NCBI GenBank assembly: GCA_013298125.1 | Contig: JAAFJP010000018.1 | Coordinates: 1 to 64,000, forward strand | DNA length: 64,000 bases | Origin: Cytophagales bacterium | GTDB taxonomy: Bacteria; Bacteroidota; Bacteroidia; Cytophagales; Spirosomataceae | Reading direction: 5' to 3' | Shown here: piece by piece, positions 1 to 64,000 of the stretch | Numbering within the stretch: the first letter of the stretch is position 1 | Layout: every line of letters starts with the position of its first letter | Translations under genes and position numbers: made by a program | Notes under the pieces: model-generated | Databases searched by the model: none | Told to the model about the DNA's origin: nothing | Seen by the model: only the letters and a program-made list of their open reading frames with translations

Positions 1-3000
1 TTCTGTTGTCTTGCATGACACATAGTAAGATGTTGTTGCTGAAATACTTGGAGTTGTATATGATGCTCCTGTTGCGATTGATGCACCACCTGTTGCGGTT
101 GCGTACCATTGAGCTACACCTGTTGTGCAAGTTGCTCCTAATGTTACAGTTCCTGCTCCGCAAATTGCATCACCTTTGGTAGTTGGTGCATTTGGAATTG
201 GATTAACTGTCGCTACTACTGGTGTTCTACCCGACTCACAACCTTCTGTTGTCTTGCATGACACATAGTAAGATGTCGTTGCTGAGATACTTGGTGTTGT
301 ATATGATGCTCCTGTCGCAATTGATGCTCCACCCGTTGCTGCTGCATACCATTGAGCTACACCTGTTGCACAAGTTGCTCCCAAAGTAACTGTTCCCGCT
401 CCGCAAATTGCCGCTGGCTTAACCGTTGGGGCTGATGGAATTGGGTTGATAGTTGCTATTACTGGTGTTCTTCCTGACTCACAACCTTCTGTTGTCTTGC
501 AACTTACATAATAAGTAGTTGTTGCTGTAATACTTGGAGTTGTATATGATGCTCCTGTCGCTACTGATGAACCACCTGTTGCCGCAGCATACCATTGAGC
601 TACACCTGTTGTACAAGTTGCTCCCAAGGTTACTGTTCCTGTTCCACAAATTGCATCTCCTTTGGTAGTTGGTGCTGCTGGAATTGGATTAATCGTTGCT
701 TTAACTTCTGTTCTTCCTGACTCACAACCTTCTGTTGTCTTACAACTTACATAATAAGTAGTCGTTGCTGAGATACTTGGAGTTGTGAAACTTGCTCCTG
801 TTGCTACTGAACTTCCACCCGTTGCCGCTGCATACCATTGAGCTACACCTGTTGTACAAGTTGCTCCCAAAGTAACAGTTCCCGTTCCGCAAATTGCATC
901 GCCTTTGGTAGTTGGTGCTGCTGGGATTGGATTAACTGTTGCTGCTACTGGTGTTCTTCCTGACTCACAACCTGCATCTGTTTTACATGATACATAGTAA
1001 GTAGTTGTTGCACTGATGCTTGGAGTTGTATAGCTTGCTCCTGTTGCAATTGATGCTCCACCCGTTGCAGCTGCGTACCACATTGCTGTTGAACCTGTTG
1101 TACAAGTTGCTCCCAAAGTAACTGTTCCCGTTCCACAGATTGCCGCTGGTTTAACCGTTGGTGCTGATGGAATTGGGTTGATAGTTGCTGTTACTGGTGT
1201 TCTTCCTGACTCACATCCTTCTGTTGTCTTGCATGACACATAATAAGATGTTGTTGCTGAAATACTTGGAGTTGTGAAACTTGCTCCTGTTGCTACGCTT
1301 GAACCACCTGTTGCTGCTGCATACCATTGAGCTACTCCTGTTGTACAAGTTGCTCCCAAGGTTACCGTTCCTGTTCCGCAAATTGCATCTCCTTTGGTAG
1401 TTGGTGCTGCTGGAATTGGGTTTATAGTTGCTTTAACTTCTGTTCTTCCTGACTCACAACCTTCTGTTGTCTTGCAACTTACATAATAAGTAGTTGTTGC
1501 TGAGATACTTGGAGTTGTGAAACTTGCTCCTGTTGCTACTGAACTTCCGCCCGTTGCCGCTGCATACCATTGTGCTACACCTGTTGTGCAAGTTGCTCCC
1601 AAGGTAACCGTTCCTGTTCCGCAAATTGCCGCTGGCTTAACCGTTGGAGTTGCTGGAATTGGATTAACTGTCGCTACTACTGGTGTTCTTCCTGATTCAC
1701 ATCCTTCTGTTGTCTTGCAGCTTACATAATAAGATGTTGTTGCTGTAATACTTGGAGTTGTGAAACTTGCTCCTGTTGCTACTGATGAACCACCTGTTGC
1801 CGCTGCATACCATTGAGCTACACCTGTTGTACAAGTTGCTCCCAAAGTAACTGTTCCCGCTCCACAAATAGCCGCTGGTTTAACCGTTGGTGCTGATGGA
1901 ATTGGGTTGATAGTTGCTGTTACTGGTGTTCTTCCTGATTCGCAACCTTCTGTTGTCTTACAACTTACATAATAAGTAGTTGTTGCTGTAATACTTGGAG
2001 TTGTGAAACTTGCTCCTGTTGCTACTGATGAACCACCTGTTGCCGCTGCATACCATTGAGCTACGCCTGTTGTACAAGTTGCTCCTAATGTTACCGTTCC
2101 TGTTCCACAAATTGCATCTCCTTTGGTAGTTGGTGCATTTGGAATTGGATTAACTGTTGCCGCTACTGGTGTTCTGCCTGACTCACAACCTGCATCTGTT
2201 TTACATGATACGTAGTAAGTAGTCGTTGCACTGATGCTTGGAGTTGTATATGATGCTCCTGTGGCAATTGATGCTCCACCCGTTGCCGCTGCATACCATT
2301 GAGCTGTTCCTGTTGTACAAGTTGCTCCCAAAGTAACTGTTCCTGTTCCGCAGATTGCATCGCCTTTGGTAGTTGGTGCTGCTGGAATTGGGTTGATAGT
2401 TGCTTTAACTTCTGTTCTTCCTGATTCACAGCCTCCTGTTGTCTTGCAACTTACATAATATGATGTTGTTACTGTAATACTTGGAGTTGTGAAACTTGCT
2501 CCTGTTGCAATTGATGAGCCGCCCGTTGCCGCTGCATACCATTGAGCTACTCCTGTTGTACAAGTTGCTCCTAATGTTACCGTTCCTGTTCCGCAAATTG
2601 CATCCCCTTTGGTAGTTGGTGCATTTGGAATTGGATTAACTGTTGCTGCTACTGGTGTTCTTCCTGACTCACAACCTTCTGTTGTCTTGCAACTTACATA
2701 ATATGATGTTGTTGCTGAAATACTTGGAGTTGTATATGATGCTCCTGTTGCAATTGATGAACCACCTGTTGCCGCTGCATACCATTGAGCTACTCCTGTT
2801 GTACAAGTTGCTCCTAATGTTACCGTTCCTGTTCCGCAAATTGCATCCCCTTTGGTAGTTGGTGCATTTGGAATTGGATTAACTGTTGCTGCTACTGGTG
2901 TTCTTCCTGACTCACAACCTTCTGTTGTCTTGCAACTTACATAATATGATGTCGTTGCTGAGATACTTGGTGTTGTATAACTTGCTCCTGTTGCAATTGA

Positions 3001-4107
3001 TGAACCACCCGTTGCCGCTGCATACCATTGAGCTACGCCTGTTGTACAAGTTGCTCCCAATGTTACTGTTCCTGTTCCACAGATTGCCGCTGGCTTAACC
3101 GTTGGTGCTGATGGAATTGGGTTGATAGTTGCAGTTACTGGTGTTCTTCCTGATTCACATCCTTCTGTTGTCTTGCAACTTACATAATAAGTAGTTGTTG
3201 CTGAGATGCTTGGTGTTGTGAAACTTGCTCCTGTTGCTACTACTGATGAACCACCTGTTGCTGCTGCATACCATTGAGCTACACCTGTTGTACAAGTTGC
3301 TCCCAAAGTAACTGTTCCCGTTCCGCAAATTGCATCACCTTTTGTAGTTGGTGCATTTGGAATTGGGTTGATAGTTGCTTTAACTTCTGTTCTTCCTGAC
3401 TCACATCCTTCTGTTGTCTTGCATGACACATAGTAAGATGTTGTTGCTGAAATACTTGGAGTTGTATATGATGCTCCTGTTGCGATTGATGCACCACCTG
3501 TTGCGGTTGCGTACCATTGAGCTACACCTGTTGTACAAGTTGCTCCCAAAGTAACTGTTCCTGTTCCACAGATTGCCGCTGGCTTAACCGTTGGAGTTGC
3601 TGGAATTGGATTAACCGTCGCTACTACTGGTGTTCTGCCTGATTCACAACCTTCTGTCGTCTTGCAACTTACATAATAAGTAGTCGTTGCTGAGATGCTT
3701 GGTGTTGTGAATGATGCTCCTGTTGCTACTGATGAACCTCCTGTTGCTGCTGCATACCATTGAGCTACACCTGTTGTGCAAGTTGCTCCCAAAGTAACAG
3801 TTCCTGTTCCACAGATTGCATCGCCTTTGGTAGTTGGTGCATTTGGAATTGGATTAACTGTTGCTACTACTGGGACTCTAACTGACTCACATCCTTCTGT
3901 TGTTTTGCAACTTACATAATAAGTAGTTGTTGCTGAGATGCTTGGAGTTGTATATGATGCTCCTGTTGCAATTGAACTTCCGCCCGTTGCCGCAGCGTAC
4001 CATTGAGCTGTTCCTGTTGCACAAGTTGCTCCCAATGTAACTGTTCCCGTTCCACAAATTGCCGCTGGCTTAACCGTTGGAGTTGCTGGAATTGGATTAA
4101 CAATTAC
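1..4107 (-). repeat. Tandem Ig-like domain array, about 243 bp per unit
   Basis: Sixteen complete units and one partial unit lie head to tail within the giant gene. Each encodes about 80 residues: a Pro-rich linker, an ICGTGTVTLGA strand, a WYAAATGGSS turn, a TTYYVSCK strand and GCES. Unit boundaries fall near 195, 440, 672, 930, 1175, 1412, 1655, 1895, 2140, 2385, 2625, 2868, 3110, 3357, 3600, 3845 and 4090. Units come in two subtypes by the linker preceding ICGTG: KGDA ('K') or KPAA ('P'). From N- to C-terminus the order is P K P K P K K K K P P K P K K P K. The unit at 3110-3357 has one extra codon (SSVVATG). Three more diverged units sit at 5285-6010. Nucleotide identity between units is high, implying recent expansion or gene conversion. 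Confidence 0.9.
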
Positions 4108-7100
4108 ACTTGTTGTAGCCATTACTGAACATTTACTACCATTTGCTGCGGTGAATGTTACCGTTACAGTATAAGTAGTTGATGTTGTTACGTTAGTATT
4201 TGTTACAGTCGCTTGCGTACTTGTAAATCCATTTGAACCTACCCACGAATACGAAGGTGAACAATTTACTGATTTAGAAATAGCATCAAGTGTTGCTGTC
4301 AAATCTACTTTTTCTCCTGAACAAATTGCTTTTGGATTTGCCGAAGCCGTTACCGAAGCAATATTTGTTGAAGTACCTAAATTGATGTTAATGTCTCCGT
4401 CTTTTGAAGCCGTTGTCCAGTTATTAGTACCACCATTTGTGATATTAATTTTGAACCATGAACTTGCTCCAAACTTAGCTACATCATTCAAACTACCTCC
4501 TGTACCTACTTGGAACGCACCCATATTCTGAGTATATGTACCTGTCAAACCTGCATAGATACCCGCACCTGAGAATGTTCCGTTTGAAGTTGGGTAATAA
4601 TACCAATCTGATACATTTGGAATATAATTAGAACAGTGCGTATTAGAAACTGGACTTCCAACTGGTGGTGTTCCTGTACGACCTGAATAATTTACAGTAG
4701 CCGTGATACAGTCATTTGCACTTCCGCCTATGACACAAGCTGTATAAGTTAAAACAGCCGTTCCATCACAGAATTCAGTCAACTCACCTGATTTTACTGA
4801 GAATTGTTGATTTGGCGAAGCCACATTTCCTTTCAAATCAGAGAACCACAATCCGTAAGATTTAGAAACATCTCCACATAATGAACTATTCTCTACTGGT
4901 GTTTTACGTGAAATACAAACTGGGTCTTTACCTTGGCAAGTTGTCAAAAGTGCTTTTTTAACAATGTTTGACTCACCGCCGATATAGTCAGTACAACCCG
5001 CACGTCTTGAACAACGAATATAACAAGTCGTTTGCGTGATTGCTCCTGGTTGATAACTCGTTTGAGTTGCTCCTGGAATCTGTGTATAAAGCGTTTGACC
5101 TACAATATTTTGTGGACAAACACCATTCGTTAATGAAGTTGTTTGTAACCAAATATATTCAATAGCCAAACTTGCATCTCCACCACTCGCTGGTGTTACG
5201 CTTGTAATTAATGCTGGTGTTCCTCCTGGGCAAATATTTTCATTTGACTCAATTTTTCCACCATCCGTAATTTTAGCAATAACTGTTGCTTTAACTTCAA
5301 CTCTTGCTGATTCACAACCTGCACTTGTTTTACAACTTACATAATAAGTAGTATTTGCAGAAATGCTTGGTGTTGTGAAACTTGCTCCTGTGGCAATTGA
5401 ACTTCCACCCGTCGTAGCAGCATACCATTGTGCTACACCTGATGAACAGTTAGCTCCTAATGTTGCTGTTCCTGTTCCGCAAATTGTTGCTGGGGTAACT
5501 GTTGGAGCAGAAGCATTAGCATTTACTGTTGCTTTAACTTCAACTCTTGCCGACTCACAACCTGCACTTGATTTACAAGTAACATAATAAGAAGTTGTCG
5601 CAGTCAAACTTGGTGTTGTATATGATGCACCAGTAGCAATTGAACTTCCACCCGTTGCAGCAGCATACCATGTAGCTGTTGAACCAGTAGCACAAGTTGC
5701 TCCCAAAGTCATAGTTCCTGTTCCACAAATCGAAGCTGGTGTTACCGTTGGCACAGCCGCACTTGGATTTATCGTTGCCACTACCTCTGTTCTCGCAGAC
5801 TCACAACCTTCTGGTGATTTACAACTTACATAATAAGTAGTTGTTGCTGAAATACTTGGAGTAGTATAACTTGCTCCCGTTGCCACAGCACTTCCACCCG
5901 TTGCAGCCGCATACCATTGAGCTACGCCTGTTGCACAAGTTGCTCCTAATGTTACCGTTCCAGTTCCACAAATAGCTGCTGGGGTAGTTGTTGGAGCAGC
6001 AGGTGCTGCATCAATTGTAACAATAATTACATTTGATTCGCCTACGTAATCCGTACAACCCGCACGACGAGAACAACGTACAAAAGCTGTTGTTTTCGAG
6101 ATATTCGCAAGGTCAAGAGTAGCTGCATTTGAGCCTGCAATTGGAAACCATTGACTGGTATTCGCTGGGTCAGCAGGGTTATATGTAGTAGTAGTTGTGC
6201 TTTTTAACCAAACATATTCCAATGCTCCACTTCCACCTGATGGCGAAACGGCATCCGTAAACGGTGCTGGGTCAAATGCTCCACAACTTCTTTGGTTGGC
6301 AGCAATTCTTCCACCATTTGTAACATTGTCACAACAAACAGCATTTAAAGCTACGCCCGTTGTGGCTGTTACAGAACACTTACTACCATTCGCTGCCGTG
6401 AAAGTCACAGTAACTGTATAAGTAGTAGCACCCTGAACATTATTATTAGTTACAGTCGCTTGATTACTTGTAAATCCGTTTGAACCAACCCATGAATAAG
6501 TTGGTGAACAATTAGCTGATTTAGAAGCTGCATCAATAGTAGCTGTCAATGCCACATTTTCACCTTTACAGATGGATGCTGGATTAGCCGTAGCCGTTAC
6601 CGAAGCAATGTGTGTTGAGTTTCCTAAATTGATGTTAATATCTCCATCTTTTGAAACTGTACTCCAATTATTAGTACCACCGTTAGTAATACCAATTTTA
6701 AACCAAGAGCTTGCTCCAAGTTTTGAAATATCATTCAAACTACCACCTGTACCTACTTGGAACGCACCCATATTTTGTGTGTAAGTTCCAGTCAATCCAG
6801 CATAAATACCTGAACCAGAGAATGAACCACTTGAAGTTGGGTAATAATACCAATCTCCAACATTTGGATTATAAGTAGTACAGTGTGTATTCAAAACTGG
6901 GCTACTTGTAGGAGGTGTTCCTGTACGACCTGAATAATTTACAGTAGCCGTAATACAGTCATTTGCTCCACCACCTACTACACAAGCTGTATAAGTCAAT
7001 ACCGCAGTACCATCACAAAACTCAGTCAATTCACCTGATTTTACAGAGAAAGACTGACTTGGTGAAGTTACATTTCCTTTCAAATCATTAAACCACATTC

Positions 7101-9042
7101 CGTAAGACTTTGTAGCATCTCCACAAAGACTACTGTTTTGAACAGGGAATTTACGAGAAAGACAAACAGGGTCTTTACCACCACAATTTGCATTAATCGT
7201 AACGGTAATGATATTTGACTCTCCCACATAGTCAGCACAACCCGCTCTACGTGAACAACGTATAAAAGAAGTTGTCTTCGTAAGTGGACCTGCATCATAA
7301 GTTGATGCAGTAGCTCCTGTAATAGCAAACCATTCGTTTTGATTAGTTGAAGTCAAAGTTGTAGCTGTTGTACTTTTCAACCAAACATATTCCAAAGCTC
7401 CTGTTCCACCTGATGGGTCAGTAACACTTGTGAAAGCCGCAGGGTCAAAACCACTACATCCTGTCTGATTAGCTGCAATAGTACCTCCTGATGTTACATT
7501 ACTACAACAATTTCCTGAAACAGTCACTGTAATAACATTCGATTCTCCTACATAATCTGTACAACCCGCTCTACGTGAACAACGAATAAAATATGTTGTC
7601 TGAGTTATAGGTCCTGAATCATACGTCAAGCCAGTAGCTCCATTAATAGTAGTCCATTGACTTGCCGTAGCAGTTGTCAATACAGATGACGTTGTACTTT
7701 TCAACCAAACAATTTCCAAGGCATTTGTACTACCACCCGATGGATTAGCAACACTTGTAAAAGCCGCAGGGTCAAAACCGCTACATCCTGTTTGAGCACT
7801 TCCGATTGTTCCACCAGAAGTTACGTTGTTACAAACCACAGGCGTACAACCTGGCATTTCTAAATAAAAATCCGTTCCTTCTTTACCTACGCTCAAAGTC
7901 TTGCCCGAAGAAGTAGGTTGTTTAACTACACAAAGTTCAACCCAAGCACTCGAACCAAATGAATCTTTATAACGAATCGATCCACCCGTACCCACTTGCC
8001 AAGGCATAGAAGGGTCTAAGGTTACATTAATCTGAGAACCCAAAACACTCGAACCTGTACCGATTAAAGTACCAGAAGCATTTGGATAAAAATACCAATC
8101 TGCCCCTTTCTGACTTACGCAAAAAGAAGTATTATTATCACTCGAGAAGTGACCTGTACCTGTTGTCGTTCTACCTTTTAAGAATAGATTAACATCAAAA
8201 GCAACTGTCGCATCATTTTTCTTAGTAATTGTTCCCTTAACTGTGGCAGTATTATCACTAAATTCTTTCCAAGTTAAATTACTAACATTATATTCATTAT
8301 TAGCACCACCACCAGCACCATTAATTAAAATATTCAACCAAGGACCATATCCATAGGTAGTACCCGCACAATTCCTAAAATTCTCAATTTTACAACTCTT
8401 TGTTTCCGTTCCAGTAGGTGTTCCTCCTACGTGTTGAATTAGAGAATAATCATCTACCTTCAATACCGTCCAATCAGTATATCCAAATACTTGCACATAA
8501 CGAGCGTTGCTCGGAAGACTAAAAGTTTTGGTATATTGTTGAAAACTTGTACTATTAACCTCCATCTCAAAACTTGCAGAATTTATCTTCTGCCAATTCG
8601 CATCAAGCACACTCACACCCACAGAACTCCATTTAGAAGCATCATGAGTCATCGCCCACACAGAAAAAGTATAACTTCCAAAAGGTGAAGCATTCACGTT
8701 TTGATAGAAATACTCATTGTCTTGATAAGCATTGTTGATGTGTGCTGCATAAGTTCCTGTTTTTACAGGATTTGTCGCAGCCACTGTTCTGATAGGGCTT
8801 TTGTTGGACTGCCAACCCGCTAACTTTGATTCAAAGCCTGGGTTTACAAGAAGTTCTTGTGCAAAAGACGATTGTCCGAAGAAAACGGACAACAACACCG
8901 TGAAGGCAACCATAAAGGCTCGGCTGACTTTTCCTGTGTGATACAGGAAAAGCCTTGCCAAACCGTCTCGCAAGTTGTTGGGGGGTAACAACAGGCGACT
9001 TGGGCTGTCAAAATACGACAGCCAACGAGTAAAGTTGGACAT
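1..9042 (-). CDS. Giant secreted Ig-like repeat protein (5' part, runs off the left edge)
   Basis: The frame is open from an ATG at 9042 to base 1 (3014 codons, no stop). Residues 1-62 form a long N-terminus with a hydrophobic segment (about 42-58) ending in SSFAQ, read as an extended signal peptide. Residues ~66-200 resemble a carbohydrate-binding (CBM4/9-like) beta-sandwich, starting with NPGFES. Four Cys-rich modules follow, each ending in a CSRRAGC motif (around bases 7850, 7500, 6340 and 5280). A second module type starting GKDPVC occurs twice (~7188-6560 and ~4952-4320). Ig-like domains of the CHU_C-associated type (CGTG...WYAA.TGG...GCES) occur three times at 6010-5285 and in one long run from 4107 to the edge. 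Such proteins are normally exported by the type IX system and act as adhesins or gliding-associated surface proteins; the sorting domain would lie off-window. An alternative start is the ATG at 8913, inside the hydrophobic region. The function is inferred from architecture only. Confidence 0.85.
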   Translation of the reverse strand, partial: MSNFTRWLSYFDSPSRLLLPPNNLRDGLARLFLYHTGKVSRAFMVAFTVLLSVFFGQSSFAQELLVNPGFESKLAGWQSNKSPIRTVAATNPVKTGTYAAHINNAYQDNEYFYQNVNASPFGSYTFSVWAMTHDASKWSSVGVSVLDANWQKINSASFEMEVNSTSFQQYTKTFSLPSNARYVQVFGYTDWTVLKVDDYSLIQHVGGTPTGTETKSCKIENFRNCAGTTYGYGPWLNILINGAGGGANNEYNVSNLTWKEFSDNTATVKGTITKKNDATVAFDVNLFLKGRTTTGTGHFSSDNNTSFCVSQKGADWYFYPNASGTLIGTGSSVLGSQINVTLDPSMPWQVGTGGSIRYKDSFGSSAWVELCVVKQPTSSGKTLSVGKEGTDFYLEMPGCTPVVCNNVTSGGTIGSAQTGCSGFDPAAFTSVANPSGGSTNALEIVWLKSTTSSVLTTATASQWTTINGATGLTYDSGPITQTTYFIRCSRRAGCTDYVGESNVITVTVSGNCCSNVTSGGTIAANQTGCSGFDPAAFTSVTDPSGGTGALEYVWLKSTTATTLTSTNQNEWFAITGATASTYDAGPLTKTTSFIRCSRRAGCADYVGESNIITVTINANCGGKDPVCLSRKFPVQNSSLCGDATKSYGMWFNDLKGNVTSPSQSFSVKSGELTEFCDGTAVLTYTACVVGGGANDCITATVNYSGRTGTPPTSSPVLNTHCTTYNPNVGDWYYYPTSSGSFSGSGIYAGLTGTYTQNMGAFQVGTGGSLNDISKLGASSWFKIGITNGGTNNWSTVSKDGDININLGNSTHIASVTATANPASICKGENVALTATIDAASKSANCSPTYSWVGSNGFTSNQATVTNNNVQGATTYTVTVTFTAANGSKCSVTATTGVALNAVCCDNVTNGGRIAANQRSCGAFDPAPFTDAVSPSGGSGALEYVWLKSTTTTTYNPADPANTSQWFPIAGSNAATLDLANISKTTAFVRCSRRAGCTDYVGESNVIIVTIDAAPAAPTTTPAAICGTGTVTLGATCATGVAQWYAAATGGSAVATGASYTTPSISATTTYYVSCKSPEGCESARTEVVATINPSAAVPTVTPASICGTGTMTLGATCATGSTATWYAAATGGSSIATGASYTTPSLTATTSYYVTCKSSAGCESARVEVKATVNANASAPTVTPATICGTGTATLGANCSSGVAQWYAATTGGSSIATGASFTTPSISANTTYYVSCKTSAGCESARVEVKATVIAKITDGGKIESNENICPGGTPALITSVTPASGGDASLAIEYIWLQTTSLTNGVCPQNIVGQTLYTQIPGATQTSYQPGAITQTTCYIRCSRRAGCTDYIGGESNIVKKALLTTCQGKDPVCISRKTPVENSSLCGDVSKSYGLWFSDLKGNVASPNQQFSVKSGELTEFCDGTAVLTYTACVIGGSANDCITATVNYSGRTGTPPVGSPVSNTHCSNYIPNVSDWYYYPTSNGTFSGAGIYAGLTGTYTQNMGAFQVGTGGSLNDVAKFGASSWFKINITNGGTNNWTTASKDGDININLGTSTNIASVTASANPKAICSGEKVDLTATLDAISKSVNCSPSYSWVGSNGFTSTQATVTNTNVTTSTTYTVTVTFTAANGSKCSVMATTSVIVNPIPATPTVKPAAICGTGTVTLGATCATGTAQWYAAATGGSSIATGASYTTPSISATTTYYVSCKTTEGCESVRVPVVATVNPIPNAPTTKGDAICGTGTVTLGATCTTGVAQWYAAATGGSSVATGASFTTPSISATTTYYVSCKTTEGCESGRTPVVATVNPIPATPTVKPAAICGTGTVTLGATCTTGVAQWYATATGGASIATGASYTTPSISATTSYYVSCKTTEGCESGRTEVKATINPIPNAPTTKGDAICGTGTVTLGATCTTGVAQWYAAATGGSSVVATGASFTTPSISATTTYYVSCKTTEGCESGRTPVTATINPIPSAPTVKPAAICGTGTVTLGATCTTGVAQWYAAATGGSSIATGASYTTPSISATTSYYVSCKTTEGCESGRTPVAATVNPIPNAPTTKGDAICGTGTVTLGATCTTGVAQWYAAATGGSSIATGASYTTPSISATTSYYVSCKTTEGCESGRTPVAATVNPIPNAPTTKGDAICGTGTVTLGATCTTGVAQWYAAATGGSSIATGASFTTPSITVTTSYYVSCKTTGGCESGRTEVKATINPIPAAPTTKGDAICGTGTVTLGATCTTGTAQWYAAATGGASIATGASYTTPSISATTTYYVSCKTDAGCESGRTPVAATVNPIPNAPTTKGDAICGTGTVTLGATCTTGVAQWYAAATGGSSVATGASFTTPSITATTTYYVSCKTTEGCESGRTPVTATINPIPSAPTVKPAAICGAGTVTLGATCTTGVAQWYAAATGGSSVATGASFTTPSITATTSYYVSCKTTEGCESGRTPVVATVNPIPATPTVKPAAICGTGTVTLGATCTTGVAQWYAAATGGSSVATGASFTTPSISATTTYYVSCKTTEGCESGRTEVKATINPIPAAPTTKGDAICGTGTVTLGATCTTGVAQWYAAATGGSSVATGASFTTPSISATTSYYVSCKTTEGCESGRTPVTATINPIPSAPTVKPAAICGTGTVTLGATCTTGSTAMWYAAATGGASIATGASYTTPSISATTTYYVSCKTDAGCESGRTPVAATVNPIPAAPTTKGDAICGTGTVTLGATCTTGVAQWYAAATGGSSVATGASFTTPSISATTTYYVSCKTTEGCESGRTEVKATINPIPAAPTTKGDAICGTGTVTLGATCTTGVAQWYAAATGGSSVATGASYTTPSITATTTYYVSCKTTEGCESGRTPVIATINPIPSAPTVKPAAICGAGTVTLGATCATGVAQWYAAATGGASIATGASYTTPSISATTSYYVSCKTTEGCESGRTPVVATVNPIPNAPTTKGDAICGAGTVTLGATCTTGVAQWYATATGGASIATGASYTTPSISATTSYYVSCKTTE

Positions 9043-9540
9043 ATTTAGTATAATTTAGATTAGGAAACACACAGTCATCCAATGGAGTGTCAGGTAAAAC
9101 ACAACATTGAAAACAAGGCTATTCGATTGGACATAAAAATCCACACGAAAGGCATTGCCAATTTTTAATAATTACAGACAAGGAAGCGAGTGCTTATTGA
9201 TTCAGGCGGTCAGAATCTAATAAACTTCATTTTGAAAAAAACTTATGATATGTAAGGAATGGAAGATTTTACCGAAAAACGAAGGTAGGGATGGTATGTT
9301 GAAACTATTATCGCTTGAAGAATCTTAAATCTTTTTTGATTTAGAGTATAAGCGTTAAACACAGACTATTATCGGCGAATAACAATCAAAATTTCAAACT
9401 TACTAATTATCTACTTAGGTTAACACGGTATTTGAACGTAAAGTAAAGGAATCATTTTGTGTTTTCAAAAGAAAATTGAGATTATTTATCAAACGTTAAT
9501 TTATTGAGGTATAAAAATGTATAAAACTTTTTTGGTTCTC

Positions 9541-9572
9541 TTTGCTAAATCAAGAAACATTCACTAATTTTG
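9541..9572 (+). promoter_or_regulatory. Bacteroidota-type promoter for the rplM operon
   Basis: A -33 element TTTG (9541-9544) is followed after 20 bases by TAATTTTG (9565-9572), an exact match to the Bacteroidota -7 consensus TAnnTTTG. Transcription would start near 9578, giving a leader of about 200 nt before rplM. The rest of the 733-base gap from 9043 holds no gene that I can support. Confidence 0.75.
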
Positions 9573-9577
9573 CGTTC

Positions 9578-9775
9578 CCAAATTTTAACTGGATGCCCGT
9601 TCGGAAAAAAATAAAGGACAAATCATTGAAAATCAGTGTCGTTCCAACGTCTGATGTATAGGAAACACATTTGCGAATCTTAATAAAAGTCCAACGTGAA
9701 TGTCAATTTTATAACACCTCCTGGCAGGGGTGCTTTCTATGAGAAAATATTATCGGACTTTTACCATATAATAAA
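9578..9775 (+). promoter_or_regulatory. Long 5' leader of rplM, possible ribosomal-protein leader
   Basis: The predicted transcript has a ~200-nt untranslated leader. Close to the start codon it contains a hairpin CACCTC-CTGGCA-GGGGTG (about 9715-9732). Ribosomal protein operons are often autoregulated through such leaders. I cannot match this one to a named family, so a regulatory role is inference. Confidence 0.35.
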
Positions 9776-10219
9776 GTGGATACTTTAAGTTATAAAACCG
9801 TATCGGCAAACAGCTCAAATGTTGAAAAAGCATGGGTTGTTATTGATGCCGAAAATCAAATAGTAGGTCGTTTGAGTTCACAAATCGCAATGATTTTACG
9901 TGGCAAAAACAAGGCTTCATACACACCACACGTTGATTGTGGGGACAATGTTATCGTTATCAATGCTGATAAAATTCGTTTTACAGGAAAGAAAATGAAC
10001 AATAAAGTGTATATCCGTCACACAGGTTATCCTGGTGGTCAGCGTTTTGCTACACCAAGAGAAGTTTTGGCGAAAAATCCAAGAGGTATTATGGAATCTG
10101 CCGTGAAAGGTATGTTACCAAAAAATCGTTTGGGAAGCAAATTGTTCACCAACCTTTATGTATATGCAGGTTCGGAACATCCTCACGCAGCACAACAACC
10201 AACTGAAATCAAATTCTAA
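9776..10219 (+). CDS. rplM: 50S ribosomal protein L13
   Basis: This 147-residue protein is a full-length bacterial L13, a primary assembly protein of the large subunit. The N-terminus MDTLSYKT is typical of Bacteroidota L13. Family motifs WVVIDAENQIVGRL, DNVIVINADKIRFTG, GYPGG and AVKGMLPKNRLG are present. The start is a GTG at 9776, chosen because the next residues match the family and no in-frame ATG lies nearby upstream. It heads the rplM-rpsI-rpsB-tsf cluster behind an exact -33/-7 promoter. No clear Shine-Dalgarno is seen, as usual in this phylum. Confidence 0.97.
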   Translation: MDTLSYKTVSANSSNVEKAWVVIDAENQIVGRLSSQIAMILRGKNKASYTPHVDCGDNVIVINADKIRFTGKKMNNKVYIRHTGYPGGQRFATPREVLAKNPRGIMESAVKGMLPKNRLGSKLFTNLYVYAGSEHPHAAQQPTEIKF

Positions 10220-10346
10220 TTCTGAGTTGTTAAGTTGCTAAGTTGTCAGGTTATTAATTTTTTAAGTCGAAGATTTTAGATTCTTCATAAACTTAAAAAC
10301 TTAAAACTTAAAACTTAAAACTTACCCCTCACAGCTATAAAAAAAA

Positions 10347-10736
10347 ATGGCAGAAGTAACCAATACATTAGGAAGAAGAAAGACAGCCGTTGCACGTCTT
10401 TATATGACTCCAGGCAAAGGCGAATATTCAATAAATGGTCGTTCGTTGGAAAACTATTTTCCATCAGAAATCCTTAGAATTATCGTTAATCAACCATTTG
10501 CTTTGACTAAGACCGAAGGGACTTATGATGTTAAAGTAAACATGGGCGGTGGCGGAATCAAAGGTCAAGCGGAAGCACTTCGTTTGGCTATCTCACGTGC
10601 ATTACAAGAAATTGATGCAGAACGTCGTCCAGCTCTGAAAAAAGAAGGATTCCTTACTCGTGACCCACGTATGGTTGAGCGTAAGAAACCTGGTCAGAGA
10701 AAAGCACGTAAGAAATTCCAATTCTCGAAACGTTAA
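10347..10736 (+). CDS. rpsI: 30S ribosomal protein S9
   Basis: This 129-residue protein is full-length S9. It begins with the family signature [14 protein letters not shown], has the [20 protein letters not shown] segment, and ends in the basic tail [11 protein letters not shown] that reaches into the ribosomal P site. It follows rplM by 127 bases, as in most bacteria. That spacer contains a run of repeated 'cttaaaa' words and no obvious promoter, so co-transcription with rplM is likely. Confidence 0.97.
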
Positions 10737-10742
10737 TATTTG

Positions 10743-10822
10743 GTTATTGGTTTATTGGTTACTGGTTATTAGATTTAGACATTTTCTATTCACTAATAAC
10801 CAGTAACCAATAAACCAATAAC
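10743..10822. repeat. Perfect 30-bp inverted repeat built of iterated 'attggtt' words
   Basis: Bases 10743-10772 are an exact reverse complement of 10793-10822, with a 20-base loop. The arms are low-complexity, built from repeats of words such as ttattggtt and actggtt; more of the same words appear at ~10940-10980 just before rpsB. No T-tract follows, so it is not a standard terminator. It may act as a processing or attenuation structure between rpsI and rpsB. Confidence 0.8.
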
Positions 10823-10840
10823 TATTATTATACTCATTGA

Positions 10841-10880
10841 CAAGACTTACAGTGACCGGTGTCTTGCCAATATTTTTTTA
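10841..10880 (+). terminator. Hairpin plus T-tract upstream of rpsB (terminator or attenuator)
   Basis: CAAGAC (10841-10846) pairs with GTCTTG (10861-10866), followed closely by a seven-T run within 10871-10880. It lies 105 bases upstream of rpsB, between rpsI and rpsB. It could terminate the rplM-rpsI transcript or form part of an S2 leader. The stem is short, so confidence is low. Confidence 0.35.
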
Positions 10881-10984
10881 TCAATTCATATCTAAATTTT
10901 AGAGTTAGAAGTATTTGTTATTTTTATCAAAATTATTCGTAACTAACTGATAACCAATAACTAATAACCAATAACTAACAAAAA

Positions 10985-11788
10985 ATGGCACAATTAGAAT
11001 ACAAAGAATTATTAGATGCTGGTGTTCACTTTGGACACTTAACACGTAAGTGGGATCCAAGAATGGCTCCGTTTATTTTCATGGAAAAAAACGGTATTCA
11101 CATTCTTGATTTGAACAAAACTTTGGGTTGTTTAGATGAGGCTTGCAATGCTATCAAAGGTGTTGTACGTTCTGGACGTAAAGTGATGTTCGTGGCTACC
11201 AAGAAACAAGCTCAGGAGATTGTTTCAGAAGAAGCTCGTCGTTTGAAAATGCCTTATGTTACTGACCGTTGGTTGGGAGGTATGCTTACTAACTTTCAAA
11301 CAGTTAGAAAGTCTATCAAGAAAATGGGTACAATCGACAAAATGTTGAAAGACGAAGTTACTGTGAAAGCGTTAGCAAAGCGTGAGCGTTTGATGATGTC
11401 TCGTGACAGAGAGAAAATGGAAAGAGTATTGGGTGGTATCACCGAATTGACTCGTCTTCCTGCCGCTCTTTTCGTGGTGGACGTTAAGCGTGAGCATATT
11501 GCGGTTGCAGAAGCACAACGTTTGGGTATTCCAGTATTTGCGATGTGTGATACTAACTCAAATCCAGACTTAGTAGATTTCCCAATCCCAGCTAATGATG
11601 ATGCTTATAAGTCAATCGCTTTGATTACTTTGGCAATTGGTAAGGCTATCGAAGAAGGTTTGATGGAACGCAAGCAAGATAAAGACGATGCTCGTATGGC
11701 TGAGGAGGAAGAGGCTAAACGTTTAGTGGACGAAGAGGCAGCGAAAGAAGCAGCGAAGGTTGCGGCTAAGTATGAGAAAGAAGACTAA
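10985..11788 (+). CDS. rpsB: 30S ribosomal protein S2
   Basis: This 267-residue protein is full-length S2. Recognisable blocks are the N-terminal LLDAGVHFGHLTRKWDPRM, KKQAQEIVSEEA, DRWLGGMLTNFQTV and PVFAMCDTNSNPDLVDFPIPANDDA. The C-terminus is a charged Glu/Lys/Ala-rich tail (from about residue 225), as in other Bacteroidota S2 proteins. S2 binds the small-subunit platform and recruits S1. It precedes tsf, the conserved rpsB-tsf pair. Confidence 0.97.
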   Translation: MAQLEYKELLDAGVHFGHLTRKWDPRMAPFIFMEKNGIHILDLNKTLGCLDEACNAIKGVVRSGRKVMFVATKKQAQEIVSEEARRLKMPYVTDRWLGGMLTNFQTVRKSIKKMGTIDKMLKDEVTVKALAKRERLMMSRDREKMERVLGGITELTRLPAALFVVDVKREHIAVAEAQRLGIPVFAMCDTNSNPDLVDFPIPANDDAYKSIALITLAIGKAIEEGLMERKQDKDDARMAEEEEAKRLVDEEAAKEAAKVAAKYEKED

Positions 11789-11874
11789 GAGTATATCTAA
11801 GTTAAAGTAATTTTCAATTCTCAATGTTCAATTTTAAATGTTCAAGTAAATTGAAAATACTCTTCTGAAATTAT

Positions 11875-11902
11875 AACAGCCCATGGACTTCTGTGGGCTG
11901 TT
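11875..11902 (+). promoter_or_regulatory. Hairpin between rpsB and tsf
   Basis: AACAGCCCA (11875-11883) pairs perfectly with TGGGCTGTT (11894-11902) around a 10-base loop. Only short T runs follow, so it is either a weak terminator that lowers tsf expression or an RNA-processing hairpin. It is the only strong structure in the 183-base spacer. Confidence 0.5.
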
Positions 11903-11971
11903 CCTTTAAAGAATAAATCAACTTTTTAGAATTGTATTTATGACAATTCTGAATCTAAAATAAATAAAACG

Positions 11972-12805
11972 ATGGCTATTTCAGCAGCAGACGTTAATAA
12001 ATTAAGACAAATGACAGGTTCGGGCATGATGGACTGTAAAAAAGCCCTTACCGAAGCAGGTGGTGATTTTGAAGCCGCTATTGATATTCTCCGTAAAGCT
12101 GGTCAAAAAGTGGCAGCGAAACGTGCAGATAATGAAACTAACGAAGGTACTGTATTAATCGCAATTAGTGCTGACGGAACAAATGGTAAATTAGTAGCTT
12201 TGGCTTGTGAAACTGAGCCAGTTTCAAAGGTTGCTGATTTTACTAACTTAGCATCAGCTTTATTGGCTTCTGCGGTGGCTAATAACGTTGCTGATAAAGA
12301 TGCTTTGATGGCTTCTACTTTGGCTGATGGACGTGTTGCACAAGAAGCAATGGTTGAATTAACTGGTAAAATTGGTGAGAAAATCACGATTGCTGGTTAT
12401 GAAAACGTTACGGCTGACCAAGTGGTTTCTTATATTCACTCGAACAATAAAATTGGTGTTTTGGTAGCGTTCACAAACGTACAAGGAACTGATGTTCAGG
12501 AAGTTGGAAAAGATATTGCTATGCAAATCACAGCGATGAAGCCAGTGGCTTTGGATAAAGACGGTGTTGATTCGGCAACGATTGAGCGTGAAATTGAAAT
12601 TGGTCGTGACCAAGCTCGTCAAGAAGGAAAACCAGAAGCGATGTTGGATAAAATTGCAGCGGGTAGATTAGAGAAATTCTATAAGGAATCTACTTTGTTG
12701 AGCCAACAGTTTGTAAAAGACGGTTCAATCAATATCAAACAATTATTAGAGCAAACTCAAAAAGGATTGACTATTAGTTCTTTCAAGAGAATTGCTTTGG
12801 TGTAA
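11972..12805 (+). CDS. tsf: Translation elongation factor Ts
   Basis: This 277-residue protein is EF-Ts, the nucleotide-exchange factor that releases GDP from EF-Tu. The N-terminal UBA-like domain carries LRQMTGSGMMDCKKAL, and the dimerisation core contains LVALACETEPVSK and the conserved HIASVN-like region as YIHSNNKIGVLV. The C-terminus has LLSQQFVKDGSINIKQLL, the usual family ending. It is the last gene of the ribosomal cluster, followed by a strong terminator. Confidence 0.96.
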   Translation: MAISAADVNKLRQMTGSGMMDCKKALTEAGGDFEAAIDILRKAGQKVAAKRADNETNEGTVLIAISADGTNGKLVALACETEPVSKVADFTNLASALLASAVANNVADKDALMASTLADGRVAQEAMVELTGKIGEKITIAGYENVTADQVVSYIHSNNKIGVLVAFTNVQGTDVQEVGKDIAMQITAMKPVALDKDGVDSATIEREIEIGRDQARQEGKPEAMLDKIAAGRLEKFYKESTLLSQQFVKDGSINIKQLLEQTQKGLTISSFKRIALV

Positions 12806-12826
12806 TTTGAATTGAAAAAAATACAG

Positions 12827-12867
12827 AAAGCGGTCTGCGAATCTTTTGATTTGCAGACCGCTTTTTT
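12827..12867 (+). terminator. Rho-independent terminator after tsf
   Basis: A 17-base stem with one mismatch pairs 12827-12843 (core AAAGCGGTCTGC) with 12848-12864 (core GCAGACCGCTTT) across a four-base loop, followed by a T run. It closes the rplM-rpsI-rpsB-tsf unit. Confidence 0.9.
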
Positions 12868-12940
12868 GTTTGCAAATATCCATCAAATACCCATAATATT
12901 TCAGTAATTTGCAACCTTGATTTATTCTCTAATGTTGAAG

Positions 12941-13080
12941 CTGTTTAAACTTTTCGTTTCGTTGTAAATAGTTTCATTTTTAAACCTACTCGCCCAAAAT
13001 TTATTCAAAGACTGTGCGTCCCAATAGTGTGCTATTCTACATGAATTTCAGACGAGTAGATTCAAAATAAATTTAATTTT
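12941..13080 (-). repeat. Dispersed palindromic element, copy 1
   Basis: The reverse complement of this stretch aligns with the element at 26676-26835. Shared blocks are AACTATTTACAACGAAA, AGTTTAAACAG, AATAAATTTTGGGC/GTAAATTTTGGGC and GAATAGC. It fills most of the gap between the tsf terminator and sbcD. It encodes nothing; the terminal inverted repeat seen in copy 2 is not recognisable at its right end. No other gene is supported in 12868-13128. Confidence 0.65.
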
Positions 13081-13128
13081 CATCGGTGCGACAAATCGCT
13101 CAAAACGCAAAGATTAAACCGCTTCATT

Positions 13129-14361
13129 ATGAAAATCCTACATACCGCCGACTGGCATTTGGGTAAACGCCTTGATACTTTTTCTCGTTTGGAAGAGCAA
13201 CGAGAAGTCCTCCAAGAAATCTGTGATATTGCTGACAGTGAAGCCGTTGAGGCAGTCATTGTGGCGGGTGATTTATTCGATAATTTCAATCCATCTTCTG
13301 AGGCTACTGAGTTGTTATACAGCACTTTACACTGTTTGTCGAGTAATGGAAAGCGGGCAATTATTGCCATTGCGGGGAATCATGATTCGCCCGAACGCAT
13401 AGAAGTTCCCGATGCCTTGGCACGTGCTTGTGGGATTATTTTTGTGGGTTATCCCAATACTGAAATCAAATCTTTTCGTACCCAAGCGGGTGTGGAAGTC
13501 ACTAAAACTGACAAAGGTTTTGTAGAATTAAAACTGCCCGAAAGCCCTTTTCCTTTACGTCTGATTCTGACTCCTTATGCCAACGAATTACGCTTGAAAA
13601 AAGACTTAGGAGCGGAGGAATCGGAGGATGCTTTGCGGGTTCATTTACAAAATCATTGGCAGGAATTGGCAGATAAGTATTTTGATAATCAAGGAGTTAA
13701 TATCTTGGCAACGCACTTATTTTTCATGAAAAAAGGAGGCGAACAACCCGAAGAACCCGAAGACGAAAAACCGATTCTACACGTAGGAGGGGCATCGGCA
13801 ATTTATTCAGAAAATATCCCTGTCCAGACGCAATATGTGGCTCTTGGACACTTACATCGTTATCAGATTATTGACAAAAAACCTTGCCCGATTGTGTATT
13901 CGAGTAGTCCGTTGGCGTATAGTTTTGCGGAATCTAATCAGACAAAATATGTGGTTTTGCTGAACGCTGAACCTGATAAACCTATTGATTATCAGCCGAT
14001 TGCTTTAACAAAAGGCAAAAAACTTTTGCGTGGAAAGTTTGATAATATTGATGAAGCCGTAGCGTGGTTAGAAGAACATTCGGAGGATTTAGTCGAGATT
14101 ACGATTGTCTCAGAAAATTATTTGGAAGTTACCGACAAAAGGCGTTTGTTAGATGCTCACACGGGTTTGATTCAGATTATTCCAGAGATAAAATCACAAG
14201 GCGGAGACACGCAAGAAGGCGTACAAATCGACTTGACGATGGGCATGGAGGAGTTGTTTGTGGCTTATTTCAAACAGCATAGTAAGTATGGGAAGGGGCA
14301 ACAAGAGCCTTCAAAAGGATTGATGGCGATGTTTAGGGAGGTGCAGGGGGAGGATGATTAA
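13129..14361 (+). CDS. sbcD: Nuclease SbcCD subunit D (Mre11-type exonuclease)
   Basis: This 410-residue protein has the calcineurin-like phosphoesterase motifs of SbcD/Mre11: D8 and H10 in HTADWHLGK, D48 in GDLFDNF, N84-H85-D86 in GNHDSPER, H196 in THLFF, and H241/H243 in GHLHR. These residues bind two Mn ions and catalyse 3'-5' exonuclease and hairpin-opening endonuclease activity. The C-terminal capping domain follows. It sits 17 bases upstream of sbcC, its obligate partner, so one operon is clear. The complex processes palindromes and hairpins, notable in a window so rich in them. Confidence 0.96.
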   Translation: MKILHTADWHLGKRLDTFSRLEEQREVLQEICDIADSEAVEAVIVAGDLFDNFNPSSEATELLYSTLHCLSSNGKRAIIAIAGNHDSPERIEVPDALARACGIIFVGYPNTEIKSFRTQAGVEVTKTDKGFVELKLPESPFPLRLILTPYANELRLKKDLGAEESEDALRVHLQNHWQELADKYFDNQGVNILATHLFFMKKGGEQPEEPEDEKPILHVGGASAIYSENIPVQTQYVALGHLHRYQIIDKKPCPIVYSSSPLAYSFAESNQTKYVVLLNAEPDKPIDYQPIALTKGKKLLRGKFDNIDEAVAWLEEHSEDLVEITIVSENYLEVTDKRRLLDAHTGLIQIIPEIKSQGGDTQEGVQIDLTMGMEELFVAYFKQHSKYGKGQQEPSKGLMAMFREVQGEDD

Positions 14362-14378
14362 ACTTAAAACACAAAAAA

Positions 14379-17300
14379 ATGATACCCAAATACCTAAAAA
14401 TCAAAGGTTTATATTCATACAAAACCGAACAAGAAATCCATTTTGACCAACTGACGGAGGCAGCTTTGTTTGGGATTTTTGGCTCGGTGGGCAGTGGGAA
14501 GTCTTCTATTTTGGAGGCGATTACCTTTGCCTTGTATGGGGACACGGAACGCCTCAACAACAAGGGCGATGACCGCACCTACAACATGATGAACCTGCGT
14601 TCGGATGATTTGAGCATTGATTTTGAATGTTTGGCGGGTAAGGATGCGGAACATTATAGGTTTTCGGTGCGAGGGAAACGGAACTCTAAGAATTTTATGG
14701 ACGTGAAGACCTTTGAGCGAAAGGCGTACCTAAAAATGAATGATGAATGGAGTCCGATTACAGCGGATGATGTGGCGGAGAAGGTGATTGGGCTGAGTTA
14801 TGAGAATTTCCGTAGGACGATTATCATTCCGCAGGGGCGTTTTCAGGAATTTATTGAGCTGCGGGACAATGACCGTACCAAGATGATGAAGGAACTTTTC
14901 AACTTGGATAAATACGATTTAAGTCGAAAAGTGGGGAGTTTGAATAGTAAAAATAAGTTGCTCTTGGAAAATCTAAAAGGGCAATTAGTGTCTCTGGGCG
15001 ATGCTACGCCCGATATGGTGGTACATCATGAGTTTGAATTGAAGGTGGCTCGTCAGGAAATCAAGGTTTTATCCGAGGATTTGGCTGAACAAATGGTATT
15101 CGACAAAACCCTAACCGACCTCCGACAAGCCAACGAAAAAATCCAAAACCTGACCACACAATTGACTGATTTGTACAGTAAAAAAGGCTCTTTTATTCTG
15201 AAAGAAAATAACCTAAAAACCTATGAAATCTGTGCGAGACAATTTAAGTCATTATTGGATTTGAAGCAATCAAATCAGGTAACGTTTGAACGGAATCAGG
15301 AGGTTTTTGTTCAACATAAAAAACGCTTGGAAGCTATTGAATTATTGGTCGTAGAAGATAAAAATAAACTCGAAATCTTACGCCCAAAATACGAACAAAA
15401 AGAAACCCTACTGACCGAAGCAAAGGACTTAGAAACAGTCATTGAAATACTGGAAAATCAAACCCAATTATCCAAAAAATCAGGGTCAGTCGCACGTGGT
15501 TTAGAGATACAAAAAGCGAAGGAAGAAGAACTGGTTTTACTGAAAAATCAAAAACAAGACCTTGAAAATCAAAATGATAAATTAAAATCAGAATTACCTG
15601 ATATTCAAGAATTTAGTTCTGTAAAATCATGGTTCAATGAAGCTGATTCTTTGCAAAATATCAAGAAAAACACCAAAGAAGAAGCTGAAAATTTACAGAA
15701 AGAAATCGTCAGACAAAAAGATATTTTAGTAGAAAAAATTAAGGAAATAAATCAAGCGTTTTCCTTAGTAATTCCTCTGGATTGTACGACAGAAGTTTTA
15801 GAAAATGCCTTTTCTGAATTACAAAAAAACAACGAAAAAGAGCAAAATATCCTGACCGAAAAATTACAAAATCTGAATACTCAGTTAGCCTTACAACAAT
15901 ACGCCACCGACCTAAAAGATGGCGAAGAATGTCCTTTGTGTGGTGCTGTACATCACCCAGGATTAGCGGAGGGTGGGCATGATTTTTCGACTGAAATTCA
16001 AACAATTAGAACTAAAATCGCTGAATTACAAAAACTTCCCGCCCGCATACGTACCGCCCAAATGCCCGTGGAAAAGATTTTTGTGGAGATTACGAACTTA
16101 GAAAAAAACAAAATTTCAATTAAAAATCGTTGGGAAGAAATCAAGCAAAAAATTGATACTCACGAGCAAGGTTTTATTTGGTCAAAATTCAATAAAAATG
16201 ATAAAGAAGGTTTTGACAAAATCTTTAATTCAGTATCGGTTTTACAGAAACAAATCACTGATAATGAAACGATTACTAGAAATTTAGGCATAAAATTAGA
16301 GCAAGATACTCAAACCAAAATCAAGGATATTGATACGCCTTTGATGAATCTACAAAATGAGATTTCAGGCTTAAAAATCACGATAGAAACGCTCACGAAA
16401 CAACTGAGTAAAATACAATTCTCAGACTATGAAAAACAGTCGAAAGAAACCGTTTTATCACAAATAAAAAATCTCAAAACGCAGTACGAAAGCATCAAAA
16501 CGGACTTTGAAATTACCCAAAAAAAGGTCTTAGATTTTGAACAAGAAAAAAGTGCCATTTCAGGAAGTCAAAAAACGCTATCTGATGTTTTGGAAGAAGC
16601 TAAAAAAGAGCTATCAGTTTTTCAACAAAACATTGATAATCTGTTAGTTAGCAACAGTTTCGAGTCTGAAAATTGGGTACTTGAAATCTTGAAACAAAGC
16701 TTAGATATTGATGCCGAACGCAAAGCAATCGAGGAGTTTACCAACCTCTTGAAAACCACCGAAGAATCCTTAGAAAACCTCAAAAAAGACTTCGGGAGTT
16801 ATACGTATGATGCTGAAAAACATCAAGTCATCATCTTGAAAATTAAGGAATTAGAAGGCAAATTAAACTTTCAACGTACCGAAGAGGGTAGAATTGGAGG
16901 GGTTTTGAAGAAAGTACAAGAAGACTTAGCCAAGAAAACCAGTCTTTTGAAGGAACAAGAAAATCTCGAAATCAGAGAGAAACACTTGGCAGACTTGGCA
17001 GGACTTTTCAGAGGAAATGGCTTTGTAGATTTTGTGTCGAGTGTGCATTTGCAGAATCTTTGTAATAATGCTAACGTTCGTTTCCACAAAATGACTCGTC
17101 AACAACTGCATTTGGAGTTGGGCGACGACAATAGTTTTTGGGTTCGAGATATGCTAAATGGCGGGAAATCAAGGCTTTTAAAGACGCTTTCGGGAGGACA
17201 GAAATTCCAGGCGGCTTTGTCCTTAGCTTTGGCTTTGGCAGACAATATTCATACCCTCACGGAGTCTAAACACAACTTTTTCTTCTTAGACGAAGGTTTT

Positions 17301-17477
17301 GGTTCGTTAGATAGAGACTCGCTACAAATCGTTTTTGAGACCTTGAAATCCTTACGCAAAGAAAACAGAATAGTAGGCGTAATCTCGCACGTAGAGGATT
17401 TACAGCAAGAAATTGATAGGTATTTGTTGGTTCGGAATGATGAAGAATTGGGGAGCGTTATTTCAATTATCAATTAA
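14379..17477 (+). CDS. sbcC: Nuclease SbcCD subunit C (Rad50-type ATPase)
   Basis: This 1032-residue SMC-like ATPase has Walker A GSVGSGKSS at residues 35-43. Long coiled-coil arms flank a zinc-hook CPLCG (C518 and C521), with an ABC signature LSGGQ at 937-941 and Walker B FFFLDEGFG (D971-E972). Two proteins dimerise through the hook and gate DNA access to SbcD. Length and domain order are normal. It is preceded by sbcD and closed by a strong bidirectional terminator. Confidence 0.96.
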   Translation: MIPKYLKIKGLYSYKTEQEIHFDQLTEAALFGIFGSVGSGKSSILEAITFALYGDTERLNNKGDDRTYNMMNLRSDDLSIDFECLAGKDAEHYRFSVRGKRNSKNFMDVKTFERKAYLKMNDEWSPITADDVAEKVIGLSYENFRRTIIIPQGRFQEFIELRDNDRTKMMKELFNLDKYDLSRKVGSLNSKNKLLLENLKGQLVSLGDATPDMVVHHEFELKVARQEIKVLSEDLAEQMVFDKTLTDLRQANEKIQNLTTQLTDLYSKKGSFILKENNLKTYEICARQFKSLLDLKQSNQVTFERNQEVFVQHKKRLEAIELLVVEDKNKLEILRPKYEQKETLLTEAKDLETVIEILENQTQLSKKSGSVARGLEIQKAKEEELVLLKNQKQDLENQNDKLKSELPDIQEFSSVKSWFNEADSLQNIKKNTKEEAENLQKEIVRQKDILVEKIKEINQAFSLVIPLDCTTEVLENAFSELQKNNEKEQNILTEKLQNLNTQLALQQYATDLKDGEECPLCGAVHHPGLAEGGHDFSTEIQTIRTKIAELQKLPARIRTAQMPVEKIFVEITNLEKNKISIKNRWEEIKQKIDTHEQGFIWSKFNKNDKEGFDKIFNSVSVLQKQITDNETITRNLGIKLEQDTQTKIKDIDTPLMNLQNEISGLKITIETLTKQLSKIQFSDYEKQSKETVLSQIKNLKTQYESIKTDFEITQKKVLDFEQEKSAISGSQKTLSDVLEEAKKELSVFQQNIDNLLVSNSFESENWVLEILKQSLDIDAERKAIEEFTNLLKTTEESLENLKKDFGSYTYDAEKHQVIILKIKELEGKLNFQRTEEGRIGGVLKKVQEDLAKKTSLLKEQENLEIREKHLADLAGLFRGNGFVDFVSSVHLQNLCNNANVRFHKMTRQQLHLELGDDNSFWVRDMLNGGKSRLLKTLSGGQKFQAALSLALALADNIHTLTESKHNFFFLDEGFGSLDRDSLQIVFETLKSLRKENRIVGVISHVEDLQQEIDRYLLVRNDEELGSVISIIN

Positions 17478-17496
17478 CAGGGAACAATTATCAGTT

Positions 17497-17546
17497 AAAA
17501 AGGAGTTGATTTTCAGAACTTTACGTTCCAAAATCAACTCCTTTTT
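17497..17546. terminator. Bidirectional terminator between sbcC and a convergent gene
   Basis: A perfect 17-bp stem (AAAAAGGAGTTGATTTT, 17497-17513, with its complement at 17530-17546) has a 16-base loop and A/T tracts on both sides. It serves sbcC on the plus strand and the convergent gene ending at 17562 on the minus strand. Confidence 0.93.
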
Positions 17547-17561
17547 ATAAATAACCAATAA

Positions 17562-18548
17562 CTACTTCACATCAAAAACCCCCTCTCCTATCCGATACCC
17601 TTCGGCATATAATTCGACGATGTGCTTGCCTTCTTTATATGCCTGCCCACGACTATACACAAACTCAACAGACTGATGAGAATTATCAAACGTAATCTTT
17701 TGTTTGGCTGTATAAGTGGTTTCTTTGCCTTTGTAACTAAACGTTCCTGAACCAGTTGCCATATCTGCCACGGCTGCCCCAGCGGGGTCGATAATTTTTA
17801 AATATATCGTTTTAGCTTCACGAGTTGTGATGGCATTTTCTTGCAAATAAAACGTAATCCGTACTTTGTCAACTTTTTTGGACTTATAAACCCCTCCATC
17901 ACTTTCTTTTCCTTTCGTTGAAATAGCGTAGATGTTCACACTCTCTGCACGTAAAGATGCCGCTTGTGATACTTTTTCGCTTAGGTCTCGGTTGCGGTTT
18001 TCGGCATCTCTGGCACGTTCAGCTAATTCTTTTTGTCTAATCGTAAAGGTCGTTGCGGAGTCGCTGAGGGCTTTTTGGGCAAAAGAAATACCCTCCAAAA
18101 GGTTTTTGGTTTCTTTGCTCAACGAGTCATTCTTGGCAACCAAAATTCCATTCTCTTTACGCAAAGTAACTAACTGAACATCTTTTTCACCTAAAAGCGT
18201 CATGTACTCTTTAATTTTCGACTCGTATTTTTTGACAGAAAAGCCCTCCATCTTCTGCAAAGCCAATTTATCCGCTTGCAACTGCGTTTTGGCTTGCATC
18301 AATTCTTCTACATTTCCCCCAAGTTTTTTGATTTCTATAATTTTGTTATTCAACTGATTTTCGATAGAATCTAACTTGGTATTTGCCGTCAGTAATTCTT
18401 TGGCTTGGGTAGTCGAAATATCCTGAACTTTATGATTGTTTTGGCGTTCACGAAAATACAAAAAGCCCAATGCCAAGGCTAAAAGCCCAAGGACTCCTAC
18501 GGCAATTTTGAGTTTATTTTCGGATTGTCTATTTGGATTATACTCCAT
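17562..18548 (-). CDS. Membrane-anchored coiled-coil protein of unknown function
   Basis: This 328-residue protein has a short cytoplasmic N-terminus, one transmembrane helix (about residues 14-32) and a long coiled coil (about 40-205, rich in Lys/Glu/Gln heptads). A C-terminal beta-rich domain follows (about 215-328: VRITFYLQEN, TIYLKIIDPAG, KQKITFDNS). Similar membrane-tethered coiled-coil proteins are widespread and uncharacterised in Cytophagales. It stands alone, convergent with sbcC and divergent from the PLP protein gene. I cannot assign a function. Confidence 0.85.
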   Translation of the reverse strand: MEYNPNRQSENKLKIAVGVLGLLALALGFLYFRERQNNHKVQDISTTQAKELLTANTKLDSIENQLNNKIIEIKKLGGNVEELMQAKTQLQADKLALQKMEGFSVKKYESKIKEYMTLLGEKDVQLVTLRKENGILVAKNDSLSKETKNLLEGISFAQKALSDSATTFTIRQKELAERARDAENRNRDLSEKVSQAASLRAESVNIYAISTKGKESDGGVYKSKKVDKVRITFYLQENAITTREAKTIYLKIIDPAGAAVADMATGSGTFSYKGKETTYTAKQKITFDNSHQSVEFVYSRGQAYKEGKHIVELYAEGYRIGEGVFDVK

Positions 18549-18685
18549 TGTGTGTTGATAAATTTATGGGTCGTATTAATGGAAACGTTTTTTCTGATTT
18601 TTTATTTACTATTAAAAACCAGAAAGTCTCTTTAATTTTACAAAACTAAGTTATTGAAACTGATAACGCAAAAAAATGTAATGTT

Positions 18686-18762
18686 AGTGATTGGTGATTA
18701 GTAAATAGTGATTAGCATTTGTTTAAGTAAGTCTAATCACTAATCACAACTCACTAATCACC
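18686..18762. repeat. Imperfect inverted repeat of iterated 'gtgattag' words
   Basis: The left arm repeats gtgattag/gtgattgg three times. The right arm carries the complement (ctaatcac, taatcacc) three times around a loop. It lies in the 224-base divergent spacer immediately upstream of the PLP-protein gene. No -33/-7 promoter is obvious inside it. Confidence 0.7.
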
Positions 18763-18772
18763 AAAAATAACA

Positions 18773-19441
18773 ATGAATATAACACAAAATATAGAAAAAA
18801 TCAAGTCGGAATTATCTGGTACATCTGCCCGTTTAATTGCTGTTACAAAAACTAAGCCATTAGCGGATTTACAAGCTGCCTACGACGGTAACTGTAAGGT
18901 TTTTGGAGAGAATAAAGTCCAAGAGATGGTCGAAAAATGGGAGGTTTTACCCAAAGACATCGAATGGCACCTGATTGGACATTTACAATCTAACAAAGTC
19001 AAATACATGGCTTCGTTTGTAGCAATGATTCATTCAGTAGATTCTTTGAAATTATTACAAGAAATTGATAAACAGGCACTTAAAAACAACAGAGTGATTG
19101 ATTGCTTACTGCAAATCTACATTGCCAAAGAAGAAACTAAATTTGGATTATCCGAAGACGAAGCCCGTGAAATTTTGGATTCAGAAGAATTTAAAGCCAT
19201 GAAAAATGTGAGAATTGTAGGCGTTATGGGTATGGCAACTTTTACTGATAATCAAGAACAAATCCGATTAGAATTCAGAGGATTAAAAGCCTTTTTTGAG
19301 AATTTAAAAGCCCAATATGCTCCTACCGAAAACCTACAACTCAGCGAAGTTTCGATGGGTATGTCGGGTGATTTTTTGATTGCGGCAGAAGAAGGCTCTA
19401 CGCTTGTGCGTGTGGGGTCAGCTATTTTTGGGAGTCGGTAA
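18773..19441 (+). CDS. YggS/PROSC family pyridoxal phosphate homeostasis protein
   Basis: This 222-residue alanine-racemase-fold protein has the PLP lysine K26 in AVTKTKP. Family blocks GENKVQE, WHLIGHLQSNKVKY, IHSVDS, GVMGMATF and LSMGMSGDF are present, and the protein ends with GSAIFGSR. Homologues bind PLP without enzymatic turnover and buffer free PLP in the cytoplasm. The length is typical. It appears monocistronic on the plus strand, convergent with the gene ending at 19449. Confidence 0.95.
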   Translation: MNITQNIEKIKSELSGTSARLIAVTKTKPLADLQAAYDGNCKVFGENKVQEMVEKWEVLPKDIEWHLIGHLQSNKVKYMASFVAMIHSVDSLKLLQEIDKQALKNNRVIDCLLQIYIAKEETKFGLSEDEAREILDSEEFKAMKNVRIVGVMGMATFTDNQEQIRLEFRGLKAFFENLKAQYAPTENLQLSEVSMGMSGDFLIAAEEGSTLVRVGSAIFGSR

Positions 19442-19448
19442 ATGGCAT

Positions 19449-20369
19449 TTAATAAGCAACAGTAATTCCAAAAAGCGGAACACTCATTGAAGAACCACTT
19501 TTTGACCATTTATTATTGTAGAATGATGTTATTCTTCCTTCACCTTTATCAGTCATCATGTAAAAAGGGCTTATATTTTCTCTTTTTACAATTTTGTTAG
19601 GATTGCTTTTGCTGAAAACTGTTTTTCCCATTTGATAATCCGATAAAGCAACATAATTATTTTGATTGTCAATATAACCAATGGTTTGAATACCAATCCA
19701 AATTGATGTTTCTTTGAATGGAACGTATAAAGAATCAATGTTTACCTCAACAAACTTATCAGTAGGGTCAATATCAATGGTCACATTTTTGTTTAAAATA
19801 TCAATTGTTGGGTTATCATTTTCTCCATTTTTAAAAATTCTACATCTCAACCTATACTTCTTGGCAATATCAGATTTATGAGGAGATAACCTATAATGAA
19901 GTGTAGAAATTGTACCATTCAATTGTTCTTCATTATCAATTTTAGTAACCAAAATATTTTTGGAATTTTGATTAAAAGCATAAGTGACAATCATCAATTT
20001 CTTATGAAATGGACCTAATCGTTTGGTTTTTAGCTTATTCTTTTTCACAACAACTTCATTCAAAACTACTCTTTTCTCTTTAAGGTAAATAGTATCAAGT
20101 TTTGCAAATTGGCTAAATGTCATTCTTTGATTTTCATAACCCAAGGCAGAAATCAATATACTATCAACAGCGTTTTTCTGAATATCAAGGCAGTATTTTC
20201 CCTTCTCATCAGTAATCAAACCATTGGATTTATTGATAATGATAATTGAACTGTATGCAATGCCTTCTTTGGTCTTTTTATCAGAAATTACACCGCATTG
20301 TTGAGCGAAAAGATGAGTAGTTATTAGTAAAATAGAGAGGATAATGGTTAATTGAGAACAGACTTTCAT
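19449..20369 (-). CDS. Secreted protein with N-terminal carboxypeptidase-regulatory-like domain
   Basis: This 306-residue protein has a signal peptide (residues 1-22, ending LFAQ) and a CarboxypepD_reg-like beta-sandwich (about 23-100: ISDKKTKEGIAYSS, LITDEKGKYCL, ILISALGYENQ). The sequence LNEVVVKK then links to an uncharacterised C-terminal region (about 110-306). Such proteins resemble TonB-dependent receptor N-domains without the barrel and are common, poorly characterised envelope proteins in Bacteroidota. It lies 9 bases downstream of the metallopeptidase gene and is probably co-transcribed with it. Confidence 0.85.
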   Translation of the reverse strand: MKVCSQLTIILSILLITTHLFAQQCGVISDKKTKEGIAYSSIIIINKSNGLITDEKGKYCLDIQKNAVDSILISALGYENQRMTFSQFAKLDTIYLKEKRVVLNEVVVKKNKLKTKRLGPFHKKLMIVTYAFNQNSKNILVTKIDNEEQLNGTISTLHYRLSPHKSDIAKKYRLRCRIFKNGENDNPTIDILNKNVTIDIDPTDKFVEVNIDSLYVPFKETSIWIGIQTIGYIDNQNNYVALSDYQMGKTVFSKSNPNKIVKRENISPFYMMTDKGEGRITSFYNNKWSKSGSSMSVPLFGITVAY

Positions 20370-20378
20370 TTTGTAGTA

Positions 20379-21263
20379 TTATTTTAACGTTTCTAAATCA
20401 AGATTCAAACGTTTGAAGTCACCTTCTATTTTGTTCTCTTTCAAAAAAGCTAATAATTCTTTCAATCGTTTTCGATTATCATATCTAAAATTCCAATATT
20501 GTTTCTTCTGACATTCTGAGCAAAGCCGATTTGGACATAAGTCTGTTTCTGACAAATTATTGCTTCCATTCATCGTACAGCGGGCATTTATACAATGATG
20601 AAAAGAAAGCATATGTCCAATTTCGTGGGTTGATACATTCATCAAACGCCTTAAACATAACGTAAAATTGGTAGAATCTAAGGTTTTATTTTGAAATCTG
20701 TACATCGAACTTACCCCTACCCTATTTGTGTAAGAAGCCAATCCAAAGACATAATTCCATTCGGGTTTTGGATATAAATCTTTTTCAGAAATAGCCATCA
20801 GAGCCATTGCGTCCTTTGGATTTTTGCCTTTCAGCAATGAGTCTAAAACGTAAGGAGCTAATAATTGCTCGCTTCCATCACTCCTTTTTCGTCTGGCTGA
20901 TTTAGGAATATTTTTATCTGAGAAGGGTTCGAGAAGAACTGTTTTTTGTTGAAAATATAACTCAACGTAGTCTCTGAGGAGTTTTAGGGCTTCTTTTTGA
21001 AGATTAGTAAACTGCCCGATGGGTTTTAGATAAATGGTTGATTTTCCAGCAATTGGTCTTACTGGATTTGCTTTGGTGTATTGCTCAAAAGTTTGTCCTT
21101 TTTCATTACGACCAAATAACCATTCTCCTTCTTGTGGTTCACTTAATTTGATGTCATTCGCCTCAATTGCTTCAAAATAATCACTTTCTTGTTCAATGAT
21201 TGAGTCGTTTGTTGTCTTTGATTGACAAGAAATGAGAAGAAGAATGAAAATTAGGTATTTCAT
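20379..21263 (-). CDS. Archaemetzincin-like zinc metallopeptidase lipoprotein (family M54)
   Basis: This 294-residue protein starts at the ATG at 21263; a TTG one codon upstream is unlikely. A lipoprotein signal (LLLISC, Cys13) targets it to the envelope. The catalytic block matches the archaemetzincin pattern: H213-E214-x2-H217, H223-C224, C229, M231, then C243, C248 and C251, giving a catalytic zinc plus a structural zinc-binding Cys cluster. Family members are putative aminopeptidases of unknown biological role. The start codon overlaps the stop of the preceding gene (TGATG), indicating translational coupling. Confidence 0.88.
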   Translation of the reverse strand: MKYLIFILLLISCQSKTTNDSIIEQESDYFEAIEANDIKLSEPQEGEWLFGRNEKGQTFEQYTKANPVRPIAGKSTIYLKPIGQFTNLQKEALKLLRDYVELYFQQKTVLLEPFSDKNIPKSARRKRSDGSEQLLAPYVLDSLLKGKNPKDAMALMAISEKDLYPKPEWNYVFGLASYTNRVGVSSMYRFQNKTLDSTNFTLCLRRLMNVSTHEIGHMLSFHHCINARCTMNGSNNLSETDLCPNRLCSECQKKQYWNFRYDNRKRLKELLAFLKENKIEGDFKRLNLDLETLK

Positions 21264-21553
21264 CAATTCAAAACCATCTTCGGAAAACGATACATTTGCG
21301 AATCATAAACCATCAATTGGTCGATTTCCATCTCGAAATATTTGTACAAAGGCGAGCGTTTGAGGTGTTTATGAATACCGTCTTTGTCCTTAGCATTCAT
21401 CGTAATCCACCCACGACCAATCTCGGCTGAGATGGCGTATGAGTCAATTACTCCCTTCAAAATCAGTTCGTTAATGATAGTCCTGTGTTTGGGAACAAGC
21501 TCCATAAACTCTTCATCAATACTAAAAAACACACTTACCTGATACTTGTACAT
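21263..21553 (-). CDS. Small muconolactone isomerase/YciI-like alpha-beta barrel protein
   Basis: I choose the ATG at 21553, giving 96 residues (MYKYQVSVFF...). The frame extends upstream to 21634, but that part overlaps the terminator at 21601-21644 and does not look like protein. The pattern of strands and helices (YQVSVFFSID, RGWITMNAKDKDGI, YFEMEIDQLMVYD) resembles dimeric ferredoxin-like proteins such as YciI or muconolactone isomerase. The assignment is tentative. It is the first gene of the three-gene unit with the archaemetzincin. Confidence 0.7.
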   Translation of the reverse strand: MYKYQVSVFFSIDEEFMELVPKHRTIINELILKGVIDSYAISAEIGRGWITMNAKDKDGIHKHLKRSPLYKYFEMEIDQLMVYDSQMYRFPKMVLN

Positions 21554-21600
21554 ATTTCGATTTTTATTTCGTGGTAAATATACCAACAAACTATTAACAA

Positions 21601-21644
21601 AAAAACTACCCTGACAGTTCTTGTGAGATGTCAAGGTAGTTTTT
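21601..21644. terminator. Terminator downstream of the anti-sigma factor gene
   Basis: Bases 21601-21616 (AAAAACTACCCTGACA) pair with 21629-21644 with a single mismatch, and A and T tracts flank the stem. It lies 20 bases past the anti-sigma factor stop on the minus strand and may act both ways. Confidence 0.85.
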
Positions 21645-21663
21645 ATTGTCTAATCATTTTATC

Positions 21664-22506
21664 CTAAACCGCCCCAACTACATAAACAGTCCCTTTCGGA
21701 CCAGCCTCAGTAGTGCTTCCTCCTGTATTTTCCAATGAAATTGCAAAGGCTTCTACTTTCGCAAATTGCTTCATTTTCAAGATATTACCATTTTGGTCAA
21801 TCAAGCCCGCATCCACGGGTTTACCATCCACAAATGCCCACAATTGGTATTGTTTGCCCGTTGGTGCTTGGGGTAAATTGAGAGACGAAAGATAAACCGA
21901 CTGTTGCTTTTTGTCGAAATAAACCATTGCCGTCGAAGTAGGAGAATCTTTCTGTCCGATCAACTTAATTACCTTAAAATCAGGATTTTGTAGAATAGCT
22001 ACCTCCTCATTATAACTCGCTTTGAGGGCTTTTCCTTCTTTGGCAAGTATCTGATTTTGAGACTCTAAGGCTACTAATTTCTCTTCGGAATTCTTCCAAT
22101 TCTTGAAAAACCAAATATTCGCACCCACACTCAAAGCCAACAAAGCCCATGATGCCGCCATTCTGAAAATAGAACGTTGCGAAGATGAAGTACGTAGAGA
22201 AACTATCTCTTTATCAATGTTATTATCACTCATCAACTGCCGACCACCGACTGCCGATTGCTGACTGCCGATTGCTGACTGCCCACTAAAAAGTTCTCCC
22301 ATGATTTTATCTTTCAAAAATGCAGGTGGTTCTTTTTCGTATTGAATTGCGTAATTTTCGAGGGATGTTTTAATTGCCTCAATTTCTTTCTGAATATCAG
22401 GATATTCCAAAGCCATACGCTCCACCTCGGCTGACTCCCCAGCGGTGGTTGCTCCTAACACATAGTTCTCTATGATGCCAGATTCTATATATTCTTGAAT
22501 ATTCAT
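21664..22506 (-). CDS. Anti-sigma factor with RskA-type C-terminal domain
   Basis: This is a membrane protein of 280 residues (282 if the ATG at 22512 is used). The N-terminal zinc-finger-like anti-sigma region (IESGIIENYVLG...EVERMALEYP) binds the sigma factor in the cytoplasm. A transmembrane helix (about residues 113-132, AASWALLALSVGANIWFF) leads to the periplasmic RskA-like domain (ILQNPDFKVIKLIG, GKQYQLWAFVDGKPVDAGLI). The ATG at 22506 overlaps the sigma stop as ATGA, so coupled translation is likely. Residues ~75-95 (SGQSAIGSQQSAVGG) are encoded by an iterated-word repeat apparently inserted in frame. Confidence 0.92.
   Translation of the reverse strand: MNIQEYIESGIIENYVLGATTAGESAEVERMALEYPDIQKEIEAIKTSLENYAIQYEKEPPAFLKDKIMGELFSGQSAIGSQQSAVGGRQLMSDNNIDKEIVSLRTSSSQRSIFRMAASWALLALSVGANIWFFKNWKNSEEKLVALESQNQILAKEGKALKASYNEEVAILQNPDFKVIKLIGQKDSPTSTAMVYFDKKQQSVYLSSLNLPQAPTGKQYQLWAFVDGKPVDAGLIDQNGNILKMKQFAKVEAFAISLENTGGSTTEAGPKGTVYVVGAV
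22236..22287. repeat. Iterated 'gactgccgattgct' repeat inside the anti-sigma coding sequence
   Basis: The plus strand reads ctgccgattgctga twice in direct succession, then gactgcccac. These words match the style of the iterated intergenic repeats elsewhere in the window (for example near 38785 and 51940). It adds about 17 residues between the N-terminal domain and the transmembrane helix without breaking the frame. Confidence 0.7.
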
Positions 22507-23096
22507 ATCCATTTTTCTAAAATACTAAATAGTGATATTAATCCCGCTTGTAAGAAATATTGTCTTAGTTGTACCACAGCGGCTTTTACACGGGTTTTTA
22601 CCGTTCCCAACGGGATGTTAAATTCTTCGGCAACTTCTGCCTGTGTATAACCTTGAAAGTATAGCAAATCTATCATTTGTTGATGTTCAGGACGCAGATT
22701 TTCGACTACTTTTCTGATACCGATGGCATCCACGTCAAATTGGCTACTTCCTTGATTATCAATAAAATTGATACTTGAATCAAGGTCTTGATTCTTTTGA
22801 GAATTCTGAAACTCCTGCGAGCGAATACGGTCAATAGCCGTGTTGCGAGCCACATTCAGAATCCAAGTAAATAGTGTTCCTTTGGTGCGATTATAGCCTT
22901 CTATATTCTTCCAAATCTTCACAAAGGCATCTTGCATGACATCGGCAGCGATTTCTTCTGAACGCACTATTTTCAGAATAACCCCGTAAAGAGCCGATGA
23001 ATAATTGTCATACAGAATCGAAAAACCTCGTTGGTCTTTGCTTTGAAGCAAGGACACCAGGGCATCTTCAGCAATGATTGTTTTACGTTTAGACAT
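22503..23096 (-). CDS. ECF-type RNA polymerase sigma factor
   Basis: This 197-residue sigma-70 family protein has region 2 (FSILYDNYSSALYGVILKIVR; DVMQDAFVKIWKNIEGY; GTLFTWILNVARNTAIDRIRS) and region 4 (LRPEHQQMIDLLYFQGYTQAEVAEEFNIPLGTVKTRVKAA). It is paired with an overlapping RskA-type anti-sigma factor and followed by a fasciclin gene, a recurring arrangement in Bacteroidota. By analogy the anti-sigma factor releases it under envelope or oxidative stress; the signal is unknown. Confidence 0.95.
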   Translation of the reverse strand: MSKRKTIIAEDALVSLLQSKDQRGFSILYDNYSSALYGVILKIVRSEEIAADVMQDAFVKIWKNIEGYNRTKGTLFTWILNVARNTAIDRIRSQEFQNSQKNQDLDSSINFIDNQGSSQFDVDAIGIRKVVENLRPEHQQMIDLLYFQGYTQAEVAEEFNIPLGTVKTRVKAAVVQLRQYFLQAGLISLFSILEKWI

Positions 23097-23378
23097 ACGT
23101 GTTTTTTATCCAAGAATGTGAAATTCCGTCACACTCTGTTTCAATGGTTTAATAAAGATAATGGGAATTTTCTGGGAGAAAGTAAATTTTTAATAATTTT
23201 CAATGTGCAATGATCAATTGTCAATGTTCAAGTAAAAATTCATCCCTTTTTAAAGTATTTAGACATGAGAAGCTAAAAATGAGTTTTGAAAACAAAGGAC
23301 TCTCTCAACGAGAAAAGCCCTTTGTGTATTACCCATTATTAAACCACACCCTGTCTAAAAGGCGTGGGGGTGGTTTCA

Positions 23379-23468
23379 GGGATTAGGGATTGGGTAATTA
23401 GGGATTAGGTAATTTGCTATACTGCTAAAATCCTAATCCCCCAATCCCTAATCCCCTAATCCCTAATT
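23379..23468. repeat. Iterated inverted repeat 'ggattaggg' in the sigma-fasciclin spacer
   Basis: In the 386-base gap 23097-23482 the left arm (23379-23410) repeats ggattaggg and the right arm (23430-23468) repeats its complement, cctaatccc. Just before it lies a separate hairpin, AAACCAC...GTGGTTT (23341-23376). The gap contains no gene that I can support. Confidence 0.7.
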
Positions 23469-23482
23469 TCATCCCCATACCC

Positions 23483-24034
23483 CTACATTTTAGGCAATAC
23501 CACTGAGTCTAATACATGGATAACACCATTCGATTGATATACGTCATACGTGCTGATATTTGCCATTCCACCGTTTTCGTCTTTCAGAACGATATTGTGA
23601 GAGCCGTTCATCATTGCCATTAAAGTTCCTCCACTTACGGTTTTCAAAGTTGCCGTTCCTCCGCCCGCTTTGATAGCTTTTGAAATTGCTTCAAAATCCA
23701 TTCTACCAGCTACTACATGATACGTCAAAACTTTGGCTAAGGTCGCTTTGTTTTCTGGTTTCAATAAAGTTGCCACTGTTCCTTCTGGCAGATTCTCGAA
23801 GGCATCATTTACAGGAGCAAATACCGTAAAAGGTCCTTTTGTTTGAAGTGTTGCTACTAAATCTGCCGCTTTTACAGCCGCCACGAGCGTTGTGTGAACC
23901 TTTGAATTAACCGCATTTTCTACAATGTTTTTTGCTGGATACATGGTTTCTGAACCAACCGTTACTGTTTGAGCCTGAGCCGAAAGCGTCATTACGCCTA
24001 TAATCATTCCTAATACTAATGTTACTTTTTTCAT
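23483..24034 (-). CDS. Secreted fasciclin-domain protein
   Basis: This 183-residue protein has a signal peptide (1-21, ending SAQA) and one FAS1 domain (about 40-182). Signatures are the H1 motif TKGPFTVFAPVNDAFENLPEG, the region around YHVVAGRM, and the H2-like NGVIHVLDSVVLP at the end. FAS1 proteins act in adhesion or extracellular matrix. Its position next to the sigma/anti-sigma pair suggests it may be a regulon member, but it is separated from them by a 386-base gap. Confidence 0.93.
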   Translation of the reverse strand: MKKVTLVLGMIIGVMTLSAQAQTVTVGSETMYPAKNIVENAVNSKVHTTLVAAVKAADLVATLQTKGPFTVFAPVNDAFENLPEGTVATLLKPENKATLAKVLTYHVVAGRMDFEAISKAIKAGGGTATLKTVSGGTLMAMMNGSHNIVLKDENGGMANISTYDVYQSNGVIHVLDSVVLPKM

Positions 24035-24116
24035 CTTGTTTGTGATTTTTAATTTCTTAATAAACTTCTGAACAGATTTACGGGAATGATTTGTACTTGG
24101 ATTGGATGAGACGAAA

Positions 24117-24147
24117 AAAAACCGAAAGATTTGAGCTTTCGGTTTTT
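24117..24147. terminator. Terminator between the cytochrome and fasciclin genes
   Basis: AAAAACCGAAAG (24117-24128) pairs perfectly with CTTTCGGTTTTT (24136-24147) around a 7-base loop, with A and T tracts on both sides. Confidence 0.85.
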
Positions 24148-24244
24148 GTAAATACGTTATTCTATTGGGGTTATCATATCATTTTATCTGAGAATCCTAT
24201 CACCATGATAGGATTTACCCCTATTTTTGATAGGATAAAGCGTT

Positions 24245-25384
24245 TTACTTCAAAGACTTAATCCACTCCCTCACCAACGCCACACCCTCTTTATGCGTAG
24301 CTTTCCGCCCTACTTCGGGCATCATAATTCCTGGGTCAGTAGATTCCATTCTGTAAATTAGGATTGATTTATCGGGATTGCCTCGCACGATGTCATAATC
24401 ACGGTTGCCCGAACCACGACCAGCCGCTACGGGAGATTTATCAAATCCCAAAGCGGTTGGGTTACTTTCATGGATGCTCAAATTCAAACCCGAAGTCATG
24501 GCAGGTCCTTTGGGATTATGGCAATGGGCACAGTTAATATCTAACCATGCTCTTGAACGTTCTTCCAACGTTCCTGTTTCGGGTTTATTCCAAACTGCCA
24601 ATTTTGGGCAATCTTTCAAATTGGGCATATCTTTCAGCAAACCTATTTTCTGTAAGTGAACTAATTGATTTTCAGTGCCTTGTTCATACGCAAAATCTCC
24701 GTTCAATTGCCTTGCCGAAGGACCAATCGGGGTCATTACTTCCGAACGATTATGACAACCTTTGCACTGATTCAGGTTGGGCATTGAGTATTGTTGCGTA
24801 CGTTTTTTACCATCCAAATACACATAACTGACTTCCTTCGTTTCGCCCGCAACTTCCAAAACTGCATCAGTTTGTTCATCATTCCAAACGTATTCTAAGG
24901 CTTTCCAACCACTTTCTTCGTGAACTAACAAACGAGTTTCCATCAATCTCCTGCCTTTGGAAACGTCTCTAAAATCGTTGGGATAATAAAAGGTTTTGAT
25001 AATGGTTGTACCGACTGGAAAGTCCAAAACTTCTGTCGAATTATAAGTAACCGTTTTTCCTTCGGGGATTTTTACGAATCTCAGTTTCTCGGCATAATCA
25101 GAAAATAAAGGAGTATTTAAGGCATAGGGAACGACTCCATCCACAGGTTTTTGTTCTGCGATATTTCCCTTGAAAAAACCGTATTCTGAGAGGTTCATTT
25201 TGGGGGCAGTAGCTTGATTTTCAGACAGATGGAGTGAGTTGAAGGAGAAGATTAGGAGGGAGAGAAATAACAAGAACCTCACCCCCAAACCCCCTCTCCT
25301 ACTGAGAGGGGGAGCAGTCGGATGAATAACTCCCCTCTCAGTAGGAGAGGGGTCGGGGGTGAGGTTCTTATATTTACTTTTCAT
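24245..25384 (-). CDS. SO2930-like diheme c-type cytochrome
   Basis: The best-supported start is the ATG at 25384, 11 bases inside the end of the upstream gene (379 residues). Two haem c motifs are visible, CKGCH and CAHCH, with late methionines that could be axial ligands (IMMPEVGR). The sequence matches the diheme cytochrome family usually found beside a parallel beta-helix protein, as here. Residues ~5-35 are encoded by a REP-like palindrome (TPDPSPTERG...PLSRRGGLG), followed by a hydrophobic export signal. A GTG at 25282 inside the palindrome would give a normal signal peptide and may be the real start. It is probably a periplasmic electron carrier. Confidence 0.85.
   Translation of the reverse strand: MKSKYKNLTPDPSPTERGVIHPTAPPLSRRGGLGVRFLLFLSLLIFSFNSLHLSENQATAPKMNLSEYGFFKGNIAEQKPVDGVVPYALNTPLFSDYAEKLRFVKIPEGKTVTYNSTEVLDFPVGTTIIKTFYYPNDFRDVSKGRRLMETRLLVHEESGWKALEYVWNDEQTDAVLEVAGETKEVSYVYLDGKKRTQQYSMPNLNQCKGCHNRSEVMTPIGPSARQLNGDFAYEQGTENQLVHLQKIGLLKDMPNLKDCPKLAVWNKPETGTLEERSRAWLDINCAHCHNPKGPAMTSGLNLSIHESNPTALGFDKSPVAAGRGSGNRDYDIVRGNPDKSILIYRMESTDPGIMMPEVGRKATHKEGVALVREWIKSLK
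25272..25369. repeat. 98-bp REP-like palindrome at the 5' end of the cytochrome gene
   Basis: The outer arms AAGAACCTCACCCCC and GGGGGTGAGGTTCTT are perfect complements. Inner arms (ccctctcctactgagaggg and its partner) also pair. Translated, it gives the LTPDPSPTERG / PLSRRGGLGVR signature often seen in spurious Bacteroidota ORFs, which marks it as a dispersed family (from memory, not searched). Confidence 0.88.
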
Positions 25385-26582
25385 TTCTAACCAATTTAAT
25401 CGCTTCAAGCGTACAATCATGCTTTGAGACATCACGTGATATACCCTTAAAATCATGTTCAGCATCAATGTTTACAAAACTTTGATTTTTATTATTTTTT
25501 ACACAAATTTTCTTGTCTGCCAACGTATTTCCCTGTGCATCAAGCGTTTGTGGGTCGATGATTCCGTCGTAAAGGATATGCGGAACGTCTTTCCCAAATT
25601 TCAATTTGAATCTAAACATCAAGCCCATTCTACCCCTTCCAGTTGGGCGAGTATTCTGACGTTGGTAGTCATTATCGTGAATACTAATGGCAGTCGGATA
25701 AGGGTAATATTCCTTATCGTTATTAGGTTTTTCAGTCATAAAATAACTGATAATCCCTGTCCCGATACTCTTGTTGTTGATGATTTTATTTTCGAAAATT
25801 TCCACATTATTGGCGGCTAATAAGAGAATCCCCGTTCCATCTGGCACACTCGCCACAATATTTCCTTTGGGTGCAAAATTGGGGAAATTATTATCGTGAA
25901 TATGGTTATTGAAAACTTTACAAAACCCGCCTTTTTTCTGAACTAAATCGGGTAAATCAAAGACCAAAATGCCACCTGTATTCTCGTACGACTCACAATC
26001 ATGTACGCTCGCATACAAGGAATTTTCAATCTCGATACCCGCTACATTATGATAGGCTTTTGAGTTTTTTACCTCAATATTTTTAGATTGCCCTACATAA
26101 ATTCCCGCATCTGATGCTCCGATGGCAACGCAATTATCAATCATAACCTCTTGACATTGAACAGGATATAACCCATAACCGCCATTTTTCTCAGAAGGTT
26201 CTCCCGTCCATTCTACTTTTACATTTCTGAAAGTAATGCCCTTGACGTTCATCGTTTTTATCAAATCTCCCTTAGAATCTTGGAGTGTCATATTTTCGAT
26301 GGTAATGTTTTCACCATTTGAAACTCGCAAGCCTTCCGCCCCCTCGGTTTGCCCCTTGAAACTGAGAATAGTCTTGTCCATTCCTTTGCCTCTGATGATA
26401 ATATTTTTCTTATCCTCCATCGAAAGACTACTCGAAAAAGTGAAAGTACCTTCCTCCAAATCAACGATTGAGCCATTCTCAGCCATGATTAATTGAGTCT
26501 GGATTTTCTTTTGAATATTTTGTTGAGAAAAGCCTGTTTGTAGGCATATCATCAATACTGAGCAAACGAGTATCTTTTTCAT
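25374..26582 (-). CDS. Secreted right-handed parallel beta-helix protein
   Basis: This 402-residue protein has a signal peptide (1-19, ending GFSQ). Repeated beta-helix rungs span about residues 45-300 (ITIENMTLQDS, VMIDNCVAIGASDAGIYVGQS, IEVKNSKAYHNVAGIEIENS, NVEIFENKIINNKSIGTG). The fold is shared with pectate lyases and nitrous-oxide accessory proteins; no catalytic set could be assigned. It overlaps the diheme cytochrome gene by 11 bases, and the two are a recurrent pair, so a joint periplasmic redox role is plausible. Confidence 0.88.
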   Translation of the reverse strand: MKKILVCSVLMICLQTGFSQQNIQKKIQTQLIMAENGSIVDLEEGTFTFSSSLSMEDKKNIIIRGKGMDKTILSFKGQTEGAEGLRVSNGENITIENMTLQDSKGDLIKTMNVKGITFRNVKVEWTGEPSEKNGGYGLYPVQCQEVMIDNCVAIGASDAGIYVGQSKNIEVKNSKAYHNVAGIEIENSLYASVHDCESYENTGGILVFDLPDLVQKKGGFCKVFNNHIHDNNFPNFAPKGNIVASVPDGTGILLLAANNVEIFENKIINNKSIGTGIISYFMTEKPNNDKEYYPYPTAISIHDNDYQRQNTRPTGRGRMGLMFRFKLKFGKDVPHILYDGIIDPQTLDAQGNTLADKKICVKNNKNQSFVNIDAEHDFKGISRDVSKHDCTLEAIKLVRNEK

Positions 26583-26631
26583 AAGTTTGTTGTTTTTGTA
26601 ATGATAAATTTACTCAAATTCTCTCTAAAAC

Positions 26632-26671
26632 AAAAATCCCCACAAGTATCAAATATACCTGTGGGGATTTT
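26632..26671. terminator. Terminator-like hairpin AAAATCCCCACA/TGTGGGGATTTT
   Basis: A 12-bp perfect stem (26632-26644 with 26660-26671) is flanked by A and T tracts. It sits between the DUF1573 gene's 3' end and the beta-helix gene's 5' end, next to the dispersed palindromic element. Confidence 0.75.
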
Positions 26672-26675
26672 CTAT

Positions 26676-26835
26676 GAATCTGTTTAAACTTTCCATTTCG
26701 AATGGAAATCGAATTTATTTTTAATCCGATAGGTCGAAATTTACGAAGAATAGCATCGCTATTTTGAGTAAATTTTGGGCTATCAGATTGAAAATAAAAC
26801 TATTTACAACGAAAGGAATAAGTTTAAACAGATTC
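26676..26835 (+). repeat. 160-bp dispersed palindromic element, copy 2
   Basis: Perfect 16-bp terminal inverted repeats, GAATCTGTTTAAACTT and AAGTTTAAACAGATTC, bound a stretch whose interior is itself imperfectly palindromic (aataaatc-type arms and a central AATAGCATCGCTATT hairpin). The right half aligns with the reverse complement of 12941-13080. It has MITE-like geometry but no transposase and no obvious target duplication. Confidence 0.75.
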
Positions 26836-26859
26836 TATATTTCAGAAAACTATCTTAAA

Positions 26860-27366
26860 CTACTTTCCTGACTTTTTTTTTGGAGCTACCGCTTTCACAG
26901 GTGTTGGTGCAGGTGCAGGAGCTGCCGCCGCAGGAGTTGTAACTTTGGCTGCCGCTGGTGCTGCAACTGGTGCTGCCTCTACTGATTTCTCAGCCGCTTT
27001 TGGAATTACCTCTCCTTTAATTGTCAAAGCAATTTGTGGTGTTTCAGAATTACTGACAACCGTAATGTTTTTGTTGAAGTTACCTGGACGACCTTGTGAG
27101 TTGTAAACCGCTTTCACAAAACCTGTTTTACCTGGCATAACTGGCTCTTTTGTCCAATCTGGCGTAGTACAACCACATGAAGGCTGTGCATTTGAGATAA
27201 CCACTGGTGCTGTACCTGTGTTAGTGAACTCAAAAGTGTAAGTTGCCTGTACACCTTCTTCGACCTTTGCGAAGTCGTGAGATTCTGTTTTGAATTTGAT
27301 AACTCCTTGTGCGTTTGCAAATGAAGCTACAAACAAAAATGCGAATGCGAAAAATAACTTTTTCAT
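26860..27366 (-). CDS. Secreted DUF1573-domain protein with Ala/Pro-rich tail
   Basis: This 168-residue protein has a signal peptide (1-19, ending ANA) and a DUF1573 Ig-like/ASH-type domain (about 22-120: FKTESHDFAKVEEG, YTFEFTNTGTAPVVISNAQPSCGCTTPDW). It ends in a low-complexity Ala/Pro/Val tail and a Lys-rich end (PKKKSGK). DUF1573 proteins are abundant envelope proteins of unknown role in Bacteroidota. It is apparently monocistronic. Confidence 0.9.
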   Translation of the reverse strand: MKKLFFAFAFLFVASFANAQGVIKFKTESHDFAKVEEGVQATYTFEFTNTGTAPVVISNAQPSCGCTTPDWTKEPVMPGKTGFVKAVYNSQGRPGNFNKNITVVSNSETPQIALTIKGEVIPKAAEKSVEAAPVAAPAAAKVTTPAAAAPAPAPTPVKAVAPKKKSGK

Positions 27367-27647
27367 AATGAAATTTTGATTTGTTGTTTATTGTTTATGA
27401 TACCTTTTTTTGAAAAATGACTTGAAATTATATCAACCTAAAATAAGTTTTGACAAAATTTTAAGGATATTTTCTGTAAAAAAACAGAATAGAATATTTC
27501 TTAAAACTCATTGCTCACAGCTTATTACTCACGGCTGTTACAGTTTCACGAAACAAAAGTATATGCTTTGAAAAGGTTTGCAAAATCTTTGCCAATGTTT
27601 AACAAATCATTAACAATGCGGGTTAATACTTCGTTCACCCTAAACTA

Positions 27648-27679
27648 TTTGTTGTACTAATTAATTTTTTGTATTTTTG
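27648..27679 (+). promoter_or_regulatory. Promoter upstream of the E1 fusion gene
   Basis: TTTG (27648-27651) is followed after 20 bases by TATTTTTG (27672-27679), exact -33 and -7 Bacteroidota elements. It is 306 bases upstream of the E1 start, and the intervening leader contains the REP-like palindrome at 27802. The rest of the 618-base gap 27367-27984 holds no supported gene. Confidence 0.65.
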
Positions 27680-27801
27680 AGGTGTTTTTTTAGTTATTTG
27701 TTGTGCATTAATAGTTATTGGTCTTACTACCAAATTCAATTGATTGGGATAGTTTTTTGACTTAAAAACCCATTTCATATTTGATCAAAGTTCAAATACC
27801 C

Positions 27802-27880
27802 TTGACATCCCCCTGCCCCCTTCAAAGGGGGATTTACCATTAGTGCAAGTCCCCCTTTGAAGGGGGCAGGGGGATGTCAA
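27802..27880. repeat. REP-like palindrome with perfect 31-bp arms
   Basis: Bases 27802-27832 are an exact reverse complement of 27850-27880 (loop 17). The arms are C-rich then G-rich (TTGACATCCCCCTGCCCCC...). It lies in the E1 leader, so it would form a very stable RNA hairpin in that transcript. Confidence 0.9.
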
Positions 27881-27984
27881 AGGTGTAAGAAAACTTATAA
27901 ATAGCTGATTGACAGAAAGATAGTATTACTGATTACTCAAAAGCAACACACGCCATCACAATTCATTAACCCCCACCCCATCCC

Positions 27985-30393
27985 TTGGAAAACGATTTAC
28001 TCATAGACACAATTACCTTCACCAAAGAATCTGTTTTGGTTGATTATCATCTTGCTCGCATGAGTCGAGAATGTAGTATGTTGGTCAGGAAAGAGGTTTT
28101 TGCGGGACGTGCCAAGTTTGGTATTTATGGAGATGGCAAGGAAATTTGCCAAATTGCCCTCGCTCGTGCTATGCAAGCGGGCGATTTTGTTTCGGGATAT
28201 TACCGTGATCAAACCATCGTGGCGGCAGTGGGTAACTTGACTTGGACGCAATATTTCTCTCAACTATACGGACATCCTGACATCGAATTTGACCCTCATA
28301 CGGGTGGACGCACGATGAACAATCACCATGCAACCCGTTGGTTGGATGCGGATGGAAAATGGCTTGACCAAACCAAATTATACAATTCTATCGGAGGCGT
28401 TTCTTCAACGGCTGGGCAAATGCCTCGGGCAGTTGGAGCGGCTTATGCTTCAAAATTATATCGTCAATTGCCTGATTTACAGGAGGTTTCGGATAAATTT
28501 ACTCGTGGTGGAAACGAAGTTTGTTTCTCAACCATTGGTGATGCTTCTACCTCCGAGGGAATGTTTTTGGAATGTATCAATGCGGCTGGGGTTTTACAAA
28601 TTCCGTTGGTGATGTCGGTTTGGGATGATGGTTACGGAATTTCTGTTCCTTCCGAATTTCAGACCACCAAATCGTCTATTTCAAAAGTTCTTGCGGGTTT
28701 TCAACGCAATGAAGATGGTGAAGGTTTAGAGATTTTTGCCGTAAAAGCATGGGATTATGTCGGACTGATGGAAGCCTATCAAAAAGCGGCAGCCTTAGCC
28801 CGTGATTTTCATATTCCATCGTTGATTCACGTGGAGGAAGTTACTCAACAACAAGGACACTCGGCTTCTGGCTCGCATGAGCGTTATAAGTCGAGTGAGA
28901 GATTGCAATTTGAAATAGATTTTGATTGTAATACTAAATTCCGTGAGTGGATTCTTGAAGAAGGGTTTGCGACGGAAGAAGAATTACAATTGATTGATAA
29001 TGAATGTGTTAAAGCCGCTCGTATTGCTCAAAAAGAAGCATGGACAGCCTATATGGATTCGGTAAAACCTGAGCGTGAAGATGCCCTTTCGTTGATGTAT
29101 CAGGCGGCTTCGGAGAGTAAAAGTGGCGTAGAAATCAAAGCCATTGCCGAGGATTTACGTAAGGCAATTAACCCCATTCACCATGAAAACGTGGTGGCAG
29201 TTAGAAAGGTTTTAAGAGCATTACGTTTTGAAGAATCATCGACAAAACAAGGTTTAAAAGAATGGTTAGCCAAAACTGCCGAAAAGAATTTTAACCGTTT
29301 TGATTCATTTCAATACAGTAATTCAGACGAATCTCCGTTAAAAGTACAAGCCGTTGCTCCTCAGTACGATGGCACTTCACCAAGTGTGGACGGAAGGGAG
29401 ATTTTGAATAAAAACTTTGATTATTTATTCTCGACTGACCCACGAATTTTTATTTTGGGGGAAGATGTAGGAAAGATTGGTGACGTAAACCAAACCCTCG
29501 CAGGATTGCAAGAAAAACACGGAGATTTACGAATTACTGATACTGGAATTCGTGAAATGACCATCGTGGGGCAAGGCATTGGGGCGGCAATGCGTGGGCT
29601 TCGTCCTATCATCGAAATTCAATATTTAGACTATATTCTTTATCCTTTTGCTACGCTTTCGGACGATTTGGCTTGTCTGCATTACCGCACCGTGGGCGGA
29701 CAAAAAGCTCCTTTGATTATCCGTACTCGTGGGCATCGTTTGGAAGGAATATGGCACTCAGGCTCTCCAATGGCAGTTTTATTGGGCGGACTCCGAGGCA
29801 TACACCTATGCGTACCTCGCAACATGACACAGGCGGCGGGGATGTACAACACCCTCCTAAACTCAGACGACCCCGCTATTGTGATTGAGTGTTTGAATGG
29901 GTATCGTTTGAAGGAAAAATTACCAAACAACCTCCACGAAATGCGAGTGCCTTTGGGTATTCCAGAGGTAATTCGTGATGGGCGAGATGTTACGATTGTA
30001 ACATACGGTTCGATGTGCAGAATCGTGATGGAAGCCGCTCGTCAGTTGGAAGAAATTGATATTTCCGTAGAAGTAATTGACGTTCAAACACTTCTGCCTT
30101 TTGATGTTACGCACCGCATCGTGGAATCCATCAAAAAAACCAATCGAGTGATTTTTGCCGATGAAGATATGCCAGGCGGAGGTTCGGCGTATATGATGCA
30201 ACACGTTTTAGACGAGCAAAATGCCTATCGTTATTTAGACTCAAAACCCATCTGTCTGGCGGCAGTTCCTCACCGCCCAGCGTATAGTTCAGACGGTGAC
30301 TATTTCTCAAAACCCAACGCAGAGAACGTTTTTGATGCGGTTTATGCAATGATGGGCGAGTTTAATCCAGTGGCTTTTCCTAAGATTTATTAG
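27985..30393 (+). CDS. 2-oxo-acid dehydrogenase E1 component, fused alpha and beta subunits
   Basis: This 802-residue protein joins E1-alpha (about 1-400) and E1-beta (about 465-802). Alpha carries the thiamine-diphosphate motif GDASTSEGMF...DDGYG and GYYRDQT. Beta carries GEDVGKIGDVNQTLAGL, TDTGIREMTIVGQGIGAAM, IEIQYLDYILYP and the C-terminal transketolase domain (TIVTYGSMCRIVMEAA, DVQTLLPFD). It decarboxylates branched-chain or related 2-oxo acids, feeding a lipoyl E2; no E2 or E3 gene is nearby. The start is a TTG at 27985, since an in-frame stop lies 18 bases upstream and the next ATG is at codon ~26. Confidence 0.93.
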   Translation: MENDLLIDTITFTKESVLVDYHLARMSRECSMLVRKEVFAGRAKFGIYGDGKEICQIALARAMQAGDFVSGYYRDQTIVAAVGNLTWTQYFSQLYGHPDIEFDPHTGGRTMNNHHATRWLDADGKWLDQTKLYNSIGGVSSTAGQMPRAVGAAYASKLYRQLPDLQEVSDKFTRGGNEVCFSTIGDASTSEGMFLECINAAGVLQIPLVMSVWDDGYGISVPSEFQTTKSSISKVLAGFQRNEDGEGLEIFAVKAWDYVGLMEAYQKAAALARDFHIPSLIHVEEVTQQQGHSASGSHERYKSSERLQFEIDFDCNTKFREWILEEGFATEEELQLIDNECVKAARIAQKEAWTAYMDSVKPEREDALSLMYQAASESKSGVEIKAIAEDLRKAINPIHHENVVAVRKVLRALRFEESSTKQGLKEWLAKTAEKNFNRFDSFQYSNSDESPLKVQAVAPQYDGTSPSVDGREILNKNFDYLFSTDPRIFILGEDVGKIGDVNQTLAGLQEKHGDLRITDTGIREMTIVGQGIGAAMRGLRPIIEIQYLDYILYPFATLSDDLACLHYRTVGGQKAPLIIRTRGHRLEGIWHSGSPMAVLLGGLRGIHLCVPRNMTQAAGMYNTLLNSDDPAIVIECLNGYRLKEKLPNNLHEMRVPLGIPEVIRDGRDVTIVTYGSMCRIVMEAARQLEEIDISVEVIDVQTLLPFDVTHRIVESIKKTNRVIFADEDMPGGGSAYMMQHVLDEQNAYRYLDSKPICLAAVPHRPAYSSDGDYFSKPNAENVFDAVYAMMGEFNPVAFPKIY

Positions 30394-30400
30394 AGGGTTT

Positions 30401-30555
30401 TATGCGGTGCCAAATTGGCACCGCATAGCTAATATTAAGTACTCAATAACAACATTTTTAAGTATGCGGTCACAAATTGTGACCGCATAAAGTAGTCATA
30501 CGGAGCGTATGAGCAATAAATAGGGTATGCGGTTGCAATTTGCAACCGCATACCC
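30401..30555. repeat. Three evenly spaced palindromes, TATGCGGT...ACCGCATA
   Basis: Perfect palindromes lie at 30401-30427, 30463-30489 and 30523-30555, with matching cores 62 and 63 bases apart. Each reads TATGCGGT, two variable bases, CAAATTG (or its complement CAATTTG), the complementary two bases, then ACCGCATA. The variable pairs are GC, CA and TG. A smaller hairpin CATACG-GAG-CGTATG lies at 30497-30511. The array fills the gap between the E1 gene and the ORF6N gene. The CA version recurs inside the ORF6N coding sequence at 30768-30782. Confidence 0.92.
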
Positions 30556-30579
30556 TTTACCACTAATAAAAAGCAAATA

Positions 30580-31086
30580 ATGGAAATTACCCTAGTTCAG
30601 ACCAGAATTTATGAAGTAAGAGGACAGAAAGTGATGTTAGATTTTGACCTTGCGGAGTTGTACGAAGTTTTAACTAAAAACTTAAATCTTGCAGTAAAGA
30701 GAAATTCTAAAAGATTCCCAGAAGATTTTATGTTTCAACTAACAACAGAAGAATGGCAAACTATGTCGTCACAAATTGTGACCACATCAGAACAAACAAA
30801 GCGAAATATTACAAATACACCTTACGCTTTCACGGAACAAGGCTTGGTAATGTTAAGCGGTATTCTTAATTCAGATGTGGCTATTAATGTCAATATCAGC
30901 ATTATGAGAGCATTCGTGATGATGAGACAATATGCTTTGAATTACCAAGATTTAGCCACAAAAATCTCAGCCTTAGAACAGAATTATAACAAACAGTTTG
31001 CTGACGTATATGAGGCATTGGATTATCTCACTAATGAAAAAGCCATCGAAGATAATAGACCTGCAATAGGTTTTTTGAAGGAATAA
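30580..31086 (+). CDS. ORF6N-domain (KilA-N-like) putative DNA-binding protein
   Basis: This 168-residue protein has an ORF6N domain over residues ~5-95: RIYEVRGQKVMLDFDLAELYEV, LNLAVKRNSKRFPEDFMFQLT, YAFTEQGLVMLSGILNSDVAI. A helical C-terminal segment (about 100-155) may mediate oligomerisation. ORF6N domains come from phage and are thought to bind DNA. Codons 63-69 (SSQIVTT) include a 15-bp perfect palindrome equal to the core of the second upstream palindrome; with outer bases it spans 25 bp with one mismatch. It lies next to a toxin-antitoxin-like pair and restriction-modification genes, suggesting an accessory island. Confidence 0.88.
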   Translation: MEITLVQTRIYEVRGQKVMLDFDLAELYEVLTKNLNLAVKRNSKRFPEDFMFQLTTEEWQTMSSQIVTTSEQTKRNITNTPYAFTEQGLVMLSGILNSDVAINVNISIMRAFVMMRQYALNYQDLATKISALEQNYNKQFADVYEALDYLTNEKAIEDNRPAIGFLKE

Positions 31087-31173
31087 TTTGAAAAAGTACG
31101 TAGAAAAAAGTTAAATTCGTAAAATCAGTAATTCAATTATTGTAACTCAAAAACTTTATTCAGAAAAAAAAAC

Positions 31174-31407
31174 ATGGTACTAACAGAAAAAAATATAGAT
31201 TTTTTAGAAAATCAAATTCCAGAATTGGCTGAATTGGCTTTGCAACAAGCCTACTGGCAAACCCTTTCCTCTGGAAATTCAGTAACTGTTTTAGAAGATA
31301 ACGAAATCGTTGAAATCTCCCCCGAAGGTAATAGAAAGGTCATTAAAACCCTCCTCAGACACGAAAATAAAGTAACTCAAAAACACTACACTATTCATCA
31401 TAAATAA
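31174..31407 (+). CDS. Small protein upstream of a zeta-like toxin (candidate antitoxin)
   Basis: This 77-residue acidic protein (MVLTEKNIDFLENQIPELAEL...) has no recognisable domain. Its stop overlaps the start of the zeta-like kinase (TAATG), typical of translational coupling in toxin-antitoxin operons where the antitoxin comes first. The antitoxin role is inferred from position and size only. Confidence 0.7.
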   Translation: MVLTEKNIDFLENQIPELAELALQQAYWQTLSSGNSVTVLEDNEIVEISPEGNRKVIKTLLRHENKVTQKHYTIHHK

Positions 31408-32135
31408 TGAGTTATCAGCCTCGAATGAGAATGTTTGCAGGACCAAATGGCTCTGGCAAAAGTACCATAAAATCAGTTATTGACGATTCTCTGTTGGGAT
31501 TCTACATCAATCCCGATGAAATTGAGAAAGAACTCATAGAAAAAGGTTTTTATGACCTTCAATTTCTTCCATTTCCTGTAAGTAATCTCGAAATTCTTGA
31601 TTTTTTTCAAAAGTCTGGGCTTTCTCCTAAACTTGCCTATGACCTTAATCTTGATAATATTCAAGTTGAAAACAAAACGCTCCGTTTTCCTAAAATCATC
31701 ATCAACTCTTATCTGAGTGCCATTTTAGCGGATTTTTTACGTCATAAATTCCTTGAAAATAGGTTGAGTTTTACCTTTGAAACGGTAATGTCTTCGCCTG
31801 ATAAGGTTGCATTACTTGCCAAGGCTCAATCTTTGGGATTTAGAACGTATTTGTATTATGTATCAACAGAAGACCCTCAAATCAATATTGCACGTGTAGC
31901 AAATCGGGTGCATTTAGGAGGGCATAATGTACCACAAGACAAAATCATTACAAGATATTATCGTTCATTAGATTTACTCCTTGAAGCCATCAAAAATAGT
32001 AATCGAGCCTATTTGTTTGATAATTCTGGCAAATCAAAACGCTTTGTTGCTGAAATAAACGAAGGACAATCAATTGATATTCAGATAGATAGCCTTCCAG
32101 AATGGTTTGTGAAATATGTAATTGAGAAAATTTAG
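31407..32135 (+). CDS. Zeta-toxin-like P-loop kinase
   Basis: This 242-residue protein has a Walker A motif GPNGSGKST (residues 12-20) and INPDEIEKELIEKG. A LSFTFETVMSSPDK segment is typical of the zeta toxin/AAA kinase superfamily, and RVANRVHLGGHNVP is the substrate-side Arg motif. Zeta toxins phosphorylate UDP-N-acetylglucosamine; many stand-alone relatives have unknown substrates. It is coupled to a small upstream gene. The lack of a known epsilon antitoxin leaves open that it is a non-toxic kinase. Confidence 0.85.
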   Translation: MSYQPRMRMFAGPNGSGKSTIKSVIDDSLLGFYINPDEIEKELIEKGFYDLQFLPFPVSNLEILDFFQKSGLSPKLAYDLNLDNIQVENKTLRFPKIIINSYLSAILADFLRHKFLENRLSFTFETVMSSPDKVALLAKAQSLGFRTYLYYVSTEDPQINIARVANRVHLGGHNVPQDKIITRYYRSLDLLLEAIKNSNRAYLFDNSGKSKRFVAEINEGQSIDIQIDSLPEWFVKYVIEKI

Positions 32136-32229
32136 CTATAAAATTATTGCGACAAAATTTCCTTCACTATCATTTGCCCAAACCCCATACATTTCCTTTC
32201 TTTGTAATTCAATCATAATTCACAAAAAA

Positions 32230-32516
32230 ATGAAATTACTCTACTCAATTATTGCCTTCTGTTTATTGATTAACTACACTACATTTTCGCAAAGCATTTC
32301 TTCTAATGCTCCTTTGTGTGGCAATGCTAATTTGACTTTGGAACTCTCCGCTACCGGCGGCAGCACCTACGCATGGAAAGAACCTAACAGCTCTTTACCT
32401 CCACCCAACAAAAACCCAGCATCAAAAACGTAAACTACCGAAATAGAGGGGTTTATACCGTTACGATTGATAATAAAACCACGCTTACGACGGATGTGAA
32501 TATAATCGGGTTTTAA
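32230..32516 (+). pseudogene. 5' fragment of a T9SS cargo gene, frameshifted
   Basis: The ATG at 32230 opens a secreted protein with a signal peptide (LLINYTTFSQ) and a PKD/Ig-like start (LTLELSATGGSTYAWKEP). The frame stops at 32433. A neighbouring frame, starting around 32402, continues the expected Ig-like sequence (PSIKNVNYRNRGVYTVTIDN...) to a stop at 32516, so a frameshift near 32395-32412 is likely. The C-terminal part of a similar protein resumes at about 34651, beyond the restriction-modification genes. It probably represents one gene split by that insertion. Confidence 0.7.
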
Positions 32517-32568
32517 ATCTTCAACAAAAACGGCTAACTTAGCAAATAAACAAAATACCCTCAGATTA

Positions 32569-33333
32569 ATGGAAAATAAATATGTCAATTTCATTTCAGA
32601 TGAACATTTGCTCAAATGCGTTGCTAATCTTCATAAAGCCTATTTGAAAGCAAAAAATAATGTAAGCAAGAAGTCATTTTACACCAATAAAGTTGATACA
32701 CTCAAACTTACATTCGATTCAAAGTTTAATGATATTGACGAAGAAAGTCTTATCCAATCTGAAATTTTACGTCAAATTGATAAATCTATCAATAATTCAA
32801 TCGGGACTTTTCATGAACAAATATTGGGTGGGATTAAGGGATATGAAGTGGGTGTTTTAAGTGGATATGATGTGAAGGCTACTGATGATAGTTTGTTTGC
32901 GGATATTAAAAATAAGCATAATACCATGAACAGTAGTTCATCGGAAAGTCTTTTTCAAAAACTCGCTGATTATGCTGATAGACACAAAAAAGCAAAATGT
33001 TATTGGGTTCAAATTTTAGCAAAAAATAGCTTTAATGAACTTTGGAGTGGAGAAATCAATGGTAGAGAATACAGTCATAGCCGAGTTTATAAAATATCAG
33101 GAGACCAATTTTATGCTTTACTTTCAGGTCAAGATGATGCTTTATTTCAATTGTACAAAGCATTACCTGTTGCTATAAAAGATTATCTTGATTCAATTGA
33201 AAAAAATAAAGATGTCATTGAAAATTCAGCATTAGATGAGATTAAGGCTGAAACAATGACATCTGGAAAAGGGATTTTAGACCAAATTACGTTTGAGAAT
33301 TATCCGTATTATTTAGGATTTAAAAATCTGTAA
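32569..33333 (+). CDS. Eco47II-family type II restriction endonuclease
   Basis: This 254-residue protein resembles Eco47II-family endonucleases. The region GYDVKATDDSLFADIKNKHNTMNSSSSES contains an (E/D)-x-K-like nuclease core, and the KNKHNTMNSSS segment is family-typical. It is followed by YWVQILAKNS. Eco47II cuts GGNCC-type sites; the specificity here is not proven. It is convergent with, and overlaps by 25 bases, the C5-methyltransferase gene, completing a restriction-modification pair. Confidence 0.82.
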   Translation: MENKYVNFISDEHLLKCVANLHKAYLKAKNNVSKKSFYTNKVDTLKLTFDSKFNDIDEESLIQSEILRQIDKSINNSIGTFHEQILGGIKGYEVGVLSGYDVKATDDSLFADIKNKHNTMNSSSSESLFQKLADYADRHKKAKCYWVQILAKNSFNELWSGEINGREYSHSRVYKISGDQFYALLSGQDDALFQLYKALPVAIKDYLDSIEKNKDVIENSALDEIKAETMTSGKGILDQITFENYPYYLGFKNL

Positions 33334-34556
33334 TATTGATTTAAGAACTTTACTATTGAATATCCTACTTCTCTACCCAAGTTAACAGGCACGGCATTTC
33401 CAATTTGTTTATATTGCTGTGAAGCTGAACCTGCAAATTGCCAATCATCAGGAAAAGTTTGAATACGAGCATACTCACGAACAGTAAAAGGTCTTGTCTC
33501 GTCTGGATGACACCTTTCTGTTTGTTTTTGTGCAGGGCTACACGTAAGCGTTAAGCAAGGCTCATCCCAGCCAATTCTACGAGCCATTCCTGTTTTACCT
33601 CCGCCTAAATAAAAACTTCCACCCATAAATTCTTTTTGAACATCCAGAGGCAAATCACGCCAATATCCTTTTGGTGGTACTAAATCTAAAACTTCAACCT
33701 TACTTTTAGGATATTTTGCTCCTACTGATTTTGGTACATCACAATCGAATAATTCCCCCTTTTTTAAGGCATCGCTTAAATTATAGATTTTCTTATAAGG
33801 TTTAGGATATTCAAAATCAACATAAATGTCTTTTCTAATACCAACTAAGATTAACCTTTCTCTTTTTTGAGGAACTTTATAATTAATGGCTTTTAAAACT
33901 TGGAATGGAACAACATTATAACCAATTTCATCTAAAATAGAAATCATACCCTCTAAGGTTTTTCCATTTTCATGACTTAAAAGTCCACGGACATTTTCAC
34001 CAATACAAATAGGAGGATTTACTTCATTAACAACTCTGGCAAATTCGTAAAATAATGTTCCTCTCGCATCCGCTAAACCCAGTTTTTTACCTGCATAGCT
34101 GAATGCTTGACACGGAAACCCACCCGTTACAACATCAATTTTATTATGATATTCCGAAAAATCAAAGTCTTTTATATCACCCTCTAATACTTTCCAATTG
34201 GGGCGATTTTTGCGTAAAGTTTCACAAGCCCATTTGTCAATTTCATTTAAGGCTGCACATTTTAATCCCGCTTGTTCCATACCAACAGCTAACCCTCCTG
34301 CACCTGCAAATAACTCTAAAACAGAATATTCATTTTCAGGTTCAGCAATATTTTTAGTTTGGTCTTCATCTACATTTTGAGTGAAAAAATTAGCAAATAA
34401 AGTTTCAACCTCATCTCGTCTATACAAACGATAATTGCTCATAGGTTCACGAACAGCGGTAAATTTACCTTCTCTATCCCATCTCCTTAAAGTTTCTTTA
34501 CTTTTTCCTATTAAATCAGAAGCCTCTGAAAGTGTCAAATATTCAACCATAACCAT
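33309..34556 (-). CDS. DNA cytosine-C5 methyltransferase with N-terminal MerR-type HTH
   Basis: This 415-residue protein has C5-methyltransferase motifs I (LELFAGAGGLAVGMEQAG), IV (GGFPCQAFSYAGK, catalytic C149), VI (ENVRGL), VIII (QKRERL) and X (QIGNAVPVNLG). The first ~55 residues form a helix-turn-helix of excisionase/MerR type (LTLSEASDLIGKSKETLRRWDREGK...YRLYRRDEV). Fused HTH domains in such enzymes often repress their own promoter. An inverted repeat at 34551-34580, overlapping the start, is a candidate operator. It protects host DNA from the adjacent endonuclease. Confidence 0.93.
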   Translation of the reverse strand: MVMVEYLTLSEASDLIGKSKETLRRWDREGKFTAVREPMSNYRLYRRDEVETLFANFFTQNVDEDQTKNIAEPENEYSVLELFAGAGGLAVGMEQAGLKCAALNEIDKWACETLRKNRPNWKVLEGDIKDFDFSEYHNKIDVVTGGFPCQAFSYAGKKLGLADARGTLFYEFARVVNEVNPPICIGENVRGLLSHENGKTLEGMISILDEIGYNVVPFQVLKAINYKVPQKRERLILVGIRKDIYVDFEYPKPYKKIYNLSDALKKGELFDCDVPKSVGAKYPKSKVEVLDLVPPKGYWRDLPLDVQKEFMGGSFYLGGGKTGMARRIGWDEPCLTLTCSPAQKQTERCHPDETRPFTVREYARIQTFPDDWQFAGSASQQYKQIGNAVPVNLGREVGYSIVKFLNQYYRFLNPK

Positions 34557-34650
34557 ATTGTTTAACCTTATACAATGGTTACAAATTTACATATTGTGAC
34601 TATTCACTACAAGGTATTTTGTAAAAATATTTTGTGGATAACTTTTATTT

Positions 34651-35213
34651 ACAGAAAGCCAAGCGTGAAGCTAAAATCCTTAGCCAATATCATTCCCACC
34701 GCCACCCTCACAGGAGACAAAAAGATTGATTACGACACCGAAACCAAACTCTCCATCAACCTAACTTCTCACGCCCCGTGGACGTTCAAACTATCAGATG
34801 GCAAAGAATATACCGCCACAAAATCACCTTTTGAAGTATCTGTAAAACCTTTATCCACAACGACTTACAGTGTAACGGAAGTCAAAAATATTTGTGGAAC
34901 GGGTACAGTTTCTGGGTCGGCAAAAATTGAGATTATTATCCTTTCGGCGGAGGAAGAAAGGGAATTAAACGTAGAAGTTTTCCCGATGCCAAGTTCAGAG
35001 ATTTGTCATTGGAAAATCGAAACACCACAAGCCACCACTGCCTCCGTACAGATGTATGATGTCTTGGGCGTAACGCAATACTCGCAAGCCCCAAACACCC
35101 GTACACAAACCCACACAGGCACAATCGACCTCACAAACATAAAGGCAGGAACATACTTCTTGAAACTCCAAGCGGGGGAAAAAAGTGTGGTGAGGAAGGT
35201 GGTAAAGTATTGA
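34651..35213 (+). pseudogene. 3' fragment of a T9SS cargo gene with sorting domain
   Basis: The coding-like part starts about 34651 (KPSVKLKSLANI...) and has no signal peptide; upstream codons to 34575 look non-coding. It contains an Ig-like domain (TLTGDKKIDYDTETKLSINLTS..., TTYSVTEVKNICGTG) and a C-terminal type A T9SS sorting domain (VEVFPMPSSE..., YFLKLQAGEKSVVRKVVKY). It closely resembles the end of the M64 peptidase at 41066. It is most likely the displaced 3' half of the gene beginning at 32230. Confidence 0.7.
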
Positions 35214-35225
35214 TTTTAAGCCCTT

Positions 35226-35264
35226 TTAACTTCCCGAAAGTTCTTTTTACTTTCGGGAAGTTAA
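35226..35264. terminator. Terminator after the T9SS fragment
   Basis: TTAACTTCCCGAAAG (35226-35240) pairs exactly with CTTTCGGGAAGTTAA (35250-35264), a 15-bp stem with a 9-base loop. Short T-rich flanks lie on both sides. Confidence 0.75.
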
Positions 35265-35359
35265 CCACTTATTCATTTTAGGGAAAAGTTGAAAACTATT
35301 TAATTAACAATGTACTAATTTCTGAATCTAAGCTCTTTTTTCTATGTAATCTATCTTAT

Positions 35360-35998
35360 CTATGTGGTTGCAAGGTGTTCTGGCAAAGGAATATTCACAC
35401 TCAATTCATCCGCAATGGGTGTAAGCCTTTTGCTTGGAATCGGTATCAATCCTGACCAAATCGGTAAGCCTTGGTCTTCTTCTTCATCCACGGGCATTCC
35501 TGAACGTACTTTTGCCGAAGCCTCTACAATATCAAAAACCAAAAGCATCGTTTTATTTACTTCTTTCTCCTTCATTGGGCGTAAATAATCCCAACTATTA
35601 GGTACGATTTTCTCTGTTAATTCCTTGAAAAACAAGGCTTTTGCTTCAAAATCATCAATTTTTGTAGCGTTTGAAAATATCACTACTGAACGATAATTGA
35701 CAGAATGATTAAAGGCTGACTTCGCCACTACCAAATCATCCGTCAGCATTACCGAAATACAAACGGGTATTCCTTTCTCAATCTCTCTCAAAAAATGACT
35801 CCCTACTGAGCCATGAATGTATAGTTTATTTTCCTTCCGAACAAAAGCCGTAGGGATACTAAATGGTTGATTATCAACGGAATAACTAACTGTACAAAAC
35901 AAAGCATCGTCCAAAATCGGGAATACTACGGCTTCATCATAGCTCATACGCTGATTGGCGTAACGGCTGGGGGTGGTGCGGGGTGTTTTTTCTAACAT
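35360..35998 (-). CDS. Pyridoxamine 5'-phosphate oxidase-like FMN-binding protein
   Basis: This 212-residue protein has a split-barrel flavin-binding fold. Typical blocks are LFCTVSYSVDNQPFSIPTAFVRKENKLYIHGSVGSHFLREI, VCISVMLTDDLVVAKSAFNHSVNYRSVVIFSNA and LRPMKEKEV. It resembles the nitroimidazole-resistance/PNPOx-like group, whose substrates are mostly unknown. Its start overlaps the stop of the GNAT gene by one base. The divergent MocR-type regulator probably controls both. Confidence 0.9.
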   Translation of the reverse strand: MLEKTPRTTPSRYANQRMSYDEAVVFPILDDALFCTVSYSVDNQPFSIPTAFVRKENKLYIHGSVGSHFLREIEKGIPVCISVMLTDDLVVAKSAFNHSVNYRSVVIFSNATKIDDFEAKALFFKELTEKIVPNSWDYLRPMKEKEVNKTMLLVFDIVEASAKVRSGMPVDEEEDQGLPIWSGLIPIPSKRLTPIADELSVNIPLPEHLATT

Positions 35999-36408
35999 TA
36001 TTTTAGTTCGTCTAAATTGTCAATATAAAAAGAATACTCAAATTGAGTCATGCCAATTTTGGGGTAATACGCTCGGGCGGCAGGGGCAGCTAATAAAATC
36101 AGTTTACCATCGGGAACAAGTTTCTTAGTTTCGGCAATTAATCTTTTGCCAATACCCAAATGTTGAAACGCCACATCAACCGCCAAATCAGATAAATAAG
36201 TTGCCCATGCAAAGTCAGATAATGACCTTGATACGCCCACTAATTTGCCTTCAAAACGTGCTGTGAGCATGATATCGGCATTTTTACACATTTTCTCCAA
36301 CCTATCATTCTCATCAATAGGTCGTCTTTCGCCAAGCGTACTTCTTACCAAAATATCACGAAATTCGGCTACACTTAGATTGGGTTCGGTTTGATATGTT
36401 ATGTTCAT
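35998..36408 (-). CDS. GNAT-family N-acetyltransferase
   Basis: This 136-residue protein is a single GNAT domain. The acetyl-CoA binding motif is VDVAFQHLGIGKRLIAETKK, preceded by strand YLSDLAVD and followed by LILLAAPAARAYYPKIGM. The substrate is unknown. It is the promoter-proximal gene of a two-gene unit with the PNPOx-like protein, transcribed divergently from the MocR regulator. Confidence 0.92.
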   Translation of the reverse strand: MNITYQTEPNLSVAEFRDILVRSTLGERRPIDENDRLEKMCKNADIMLTARFEGKLVGVSRSLSDFAWATYLSDLAVDVAFQHLGIGKRLIAETKKLVPDGKLILLAAPAARAYYPKIGMTQFEYSFYIDNLDELK

Positions 36409-36426
36409 GGTTAAATTATTTAGACT

Positions 36427-36521
36427 CTGTCATCCCGACGTTAGGAGGGAACTGTTTGAATACTTAAATTATCGATTGATGAAAGTAAAATATCAGTTCC
36501 CTCCTAACGTCGGAATGACAG
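36427..36521. repeat. REP-like inverted repeat 'CTGTCATCCCGACGTTAGGAGGGAACTG'
   Basis: The 28-base arms (36427-36454 and 36494-36521) are complementary with one mismatch around a 39-base loop. It sits in the divergent spacer between the GNAT and MocR genes, where it could affect both leaders. Similar 'gtcattccgacg...aggag' palindromes recur in Cytophagales genomes (from memory). Confidence 0.88.
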
Positions 36522-36602
36522 AATTGTACGAATTATGAATACAAATTTATACCTTTACTGGATACTTATATTGCTCCACTTTTATATAATCAAATAGTCC
36601 AG

Positions 36603-38096
36603 ATGGAAATTCCTTTCAAAACACTTCTCGAAATAAAAAAAGATTCATCCTTGCCTATTTATGTACAAATAGCCAACGGAATCAGTCAGAATATTCAAGT
36701 GGGTATTCTGAAAAGGGGAGCGAAACTATTGGGTACTCGCTCAATGGCGGATTTATTGGAAGTTCATAGAAAAACGGTCATTGCAGCTTATGATGAACTT
36801 TTTTCACAAGGTTGGATTGAGATTTTACCACAAAAAGGGACGTTTATTTCTCAAAATTTACCAAATATTAAACCGATTTATTTCTCAGAAAAACCTACTC
36901 TTTCACTAACTGAGAGTTCTTCCCCTGCCCTTCCCAATAATTCAATCATCAAGGTTTCTCCTATTATATCAAAGTTTCGTTTAGCGTTTGACGATGGTCT
37001 GCCAGACGTTCGACTCGCCCCACGTGAAGAATTGGCTCGTTTACATACCCACTATGTAAAATTTGGGGAATCTGCCATTTTTCAATATACACATCCTTAC
37101 GGACATATACGCTTTCGGGAAGTTTTTTCAACTTTTTTGAATGAAACTCGGGGTATGAATATCCAACCCGAAAACATCCTCACAACCCGTGGAAGTCAAA
37201 TGGCTCTTTATTTAATCGGAACAGCCCTTTTTCAGAAAAATGATGAAATAATTGTGGGGGAATTAAACTACCCAACTTTGAATATGACCTTTGAAGCACT
37301 GAGTTTAAAACTAAATAAAATCCCGATTGATGAAGATGGAATTGTGGTGGATGCTATCGAAGACATTTGTGAGAGGAAGAATACGGGCGGCGTACCGCTA
37401 AAGGCTTTGTATCTCACTTCACATCACTATCATCCTACAACCGTCACGCTTACACCCGAACGAAGAATTAAACTTTTAGCTTTGGCTGAAAAATACGGTT
37501 TCTACATCATAGAGGACGATTATGACTATGATTTCCATTACGCCAATCGTCCTGTTTTGCCCTTAGCCAGTGCAGATAGACACGGATTAGTCATTTATTT
37601 AGGCTCGTTTACCAAACGAATCGCCCCAACTTTTAGAGTCGGATACGTAGTAGCAAAACAAGAAATCATTGAAGAATTAGCCAAATATCGCAGAATTATG
37701 GACAGACAAGGTGATACAATTTTGGAGTTAGTACTGGCGAATATGTTAGAAAATGGAACGCTGAAACGCTATACCGCAAAGACTTTAAAAACCTACCGAG
37801 AAAGGCGAGATTTTACCTGTGAATTATTGCAAAATGAATTGGGAGATATTATCAGTTTCAAAGTCCCAGACGGAGGAATGGCTATTTGGGCAAAGTTTGA
37901 TAAGCAATTTCCATTATCAGAACTCTCAAAAAAAGTAGCAAAAAAGGGATTATATTTATCAGATGGTTCAGCCTATGGAGATTTGAATGCTTGCAGAATG
38001 GGCTTTGCTTCAATGAATTTGAAGGAGATTGAGGAGGCGGTTGAGATTTTGAAAAAATGTATTATTCCCCCTTCACATCAAACCGTCCATCCTTGA
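36603..38096 (+). CDS. MocR/PdxR-type GntR-family regulator with aminotransferase domain
   Basis: This 497-residue protein combines an N-terminal GntR winged helix (about 12-80: LPIYVQIANGISQNIQVG, LLGTRSMADLLEVHRKTVIAAYDELFSQGW) with a fold-type I aminotransferase domain (about 120-490). PLP would bind K338 in GSFTKRIAPTFRVGY; IEDDYDYDF and HHYHPTTVTLTPERR are also typical. Such regulators sense PLP or amino compounds. The divergent PNPOx-like and GNAT genes are the likely targets. Its 3' end overlaps the convergent lipoprotein gene by 35 bases. Confidence 0.94.
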   Translation: MEIPFKTLLEIKKDSSLPIYVQIANGISQNIQVGILKRGAKLLGTRSMADLLEVHRKTVIAAYDELFSQGWIEILPQKGTFISQNLPNIKPIYFSEKPTLSLTESSSPALPNNSIIKVSPIISKFRLAFDDGLPDVRLAPREELARLHTHYVKFGESAIFQYTHPYGHIRFREVFSTFLNETRGMNIQPENILTTRGSQMALYLIGTALFQKNDEIIVGELNYPTLNMTFEALSLKLNKIPIDEDGIVVDAIEDICERKNTGGVPLKALYLTSHHYHPTTVTLTPERRIKLLALAEKYGFYIIEDDYDYDFHYANRPVLPLASADRHGLVIYLGSFTKRIAPTFRVGYVVAKQEIIEELAKYRRIMDRQGDTILELVLANMLENGTLKRYTAKTLKTYRERRDFTCELLQNELGDIISFKVPDGGMAIWAKFDKQFPLSELSKKVAKKGLYLSDGSAYGDLNACRMGFASMNLKEIEEAVEILKKCIIPPSHQTVHP

Positions 38097-38622
38097 AACT
38101 AAACGTTTCCGCAGGATTGTCTTTATTCTGAAAGGTAATCTTAAAAGTCCCAGAATAAATCTTTTGAATTGGGTCAAAATGAGTGATAACTATTTCATTT
38201 TCAGCATTTTGAGCAATAGGGTATTGCCCGCAATCTGTCCCTACACAACGCTGATACACACTCGCATAAGGCGTAAATTCAATGGCATTTTTAGGAAAAT
38301 AGGTCATAAACTGATACGTTCCTTCGCCCTTTACTTTATCGACCATCAAACTAATTGATTCACGAGTTTTCTGATTAGTAACGGTCAGTCGCAACGTCTC
38401 GCCTTGCATACGTCCCCACACCACAGGCACGGGTTTGTAGTTTGAAGTTGATTTATATTTCTGAAAAGGAGTCCAAATCAAGTCATTAATTTTCACGCCA
38501 AAAGTCTGTTTCCCGATTTGCGTAGCTTCTGGAAGGTCAGTAGGTTGTACATAATCATTTACCTCACAGCTACTTAGGGCTGCGAAGGCAAAAAATATGA
38601 TGATGTACTTCACGAATTTCAT
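38062..38622 (-). CDS. Lipoprotein, DUF6252/DUF5025-like
   Basis: This 186-residue protein has a lipoprotein signal (FAALSSC, Cys19). Its beta-rich body has the features TFGVKINDLIWTPF, LRLTVTNQ and a C-terminal FSFKDGRFDVKGE, a pattern seen in DUF6252/DUF5025 lipoproteins of Bacteroidota. The function is unknown. It is convergent with the MocR gene, whose last 35 bases it overlaps. Confidence 0.8.
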   Translation of the reverse strand: MKFVKYIIIFFAFAALSSCEVNDYVQPTDLPEATQIGKQTFGVKINDLIWTPFQKYKSTSNYKPVPVVWGRMQGETLRLTVTNQKTRESISLMVDKVKGEGTYQFMTYFPKNAIEFTPYASVYQRCVGTDCGQYPIAQNAENEIVITHFDPIQKIYSGTFKITFQNKDNPAETFSFKDGRFDVKGE

Positions 38623-38877
38623 GTTTTATTGTTCTTTTATCTATGTTTTCTATTTTAACTATGTGTTTGCAAATTATATAATATTTTGAATAAATAGTAT
38701 GATTTTAAGAAAAATTTTATTCTATGGTCAATAAGTATATAGCTGAGATTTTTAATTAATCAAGTCTTTGAAACTAACAGCCAATAGCCAACAGCTCAAT
38801 GCCGATTGCTATTTGAACTATTATTATCACAAATTAGTTATCTATTTCCCTCATAAATGTTTAAAAATGAATTGATT

Positions 38878-39354
38878 ATGCAGAAACTGAATTTGACGAT
38901 TTCACTCGAAAAATATGATAATGAAACCGAACTCACACCCATCGAACAAACACTTTTGAAAGAAGCCCGTAAAGCAACCTACAAATCTTATGCACCCTAC
39001 TCAAAATTCCACGTAGGGGCGGCTGTGTTATTGGACGATGACCAAATAATTACTGCCAATAACCAAGAAAATGCCGCTTTCCCGTCGGGTTCGTGTGCGG
39101 AGCAATCAGCCATTTTTTGGATTGGGGCAAATCACCCAGACCGTAAAATTAAAGCCATTGCTGTTATTGCCCGTCCAGGTTCAGGAGATGATTTTAGGGG
39201 CGTTCCTCCTTGTGGGGCGTGTCGTCAGGCGATGTTAGAATACGAAAACCGCCAAAACGAACCCATTAGACTAATCATGTTAAACTCTGATAATCAAATA
39301 CTTATAACCGAATCAATCGGAGATTTATTGCCTTTGAAATTTAATGAATTTTGA
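38878..39354 (+). CDS. cdd: Cytidine deaminase
   Basis: This 158-residue protein starts at the ATG at 38878; an ATG at 38857 would add seven residues. The zinc site is formed by the CAEQSA motif (Cys-Ala-Glu, catalytic Glu) and PPCGACRQ. KSYAPYSKFHVGAAVL is the family N-terminal signature. It deaminates cytidine and deoxycytidine in pyrimidine salvage. It is apparently a single-gene unit; the 255-base spacer upstream (38623-38877) holds only AT-rich sequence and a short iterated-word stretch near 38785. Confidence 0.94.
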   Translation: MQKLNLTISLEKYDNETELTPIEQTLLKEARKATYKSYAPYSKFHVGAAVLLDDDQIITANNQENAAFPSGSCAEQSAIFWIGANHPDRKIKAIAVIARPGSGDDFRGVPPCGACRQAMLEYENRQNEPIRLIMLNSDNQILITESIGDLLPLKFNEF

Positions 39355-39430
39355 AGAGCCTTATTTCTAAAAACTTTTATGGAATCTTACCTTGATTTGC
39401 ATCATTACAGAAAACGTAAACGATACAACC

Positions 39431-40522
39431 ATGAAAACAAGTTTCCAAATCAGTATTCCTACGCCTTGCCATGAGCGTTGGGAGGAATTTATGCCCACAT
39501 CCACAGGAGGATTTTGTGGCTCTTGTCAGAAAAATGTCATTGATTTTAGTGGAATGTCCGAGAGTCAATTAGTGGCTTATTTCAGAGACTTACCCACTGA
39601 TAATCAGCACCTTTGCGGACGTTTCAGAGATGACCAATTACAGAAAAATTATGACATTAACTCATGGTTTCCTGATTGGAATATTTCTGACAAAACCCTC
39701 AATTATGAAGTACCCATTACGCAATTTAGAACCTCCTCAAATACGATTTCATTACCTTTAATTCGTAAAATGAAAATGGTCAGAAATATAACGATGGCGG
39801 TGCTGACACTTGCTTTTGCAGAATCTTACGGGCAACAAAAACAGATTTCTGGGCAAGTAGTAGATAACGAAGGACAACCTTTGCCAGGGGTCAGCATTTC
39901 GATAAAAAATACTACAAAAGGAATTGCTACGGATGTGAATGGAAAGTATAACTTAGCCGTTGAAGAGAAGGATATTTTGGTATTTAGTTTTGTGGGATTT
40001 GAACGTAATGAATTGAAAACTAAGGAGATAAAGCCTGTAGTGGCGATGAAAGAGGCTGTGCAAGGTTTGATGGAAGTGGTGGTTGTTGGTGATGCAAGAA
40101 CAATGAAAAAAGGAATGTTTGCAGGTACATCAGTTTTAAGATGGAACACTTTTGACTTCTATGACCCAAACTTCCAAAAATGCACCACCCAAATCAAAGC
40201 ATTGGGCAATCCAACGGTTACGAATGAAGTGATTATTGTTCCTGAAATTAATCCAAAGACGGTTTTTAAAAATTCAGAAGAGAAGAATTTGGCTGAAAAT
40301 TGGTACGCTGAAAACGCTTTTCAGGAAGTGGAATCTGTACAAGTTTATGATTTATCAGGACGAGTTTTTGAGACTGATTTTTATAAAATAAATGATGGAA
40401 AAATTAGTGTGAATCTCAAAAATGTGCCTTCGGGTATGTGTATCGTGCGTGTTACATATGTGAATGAGCGGAGTTTGGAAGGGACGGAAAATTCGGCAGT
40501 GCGGGTGTTGGTGGATAATTAA
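39431..40522 (+). CDS. Carboxypeptidase-regulatory-like protein with Cys-rich N-terminus
   Basis: The start is taken at the ATG at 39431 (363 residues). Residues ~10-65 form a cytoplasmic Cys-rich segment (PTPCHERW...GGFCGSCQKNVIDFSGMS) common in Bacteroidota TonB-related proteins. A transmembrane segment follows (about 118-135, MAVLTLAFAESYG). A CarboxypepD_reg-like domain follows (ISGQVVDNEGQPLPGVSISIKNTTKGIATDVNGKY...VFSFVGFE). The C-terminal region has VQVYDLSGRVFETDF, resembling a sorting-like beta domain. The role is unknown; an envelope protein with a cytoplasmic sensing end is plausible. Confidence 0.82.
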   Translation: MKTSFQISIPTPCHERWEEFMPTSTGGFCGSCQKNVIDFSGMSESQLVAYFRDLPTDNQHLCGRFRDDQLQKNYDINSWFPDWNISDKTLNYEVPITQFRTSSNTISLPLIRKMKMVRNITMAVLTLAFAESYGQQKQISGQVVDNEGQPLPGVSISIKNTTKGIATDVNGKYNLAVEEKDILVFSFVGFERNELKTKEIKPVVAMKEAVQGLMEVVVVGDARTMKKGMFAGTSVLRWNTFDFYDPNFQKCTTQIKALGNPTVTNEVIIVPEINPKTVFKNSEEKNLAENWYAENAFQEVESVQVYDLSGRVFETDFYKINDGKISVNLKNVPSGMCIVRVTYVNERSLEGTENSAVRVLVDN

Positions 40523-40527
40523 ATAAT

Positions 40528-40592
40528 ATGTAGGGGCGTATCGCATACGCCCTCTTACATCCGATGAGGGCGTATGCGATACGCCCCTACAT
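40528..40592. repeat. REP-like palindrome with perfect 27-bp arms
   Basis: Bases 40528-40554 (ATGTAGGGGCGTATCGCATA...) are the exact complement of 40566-40592, with an 11-base loop. It lies between two convergent genes, so it may also work as a transcription barrier. Confidence 0.93.
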
Positions 40593-40619
40593 ATCTAAAT
40601 CATATAAAGACAAATACTT

Positions 40620-41048
40620 TCACTTCAACAAATAATCATTCAACGTATTCCCTGATTTTGGATTTTGAGAAGTTCTACTGATATTCAATATAGTTTCTGA
40701 GGCTGAATTTACGGTAAATTCTATCGTCCCTGTGGTGGTGGTAGGAATGGGATTTAGGTTTTTCAAAACCAATTTTGTATCGTTTTGTAGCTCCCATGTG
40801 CCTGTGAAACTGTTACCGTCTAATTCTGTGAGGGTGACGGCGGTGGCACTACTCAAATCTAATTTGAATTGTGAATATCCTGCCTTGGTGTTGCCTGTTG
40901 CCCCTTTTGTATAGACCAATGTCCCTGATTCCTTGACGGTTTCTGGTGTCCAGACTTTCTTGATTTTGGTTGAAAGTGGGACGATTTCTTCTTTTTTCCC
41001 GCATGAGAAAATGGCGAAGATGAGGGTGAGTAATATAATATTTTTCAT
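40620..41048 (-). CDS. Small lipoprotein of unknown function
   Basis: This 142-residue protein has a lipoprotein signal (IFAIFSC, Cys16) followed by a lipocalin-like series of beta strands (FKLDLSSATAVTLTEL, GTWELQNDTKLVLKNL, GTIEFTVNSASETILNI). The fold guess rests on strand pattern only. It is 17 bases downstream of the M64 peptidase gene and probably in the same operon. Confidence 0.8.
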   Translation of the reverse strand: MKNIILLTLIFAIFSCGKKEEIVPLSTKIKKVWTPETVKESGTLVYTKGATGNTKAGYSQFKLDLSSATAVTLTELDGNSFTGTWELQNDTKLVLKNLNPIPTTTTGTIEFTVNSASETILNISRTSQNPKSGNTLNDYLLK

Positions 41049-41065
41049 GATTTTTTGTTTAAAAA

Positions 41066-43438
41066 TTAATTCTTAACCACCTTCCTCACCAAAACCTTCT
41101 CCCCCTGCAACACCCGCAACAGATACGCTCCCGCAGGGAAGTTTTGTAAATTGACATTAGTTTTTTCTTCGGTAATTTCTCTTTGTAATAACGCTCTGCC
41201 CTGAATATCAATGAGTTCCAAATTGGTATTGCCCTTGACTACCTTTTCGAGCGTTATGGTGATGGACTGTTCTGTTGGGTTTGGAAATACCTCCACGCCA
41301 TCATACACTGGTTCATTGCCCAACACTGCCGTAACGGTAATTTTAAGGGCATCAGTATTGACGATTCCTTCTCCACAAACATTATTGACAGACGATATTT
41401 TGTACTCTGTTGTCTGATTGGGCGATAATTTTATGGTCGGATTTAAGTCGCTGAAATCAAAACTTTGACCGTCTGAAATTTTTATTTTTTGAGGAACATC
41501 ACCCGTCAAAAGTAATTTTACTTCTGCCATCAGATATTGTTGGAGGGTGATCTCTTTATCTACAAATTTGGCGGTTGGTAAGGGTTTGATAGTCAATGCA
41601 GTAGCACTTGCTGCACTTGTTACGGCTGGATTACTCGTTACAACCCTGACCTTAAAACCTGTGCCTGATGCAGAGGTATTCGGAATAGTGGCTTTGAGAA
41701 CATTATTATCAAGCGTGGTAGTAACATCTTTAAAGTTATTACCTTGATTATCAGATAATTGAATGGTGCTGACATTGCCACTTTGTAAAGTTCCGTTGGT
41801 AGTCAAAGTCAAACTTATTTGTCCATTTATACAAACCGTTTGTGGCGTAACCTCCGAAACCGTCAAGGCGAAGGCATCAATTTTTACGTTGGTAGTGTTG
41901 GAATTTGCACAGTCTCCACGCTTTGCCGTAACGGTATATACGCCCGCATTCGTGAGTCTTGCATTGGTGATGGTTGGATTTTGAGCCGTTGAAGAAAATC
42001 CGCCACTGCCTTTCCACTCATACGAATCACCGCCCGAAGCCGTTAATTCAATGGTTTGATATTCGATGTAAGGTCCTTTGTTGGTGGCAGTTGCCGTTGG
42101 ACTTGCCGTTACCGAAACGCTCAAAGCATTACTGACTGGCACACCGACAATATCACAGGTAGCGGTGTAACTCGCTGTTATAGAGGGTTTTGCGACAATT
42201 GAAGTGCCTTTTAAGCCATTGCTCCACGTAACGACTCCACCCGCACAACTCTTGGAAGACAGCGTAACGGAGTCGCCCGAACAGATGCTTAATTTATTGG
42301 CTGAGATGGTAAATGGCTCAACCGTAACAGCCCCACGAGATAAATTCCATTGAACCTTGAAAGGCGTGATTTTACGAACTGTACTTCTACTAATAGCGGT
42401 ACTGTCATAAACGGTAGCTACCAATGTTCCAGAGGTATTAGGCATACTGGCAGCATTCATTTGGAATTGTTCTTTGGTCGAAATACTTTTTCCATCCAAA
42501 AACCACTCTACCTGTAAAGAATTAGGATTGGGTTTCAATAAATTCAACTTAAAAGTGGTCGCAGTTGCCGTAAGTTGTACGTTGTTAGTCGTGGGCAATT
42601 GACTCTCGACGGGCGTGATTAGTTTTAGGATTTTTTCTACGAAACTTTCTCTACAAACGCTACAAAATTCTTTATTCAAGAACTCCATTCTACAAGTTCC
42701 ATTGGAAGGTTTTGCCACCGCTTGCCCTGGGGCAGTATGGTCAAAAATGCCGATTCCAGGCGTATTAAGCCAGTTTTTCCAACGAATGGTAGCAGGATTT
42801 TTATCAAAAGTCATATTGTCCACTTCACGACCTCCACCAGGCCAATATTCATCCGCTAAATTTGGAAAAGAATGCCCTAACTCATGTACTCCAATTTCAT
42901 TTGAAGAAGCATTAAGCGAGAAAGTTGCGGCAAAGCCTCCTGCACCCCCGTACCAAGACGTATTAACCATGACAAATACAATGTCATACGAAGGAAAATT
43001 GGTTGCCAGCACATTCGTTAGATTTGTTGATTTACTATAAGTCAAAAGCCTATGAATTTTGCCAGTATCAAAAGACGAACCAAAAAAAGTATTTTTTGTC
43101 TCAATGGGTTGCGTACTGTTTGGGCTTTCATCATTGGCAGTTCCAGGATGTGTAGCCCCACTTTCTACGGATGGCACTGCAACCGTATAAACACTAAAAT
43201 AGGGCTTATACTTATCAAAAGGAGGTTTTTTGAATAAATAATCAATAAAAGCTGAGGCATCCGTTTTGAATTTTGGTAACTCCGCAGCGGTATATCCATC
43301 GGGAAGAATCACGACATTTACACGGCGTTTGATAGCCCCCGTTTTGACAATGGTATCGACAGGGAACTTAAAACTTTGAGCTTCGATACCTATCGAAGTC
43401 GCCATTAAAAGGAGGAGGAATAATAGTTGTTTTTTCAT
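41066..43438 (-). CDS. Secreted M64-family metallopeptidase with T9SS sorting domain
   Basis: This 790-residue protein has a signal peptide (1-21) and an M64 (IgA-peptidase-like) catalytic domain (about 25-275) with the zinc motif HELGHSFPNLADEYW (H185, E186, H189). Several Ig/PKD-like domains follow (about 370-690). A C-terminal type A T9SS sorting domain (VEVFPNPTEQSITI...AYLLRVLQGEKVLVRKVVKN) marks it for outer-membrane secretion. It overlaps the upstream lipoprotein gene by four bases (ATGA). It is probably an extracellular or surface protease. Confidence 0.93.
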   Translation of the reverse strand: MKKQLLFLLLLMATSIGIEAQSFKFPVDTIVKTGAIKRRVNVVILPDGYTAAELPKFKTDASAFIDYLFKKPPFDKYKPYFSVYTVAVPSVESGATHPGTANDESPNSTQPIETKNTFFGSSFDTGKIHRLLTYSKSTNLTNVLATNFPSYDIVFVMVNTSWYGGAGGFAATFSLNASSNEIGVHELGHSFPNLADEYWPGGGREVDNMTFDKNPATIRWKNWLNTPGIGIFDHTAPGQAVAKPSNGTCRMEFLNKEFCSVCRESFVEKILKLITPVESQLPTTNNVQLTATATTFKLNLLKPNPNSLQVEWFLDGKSISTKEQFQMNAASMPNTSGTLVATVYDSTAISRSTVRKITPFKVQWNLSRGAVTVEPFTISANKLSICSGDSVTLSSKSCAGGVVTWSNGLKGTSIVAKPSITASYTATCDIVGVPVSNALSVSVTASPTATATNKGPYIEYQTIELTASGGDSYEWKGSGGFSSTAQNPTITNARLTNAGVYTVTAKRGDCANSNTTNVKIDAFALTVSEVTPQTVCINGQISLTLTTNGTLQSGNVSTIQLSDNQGNNFKDVTTTLDNNVLKATIPNTSASGTGFKVRVVTSNPAVTSAASATALTIKPLPTAKFVDKEITLQQYLMAEVKLLLTGDVPQKIKISDGQSFDFSDLNPTIKLSPNQTTEYKISSVNNVCGEGIVNTDALKITVTAVLGNEPVYDGVEVFPNPTEQSITITLEKVVKGNTNLELIDIQGRALLQREITEEKTNVNLQNFPAGAYLLRVLQGEKVLVRKVVKN

Positions 43439-43917
43439 GGTTTCAACGAGATATTAAATATTTTGGTACTCTTCTTATCGGTATCAATTCTATACAATTC
43501 AAGGCTCTTGTGTTTGGCATTTTGTTGGAACTTCACATTGAGCATACCTTCCTGATTTTCAAGGTTTTTGCGTTCAATTTTTCCACTTTTTTCATCCATT
43601 AATTCTACCGAACGATTGATAGGATAATCAGCCAACCATTCATCAATTGTTTCGTCACTATCACCCTTCAAAACCACTTTTACTTTAATTTCGGAGGTAG
43701 TCTGTATCATGTTCGGACGCATTTCTCCTACGCCCAGAATGGCATTACTCATCACGACATTATCAGTCTCCCCGACATTCATGATTTTGAAATCCAAGAA
43801 CACAATCAGCGGACTATTTTTCTGATAATTAGCCAAATTATGGATTTTGAGCGTGTTTGTACTTGCACAGCTACACATAAGGACGACACACATTGCGTAT
43901 ATGAGGGTATTTTTCAT
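43435..43917 (-). CDS. Lipoprotein upstream of the M64 peptidase
   Basis: This 160-residue protein has a lipoprotein signal (VVLMCSC, Cys17 within CSCAS) and a beta-rich body (LIVFLDFKIMNVGETDNVVM, SEIKVKVVLKGDSDE). No family is recognised. Its stop overlaps the M64 start (ATGA), so the two are translationally coupled and may act together in the envelope. It is the first gene of a three-gene unit. Confidence 0.8.
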   Translation of the reverse strand: MKNTLIYAMCVVLMCSCASTNTLKIHNLANYQKNSPLIVFLDFKIMNVGETDNVVMSNAILGVGEMRPNMIQTTSEIKVKVVLKGDSDETIDEWLADYPINRSVELMDEKSGKIERKNLENQEGMLNVKFQQNAKHKSLELYRIDTDKKSTKIFNISLKP

Positions 43918-44076
43918 TTGGTTTTTTTAATTAGATGATTGTTGGAATTTAAACGACATTTATCTTCGTATTCCAAGCGTAAATTACCACAAAAACATCA
44001 AAAGTATTGATTACAAAAACTATTGTTATCTTTTGAATCTTTTGTGGTAAAAGAAAACAAGCTCGACTATTTATTA

Positions 44077-44463
44077 CTACTTTTCGTTCTTTTTAAACGC
44101 AAAATAAACACAAGCAAAACCCACCAAAAGCGTAAAAGAATAGTCCACCCAGAAGTAAGTATTGGCAGGAATATGGACTACGTAAACGTCATAAAGCCCT
44201 TTCAAAACATTGCCAATCAAGATAAAAGCCATTCCCAAAAGAATATTCCGAATACTCTGACTATCAGTTGAATTTCGAGAGAGTAAAAGAATAATACTCA
44301 TTCCAATATCAGCAATTCCTAAATATTGGAGGATAAGAATGTGGTGTTTATCGGGGGCAGTGATACCAAAGTTTGCCAAAGAACCCGAAGGAGTAAAAAG
44401 TAGCATCCCGCCTGTGACAAAGCCATAGATGGCGAGGGCAATTAGGAAATATGATGTTTTCAT
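44077..44463 (-). CDS. Small four-helix membrane protein
   Basis: This 128-residue protein has four predicted transmembrane helices (about 4-24, 42-60, 70-90, 104-122). It shares the pattern MKTxxF...LA.FGI and overall length with the next gene upstream (44563-44967), so the two look like paralogues. The function is unknown. It is the last of three same-strand genes headed by a LuxR-type regulator. Confidence 0.8.
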   Translation of the reverse strand: MKTSYFLIALAIYGFVTGGMLLFTPSGSLANFGITAPDKHHILILQYLGIADIGMSIILLLSRNSTDSQSIRNILLGMAFILIGNVLKGLYDVYVVHIPANTYFWVDYSFTLLVGFACVYFAFKKNEK

Positions 44464-44562
44464 TTTGATTCGTGTTTTTTGATAATATGATTAATTGTCA
44501 GAACACGATTATAGGATTTATAGAATTGATAAGATTTTCATTTCCAATCCTATTTAATCAAA

Positions 44563-44967
44563 TCAATCCTGCAATCGTGTTTTGATTACCGACTCCTTCC
44601 CCCTAAAATAAATAGCCCCAATCGCAATCGCCAACCAAATGGCTTCGTCTAAATACATGGTAGAATAGGCTTTTATACCACGAAAATTCAAATCAACTTG
44701 CTGAACGCAGATGGCAAATAACGTAATGAAGACAGTGGCTAATAACCATCCTCGGCGGGTTTCTCTATCAGTTGAACGATAAGCCACATAGCCAAGATAA
44801 GCGGCAAATAGTTGATACCCCCCCAAGAAATTTACCAAGGAATGTTCTTCGGGGACGCTTGGCGAAATGCCAAAATACGCCAAGGAAAAATCAGGGAAGA
44901 AGATGTTGGGTAAAGCCAAGATTGTGCTGTACACCACGACAATCAGGATAAATGTGTTGGTTTTCAT
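44563..44967 (-). CDS. Small four-helix membrane protein, paralogue of its neighbour
   Basis: This 134-residue protein has four hydrophobic segments (about 5-22, 45-65, 75-93, 105-124). The N-terminal pattern MKTNTFILIVVVYS...LAYFGISPS parallels the 44077-44463 product. No family is assigned. The upstream HTH gene may control it. Confidence 0.8.
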   Translation of the reverse strand: MKTNTFILIVVVYSTILALPNIFFPDFSLAYFGISPSVPEEHSLVNFLGGYQLFAAYLGYVAYRSTDRETRRGWLLATVFITLFAICVQQVDLNFRGIKAYSTMYLDEAIWLAIAIGAIYFRGKESVIKTRLQD

Positions 44968-45080
44968 TTTTTTGAAATTATTGGTTTGAAAAGATAAATT
45001 GGCGGTTATTGATTAGTCGTAATTTTTTTGGAATACATCGTCATCAAGCTGATAGCTAACAGCCAACTGCCAATAGCTAC

Positions 45081-45299
45081 TTAAATCCAATTATTTTTAA
45101 TCGCAATTTTTATTAATCCAATAGAATTTCTGACACCGAATTTCTTAATCATATTTCTCCGATGCGTTTCAATAGTTGCCATCGTTACCGACAGTTTTTC
45201 TGCCATTTCCTGAGTGGTATGTTCATCCGAAATCAGTTTAAGAATTTCAGCCTCACGATTGGTCAGTTGGATATTTTTAGTATCATCAAAGTTCGACAT
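45081..45299 (-). CDS. Stand-alone LuxR-type HTH regulator
   Basis: This 72-residue protein (start at the ATG at 45299; another ATG at 45317 adds six residues) consists of a LuxR/GerE HTH alone: LTNREAEILKLISDEHTTQEMAEKLSVTMATIETHRRNMIKKFGVRNSIGLI. There is no receiver domain. It is most similar in pattern to the DNA-binding halves of NarL-type regulators, which are abundant just downstream. The likely targets are the two adjacent membrane-protein genes. Confidence 0.88.
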   Translation of the reverse strand: MSNFDDTKNIQLTNREAEILKLISDEHTTQEMAEKLSVTMATIETHRRNMIKKFGVRNSIGLIKIAIKNNWI

Positions 45300-45378
45300 A
45301 TAATTAAGGCTTGTCAATCATAGAATTCTATGAAATTTTAGGTAATTGACTGGTTTATAGGTGTTTGTATTTAACTTT

Positions 45379-45535
45379 CCTCCCTTGATTGATTTCCCGA
45401 CCAGACATCGTATAAAAGTAATTGAGTGAATATTTTCACTTACCAATAAATTCGTAAGTACCTGATAGTCAAACACTAACCTATTCGAAACATTGCTTTC
45501 GCACTATGTCTGGTCGGGAGACCAGCCAAGGGAGG
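45379..45535. repeat. Large interrupted inverted repeat downstream of the first cassette
   Basis: CCTCCCTTG (45379-45387) and TTCCCGACCAGACAT (45394-45408) pair with ATGTCTGGTCGGGAG (45506-45520) and CAAGGGAGG (45527-45535). The arms are separated by about 97 bases. It lies between the HTH gene and the 3' end of the GIGT gene of cassette A. Confidence 0.8.
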
Positions 45536-45552
45536 GATTGATAATCAATACA

Positions 45553-46887
45553 TTAATTCGCAATCCCAATAATTCTCCAAAGTCCTGATGCAGACTCATA
45601 AATTAAAGTAGCTCCTCCTCTATCTGTTATTGTTACGGTTCCTCCTGTATGAGTTGCAATCCTATTTGTTGCCGTTGCACTTGCACTTTGGTTATTGATG
45701 ACTAAGGTTGTTCCAATACTGTTGATAATATACAGAAGCATTCCATCAACGCCCCCCGCAATGCCGTTGAGTGTAACTGTTCCAACACCATTAAAATATA
45801 ATGAAGACCCCCCCGTTCTATTTAAAGCATTTTGGATTCCAGTTCCACTGAAAGTAGTTTTCCTGACGACAATATCTCCTTCTACATCCAATTTTGCAGT
45901 TGGTGTAGTTGTACCGATACCTACATTTCCAGTTCCATCAATTGTCATTCTGTCAGCATTAGTAGTAGCAAACGACATCTTATCTGTTGAATGATTATAT
46001 TGTAAAGATCCTCTGACAAACGCAGTTGGGCTACCAAATAATATTCCTCCCGTAGTGGTAGCGGGTGTAAGGATACTTAGATATCCACTTGTACTGTTCT
46101 CAAATGTTGCAATAGAACCTGAAAACGCTGTTACTGCACCTGCACTACCTCTGTGAACATGAAGTTTAGAATCGGCAGTCGTTATCCCAATGCCTACATC
46201 TCCACCGCTTTCAACTGAAATTCTCTCCACATTATTAGTCTTAAAAGCCAAACCCTGTGCATCCGTAGTCCCAATAAACTGCGTAGCTGGGTTAGTTCCT
46301 GCATTACCCGTAAGCCCCCAACCCGCTGTGCCTGAGCCACTTGGAGTTTCTACAATTCTCCATCTCTGTTTGGTATCATCATAAATCAATAAAACACCTC
46401 CTGCACCAGCGATAATGACAAAATCCGCCCCCGTATGCGTTAAAATTCTGTTGGCTGCCGTTGGGTTTGAGGGCGAATCATGTCTAATCGTTAAGGCAGA
46501 TTGATTATTTCCATAACCACACAACACATAAAGTATTTGCCCTCTTGAACCACCTGCGATACCGCCAATGGTTCCGCCATTTTCAAAAATTACAATGGAA
46601 GCATCTTGCCTGTCGTAATCATTATAGCCCCCAGAAATTGTTTCTCGCTGTATTTTCTGTAATGCCATATCACCAGCTACGGTTAATTTTGCGTATGGTA
46701 AGGTAGTACCAATCCCAATATTACCAGGGAGTATAGGAGCAACAAATCCGGGAGGAGTTATATACAGCCTATCAACCCCACCCGTCTGCAAGCGGAGGCT
46801 ATTCGTTCCGCTGTCAAACTTAAACTGCCCAAAAGAAGTAACCCCACCCATCAATAAAAGGATAATTGTAAAAATTTGCTTTTTCAT
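45553..46887 (-). CDS. Secreted GIGT-repeat surface protein, cassette A
   Basis: This 444-residue protein has a signal peptide (MKKQIFTIILLLMGGVTSFGQ). 'GIGT' modules (NIGIGTTLPYAKLTVAGD, VGIGITTADSKLHVHRG, NVGIGTTTPTAKLDVEGD) resemble phage tail-fibre-like collar repeats. Two beta-structured domains are present: one (about 80-195) nearly identical to the N-terminal domain of the cassette C protein, and one (about 345-444) similar to the N-terminal domain of the cassette B protein. No sorting domain is evident. It is the final gene of cassette A, downstream of a LytTR gene, and is probably the regulated surface product. Confidence 0.85.
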   Translation of the reverse strand: MKKQIFTIILLLMGGVTSFGQFKFDSGTNSLRLQTGGVDRLYITPPGFVAPILPGNIGIGTTLPYAKLTVAGDMALQKIQRETISGGYNDYDRQDASIVIFENGGTIGGIAGGSRGQILYVLCGYGNNQSALTIRHDSPSNPTAANRILTHTGADFVIIAGAGGVLLIYDDTKQRWRIVETPSGSGTAGWGLTGNAGTNPATQFIGTTDAQGLAFKTNNVERISVESGGDVGIGITTADSKLHVHRGSAGAVTAFSGSIATFENSTSGYLSILTPATTTGGILFGSPTAFVRGSLQYNHSTDKMSFATTNADRMTIDGTGNVGIGTTTPTAKLDVEGDIVVRKTTFSGTGIQNALNRTGGSSLYFNGVGTVTLNGIAGGVDGMLLYIINSIGTTLVINNQSASATATNRIATHTGGTVTITDRGGATLIYESASGLWRIIGIAN

Positions 46888-46921
46888 ATTCTTGAAATTT
46901 ATGTTTATTGTTAAGAAAAAA

Positions 46922-47278
46922 TTACGCTACTAATTGCAACCGCCTACTCACCTCCGTCCGTCTCCGTCTGGAAATAGAAGCTTGTAAATTATTGGTCAGA
47001 TAAACGAAATCTTGGATTTTGTCTATCCTCAATAAATGTTCACAATTGATAATAAACCCACGGTGAGTACGGACAAAACCGTAGCTTTGGAGGATGGCTT
47101 CAAAAATCTTTAAAGTTCTCGGAATCAGTATCTTACGCCCATTGCGTAGATATACGAGTGAGTAGTTGACTTCTCCCTGCAACATGATGATTTCGTGGAG
47201 GGGAATCGTTTTTTTGGTTCTGGGGAAATAGATTCTGTCTCGGACTATTTCGCAAAAATGAGGCATTAGTGTGTTCAT
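46922..47278 (-). CDS. Stand-alone LytTR DNA-binding protein, cassette A
   Basis: This 118-residue protein is a LytTR domain alone: ITIPLHEIIMLQGEVNYSLVYLRNGRKILIPRTLK, FVRTHRGFIINCEHLLRI, and SRRRRTEVSRRL. No receiver domain precedes it. It lies 35 bases upstream of the GIGT gene and probably activates it. It is closely related to the proteins at 51969 and 58256. Confidence 0.9.
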   Translation of the reverse strand: MNTLMPHFCEIVRDRIYFPRTKKTIPLHEIIMLQGEVNYSLVYLRNGRKILIPRTLKIFEAILQSYGFVRTHRGFIINCEHLLRIDKIQDFVYLTNNLQASISRRRRTEVSRRLQLVA

Positions 47279-47394
47279 GGGGTCTTAGTATTTTGAGGTA
47301 AGATTAGGCTTTTGTCGATTGACCTAATTACGCATCAAAGTTCTTCTAAAAACCGATGTGCTGTACCCCCCAATTCGGGTGGTTTATAACGCAG

Positions 47395-47420
47395 AAAACC
47401 ACTCTGGGGGGAGTGGTTTT
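47395..47420. terminator. Hairpin AAAACCACTC/GAGTGGTTTT
   Basis: A 10-bp perfect stem with a 6-base loop lies between the membrane-protein gene and the LytTR gene of cassette A, with a T run on the plus strand and a weaker one on the minus strand. It may split the cassette into two transcription units. Confidence 0.65.
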
Positions 47421-47446
47421 TTTGGATAAATAATTTGGAAAAATAC

Positions 47447-48187
47447 TCAATACTCCTTCGGCAAAAACCGCAGATACTTCGCTTGCCAAACGCCCACAAT
47501 AAGCAAGGTAAACCCAACTATCTGACTGGCGTTGCGGACTAAATAGAGCTTATAAAAGCTCAATAAATCGGTTTTTTGAAGTTTTGTAAAAATAAATTCT
47601 AAGAAAATTTCTGCAATTGCTGGGAGTAAAAACCCTAAACTAATCCAGAAATAAGCATTTTTTTGTAAAGGAATACCACGGCTATCGGTTCGATATAATT
47701 TGTATAAAAGCAATCCCATACCTCCTAAAATAAACATATTTTTTACTGTTGATGATAGGGAATTATATTCTTTATAACTTTTAAAAATAACTACCTGTAC
47801 TAACTCAAATAGAATTAATGCGTATATTAGATATTGAAAAAAACGCTTTTTCTGAGGATTTTTAAATACATCTCTCAGGAATAAACCTAAAAATATGAAC
47901 TTGATAAGATAACTTATTGGGTTTACAAAACTGGTAGTTCGTGTACCTAAAAAATCGAGTATCATTAAAGCATTTTCTTTTGAGATGTATCTATGTTTAA
48001 TCACAAAAATAAATGCCATTTCAAAAAATGTTATAAATGCAATACTACCCAAGAGGAGTATTATCCACTTGATAGGGGCTATTTTTAAATACTCCTTCTG
48101 CCATAAAGCCAATCCCCAAACAATTAGGGATAAAAAGAGTAGTAGATAACCTAAATAAATATTATACTGCTCTAATATTTGTTTCAT
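47447..48187 (-). CDS. Multi-pass membrane protein, cassette A
   Basis: This 246-residue protein has about seven hydrophobic helices (near 10-30, 38-60, 85-105, 118-137, 148-162, 180-200, 218-238) and short loops. No family is recognised. The equivalent position in cassette B holds another ~217-residue multi-pass protein with a similar NPDFWF / NAYFWI motif near helix 6. It could be the sensor or an accessory channel of the signalling cassette; this is inference from position. Confidence 0.8.
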   Translation of the reverse strand: MKQILEQYNIYLGYLLLFLSLIVWGLALWQKEYLKIAPIKWIILLLGSIAFITFFEMAFIFVIKHRYISKENALMILDFLGTRTTSFVNPISYLIKFIFLGLFLRDVFKNPQKKRFFQYLIYALILFELVQVVIFKSYKEYNSLSSTVKNMFILGGMGLLLYKLYRTDSRGIPLQKNAYFWISLGFLLPAIAEIFLEFIFTKLQKTDLLSFYKLYLVRNASQIVGFTLLIVGVWQAKYLRFLPKEY

Positions 48188-48195
48188 AAATTGTT

Positions 48196-48771
48196 TTAAG
48201 GGAGTTCAATTGGGACATTACCTTCTGCACATGGAAAATACTTCATGTATGTATCTACCTGTTGCATAACTATTTTATATGTACCATCACCTAACTGCCC
48301 TAAAAAGAATTCAAGAGCATAGGCTCTATTTCCATTTCCTCTCAAATGAGGTTCATCGTCTGTATGTATTAGATAATCTTCAATAGCACTTTTTAAGATT
48401 ACGTAACGGTCGGGCAAAAAATCTGAGGTTATTAAAGACTTTTCGTCTTCTTTATAGGGAAGAAGTATAAGATAAACAGCGTATGCGGCTTTCCCAAGTC
48501 CATCTTTATTACCATCACTCAAAATATTCCCTCTCATAAAAATAACTTCTAAACCTTCTATTTCAGGCATCTTATCTACATAATGATGGTAATTTTGATC
48601 ATATCCCAATCCTAAAATATGCTCTATTTCATTTCTTGTTCTTATGAACTTAGTCCATTGGTTTCCCGTGTGATTATTTCTTTGTTTCATTAAACCTTTA
48701 TACTTCTCATTATCAATATCTGCTATACCCGTTGAACGCTTAGGTATATCTGCAATATGTATTTGTGCCAT
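48196..48771 (-). CDS. Soluble protein of unknown function, cassette A
   Basis: This 191-residue protein has no signal peptide or membrane segment. Recognisable stretches are IPKRSTGIADIDNEKY, GLEVIFMRGNIL and YALEFFLGQLGDGTYKIVMQQVD. No family is assigned. It ends 8 bases before the membrane-protein gene, so both are probably co-expressed. A smaller soluble protein holds the same position in cassette B. Confidence 0.75.
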   Translation of the reverse strand: MAQIHIADIPKRSTGIADIDNEKYKGLMKQRNNHTGNQWTKFIRTRNEIEHILGLGYDQNYHHYVDKMPEIEGLEVIFMRGNILSDGNKDGLGKAAYAVYLILLPYKEDEKSLITSDFLPDRYVILKSAIEDYLIHTDDEPHLRGNGNRAYALEFFLGQLGDGTYKIVMQQVDTYMKYFPCAEGNVPIELP

Positions 48772-48810
48772 AATTATATTTGTTTAAATTGTTAAAAATC
48801 AGTGAATTAC

Positions 48811-49446
48811 CTAAACCAACCGCTCCTCAATCGCCTTAGCAACTGCCTCTGGAGCTGAGTTTACGTGGAGTTTTTCGTAAATATTCTTGACGTGCCAATG
48901 CACCGTATGAAAACTTAATGCACAGGCATCGGCTATCATTTTGTAGCTCATGCCCTTCACCATACAGCCCAAAATCTCTCGTTCACGGTCGGTCAAATCT
49001 ATGTATTCTCTTTGCGATTGCACAAATTGACTCTTGAACATCTGCATCACCTTAGCGGCTATACTCGGACTCATACACGCCCCTCCTTGATAGACCTCCA
49101 ACACGGCTTTCAAAATATCGTCAGGGTCGGGGCTTTTCAAGACGTAACCGTTTGCTCCGCCACAAATCGCCATGAAGATTCGGTAGTCGTCATCAAAGAC
49201 GGTTTGCATCAAAATCTTCGTTTCTGGGCTTTCTGCCTTAATTTTTTTGAGTGCTTCCAATCCAGAAATCCCTGGCATTTGTATATCCATCAATACCACA
49301 TCGGGTTTGTGCTTGCGGATATTGCTGAGGGCTTGGGAGGCATCAGGATAACTACCTGCCAAAAAAACCTCCTCGGAACTCGCCAAATACAGCCCCAAAC
49401 TTTGTCTGAAACTCTTATTATCTTCAAATAGAACGACTCGTATCAT
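48811..49446 (-). CDS. NarL-type response regulator, cassette A
   Basis: This 211-residue protein starts at MIRVVLFEDN (ATG 49446; the open frame upstream to 49551 is not protein-like). The receiver domain has acidic pocket residues in FEDN and phosphoacceptor D54 in VVLMDIQMPG. The C-terminal LuxR HTH reads LTDREREILGCMVKGMSYKMIADACALSFHTVHWHVKNIYEKLHV. It follows the histidine kinase gene and is its cognate partner. Confidence 0.95.
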   Translation of the reverse strand: MIRVVLFEDNKSFRQSLGLYLASSEEVFLAGSYPDASQALSNIRKHKPDVVLMDIQMPGISGLEALKKIKAESPETKILMQTVFDDDYRIFMAICGGANGYVLKSPDPDDILKAVLEVYQGGACMSPSIAAKVMQMFKSQFVQSQREYIDLTDREREILGCMVKGMSYKMIADACALSFHTVHWHVKNIYEKLHVNSAPEAVAKAIEERLV

Positions 49447-49547
49447 GTTGCTGAGTTTAGAGTTTTGTTTAGCAAATTTAGCGTTAGAAAGAATGGTCTT
49501 TACCCCCCAATTCGGGTGGAAATTCAGACGGAGTCGCCCAGACAATA

Positions 49548-50621
49548 TCATACCTCAAAAACCACCATCTCCAACTCCGTTCCTTTCCCAATTTCAGACT
49601 TCATTTTGAATTGCATAAAGCTCTCATCGGCTCGTTTTTGGAAGTTTTTCAAGCCGTTTCCTTCATGATTTTCTTGATAATCAAAACCCTTTCCATTATC
49701 AGAAATTGCTAATTTAAAGCCCTCATTTGCCTTTGAAATCAGTACCGAAACCTTCGTAGCCTGAGCGTGTTTGGCAATGTTGTTGATGGCTTCTTTGTAC
49801 ATCATATACACATTACGGCGTTGCTCCATGCTCATTTTCAAGGACTTAGCGTATTGGTATTCATTCTTAAAATCCAAGGAAATGTTCTGAATCGTGAGTA
49901 TTTGCAAGGCAAAAGACCGCATTTTTTCAAACAATAATTCCACCGAATCATTCTCTGGATTTATCGCCCAAACGGTATCTCTAATCGTCTGAATGGTATC
50001 TTCCGAATCAGTTTTAATTTGCTCCAAAATCGGACTCAATCCGTTGGCACTACTACCCAATTTTTTCTGTACCACTCGTGTAGCAATCGAGATTGAGCTC
50101 AGCGTTGCCCCCACTTCATCGTGGAGGTCGGAAGCGATTTTTTGGCGGATGGTTTCCACCTTCAATTTTTCTCTGAAATTATAGAGCAAAAAGAAATAAA
50201 TCCCCGCCCCCAACAACAGCAAACTGTAAAAAATTACCGAAGGCAAAAACCACCATTCTTCCATCAAAGAGCGTTCGGCGGTGATGGGAAATGAGAGAAT
50301 GGAAGAAAGATGATTATTTTGTAAAGTCCTGACTTTCAAGGTATAGTCTCCACCCGCAAGATTGGTATAACGCACGATAGGGTAGGGCGTTTTACCCCAA
50401 TCTTTATCATAATTTTCTAAAAGATATTGGTATTGTGAATTGGCTTGCGGGCGAAATTGAATCACTAAATCATCGTCTAAGGCAGACAATTGTAGGGGTA
50501 CTTTGGGGTTAAATGCTTTTGTTTGTCCATTAATGCGTATAGACAGTATCGTTGGTTCAGGAGTCTGAGCCAGAGGCGAAACGGATAATCCCAAAAAGAA
50601 GACTAACAGTTTGATTTTCAA
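49548..50621 (-). CDS. HisKA_3-type sensor histidine kinase, cassette A
   Basis: This 357-residue protein has a signal peptide (1-19), a short periplasmic Y_Y_Y-like beta domain (about 25-115: YQYLLENYDKDWGKT, VRYTNLAGGDYTLKVRTLQN) and one transmembrane helix (about 124-146). The HisKA_3 dimerisation helix carries the phosphoacceptor H167 in SDLHDEVGATLSS. A HATPase_c domain follows (YKEAINNIAKHAQATKV, ISDNGKGFDY, GLKNFQKRA). The Y_Y_Y domain normally caps a beta-propeller in larger kinases; the propeller is absent here. An exact promoter lies 40 bases upstream. Confidence 0.94.
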   Translation of the reverse strand: MKIKLLVFFLGLSVSPLAQTPEPTILSIRINGQTKAFNPKVPLQLSALDDDLVIQFRPQANSQYQYLLENYDKDWGKTPYPIVRYTNLAGGDYTLKVRTLQNNHLSSILSFPITAERSLMEEWWFLPSVIFYSLLLLGAGIYFFLLYNFREKLKVETIRQKIASDLHDEVGATLSSISIATRVVQKKLGSSANGLSPILEQIKTDSEDTIQTIRDTVWAINPENDSVELLFEKMRSFALQILTIQNISLDFKNEYQYAKSLKMSMEQRRNVYMMYKEAINNIAKHAQATKVSVLISKANEGFKLAISDNGKGFDYQENHEGNGLKNFQKRADESFMQFKMKSEIGKGTELEMVVFEV

Positions 50622-50659
50622 GGGAGTACAAATGGATTAGTGATAAGTAAAAGCGTTTT

Positions 50660-50718
50660 CAAATGTAGTTTTTTATTCGATAAAAACAAAAATAACCCAC
50701 GGTTTTACGCAGGTTATT
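50660..50718 (-). promoter_or_regulatory. Terminator/promoter block between cassettes A and B
   Basis: On the minus strand a hairpin (AATAACC at 50691-50697 with GGTTATT at 50712-50718) runs into a T tract that contains TTTG (50687-50690). After 19 bases comes TACATTTG (50660-50667), an exact -7 element. It ends the GIGT gene of cassette B and starts the kinase gene of cassette A. A near-identical block is at 56927-56985. Confidence 0.75.
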
Positions 50719-50745
50719 TACTTAACGGTAAAAAACTATCTCATC

Positions 50746-51870
50746 CTACCTCACCACCGCCACATGAAAATCAGAAGTAGCTTGTGTAATAGAAGCCGCC
50801 GAAAAATTACAAATTCTTATCAGCACATTACCTGCTGAACTAACCCGAGCATAGGCTACAATTAAACCCGTAACAAAACCATTATCGGGAGAAGCACTCA
50901 CCGCAGAATCAACAGCAGAGTTAGCTACACTTATTATTTGATTTGAACAAGCATTCGAAGCTACTGTAAAAGTTGGTACAGAAACGGTTGCTTTGATAAT
51001 TTCTTTCAATCCCGTTCCGTTTGCTCCAATAAATACGCCTCCTGTTGAATTATTGTTCAAATAGATTGGTCCATTGCTTGCACCGTCTATTTCATTACCA
51101 TCAAAAAGCATACTTGACCCGCCATTGGTAACTTTGAAAGTGGCAGTTGTTCCGTTGTTATCAACTGTTCCCTCAACGTGGAGTTTGGTGTCGGGATTGG
51201 GTGTACCAATACCTGCATTTCCCCCCGCCTCAAATCTCATGCGTTCTGTGTTATTGGTTTTGACCACAAATCCTTGACTATCAGTCGTTCCAATGAAATT
51301 ATTGGTTGGATTTGTGCCTGCATTTCCTTTTGCATTCCATGTAGAGTTTTCATCGGCAAATCCAAAAATCCGCCAAGTTGAAAGAAAACTATCATAAATC
51401 ATCGAAACCCCACCACGTGCAGTAATAGTAACGGCTGCCCCTGTATGTGTGGCAATTCGATTTCCAACCGTTGCCGAGACACTTTCATTATTTATGGTTA
51501 GCGTTGATCCCGCAGAAGTATATAAAAAAATAACCATGCCATCTTCTCCTCCCGCAATACCGTTGAGTGTAACCGTACCGCTTATATAAATCCGTGATGC
51601 CCCCTGGCGGTCAAGGGCATTTTGTACTCCCGCAGTTGAGTAAGACAGTTTTTTAGTTAATGCGAAATCACCATTCAGATCCAATTTGGCATTTGGAGAT
51701 GTTGTGGCTATACCTATACTGCCTGTTGATGGATGGATGTACATTCTATCAACAGCACCCGTCCGCAACCGCATATCATTTGCTCCTGTGGCATCTAATT
51801 TAAAAGACTGCCCAAAAGTGGAAATTCCACCCATCATTAATACAATAATTGTAAAAATTTGCTTTTTCAT
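50746..51870 (-). CDS. Secreted GIGT-repeat surface protein, cassette B
   Basis: This 374-residue protein has the signal peptide MKKQIFTIIVLMMGGISTFGQ and modules SIGIATTSPNAKLDLNGD and NAGIGTPNPDTKLHVEG. Its N-terminal domain (about 75-175, QNALDRQGASRIYISG, TVTLNGIAGGEDGM) parallels the C-terminal domain of the cassette A protein. Its C-terminal ~145 residues (from TKLHVEGTVDNNG) are nearly identical to the end of the cassette C protein. It is the last gene of cassette B and ends at the shared terminator. Confidence 0.85.
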   Translation of the reverse strand: MKKQIFTIIVLMMGGISTFGQSFKLDATGANDMRLRTGAVDRMYIHPSTGSIGIATTSPNAKLDLNGDFALTKKLSYSTAGVQNALDRQGASRIYISGTVTLNGIAGGEDGMVIFLYTSAGSTLTINNESVSATVGNRIATHTGAAVTITARGGVSMIYDSFLSTWRIFGFADENSTWNAKGNAGTNPTNNFIGTTDSQGFVVKTNNTERMRFEAGGNAGIGTPNPDTKLHVEGTVDNNGTTATFKVTNGGSSMLFDGNEIDGASNGPIYLNNNSTGGVFIGANGTGLKEIIKATVSVPTFTVASNACSNQIISVANSAVDSAVSASPDNGFVTGLIVAYARVSSAGNVLIRICNFSAASITQATSDFHVAVVR

Positions 51871-51968
51871 GTTCGTTTGATTTTAAATATTTTACGTATT
51901 TGTACAAGTTTATTTTTCACTATTTTTTTGTTCAAGCTGATAGCCAAAAGCCAATTGCCGAAAGCTAT

Positions 51969-52325
51969 TTACACTTGAAAATGTAATCTTTCATTGACTT
52001 TTTCTTTCCTTCTTCTCGAAACAGTCGCCAGTAAATTATTGGTCATTCGCATCGAAAGTCCTTCATTATCAATGCTTTTTAGATGTTCGCAATTGATGAT
52101 AAAAGCACGATGCGTTCTCAGAAAATCATAGTTTTCGAGGACAGACTCAAACAATTTTAAAGTTCTGGGAATCAATACTTTACGTCCACCTAACAAGTGC
52201 AGAAGCGTATAATTGACTTCGCCTTGGAGCATGATAATATCTTGGAGAGGAATGATTTTGCGAGTACGAGTGAAGTAAATTTTTGCCCGAACAATCCGAC
52301 AAAAATTTGGCATTAGTTTTTCCAT
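51969..52325 (-). CDS. Stand-alone LytTR DNA-binding protein, cassette B
   Basis: This 118-residue LytTR domain has no receiver: KIIPLQDIIMLQGEVNYTLLHLLGGRKVLIPRTLK, FLRTHRAFIINCEHLKSI and SRRRKEKVNERL. It is closely related in length and sequence to the cassette A and C versions. It lies directly upstream of the GIGT gene and downstream of a lipoprotein gene. Confidence 0.9.
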   Translation of the reverse strand: MEKLMPNFCRIVRAKIYFTRTRKIIPLQDIIMLQGEVNYTLLHLLGGRKVLIPRTLKLFESVLENYDFLRTHRAFIINCEHLKSIDNEGLSMRMTNNLLATVSRRRKEKVNERLHFQV

Positions 52326-52366
52326 GATTTCGTTTTGTTTAGATTAAGACTTTTTGATTTTTGTAA

Positions 52367-53092
52367 TTATTCCACCGTCAAATTCCAAGTAACATCCGTT
52401 TCAAAATCGGGTGTTCCTGTCAATACTCCTGTGTATTGCAATACGTGTTTGCCCTTCGGAATAGTCAATAATAAGCTATGACTACTACTCAAGGCATGGG
52501 CTTTTTTACCCGCATTATTACATTTTGGGTCTTGGTAGTCGTCAGGAACGGACAGGTCGTAGGCTTTGGATGTTGCCAAATATTTTTTCATATCGGGAAC
52601 AATCTCCACCCCGTCCAATTTGGCGGTTACGCTTTTCACGTTCTTCATATACGCCGCCACGTCAGGTCCCAAAAATGCTTCGATGGTTTGTCCAGAGGCG
52701 GGTTTGTAGTCGGGGTCGCAAGGGTCGTTATCGAAATACCAGAACGTTACTCCGATGATTGGCACAAAGACTGGTTTAGTGCTTGGAATCGTTAAAGTTC
52801 TTGTGGATTTTCCGCCAAAATTGTAGGCTAAAATGCTTACATTGCTATTGGGTTGAAAACTGGCACCGCTTAGTTTGCCATCGGTGTCGTTGGCAGCACT
52901 TTTGTCTGGAGCGACACCTATAAGCCATTTATCGGCTATCGAGACGAGGTCTTCGTAGCCTAAACCATTCACTTTTTCGGTAAGGGCAAATACTTTGACA
53001 ACCTCCGGTGCTGTTTCATCTTTTTTGCACGAAAAAATAATGATACAGCATAAGAAAATACTCAATGTTGAGAGAGTAATTGACTTCTTCAT
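52367..53092 (-). CDS. Lipoprotein, cassette B
   Basis: This 241-residue protein has a lipoprotein signal (CIIIFSC, Cys22). The mature part contains four cysteines, in NDPCDPDYKP and DPKCNN, and a C-terminal beta region (SLLLTIPKGKHVLQYTGVLTG). No family is recognised. Only cassette B has this gene, between the membrane protein and the LytTR gene, so it may be a signal-binding accessory or unrelated cargo. Confidence 0.78.
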   Translation of the reverse strand: MKKSITLSTLSIFLCCIIIFSCKKDETAPEVVKVFALTEKVNGLGYEDLVSIADKWLIGVAPDKSAANDTDGKLSGASFQPNSNVSILAYNFGGKSTRTLTIPSTKPVFVPIIGVTFWYFDNDPCDPDYKPASGQTIEAFLGPDVAAYMKNVKSVTAKLDGVEIVPDMKKYLATSKAYDLSVPDDYQDPKCNNAGKKAHALSSSHSLLLTIPKGKHVLQYTGVLTGTPDFETDVTWNLTVE

Positions 53093-53195
53093 GGGAATTG
53101 TTTGTTTAGAATAAGACTCTTGATATTTGAGTCAAATTTCCGAAAAACAGTAACCTAAGTAAATCACATAAATTGATGATTTTTGGGGCATAAAA

Positions 53196-53227
53196 AAAGA
53201 CCGAAATCGTGGTCGAAATCGGTCTTT
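53196..53227. terminator. Hairpin AAAGACCGA/TCGGTCTTT
   Basis: A 9-bp perfect stem (53196-53204 with 53219-53227), flanked by an A7 run, lies between the membrane-protein and lipoprotein genes of cassette B. It is analogous in position to the hairpin at 47395 in cassette A. Confidence 0.7.
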
Positions 53228-53277
53228 GGGGTAATTCATATTAACAACTTATCAACTTAAAACTTATCACTTCTTTT

Positions 53278-53931
53278 TTACCTCAACAACTTCATCGCCC
53301 TATAATACCCCCAATAAATGCCCACGTCAATCAAGTTTTCGGAAATGAATAAAACATACAAAACCATGTCACTCCCAGCGGCATAACTTACATCCGTCAA
53401 AATGGTGGTCATCAAGCCCATAAAGGCAAAACAAAACATCGTTGCTGTAAACCAAAAATCAGGATTTTGCCTCAATTTATTCAGATTACTTCTACTTTTG
53501 AACATCAGCGTAAGATTCCAAACCGTAAAAATCAAGAAGAATGAGCGGTTGATAATCAAGCCCAAGGTGCTGATTTCCTTGAATTTATCTAAGTAAAAGG
53601 AGTTGATAATATTGATACCCACAAAAATGATGATGATAAAAATCACGCCCCATCTGACGTATGGATTTCGATGCTGTTCTCTCAAAAAAAGTGCCTTCAA
53701 CGTAAAATTCATTGGACTGACGATATTAGACATAAATAAATTATTGACTAATAACATGGCAGTTATTGAAGAAACTATATCCGAAAAAGCATTGAAACAC
53801 AGGTAAATAGCCAAATAAAGATACTTCCCTTGCCACATTCGCTTGGTGGTGATAGCGAAAATAGCAAGGGATATTTCAGTAATGGTAACAAGCCAACCCG
53901 ATATTCTATAGATGATTAGTGGGATGTTCAT
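53278..53931 (-). CDS. Multi-pass membrane protein, cassette B
   Basis: This 217-residue protein has about seven hydrophobic helices (near 8-27, 36-62, 65-80, 93-112, 126-146, 160-180, 188-208). The NPDFWFTATMFCF segment parallels NAYFWISLGF of the cassette A protein. No family is assigned. It lies 10 bases downstream of a small soluble-protein gene. Confidence 0.8.
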   Translation of the reverse strand: MNIPLIIYRISGWLVTITEISLAIFAITTKRMWQGKYLYLAIYLCFNAFSDIVSSITAMLLVNNLFMSNIVSPMNFTLKALFLREQHRNPYVRWGVIFIIIIFVGINIINSFYLDKFKEISTLGLIINRSFFLIFTVWNLTLMFKSRSNLNKLRQNPDFWFTATMFCFAFMGLMTTILTDVSYAAGSDMVLYVLFISENLIDVGIYWGYYRAMKLLR

Positions 53932-53941
53932 AATTACAGAA

Positions 53942-54370
53942 TCAAGAAAAAGGTGGTGGTGTTTTTTGAGAGCCTACAGTTGTTGCTGTTGCGATAAGAG
54001 TAGGGGATTTTGGTAACTTGTGATGCCCATTGGAATCAAAAATTAAATCTTTGTCAGAAGTCTCCTCCAAACCACCTGCATTTACAGAAAAAATAGCGTT
54101 ATTGAAAATGACTCTACTGCCAGGGTTGTCTCCATCATTTATCTTTTTATAGGGAATTACCTCTACAGTTTTAGTTGAGTTGGGTTCAATTCCAATCATA
54201 AAACAAAGCCCATCTGGACCGTTGCTCATGCCCAATAAGTATTCTCCCAATGTTTTCAGTTGCAATTTTGATAAATAAATGCCTTCCATAGTGGATTCTT
54301 TTTTTTTGGAAGGAGGGTTGATTGCTCTTTTGTGAGCCAAAACTCGTTGGAGTGCTTGTGATGTTGCCAT
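53942..54370 (-). CDS. Small soluble protein of unknown function, cassette B
   Basis: This 142-residue protein has no signal peptide; a Lys-rich N-terminus (RAINPPSKKKEST) precedes a compact domain (MEGIYLSKLQLKTLGEYLLG, VEVIPYKKINDGDN, VIFNNAIFSVNAGG) and a C-terminal PPPF. No family is recognised. Its position between the response regulator and the membrane protein matches the 48196-48771 gene of cassette A, but I see no clear sequence similarity. Confidence 0.75.
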   Translation of the reverse strand: MATSQALQRVLAHKRAINPPSKKKESTMEGIYLSKLQLKTLGEYLLGMSNGPDGLCFMIGIEPNSTKTVEVIPYKKINDGDNPGSRVIFNNAIFSVNAGGLEETSDKDLIFDSNGHHKLPKSPTLIATATTVGSQKTPPPFS

Positions 54371-54400
54371 GTTTTTTGTGGGTTTATTAGTAAAAAAGAA

Positions 54401-55036
54401 TTAAATCAAATGCAATTCAATCGCTTTCAAGATTGCCTCGGGGGCAGAATTTACGTGTAGTTTTTCGTAAATATGCCTCACGTGCGTACATACGGTGTTG
54501 ATACTGATGAAACATTTATCCGCTATCAGCTTGTAACTCATGCCTTTAACTAAGCAATTCAAAATTTCACGTTCACGGGTGGACAAATCAACGTAATTGG
54601 GTTGTTTTTTCACAAACTGATTTTGAAACATCGTCAAAACCTTCGTCGCAATCATCGGCGAAAGGTGTGATCCGCCCAAATGTACCTCTTCAATTGCCTG
54701 TAAATATTCTTCTGGTTTACTACTTTTCAAGATATATCCCGAAGCCCCCGCACAGATAGTCGCAAAGATTTTATCTTCTTCGTCATAGACCGTTTGCATC
54801 AAAATCTTGACGTTATTTTTCTGTTTTTTCAATAACATCATCGCCTCAATTCCTGAGATATAGGGCATTTCAATATCCATCAAAATCACGTCTGGGTTGG
54901 TTTCTTTGACAATACGGACACTCTCACGGGCATCTGGAAATGCACCCGTGAGCCAGATATTTTCAGAGCTTGCCAAAAAAAGGGACAGGCTTTCTCTGAA
55001 ATTTTTATTGTCCTCAAATAGTAAAACCCTTATCAT
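54401..55036 (-). CDS. NarL-type response regulator, cassette B
   Basis: This 211-residue protein has a receiver with FEDN and phosphoacceptor D54 in VILMDIEMPY. Its LuxR HTH reads LSTREREILNCLVKGMSYKLIADKCFISINTVCTHVRHIYEKLHV. It is the same length as the cassette A regulator and closely similar. In this cassette a DinB-like gene separates it from the kinase gene. Confidence 0.95.
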   Translation of the reverse strand: MIRVLLFEDNKNFRESLSLFLASSENIWLTGAFPDARESVRIVKETNPDVILMDIEMPYISGIEAMMLLKKQKNNVKILMQTVYDEEDKIFATICAGASGYILKSSKPEEYLQAIEEVHLGGSHLSPMIATKVLTMFQNQFVKKQPNYVDLSTREREILNCLVKGMSYKLIADKCFISINTVCTHVRHIYEKLHVNSAPEAILKAIELHLI

Positions 55037-55096
55037 TATTATTTTGAAAATTTGTCTGAAATGTACGATAACTAAGAATAACTACTTTATAATGAA

Positions 55097-55726
55097 TTAA
55101 TTAGGGAATTTTGGATGTACTTTTATTTTCTTAATTTGCTTTAAATGCCTGTCTATATGACCCCATTGATAAATATAAACCTGATACATATTTCGTGGTT
55201 CGGCGGTATTAGTAAATTCAAAATGGTCTTTCAATGGCACCTGTATTTTTTCAGCAAAATTGATATTTTCGTTTCTTAATTTGACAAACCAATTGAGATT
55301 GTCTTTACCAACAATATGCCCTTGCGGTTTTGAAATTGCGGGTGAGTCGTGGTTTTTTTCTTCCATAATGAAGGTATGATAATAGCTATCGGGATGGCTT
55401 GTGAGGTTAAGCTCGGGCGTTGGTTTATTCCGCAAACCTATACTTATTTCTCTTGCCCAAAGAAGTTCCCATATTGCCAAATGCTCTACAACTTCTCCAA
55501 TACTCCATCTTTCAGGAGATTCTTTAAAACTCCATTGTGCTGGACTTAGATTTTCAGTTTCTGTAATCAAAATATCACGAGTACGTTTTAAATTATCCAA
55601 TGTGTATTGAAGGTCTTTCTCGACATTAAGATTATTTGATGGAGAGTTCTCATTACTTTTCTTTGTTTGAGCAAACGAAAAAGAAGAGAAAAATAATAAA
55701 AAGCAGAATATAAAAATTGTTTTCAT
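55097..55726 (-). CDS. Exported DinB-superfamily protein
   Basis: This 209-residue protein has a signal peptide (1-20, ending FAQ) and a DinB-type four-helix domain: LKRTRDILITETENLSPAQWSFK, RWSIGEVVEHLAIWELLW, and YQWGHIDRHLKQIKKIK. The histidines of the usual metal site are partly visible (VEHL, GHIDRH). Relatives bind divalent metal and some are thiol-dependent transferases. It lies between the kinase and response regulator genes of cassette B only. Confidence 0.85.
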   Translation of the reverse strand: MKTIFIFCFLLFFSSFSFAQTKKSNENSPSNNLNVEKDLQYTLDNLKRTRDILITETENLSPAQWSFKESPERWSIGEVVEHLAIWELLWAREISIGLRNKPTPELNLTSHPDSYYHTFIMEEKNHDSPAISKPQGHIVGKDNLNWFVKLRNENINFAEKIQVPLKDHFEFTNTAEPRNMYQVYIYQWGHIDRHLKQIKKIKVHPKFPN

Positions 55727-55818
55727 GTTGTTGGGATGTGTTTTGTGAAAAAATGAATCATATTTTTAATTTATGATGTAAAGTAGGACAAACGATTTCA
55801 ATGGTTCAATCACATATT

Positions 55819-56889
55819 TTAATGATTTTTCGTCAATAAAACCACCTCTACCTTCGTCCCAACATTCTTTTCAGAACTTAAATTTACCTTTATTTCTTCT
55901 CCCAAAGCCCTGATTTTATAATTCTTCATACCATTTCCTTCATATTCTGTTTTAGTACAAAAACCTACGCCATTGTCTTCAATACTAATTTTTATCCCAT
56001 TTTCATCTTCATTAATTCGTAAAAAAACCTTCGTGGCAGAGGCGTGTTTGACGATATTGTTGATAGATTCTTTGATGATATGGTAGAGATTTCTACGTTG
56101 TTCGATGGATAATTCAAATTGCGATTGACTCAGATTATTCTCAATCGTGAAGGCAATGTCATTGGCAGAGAAAAGCCCAGAAGCAAAACTTTTGATACGT
56201 TCCAAGAGCTTATCGAAACTATCATAAGCGGGATTCAATGCCCAAATCGTATCATTAATCAAGGTGGCTGATTCGGTAGAATTGCTTGAAATTCTTTCTA
56301 ACAAATCCTTCACATTTTCGTGGCTTCCATTCAAACGTTTTCTCATGGATTCTACCAAAAACGTAATACTACTCAAATTTGCCCCCACTTCATCGTGTAA
56401 ATCTGCCGCAATTCTTTGTCTGATTTGTTCGGTTTTCATACGTTGTCTAAAATCATACAGAAACCAAAAGTAGAGCGTTGAACCTACAAAAAGGGAAAAA
56501 AACAAACCCACAAAAAGCCAAAACCACCACTTTTCCCAGAAATTCTCCTTGATGTTGAGAGGAATTAAATATTCCTTCAAAACAACATTTTTCAATAATA
56601 TTTTCCCATGAAATTGATACCTACCACCATCAAGATTAGTATAGCGAACTTGTGAAAAATCAGTCTTTTTCCATTGATTTTCTACATTTTCGAGGCGGTA
56701 TTCGTAGGTATATTTTTCAGGAAAAAGAAAGACAATTTCGTGGTAATCAGCCGATAATTCGAGGGGAGATTTTGGGTTAAATGATACTTCCTGTCCGTCA
56801 ATGCGTATAGACAGTTTTGATGGGTCAGAGGTCTGAGCCACAAGAGAAAACGATAATCCCACAAAAAAGATTAACAGTTTGATTTTCAA
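55819..56889 (-). CDS. HisKA_3-type sensor histidine kinase, cassette B
   Basis: This 356-residue protein is built like the cassette A kinase: signal peptide (1-19), Y_Y_Y-like domain (about 25-112: YTYEYRLENVENQWKKT, VRYTNLDGGRYQFHG), transmembrane helix (about 121-143), H165 in ADLHDEVGANLSS, and HATPase_c (IKESINNIVKHASATKV, IEDNGVGFC, GMKNYKIRA). The first 40 residues of the two kinases are nearly identical, showing recent duplication. An exact promoter lies 38 bases upstream. Confidence 0.94.
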   Translation of the reverse strand: MKIKLLIFFVGLSFSLVAQTSDPSKLSIRIDGQEVSFNPKSPLELSADYHEIVFLFPEKYTYEYRLENVENQWKKTDFSQVRYTNLDGGRYQFHGKILLKNVVLKEYLIPLNIKENFWEKWWFWLFVGLFFSLFVGSTLYFWFLYDFRQRMKTEQIRQRIAADLHDEVGANLSSITFLVESMRKRLNGSHENVKDLLERISSNSTESATLINDTIWALNPAYDSFDKLLERIKSFASGLFSANDIAFTIENNLSQSQFELSIEQRRNLYHIIKESINNIVKHASATKVFLRINEDENGIKISIEDNGVGFCTKTEYEGNGMKNYKIRALGEEIKVNLSSEKNVGTKVEVVLLTKNH

Positions 56890-56926
56890 GGCAATACAAT
56901 GAGTTAGCGATAAGAATATACGTTGC

Positions 56927-56985
56927 CAAATGTAGTTTTTTATTCGATAAAAACAAAAATAACCTACGGATTTACGTAGGTTATT
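56927..56985 (-). promoter_or_regulatory. Terminator/promoter block between cassettes B and C
   Basis: A perfect 11-bp hairpin (AATAACCTACG 56958-56968 with CGTAGGTTATT 56975-56985) is followed on the minus strand by a T tract. TTTG lies at 56954-56957, then 19 bases, then TACATTTG at 56927-56934. The sequence from the hairpin to the -7 element is nearly the same as at 50660-50718. It closes the GIGT gene of cassette C and starts the kinase of cassette B. Confidence 0.8.
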
Positions 56986-57012
56986 TAGTTAATGGTAAGA
57001 TTTTACGAAACA

Positions 57013-58170
57013 CTATCTCACCACCGCCACATGGAAATCAGAAGTACTTTGTGTAATAGAAGCCGCTGTAAAATTACAAACTCTTATTCGTACAATACCT
57101 GCCGAACTAACACGAGCATAAGCAATAAATAAACCCGAAGTAATACCATTATCTGGCGAGGCACTCACGGCAGAATCAACGGCAGCATTGGCTACACTTA
57201 TATCTTGATTTGAACAGAGATTAGCACTAACCGTAAAAGTTGGAACAGAAACGGTTGCTTTAATAATTTCTTTCAACCCCGTTCCATTCACTCCAATAAA
57301 TACGCCCCCCGTTGAATTACTGTTTAAATAAATTGGTCCATTGCTTGCCCCGTCTATTTCATTGCCATCAAAAAGCATACTTGACCCTCCATTGGTAACT
57401 TTGAAAGTGGCAGTTGTACCGTTGTTTTCTACTGTTCCCTCAACGTGGAGTTTTGTATCAGGTGCAGGTGTTCCAATTCCTACGTTTCCAGCGGTCAGAA
57501 TTTTCATTCTTTCCACATTACTCGTTTTAAAAATCAACGGTTGAATATCCGTTGTGCCAATAAACTGCGAAACGGGATTCGTTCCTACATTACCCGTAAG
57601 CCCCCACGCTGCACTCGAACTACTTGGGCTTTCTACAATTCGCCACCTCTGTTTAGCATCATCATAGATTAACAAAACGCCTCCTGCACCTGATGGAATT
57701 ACAAAATCTGCCCCCGTATGGGTTAATATTCGGTTAGCTACTGTTGGATTACCAGAGGCTTCATGTCTAATGGTTAAGGAAGATTGATTATTACCATAGC
57801 CACATAACACATAAAGCATTTGCCCTTGCGAACCGCCTTGAATACCACTAATCGTACCACCATTTTCAAAAATAACAATGGAAGCATCTTGTCTGTCGTA
57901 GTCATTGTAGCCTCCTGCAACGGTTTCACGCACTATTTTACGTAGTGCTAAGTCTCCCACTACGGTTAGTTTTGCGGGAGGTGATAATGTCCCAATCCCC
58001 ACATTGCCAGGGAGTACGGGGGCAATTGCACTATTGGGGGCGATAAATATTCTGGTAGCCCCGTCAGTTCTCAAACGGATGGGGTTAGTACCGCCATCTA
58101 ATATAAATTGCCCAAAAGTGGAAACCCCACCCATCAATAAAAGGATAATTGTAATAAATTGCTTTTTCAT
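57013..58170 (-). CDS. Secreted GIGT-repeat surface protein, cassette C
   Basis: This 385-residue protein has the signal peptide MKKQFITIILLLMGGVSTFGQ and modules NVGIGTLSPPAKLTVVGD and NVGIGTPAPDTKLHVEG. Residues ~75-195 (GGYNDYDRQDASIVIFENGG...) match the N-terminal domain of the cassette A protein. The last ~145 residues match the cassette B protein almost exactly. It is therefore a chimera of the other two. It is the last gene of cassette C. Confidence 0.87.
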   Translation of the reverse strand: MKKQFITIILLLMGGVSTFGQFILDGGTNPIRLRTDGATRIFIAPNSAIAPVLPGNVGIGTLSPPAKLTVVGDLALRKIVRETVAGGYNDYDRQDASIVIFENGGTISGIQGGSQGQMLYVLCGYGNNQSSLTIRHEASGNPTVANRILTHTGADFVIPSGAGGVLLIYDDAKQRWRIVESPSSSSAAWGLTGNVGTNPVSQFIGTTDIQPLIFKTSNVERMKILTAGNVGIGTPAPDTKLHVEGTVENNGTTATFKVTNGGSSMLFDGNEIDGASNGPIYLNSNSTGGVFIGVNGTGLKEIIKATVSVPTFTVSANLCSNQDISVANAAVDSAVSASPDNGITSGLFIAYARVSSAGIVRIRVCNFTAASITQSTSDFHVAVVR

Positions 58171-58255
58171 ATTCGTTATTTTTTATGTTTAGTTTTGCTC
58201 CCGAGGGAGATAATAATAGCTGATTTTTTCTTTTAAATAGTTTATTATCAATGAC

Positions 58256-58621
58256 TTACACTATTTTCTTTTTAGTTTTTAGTAATTCCTTAATTGCCAA
58301 TCCGCTTCCTCTTCTTCGAGAAACAGCCGCTTCCAGATTGTTCTCTAAAATCAGCGTTCTTTCCTCCATCTTAAAATCATGCACACAAGCCGAGTTGATG
58401 ATAAATCCACGATGTACACGCAGGAAACCGAAGGGAGAGAGGTCGTCTTCGTAGGTATGAAGCGTATGGGCGAACAGCCGTTTTTTACCACCTTTCAGAT
58501 GAAAAATAGTATAATTTACCACACCTTCGAGCATGATGATTTTGTCAATAAATAACAAGATTTTGCGTTTGGAATCGACCAAGAGAAGGTCTCCATTACG
58601 CCGAGAGATGACATTTGACAT
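58256..58621 (-). CDS. Stand-alone LytTR DNA-binding protein, cassette C
   Basis: This 121-residue LytTR domain has no receiver: KILLFIDKIIMLEGVVNYTIFHLKGGKKRLFAHTLH, FLRVHRGFIINSACVHDF, and SRRRGSGLAIKEL. It is more diverged than the A and B versions but keeps their length and position upstream of the GIGT gene. Confidence 0.88.
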   Translation of the reverse strand: MSNVISRRNGDLLLVDSKRKILLFIDKIIMLEGVVNYTIFHLKGGKKRLFAHTLHTYEDDLSPFGFLRVHRGFIINSACVHDFKMEERTLILENNLEAAVSRRRGSGLAIKELLKTKKKIV

Positions 58622-58759
58622 GAGTTTATGAGGATAAGGTTTCTGTATTATCTATCTGGCAATCAGATTGATAACACAAAATTATCCTCTATAAAAACAT
58701 GAAAAAACTACTAATATTAGGGGGGAGTTGTAGAAGTTTGATTTGTTGAATTGTTGACC

Positions 58760-58853
58760 TTGGACTTCAACAATTCGACAATTCAAATAAAGAAGAAATC
58801 TGAATTTATTATCAATTCTTTGGCTTTGGACTTCAACAATTCGACAATTCAAA
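58760..58853. repeat. 28-bp direct repeat in the spacer of cassette C
   Basis: The 28 bases at 58760-58787 (starting ttggacttcaacaattcg) are repeated exactly at 58826-58853, 66 bases apart. Shorter related words (aacaatt, attcaaa) fill the rest. The spacer 58622-58868 between the response regulator and LytTR genes contains no gene. Confidence 0.88.
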
Positions 58854-58868
58854 CTTCAACAATTAAAT

Positions 58869-59501
58869 TCAAACCAACCGCCTCTGCACCGCCTGCATCA
58901 CCGCCTCAGTGGCAGAATTGACGTGCAGTTTTCGGTAGATATTTTTGAGATGAAAATTGACCGTCGAGAAGCTGACGTTGCATTCGGCGGCAATCATTTT
59001 GTAGCTCATACCCTTTACCAAACATTCCAACACTCGCTGTTCGGTGCTTGATAGGGCTTGGAATGTTTCTCTTTTTTGATTCTGTTCGCTAAACATCGTC
59101 ATTACCTTTCGGGCAATGGCGGGCGACATCGACGAGCCACCTTGATAAACTTCGATGATGGCATCCACATACCGTTCTGGACTCGAATCTTTCAAAATAT
59201 AACCACTCGCCCCCGCACATATAGCTGCAAATATGCGAGCATTGTCTTCAAAAACCGTCTGGATAAGCACCTGAACCTCAGCACTTTGAGCCTTTATTTT
59301 CTCCAAAGCCTCAATCCCCGAAATCCCAGGCATTTGAATATCCATCAGTACGACATCGGGTTTATCTTTTTTGATAATTTTCAGTACATCGTTGGCGTTT
59401 GGGTATGCACCTACCAAGAATAATTCTTCCGAAAGACTGATGGTCTCGGAAAGAAATTCTCGGATTTCATGATTATCTTCAAAGATGGATACTCGTATCA
59501 T
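58869..59501 (-). CDS. NarL-type response regulator, cassette C
   Basis: This 210-residue protein starts at MIRVSIFEDN (ATG 59501; the open frame upstream to 59621 is not protein-like). D54 in VVLMDIQMPG is the phosphoacceptor. The HTH is LSSTEQRVLECLVKGMSYKMIAAECNVSFSTVNFHLKNIYRKLHV. It is similar in size and sequence to the A and B regulators and lies just after the larger cassette C kinase. Confidence 0.95.
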   Translation of the reverse strand: MIRVSIFEDNHEIREFLSETISLSEELFLVGAYPNANDVLKIIKKDKPDVVLMDIQMPGISGIEALEKIKAQSAEVQVLIQTVFEDNARIFAAICAGASGYILKDSSPERYVDAIIEVYQGGSSMSPAIARKVMTMFSEQNQKRETFQALSSTEQRVLECLVKGMSYKMIAAECNVSFSTVNFHLKNIYRKLHVNSATEAVMQAVQRRLV

Positions 59502-59630
59502 TGGGGGAGTGGTTTTGGATAAACAATATGCTGTGCAAACCTGTAAGGTTTTCGAAAACCTTATAGGTTTAATTTCCATAAATTTCTCTTCAAAACTATC
59601 TTCAATTTCATTCAATTTCAACTACTAATA

Positions 59631-61412
59631 TTAATAGGTTACTTTAAACCACAACCTCACCTCCGTCCCCTCACCAATCACCGAATTTATCTCACATTTT
59701 CCCTTCAAATTCTTAGCTCTATTCTGAAAATTCAACAAGCCATTTCCATTAGATAAACCATTGGTTTCAAAGCCTTTACCATTATCTTTGATGATTAAAA
59801 AAAATGTTTTTTGTTGTAAATAAATACTCATTTTTACTAAATCTGCCTCCGAATGTTTGGCGATATTATTGATGGCTTCTTTCACAAAAAGATACAAATC
59901 TCGGCGGTAATCAATCGGTAAAATCATTGATCTGACTTCATCACAAATCTTCAAATCCAGTTCTATTTGTTTGCTTTCCAGTGTCTCAACCGTAAATTTT
60001 ATCATCCTGTCCAACCATTCTTCCGACTGGTCGTTGCGTGAGTTCATCTCCCAAACATTCTCACGTACTAAGTTCAAAATACCCCTCGACTTTTCACTTA
60101 TTTTGCTGAAAATCAATTCGTTAGACGATAATTCCTTCTGAGCTTTCCGACGATTTGATTCTGAAAACATCGTCAAACTACTCAACGAAGCTGCCAAATC
60201 GTCGTGCAGATTAGCGGCAATTTCGTTACGGATGTGTTGTTGTCGTTCTTTCTCTAATTGTTCCGAACGAAACTTGTCACCTAATGCCAAGGAGAAAAGG
60301 ACAATCTCAACCATCGACCCCGACATCAAATAATAATCCTGATTTTCGGCAGATAGCACGCCCAAGTTTTTCAGTACCACCACAATCACCATAATCATCA
60401 AAGACCCAAAGGCAAACAAGGAAAAAACTGCCATTTTGTGCTTTTGAAGCATCAGTTTGAAGGCTTCATAAAAAAACCAAAGTATCGAAACTAAGGTCAT
60501 CAATACGCCAATGATATTGAAATAGCCTTGATAAAAAAACAGCGTTATCACCACCATCAGGACATTTAGGGAAGCGACTCTCGTACCCCAAAGTCTCAGT
60601 TGGGGTTTAGTATTTTTCAAATCCCAAAAATGAATCAAGAAGTGAATCATAAAAAGAACTGACCCAAAGGTACAAACCATCAAACTACGGTCATTGATAA
60701 AAGCATTCGACCACACATACTGAAAGGCAAAGCCATACACACACGCCTGCAACAACCCAAACGACAGCACGTAGAGCATATAAAACAGATAAGATTTATC
60801 CTTGATAGTAAGCCATAGAAAGAAATTGTAGAGCGAAACCAGTAAGATAAACCCAAAATAAATCCCCCAAATCATATTCCGATTGGCGAGGTGCAGATAG
60901 AGTTTATGCTCTTCCCAAAACGTCATCGGAAACTTCAAATCTTCGCTTCCATTTGCCTTCAAAAAGATGCTGTACGAGTCATTTTGAAGCATTTTTAAAT
61001 CAAAAATCAGACTCCTATCTTGAAATTGATAACTACTAAAAGACTGATTATCCCCCGTTTGTGTGTGATAAACGATTTGATTATTTTTTACTAAAAAGAA
61101 ATCTAAATGATTAATACGGGCATTGTCAATCTCCAAAAACCAACGTTTAGTGGAGTTATTTTTAAAATGAATTTTCAACCAAATATCGTGGGAAGTATAA
61201 CCAAAATTAGGGATGGATAGAGGCGTTTTTTGGAAGTTTTTTGTGAATTTAGACGATAGAATATCCTTCCCAGAAAACTGGTGTTTGGGGTCTTCAAATA
61301 CTGAACAATTGTAGCCGACGGGTACTTCGTCAGGAGTATCAGAAAGTATGATTTCTTGGGCAAGAAGAGGTAATTTTAGCAAGAGTAAAAGCCCCAAAAA
61401 GAGTCGTTGCAT
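59631..61412 (-). CDS. 7TMR-DISM sensor histidine kinase, cassette C
   Basis: This 593-residue protein has a signal peptide (1-18, ending LLAQ) and a 7TMR-DISM extracellular domain (about 25-170: SIPNFGYTSHDIWLKIHFKNNS, RWFLEIDNARINHLDFFLV). Seven transmembrane helices follow (about 180-380), then a HisKA_3 helix with H403 in NLHDDLAASLSSL, and HATPase_c (VKEAINNIAKHSEADLV, IKDNGKGFE, GLLNFQNRA). The cytoplasmic half resembles the A and B kinases while the sensor half is different, so the input has been swapped. Confidence 0.94.
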   Translation of the reverse strand: MQRLFLGLLLLLKLPLLAQEIILSDTPDEVPVGYNCSVFEDPKHQFSGKDILSSKFTKNFQKTPLSIPNFGYTSHDIWLKIHFKNNSTKRWFLEIDNARINHLDFFLVKNNQIVYHTQTGDNQSFSSYQFQDRSLIFDLKMLQNDSYSIFLKANGSEDLKFPMTFWEEHKLYLHLANRNMIWGIYFGFILLVSLYNFFLWLTIKDKSYLFYMLYVLSFGLLQACVYGFAFQYVWSNAFINDRSLMVCTFGSVLFMIHFLIHFWDLKNTKPQLRLWGTRVASLNVLMVVITLFFYQGYFNIIGVLMTLVSILWFFYEAFKLMLQKHKMAVFSLFAFGSLMIMVIVVVLKNLGVLSAENQDYYLMSGSMVEIVLFSLALGDKFRSEQLEKERQQHIRNEIAANLHDDLAASLSSLTMFSESNRRKAQKELSSNELIFSKISEKSRGILNLVRENVWEMNSRNDQSEEWLDRMIKFTVETLESKQIELDLKICDEVRSMILPIDYRRDLYLFVKEAINNIAKHSEADLVKMSIYLQQKTFFLIIKDNGKGFETNGLSNGNGLLNFQNRAKNLKGKCEINSVIGEGTEVRLWFKVTY

Positions 61413-61514
61413 AGATTCAATAGCCTTAGTTTATATTTAAAGATATTGAGTATTCAGCCGATGGGCAATTTTTAAGGCTATATTTGAGTAAACGGTATGT
61501 TAAGTACCCTCAAA

Positions 61515-61545
61515 ACAAAAATAACCCACGTTTTCACGCAGGTTA
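61515..61545. promoter_or_regulatory. Third copy of the cassette boundary hairpin motif
   Basis: AACAAAAATAACC, then CACG, and after five bases CACGCAGGTTA repeat the hairpin core seen at 50687 and 56954. On the minus strand TTTG is kept, but no exact TAnnTTTG is found at the right spacing. It lies ~100 bases upstream of the cassette C kinase, in the 282-base gap 61413-61694. Confidence 0.55.
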
Positions 61546-61694
61546 AGAGGTAGGCAGTGTTTAGTTTACAGTAGGCAGTAGCAAAAAATGTCCGTAACTT
61601 GTTTATAGTGAGACGATTATGAGAAATTTTATTTACCGCCTACTACCAACTAAATTTTACTGAATACTTATTTAGTTAATAGTAATCCTTATTT

Positions 61695-62240
61695 TTATTT
61701 CGCATAAATCACCACGGGCGTTGTTTCTACAATATTACTCTTATTCAAGGCACGGTCTTTAATTTGAATTGCAAATTTAACTGTATCTCGCTTACCCGTG
61801 AGAAACGGAATACCTTGAAAAACATTATATTCAAATACTGCCGAGTAATCTATTGACCCTTCAATAGGACCCGCCTTTGCCCCTTGCTTAAAACGAATAG
61901 GAAAATTTCCACCCAATTTTTCTTTTGGATTGCTCCTCAAAAACTTACCATTTTTAGATACCAAAATATCCACTATAATAGTCTGTAAGCTATCCCCAGT
62001 AGTTTTTTTTAGTTTTATTAATTCATCGGGAGTAAAGCCTACATCACCGTCTCCATCCTTAAAATCAACCGTCATAATAACAGAATCTTTCTTGGAAACC
62101 CCCAACAAACCTTGTGAAGTGGACGTTAAAACCTGAATGCTATTGAATCCTATTTCGGGCGTAAAGCTATACTCAGGCTCCCCTACACACGAGAGAACAA
62201 AAACTGAAAGAGAGACTATGGCTAAAATCTTATTTTTCAT
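61695..62240 (-). CDS. Lipoprotein with acidic repeat-like motif
   Basis: This 181-residue protein has a lipoprotein signal (VFVLSC, Cys18). The mature part is beta-rich; the stretch SVIMTVDFKDGDGDVGF is typical of a Bacteroidota lipoprotein group in which an acidic DGDGD loop follows a strand. The end VKFAIQIKDRALNKSNIVET supports an Ig-like fold. The function is unknown. It appears separate from the signalling cassettes. Confidence 0.8.
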   Translation of the reverse strand: MKNKILAIVSLSVFVLSCVGEPEYSFTPEIGFNSIQVLTSTSQGLLGVSKKDSVIMTVDFKDGDGDVGFTPDELIKLKKTTGDSLQTIIVDILVSKNGKFLRSNPKEKLGGNFPIRFKQGAKAGPIEGSIDYSAVFEYNVFQGIPFLTGKRDTVKFAIQIKDRALNKSNIVETTPVVIYAK

Positions 62241-62446
62241 ACTTCTTAAACGAAACTGATAGATGGCTTGTTGTGAGAAACAGCCGTAAAGTTAATGATT
62301 TGACGTAATTTTGTGTTAATAAGTACGCAGTAAAAATTAGTTTGTAGTTTGCAGTTAGTAGAATTGAATTTAATATCCTTATTTCCAATGAGTTATATTC
62401 TAAACTTTATCACTGCCTACTATTTACTGCCTACTGTTTTTCCACA

Positions 62447-63508
62447 ATGATTTTCATGCAACAGGCAGATATTCTTAAACAAAGAGTTTTACAAATGCTC
62501 CCCGATGACTTCAATGCCTTGGCTTTGGAGATTTTTCGGTATCAAGTTGAAAATAACAATATCTATAAAAAATATGTACAATACCTTAAAATTCAAGTAG
62601 ATAACGTCAAAAAAATAGAACAAATTCCTTTTCTTCCTATCGAATTTTTCAAAACCCAAAACATCCTTTCAGGAGAAAATACTGCAAAAATCACTTTTGA
62701 AAGTAGTGGAACAACAGGACAAAATACGTCAAAACATCACGTTAAAGACCCAGAATTTTACTTAAAGGTTGCAGAGCAAATTTTTGAAAGATTTTATGGC
62801 AAGCTATCTGATTTCCAAATACTTGCCCTGCTTCCCTCCTATTTGGAACGAACAAATTCTTCCTTGGTTTATATGGTTGAGCATTTTATCAAAAAGAGTG
62901 GTAATCCAAATTCTGGCTTTTATTTGGATGATTATAAAGGTTTGGCAAAGGCTTTGGAGGGTGACGGGAGACGGAAGACAGGGGAAAGGGGTACAAAATG
63001 CCAAACCCTACTCATCGGCGTAACCTTTGGATTATTAGATTTTGCAGAGTCAGACAACAACTTCTCTTTCTTACAAAACACTGATAATCTGATAGTTATG
63101 GAAACGGGTGGTATGAAAGGAAGACGAAAAGAATTACTCCGTGAAGAAGTCCATGAAATTCTGACGAAGGCTTTTCACGTAAAAACTATCCATTCAGAAT
63201 ACGGTATGACAGAACTACTTTCACAAGGGTATTCAAAAGGAGAAGGGATTTTTGAGTTACCTATTTCTATGAAAATATTATTGAGAGACGTAAACGATCC
63301 CTTTTGTTATATCACAAATTCTCGCTCAGGAGGTATCAACGTCATTGACCTCGCCAATGTGGATTCTTGTAGTTTTATTGAGACGAAGGATTTGGGAAGT
63401 TGGATTTTAGAGGATAAAGAACAGAGTTCAGATGATAATAAAAAATTTAGAATACTTGGCAGATTTGACAATTCCGATATTCGGGGTTGTAATTTGATGA
63501 TTCAATAA
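62447..63508 (+). CDS. LuxE-like acyl-activating (acyl-protein synthetase) enzyme
   Basis: This 353-residue protein (or from the ATG at 62456) has the adenylate-forming phosphate-binding motif FESSGTTGQNTSKH, then ETGGMKGRRKEL, SEYGMTELLSQ and a C-terminal GRFDNSDIRGCNLM. These match the LuxE acyl-protein synthetase/phenylacetate-CoA ligase-like family, which activates carboxylates as acyl-AMP. Residues ~170-182 (GDGRRKTGERG) look like an in-frame insertion of a repeated-word type. The partner and substrate are unknown; the gene is apparently monocistronic. Confidence 0.87.
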   Translation: MIFMQQADILKQRVLQMLPDDFNALALEIFRYQVENNNIYKKYVQYLKIQVDNVKKIEQIPFLPIEFFKTQNILSGENTAKITFESSGTTGQNTSKHHVKDPEFYLKVAEQIFERFYGKLSDFQILALLPSYLERTNSSLVYMVEHFIKKSGNPNSGFYLDDYKGLAKALEGDGRRKTGERGTKCQTLLIGVTFGLLDFAESDNNFSFLQNTDNLIVMETGGMKGRRKELLREEVHEILTKAFHVKTIHSEYGMTELLSQGYSKGEGIFELPISMKILLRDVNDPFCYITNSRSGGINVIDLANVDSCSFIETKDLGSWILEDKEQSSDDNKKFRILGRFDNSDIRGCNLMIQ

Positions 63509-63542
63509 ATGTAGTACGGAATTGTATTCCGTGAATTACATA

Positions 63543-63576
63543 AAAAGGCTTCCGAAAATCAATTCAGAAGCCTTTT
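63543..63576. terminator. Bidirectional terminator between the LuxE-like gene and rny
   Basis: AAAAGGCTTC (63543-63552) pairs with GAAGCCTTTT (63567-63576) with A and T tracts on both sides. It serves both convergent genes. The remaining spacer has iterated 'ataatct' words. Confidence 0.88.
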
Positions 63577-63628
63577 CTATAATCTATAATCTATCATCTA
63601 TAATCTAAACTCTATTCTCTAACAATCC

Positions 63629-64000
63629 CTACTTCGCATAATTAACCGCTCTCATTTCACGAATTACCGTTACTTTGATTTGTCCTGGGTATTGCATTTC
63701 TTTTTCGATTTTTTGCGAAATATCAAACGATAATGAACTTGCTTTTTCATCCGAAACGTTTTCTGAATCCACCAAAACACGCAATTCACGTCCCGCTTGG
63801 ATGGCATAACATTTCTGAACACCTTGGAAACTTACTGCCAATTCTTCCAACTCCTTCAAACGTCTCATGTACGATTCCATCATCTCACGTCTCGCTCCTG
63901 GGCGTGAACCCGAAATGGCATCACAAACCTGAATAATTGGCGAAATCATCGAAGTCATTTCTATCTCGTCGTGGTGGGCTCCGATGGCGTTACAAATCTC
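63629..64000 (-). CDS. rny: Ribonuclease Y, C-terminal part (runs off the right edge)
   Basis: The frame is open to base 64000 (123 codons visible). [17 protein letters not shown] is the end of the HD hydrolase region. [48 protein letters not shown] and [20 protein letters not shown] match the conserved RNase Y C-terminus. RNase Y is a membrane-anchored endoribonuclease that initiates mRNA decay. The N-terminal transmembrane and KH parts lie off-window. Confidence 0.95.

Follow-up and report, generated by a model that had tools for sequence, protein, structure and literature searches.

Three tandem gene cassettes occupy the minus strand of the window, the stretch of 64,000 nucleotides of Cytophagales DNA analyzed here, in the order C (61412-57013), B (56889-50746), and A (50621-45553). 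Each runs in the same order from a kinase through a regulator and a LytTR protein to a secreted protein with GIGT repeats, and the open reading frames sit where the first-pass annotation had placed them (Table 1).

Twenty window proteins were compared with Pfam and six with PHROGs. The Pfam results bear out the family calls for kinases, regulators, and LytTR proteins, and for the DinB-like protein of cassette B (DinB_2). Kinases A and B carry Y_Y_Y and HisKA_3 domains, and kinase C carries 7TMR-DISM_7TM, 7TMR-DISMED2, and HisKA_3, in agreement with the proposal that its sensor had been swapped for a 7TMR-DISM module. All three regulators contain Response_reg and GerE. As in NarL-type two-component systems, a HisKA_3 kinase is found next to a Response_reg-GerE regulator. 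LytTR response regulators of the AgrA/LytR type have a receiver domain joined to LytTR; the cassette proteins (118-121 aa) share the LytTR domain, above the Pfam cut-off, but consist of it alone, and their genes have a NarL-type system on one side and a secreted-protein gene on the other. None of the three GIGT proteins reaches any Pfam cut-off.

Relative to cassette A, the B and C proteins are 58% and 54% identical for the regulator, 60% and 36% for LytTR, 43% and 31% for the kinase, and 42% and 56% for the GIGT protein. The accessory genes do not correspond cleanly between cassettes. The soluble proteins of A and B, previously matched by place, have no real similarity to each other; the membrane proteins show only slight likeness (21% over 99 aa, E 0.004), with five segments each by a crude hydropathy count, not the seven first reported.

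Table 1. Genes and sequence features of cassettes A, B, and C (window positions)
Feature	Position	Strand	Basis
Kinase C, 7TMR-DISM sensor + HisKA_3	59631..61412	-	Pfam
Regulator C, Response_reg + GerE	58869..59501	-	Pfam; likely start 59501 by alignment, listed frame starts 59621
Stand-alone LytTR C	58256..58621	-	Pfam
Fiber (GIGT) C: signal peptide, neck, module X, neck, tip	57013..58170	-	Single-sequence MAT match E 3.4e-11; module comparison
Kinase B, Y_Y_Y + HisKA_3	55819..56889	-	Pfam
DinB_2 protein B, signal-peptide-like start	55097..55726	-	Pfam, 43.2 bits vs cut-off 24.8
Regulator B, Response_reg + GerE	54401..55036	-	Pfam
Soluble protein B, no family	53942..54370	-	Database comparison
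Membrane protein B, no family	53278..53931	-	Hydropathy
Lipoprotein-like protein B, no family	52367..53092	-	Translation
Stand-alone LytTR B	51969..52325	-	Pfam
Fiber (GIGT) B	50746..51870	-	Single-sequence MAT match E 9e-5; tip 84% to C
Kinase A, Y_Y_Y + HisKA_3	49548..50621	-	Pfam
Regulator A, Response_reg + GerE	48811..49446	-	Pfam; likely start 49446 by alignment, listed frame starts 49551
Soluble protein A, no family	48196..48771	-	Database comparison
Membrane protein A, no family	47447..48187	-	Hydropathy
Stand-alone LytTR A	46922..47278	-	Pfam
Fiber (GIGT) A: module X inside, related module at C-terminus	45553..46887	-	Single-sequence MAT match E 1.4e-9; module comparison
Terminator-like hairpin between membrane protein A and LytTR A promoter	47395..47420	-	10-bp arms
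Terminator-like hairpin 3' of fiber B	50683..50716	-	Repeat D9
Terminator-like hairpin 3' of fiber C	56950..56983	-	Repeat D9; arms
Third copy of repeat D9 hairpin, before kinase C	61512..61545	-	Repeat D9
Cassette A element before regulator A	49501..49519	-	Repeat comparison
Cassette A element before LytTR A	47364..47382	-	Repeat comparison
-7-like box TAAATTTG of regulator A	49473..49480	-	Promoter comparison
-7-like box GAACTTTG of LytTR A	47336..47343	-	Promoter comparison
Cassette C element before regulator C	59620..59633	-	Conserved in L156
Cassette C element before LytTR C	58706..58719	-	Conserved in L156
-7-like box TAGTTTTG of regulator C	59591..59598	-	Promoter comparison
-7-like box TAATTTTG of LytTR C	58677..58684	-	Promoter comparison

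GIGT proteins compared with known fibers

The GIGT proteins of the window (374-444 aa) have signal-peptide-like starts and, read off their translations, three GIGT necks in A and two each in B and C. A GIGT profile matched solved mosaic adhesive trimer (MAT) fibers of Bdellovibrio at E 1.9e-10 (Bd2133) and 5.8e-7, and single sequences of all three proteins matched as well (Table 1). Since the neck repeats resemble those of solved MAT fibers, the GIGT proteins are probably trimeric adhesive fibers; trimer formation, surface position, and adhesion are predictions.

The MAT report describes several tips on alike fibers with an exchanged C-terminal part, lengths of typically ~1,000 aa (626-843 aa for shorter named ones), and, following the signal peptide, a conserved N-terminal domain that is rich in beta structure, ~130 aa long, and so far without a solved example (PMC10769870). 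The window proteins agree in the signal-peptide-like start, the repeated neck, the several tips, and the C-terminal exchange. They differ in being shorter and in each lying within a kinase-regulator-LytTR cassette. The first neck begins ~35 residues past the signal peptide and a MAT-like N-terminal domain is not apparent, with no solved one for comparison. The hosts differ too; Cytophagales are not known as Bdellovibrio-type predators.

On a comparison of 20 window proteins with Pfam and six with PHROGs, we consider it very improbable that the fibers are part of a phage-like or contractile particle rather than of the cell surface. PHROGs matches of the window fibers are to tail fibers, which we also counted in favor of the phage-tail-like surface fiber proposed below, and the best folds were phage spikes and fibers, none reaching E 0.001 or better. 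Set against this are the signal-peptide-like starts and the fact that the closest solved matches are Bdellovibrio surface fibers. Fiber C matched seven phage records, in the neck region, none with 80% coverage. Module X gave a good model, for which phage-fiber structural matches were sub-threshold. The AlphaFold model of the whole fiber was too poor (pLDDT 42) for its Foldseek list to carry weight, and the tip domain retrieved just weak enzyme and turret-protein matches among solved structures (E 0.65 or worse).

A paired element at the regulator and LytTR promoters

Cassettes A and C each have a private DNA element that occurs twice, once at the regulator promoter and once at that of LytTR, both times at a constant spacing from a TAnnTTTG-like box. 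The same arrangement was seen in one relative of each cassette, in a cassette from a different genus, and at a further regulator-LytTR pair of the genome outside these cassettes. The element-to-box distance is constant within each type at 10 of 10 promoters, one of which has TTTA instead of TTTG. The cassette A element occurs at only two places in the 5.85 Mb genome, with none elsewhere at up to 2 mismatches; in the relative G002 it occupies the same two places plus one site with 2 mismatches, and six other genomes of the genus contained none. In both the window and L156, the cassette C element precedes the regulator and LytTR genes. Both elements are dyads, and that of L086 is a weak one (5/9, tied center).

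An element in a register common to both promoters was present in 6 of 17 cognate regulator-LytTR pairs compared with 0 of 206 non-cognate pairs. The remaining 11 comprise eight that resemble non-cognate pairs and three, cassette B among them, with no candidate. For the window's cassette C, the plain shuffle test reaches only 9/200 shuffles. The C68 pair, from the same genome, has no HisKA_3 match on its contig, and no payload is seen because its LytTR gene ends near the contig end. By eye, C22 (L048) carries GGTTATTTT 32 bases before TTTG at both promoters; it was left out of the count because the -7 rule of the scripted test gave no candidate there.

The shared element at matched spacing suggests that, in cassettes A and C, the regulator probably activates both itself and the LytTR-fiber transcript; the element would be the regulator's site, and its effect activation rather than repression. 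The cassettes thus resemble NarL/FixJ systems in their HisKA_3 and GerE domains above Pfam cut-offs and in the dyad-type elements, and depart from them in that the private element is confined to two promoters, including that of the LytTR-fiber unit. Of the single regulated system first proposed, the wiring of the regulator to the LytTR-fiber unit is supported for A and C; in B, no repeated regulatory element was found.

The 11 pairs lacking an element in register could also mean that LytTR or an unlinked regulator binds it, the kinase-regulator genes being mere neighbors. We regard this as improbable, as the element tracks the regulator: in G002 the A element accompanies regulator A (97% over 65 aa) together with a LytTR that is 75% like B, whose cassette has no such element, and the A. 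aurantiaca-like G007 retains the element with a regulator 87% and a LytTR 59% identical. Known LytTR sites, moreover, are direct repeats, unlike the dyads of A and C.

Mosaic fiber genes and the variable site

The fiber C gene is A-like up to ~57505 and B-like beyond (0/1000 permutations), and the C-termini of the window fibers are of two kinds, those of B and C being alike, consistent with variable, exchanged tips. Six resolved relatives from the genus vary at this site, which is empty in some and in others reduced, a hybrid, re-armed by a different secreted gene, or unrelated. The cultured relative Arcicella aurantiaca DSM 22214 has the front half of cassette C joined to a different payload. 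Its left border is not conserved among the relatives compared: a gene that we take to be Ddl-like lies beside it in G004, G006, and G007 and is absent from the window, and the protein at 41066-43438 yielded no clean orthologue when used to anchor the flank. The earlier view of a diversifying system is supported.

Regulator and LytTR trees disagree, some forks being weak, and the parts therefore reassort. With these discordant trees and the hybrid and re-armed cassettes, the components do not share the one history of a single conserved operon family. Further examples of the cassette architecture occur at other places in this genome and among relatives; homologues are not scattered independently, though neither are they always linked. 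Recombining surface-protein and adhesin loci are known in general, and the window resembles them in its tandem paralogues with mosaic modules at a site variable between relatives; here, the control genes are duplicated and exchanged as well, and no invertase or silent cassette came to notice in passing. The literature searches made here found no description of this combination.

Stand-alone LytTR genes and the proposed role of the cassettes

Receiver-less proteins make up 32 of the 56 LytTR matches in the genome. Ten of the 32 lie within 5 kb of a HisKA_3 match (expected 1.04) and 13 within 5 kb of a GerE match (expected 1.64), compared with 0 of 24 receiver-linked genes in either case; without the window's contig, the counts are 7/29 and 10/29. 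G007 alone gave 4/24 versus 2/21, which we counted against the explanation favored below, as we did the 11 pairs lacking the element, the 9/200 shuffle result, the weak L086 dyad, the C68 pair, the N-terminal domain not apparent in the fibers, and the poor whole-fiber model.

A LytTR gene directly precedes a fiber or another large secreted gene in 15 of 31 cases in the genome. Among nine fetched loci outside the window's contig with a GIGT match at E 1e-25 or better, it stands before the GIGT gene, or a run of such genes, in six; the pairing persists in G035 with other regulators. These associations would also suit a relay, as first proposed, in which LytTR is induced by the regulator and must itself act for the fiber gene, and perhaps distant genes, to be switched on. 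We judge such a relay unlikely. The gap between LytTR and fiber is 34-98 bp in the cassettes, and just 34 bp in A, and the two may be co-transcribed; no repeated element tied to the regulator precedes the three fiber genes, and none of at least 11 bp links fiber and regulator promoters. The proposal that LytTR drives the fiber gene found no support.

The explanation we favor, with moderate confidence, is that each cassette forms a self-wired unit of its own, under two-component control, that makes a phage-tail-like adhesive fiber with swappable parts. The membrane kinase would sense an outside or envelope cue and phosphorylate the regulator of its own pair. The regulator would bind the private operator at its own promoter and at the LytTR-fiber promoter, with the operator ~35 bp ahead of the -7 box, though no operator is seen in B. 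A single signal would then raise the regulator and turn on LytTR and fiber together; LytTR would most simply tune its own regulator-fiber unit. The fiber would resemble MAT fibers as a short secreted trimer, its GIGT necks combined with inner modules and tips that can be exchanged. Homology stretches (fiber leader and signal peptide, necks, tip, terminator, start of the next kinase) would allow fiber parts to be swapped between cassettes, and whole cassettes would be gained, lost, and recombined at the variable site.

More tentatively, stand-alone LytTR genes paired with large secreted proteins might serve as an addressing scheme across the genome: many such pairs, some under a dedicated two-component system that acts through a private operator, might form a recombining, individually switchable contact-recognition repertoire in these Cytophagales, MAT-like in logic and controlled cassette by cassette. 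If so, many receiver-less LytTR proteins would acquire a role, and MAT-like fibers would be under cassette-by-cassette control outside Bdellovibrio. Regulator-operator pairs such as the cassette A element, unique to two genomic places, would be directly testable; one could ask which signal calls which fiber tip, and tip exchange could be watched. The cassettes look like a means of controlled, ongoing change in what the cell sticks to.

Cassette genes and the probable fibre protein

The genes that the first-pass annotation had assigned to three tandem cassettes were all present on the minus strand, at the coordinates given for them. Pfam searches identified HisKA_3 in each kinase, combined with Y_Y_Y in A and B and with 7TMR-DISM in C, Response_reg-GerE in the regulators, and a LytTR domain alone in the LytTR proteins (118–121 aa). 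The DinB_2 protein was supported by Pfam, and the GIGT, soluble, membrane, and lipoprotein-like proteins fell below every Pfam and NCBIfam cut-off. As for the proposed soluble and membrane counterparts, the membrane proteins are weakly related, while the soluble proteins have no recognisable relation. Small GerE genes similar to the one adjoining cassette A were found in G005 (a genus relative) and G035 (another genus), beside LytTR or the same flank genes.

Searched as a profile, the three GIGT (secreted fibre) proteins matched PDB chains 8ond (Bd2133; E 1.9e-10) and 8ojn (E 5.8e-7), and single-sequence searches gave 3.4e-11 (C), 1.4e-9 (A), and 9e-5 (B), with the repeated neck as the aligned region. 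Both chains are described in PMC10769870, on the mosaic adhesive trimer fibres of Bdellovibrio. The PHROGs match was to a tail fibre, and the profile matched in 27 of the 59 genomes searched, G000 (the genome of the window) included, mostly weakly. Module X, modelled by itself (pLDDT 85.5), gave phage gp10-like and tailspike domains as top Foldseek matches (best E 4.8e-3), none reaching E 0.001. Related modules occupy the inner position in A, B, and C and also the C-terminus of A (36–83% to that of C), and a 100-aa tip common to fibres B and C (84%) recurs in relatives (31–86%).

Features of the cassette region and its flanks
Feature	Position	Strand	Remarks
Cassette C	61412-57013	-	
Cassette B	56889-50746	-	
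Cassette A	50621-45553	-	
Neighbour gene	62447-63508		borders the variable site
Direct repeat	58754-58853		before LytTR C; 34 nt, 94%, spacing 66 bases
Short-word copies	45044-45083; 51932-51971		40 nt, 85% alike, AGCTATCAGC/GGCAATTGGC-like words; second copy between LytTR B and fibre B
Hairpin	47420-47395		between membrane gene A and LytTR A promoter
Inverted repeat	45379-45535		3' of fibre A; 44 nt, 80% complementary, 69 nt between; possibly a small mobile element or large hairpin
Small GerE gene	45081-45317	-	receiver-less, LuxR-type; adjoins cassette A
Repeat protein	41066-43438		repeat portion matched by giant secreted-type open frames (11690 and 12797 aa) on G000 contigs C34 and C45

Mosaic fibre genes at a variable site

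In sliding windows, fibre genes A and C share identities of 0.71–0.84 through module X, where B reaches 0.47–0.62 with either. Past ~51260/57530, B and C become alike (0.74–0.93), a similarity that runs through the stop codon and terminator into the opening bases of the kinase that follows, and A is without a counterpart to them (0.31–0.50 from the following window onward); the LytTR genes gave 0.47–0.68. The best break in fibre C, at 57505, separates C=A/C=B counts of 169/48 from 31/208 (456 informative sites) and was equalled in 0/1000 permutations. At fourfold sites, those quarters of the fibre genes that resemble each other gave 20/41 and 21/38 (A–C) and 19/37 and 32/48 (B–C), compared with 13/43 to 14/45 in regulators and 5/13 to 10/16 in LytTR genes, which indicates that the fibre exchanges are younger than the divergence of the regulators, yet not recent. 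A contact or adhesion role would rest on this mosaicism together with the mosaic adhesive trimer match.

The neighbour gene was matched in 8/8 genus genomes. Beside it, G006 is without a cassette, G004 has a kinase start only, G001 has unrelated genes, and G003 ends there. G005 has a kinase start, other genes, and farther along a LytTR C-like and a GIGT gene. G007 holds kinase C (67%), regulator C (87%), and LytTR C (59%) with a different secreted protein (515 aa) as payload; it also has an orphan LytTR A-like gene (70%). G002 is a hybrid: it carries kinase A (76%) on one contig and the final portion of regulator A (97% over 65 aa) on another, where a soluble and a membrane gene come next, followed by LytTR and GIGT genes that resemble those of B at 75%. 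The distal border showed no conservation across the compared relatives.

In G035, two LytTR–GIGT pairs lie alongside kinases and regulators of a different clade. LytTR precedes the GIGT gene or gene run at six of nine loci outside the window's contig with GIGT matches at E 1e-25 or better (L031–L036, L038–L040; exceptions L035, L038, L039). Regulators A, B, and C cluster loosely (85/89). In the LytTR tree, where many forks are open, A and B group with G002, G035, and the G007 orphan (100/100), and C with G005 and G007 (95/91).

LytTR neighbourhoods and cassette-like sets

G000 (5.85 Mb) contains 56 LytTR, 21 HisKA_3, and 36 GerE matches, the LytTR set being split by open-frame length into 32 stand-alone (≤151 aa) and 24 receiver-linked genes. 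A HisKA_3 match lay within 5 kb of 10/32 stand-alone genes (expected 1.04) vs 0/24 receiver-linked ones, and a GerE match near 13/32 (expected 1.64) vs 0/24; excluding the window's contig, the stand-alone counts were 7/29 and 10/29. G007, G035, and G029 pooled, split at 170 aa with short and broken rows kept, gave 23/83 stand-alone vs 3/63 receiver-linked (Fisher P 3e-4; 4/24 vs 2/21, 6/25 vs 0/25, and 13/34 vs 1/17, respectively). The next gene encoded a predicted secreted protein (crude rule, no trained predictor; ≥300 aa, same strand, ≤400 bp) for 15/31 stand-alone LytTR genes, compared with 36/323 among the remaining genes of those stretches (P 1.8e-6) and 4/23 receiver-linked ones (P 0.02); one of the 32, at a contig end, and one of the 24 were dropped.

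Further multi-copy or same-order sets occur on G000 contigs C22, C28, and C34. Among the 29 loci examined out of 80 from a named-genome scan, one of which yielded no gene, three (L086, L087, L093) have kinase, regulator, and LytTR in that order on a single strand; three more (L074, L076, L091) have a kinase on the opposite strand. At L060 (G000:C34), two near-identical stand-alone LytTR genes, the second followed by a 1067-aa secreted protein, are accompanied by kinase–regulator pairs on the opposite strand. L058 (G000:C6) and L061 (G000:C30) show the cassette order with a different regulator class, a receiver-LytTR regulator preceding first a stand-alone LytTR gene and then one for a large secreted protein.

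Paired promoter elements and the proposed circuit

The 19-bp element CCACCCGAATTGGGGGGTA has two copies in the window, one 54 bp upstream of the probable start of regulator A, the other 85 bp upstream of LytTR A. At ≤2 mismatches, G000 has no others, three occur in G002 (two in the corresponding positions, one elsewhere with 2 mismatches), the six other genus genomes have none, and the reversed control pattern gave zero in 8/8 genus genomes. Cassette C carries TAATATTAGTAGTT at the two corresponding places, before its regulator and its LytTR; in its relative L156, TAATATTAGTAGTT sits inside a longer palindrome at both matching promoters, and L086, a cassette of another genus, has an exact 25-bp repeat at both.

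TAnnTTTG is the -7 box of Bacteroidota. The distance from element to TAnnTTTG-like box is constant per type, while the bases between differ: 43, 43, 43, and 43 in A and G002, 42, 42, and 42 in C and L156 (the fourth promoter has TTTA at that position), and 47 and 47 in L086. The best dyad centre lies 34–35 bp from the box, with the centre tied in L086 and one G002 promoter; two promoters have a second candidate box.

Twenty-two bp were shared in register, with 0–6 mismatches, by 6/17 regulator/LytTR pairs (A, G002, C, L156, the C68 pair elsewhere in G000, and L086) vs 0/206 non-cognate pairs, a set that leaves out A–G002 and C–L156 cross pairs; 8/17 resembled non-cognate pairs, and B, C22, and L074 (3/17) yielded no candidate. 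In a plain word test of 16 pairs, A, L156, and L086 were unmatched by any shuffle, C68 was matched in 4/200 and window C in 9/200, and the remaining 11 were reached by at least 13/200. At L038 (G029), a near-perfect palindrome, ATAGCGAACATTCGCTAT, stands ahead of a GAAATTTG box in the same register before the LytTR at 14358, and is absent from the regulator's promoter.

A hairpin separates the LytTR A promoter from membrane gene A, so LytTR A appears to be co-transcribed with fibre A, which lies 34 bp from it. Dyads near -42 suit activators of the LuxR/NarL kind. The literature searched, with subscription journals mostly outside its scope, contained no account of stand-alone LytTR with such fibre cassettes in Bacteroidetes/Cytophagales; judged by title and abstract, none of the listed LytTR papers touching surface protein, Cytophaga, or adhesin (for adhesin, 8 of 48) describes them. 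The most economical reading is a self-activating two-component system, in which the regulator would activate its own gene and, via a private putative operator, would also turn on the LytTR–fibre transcript.
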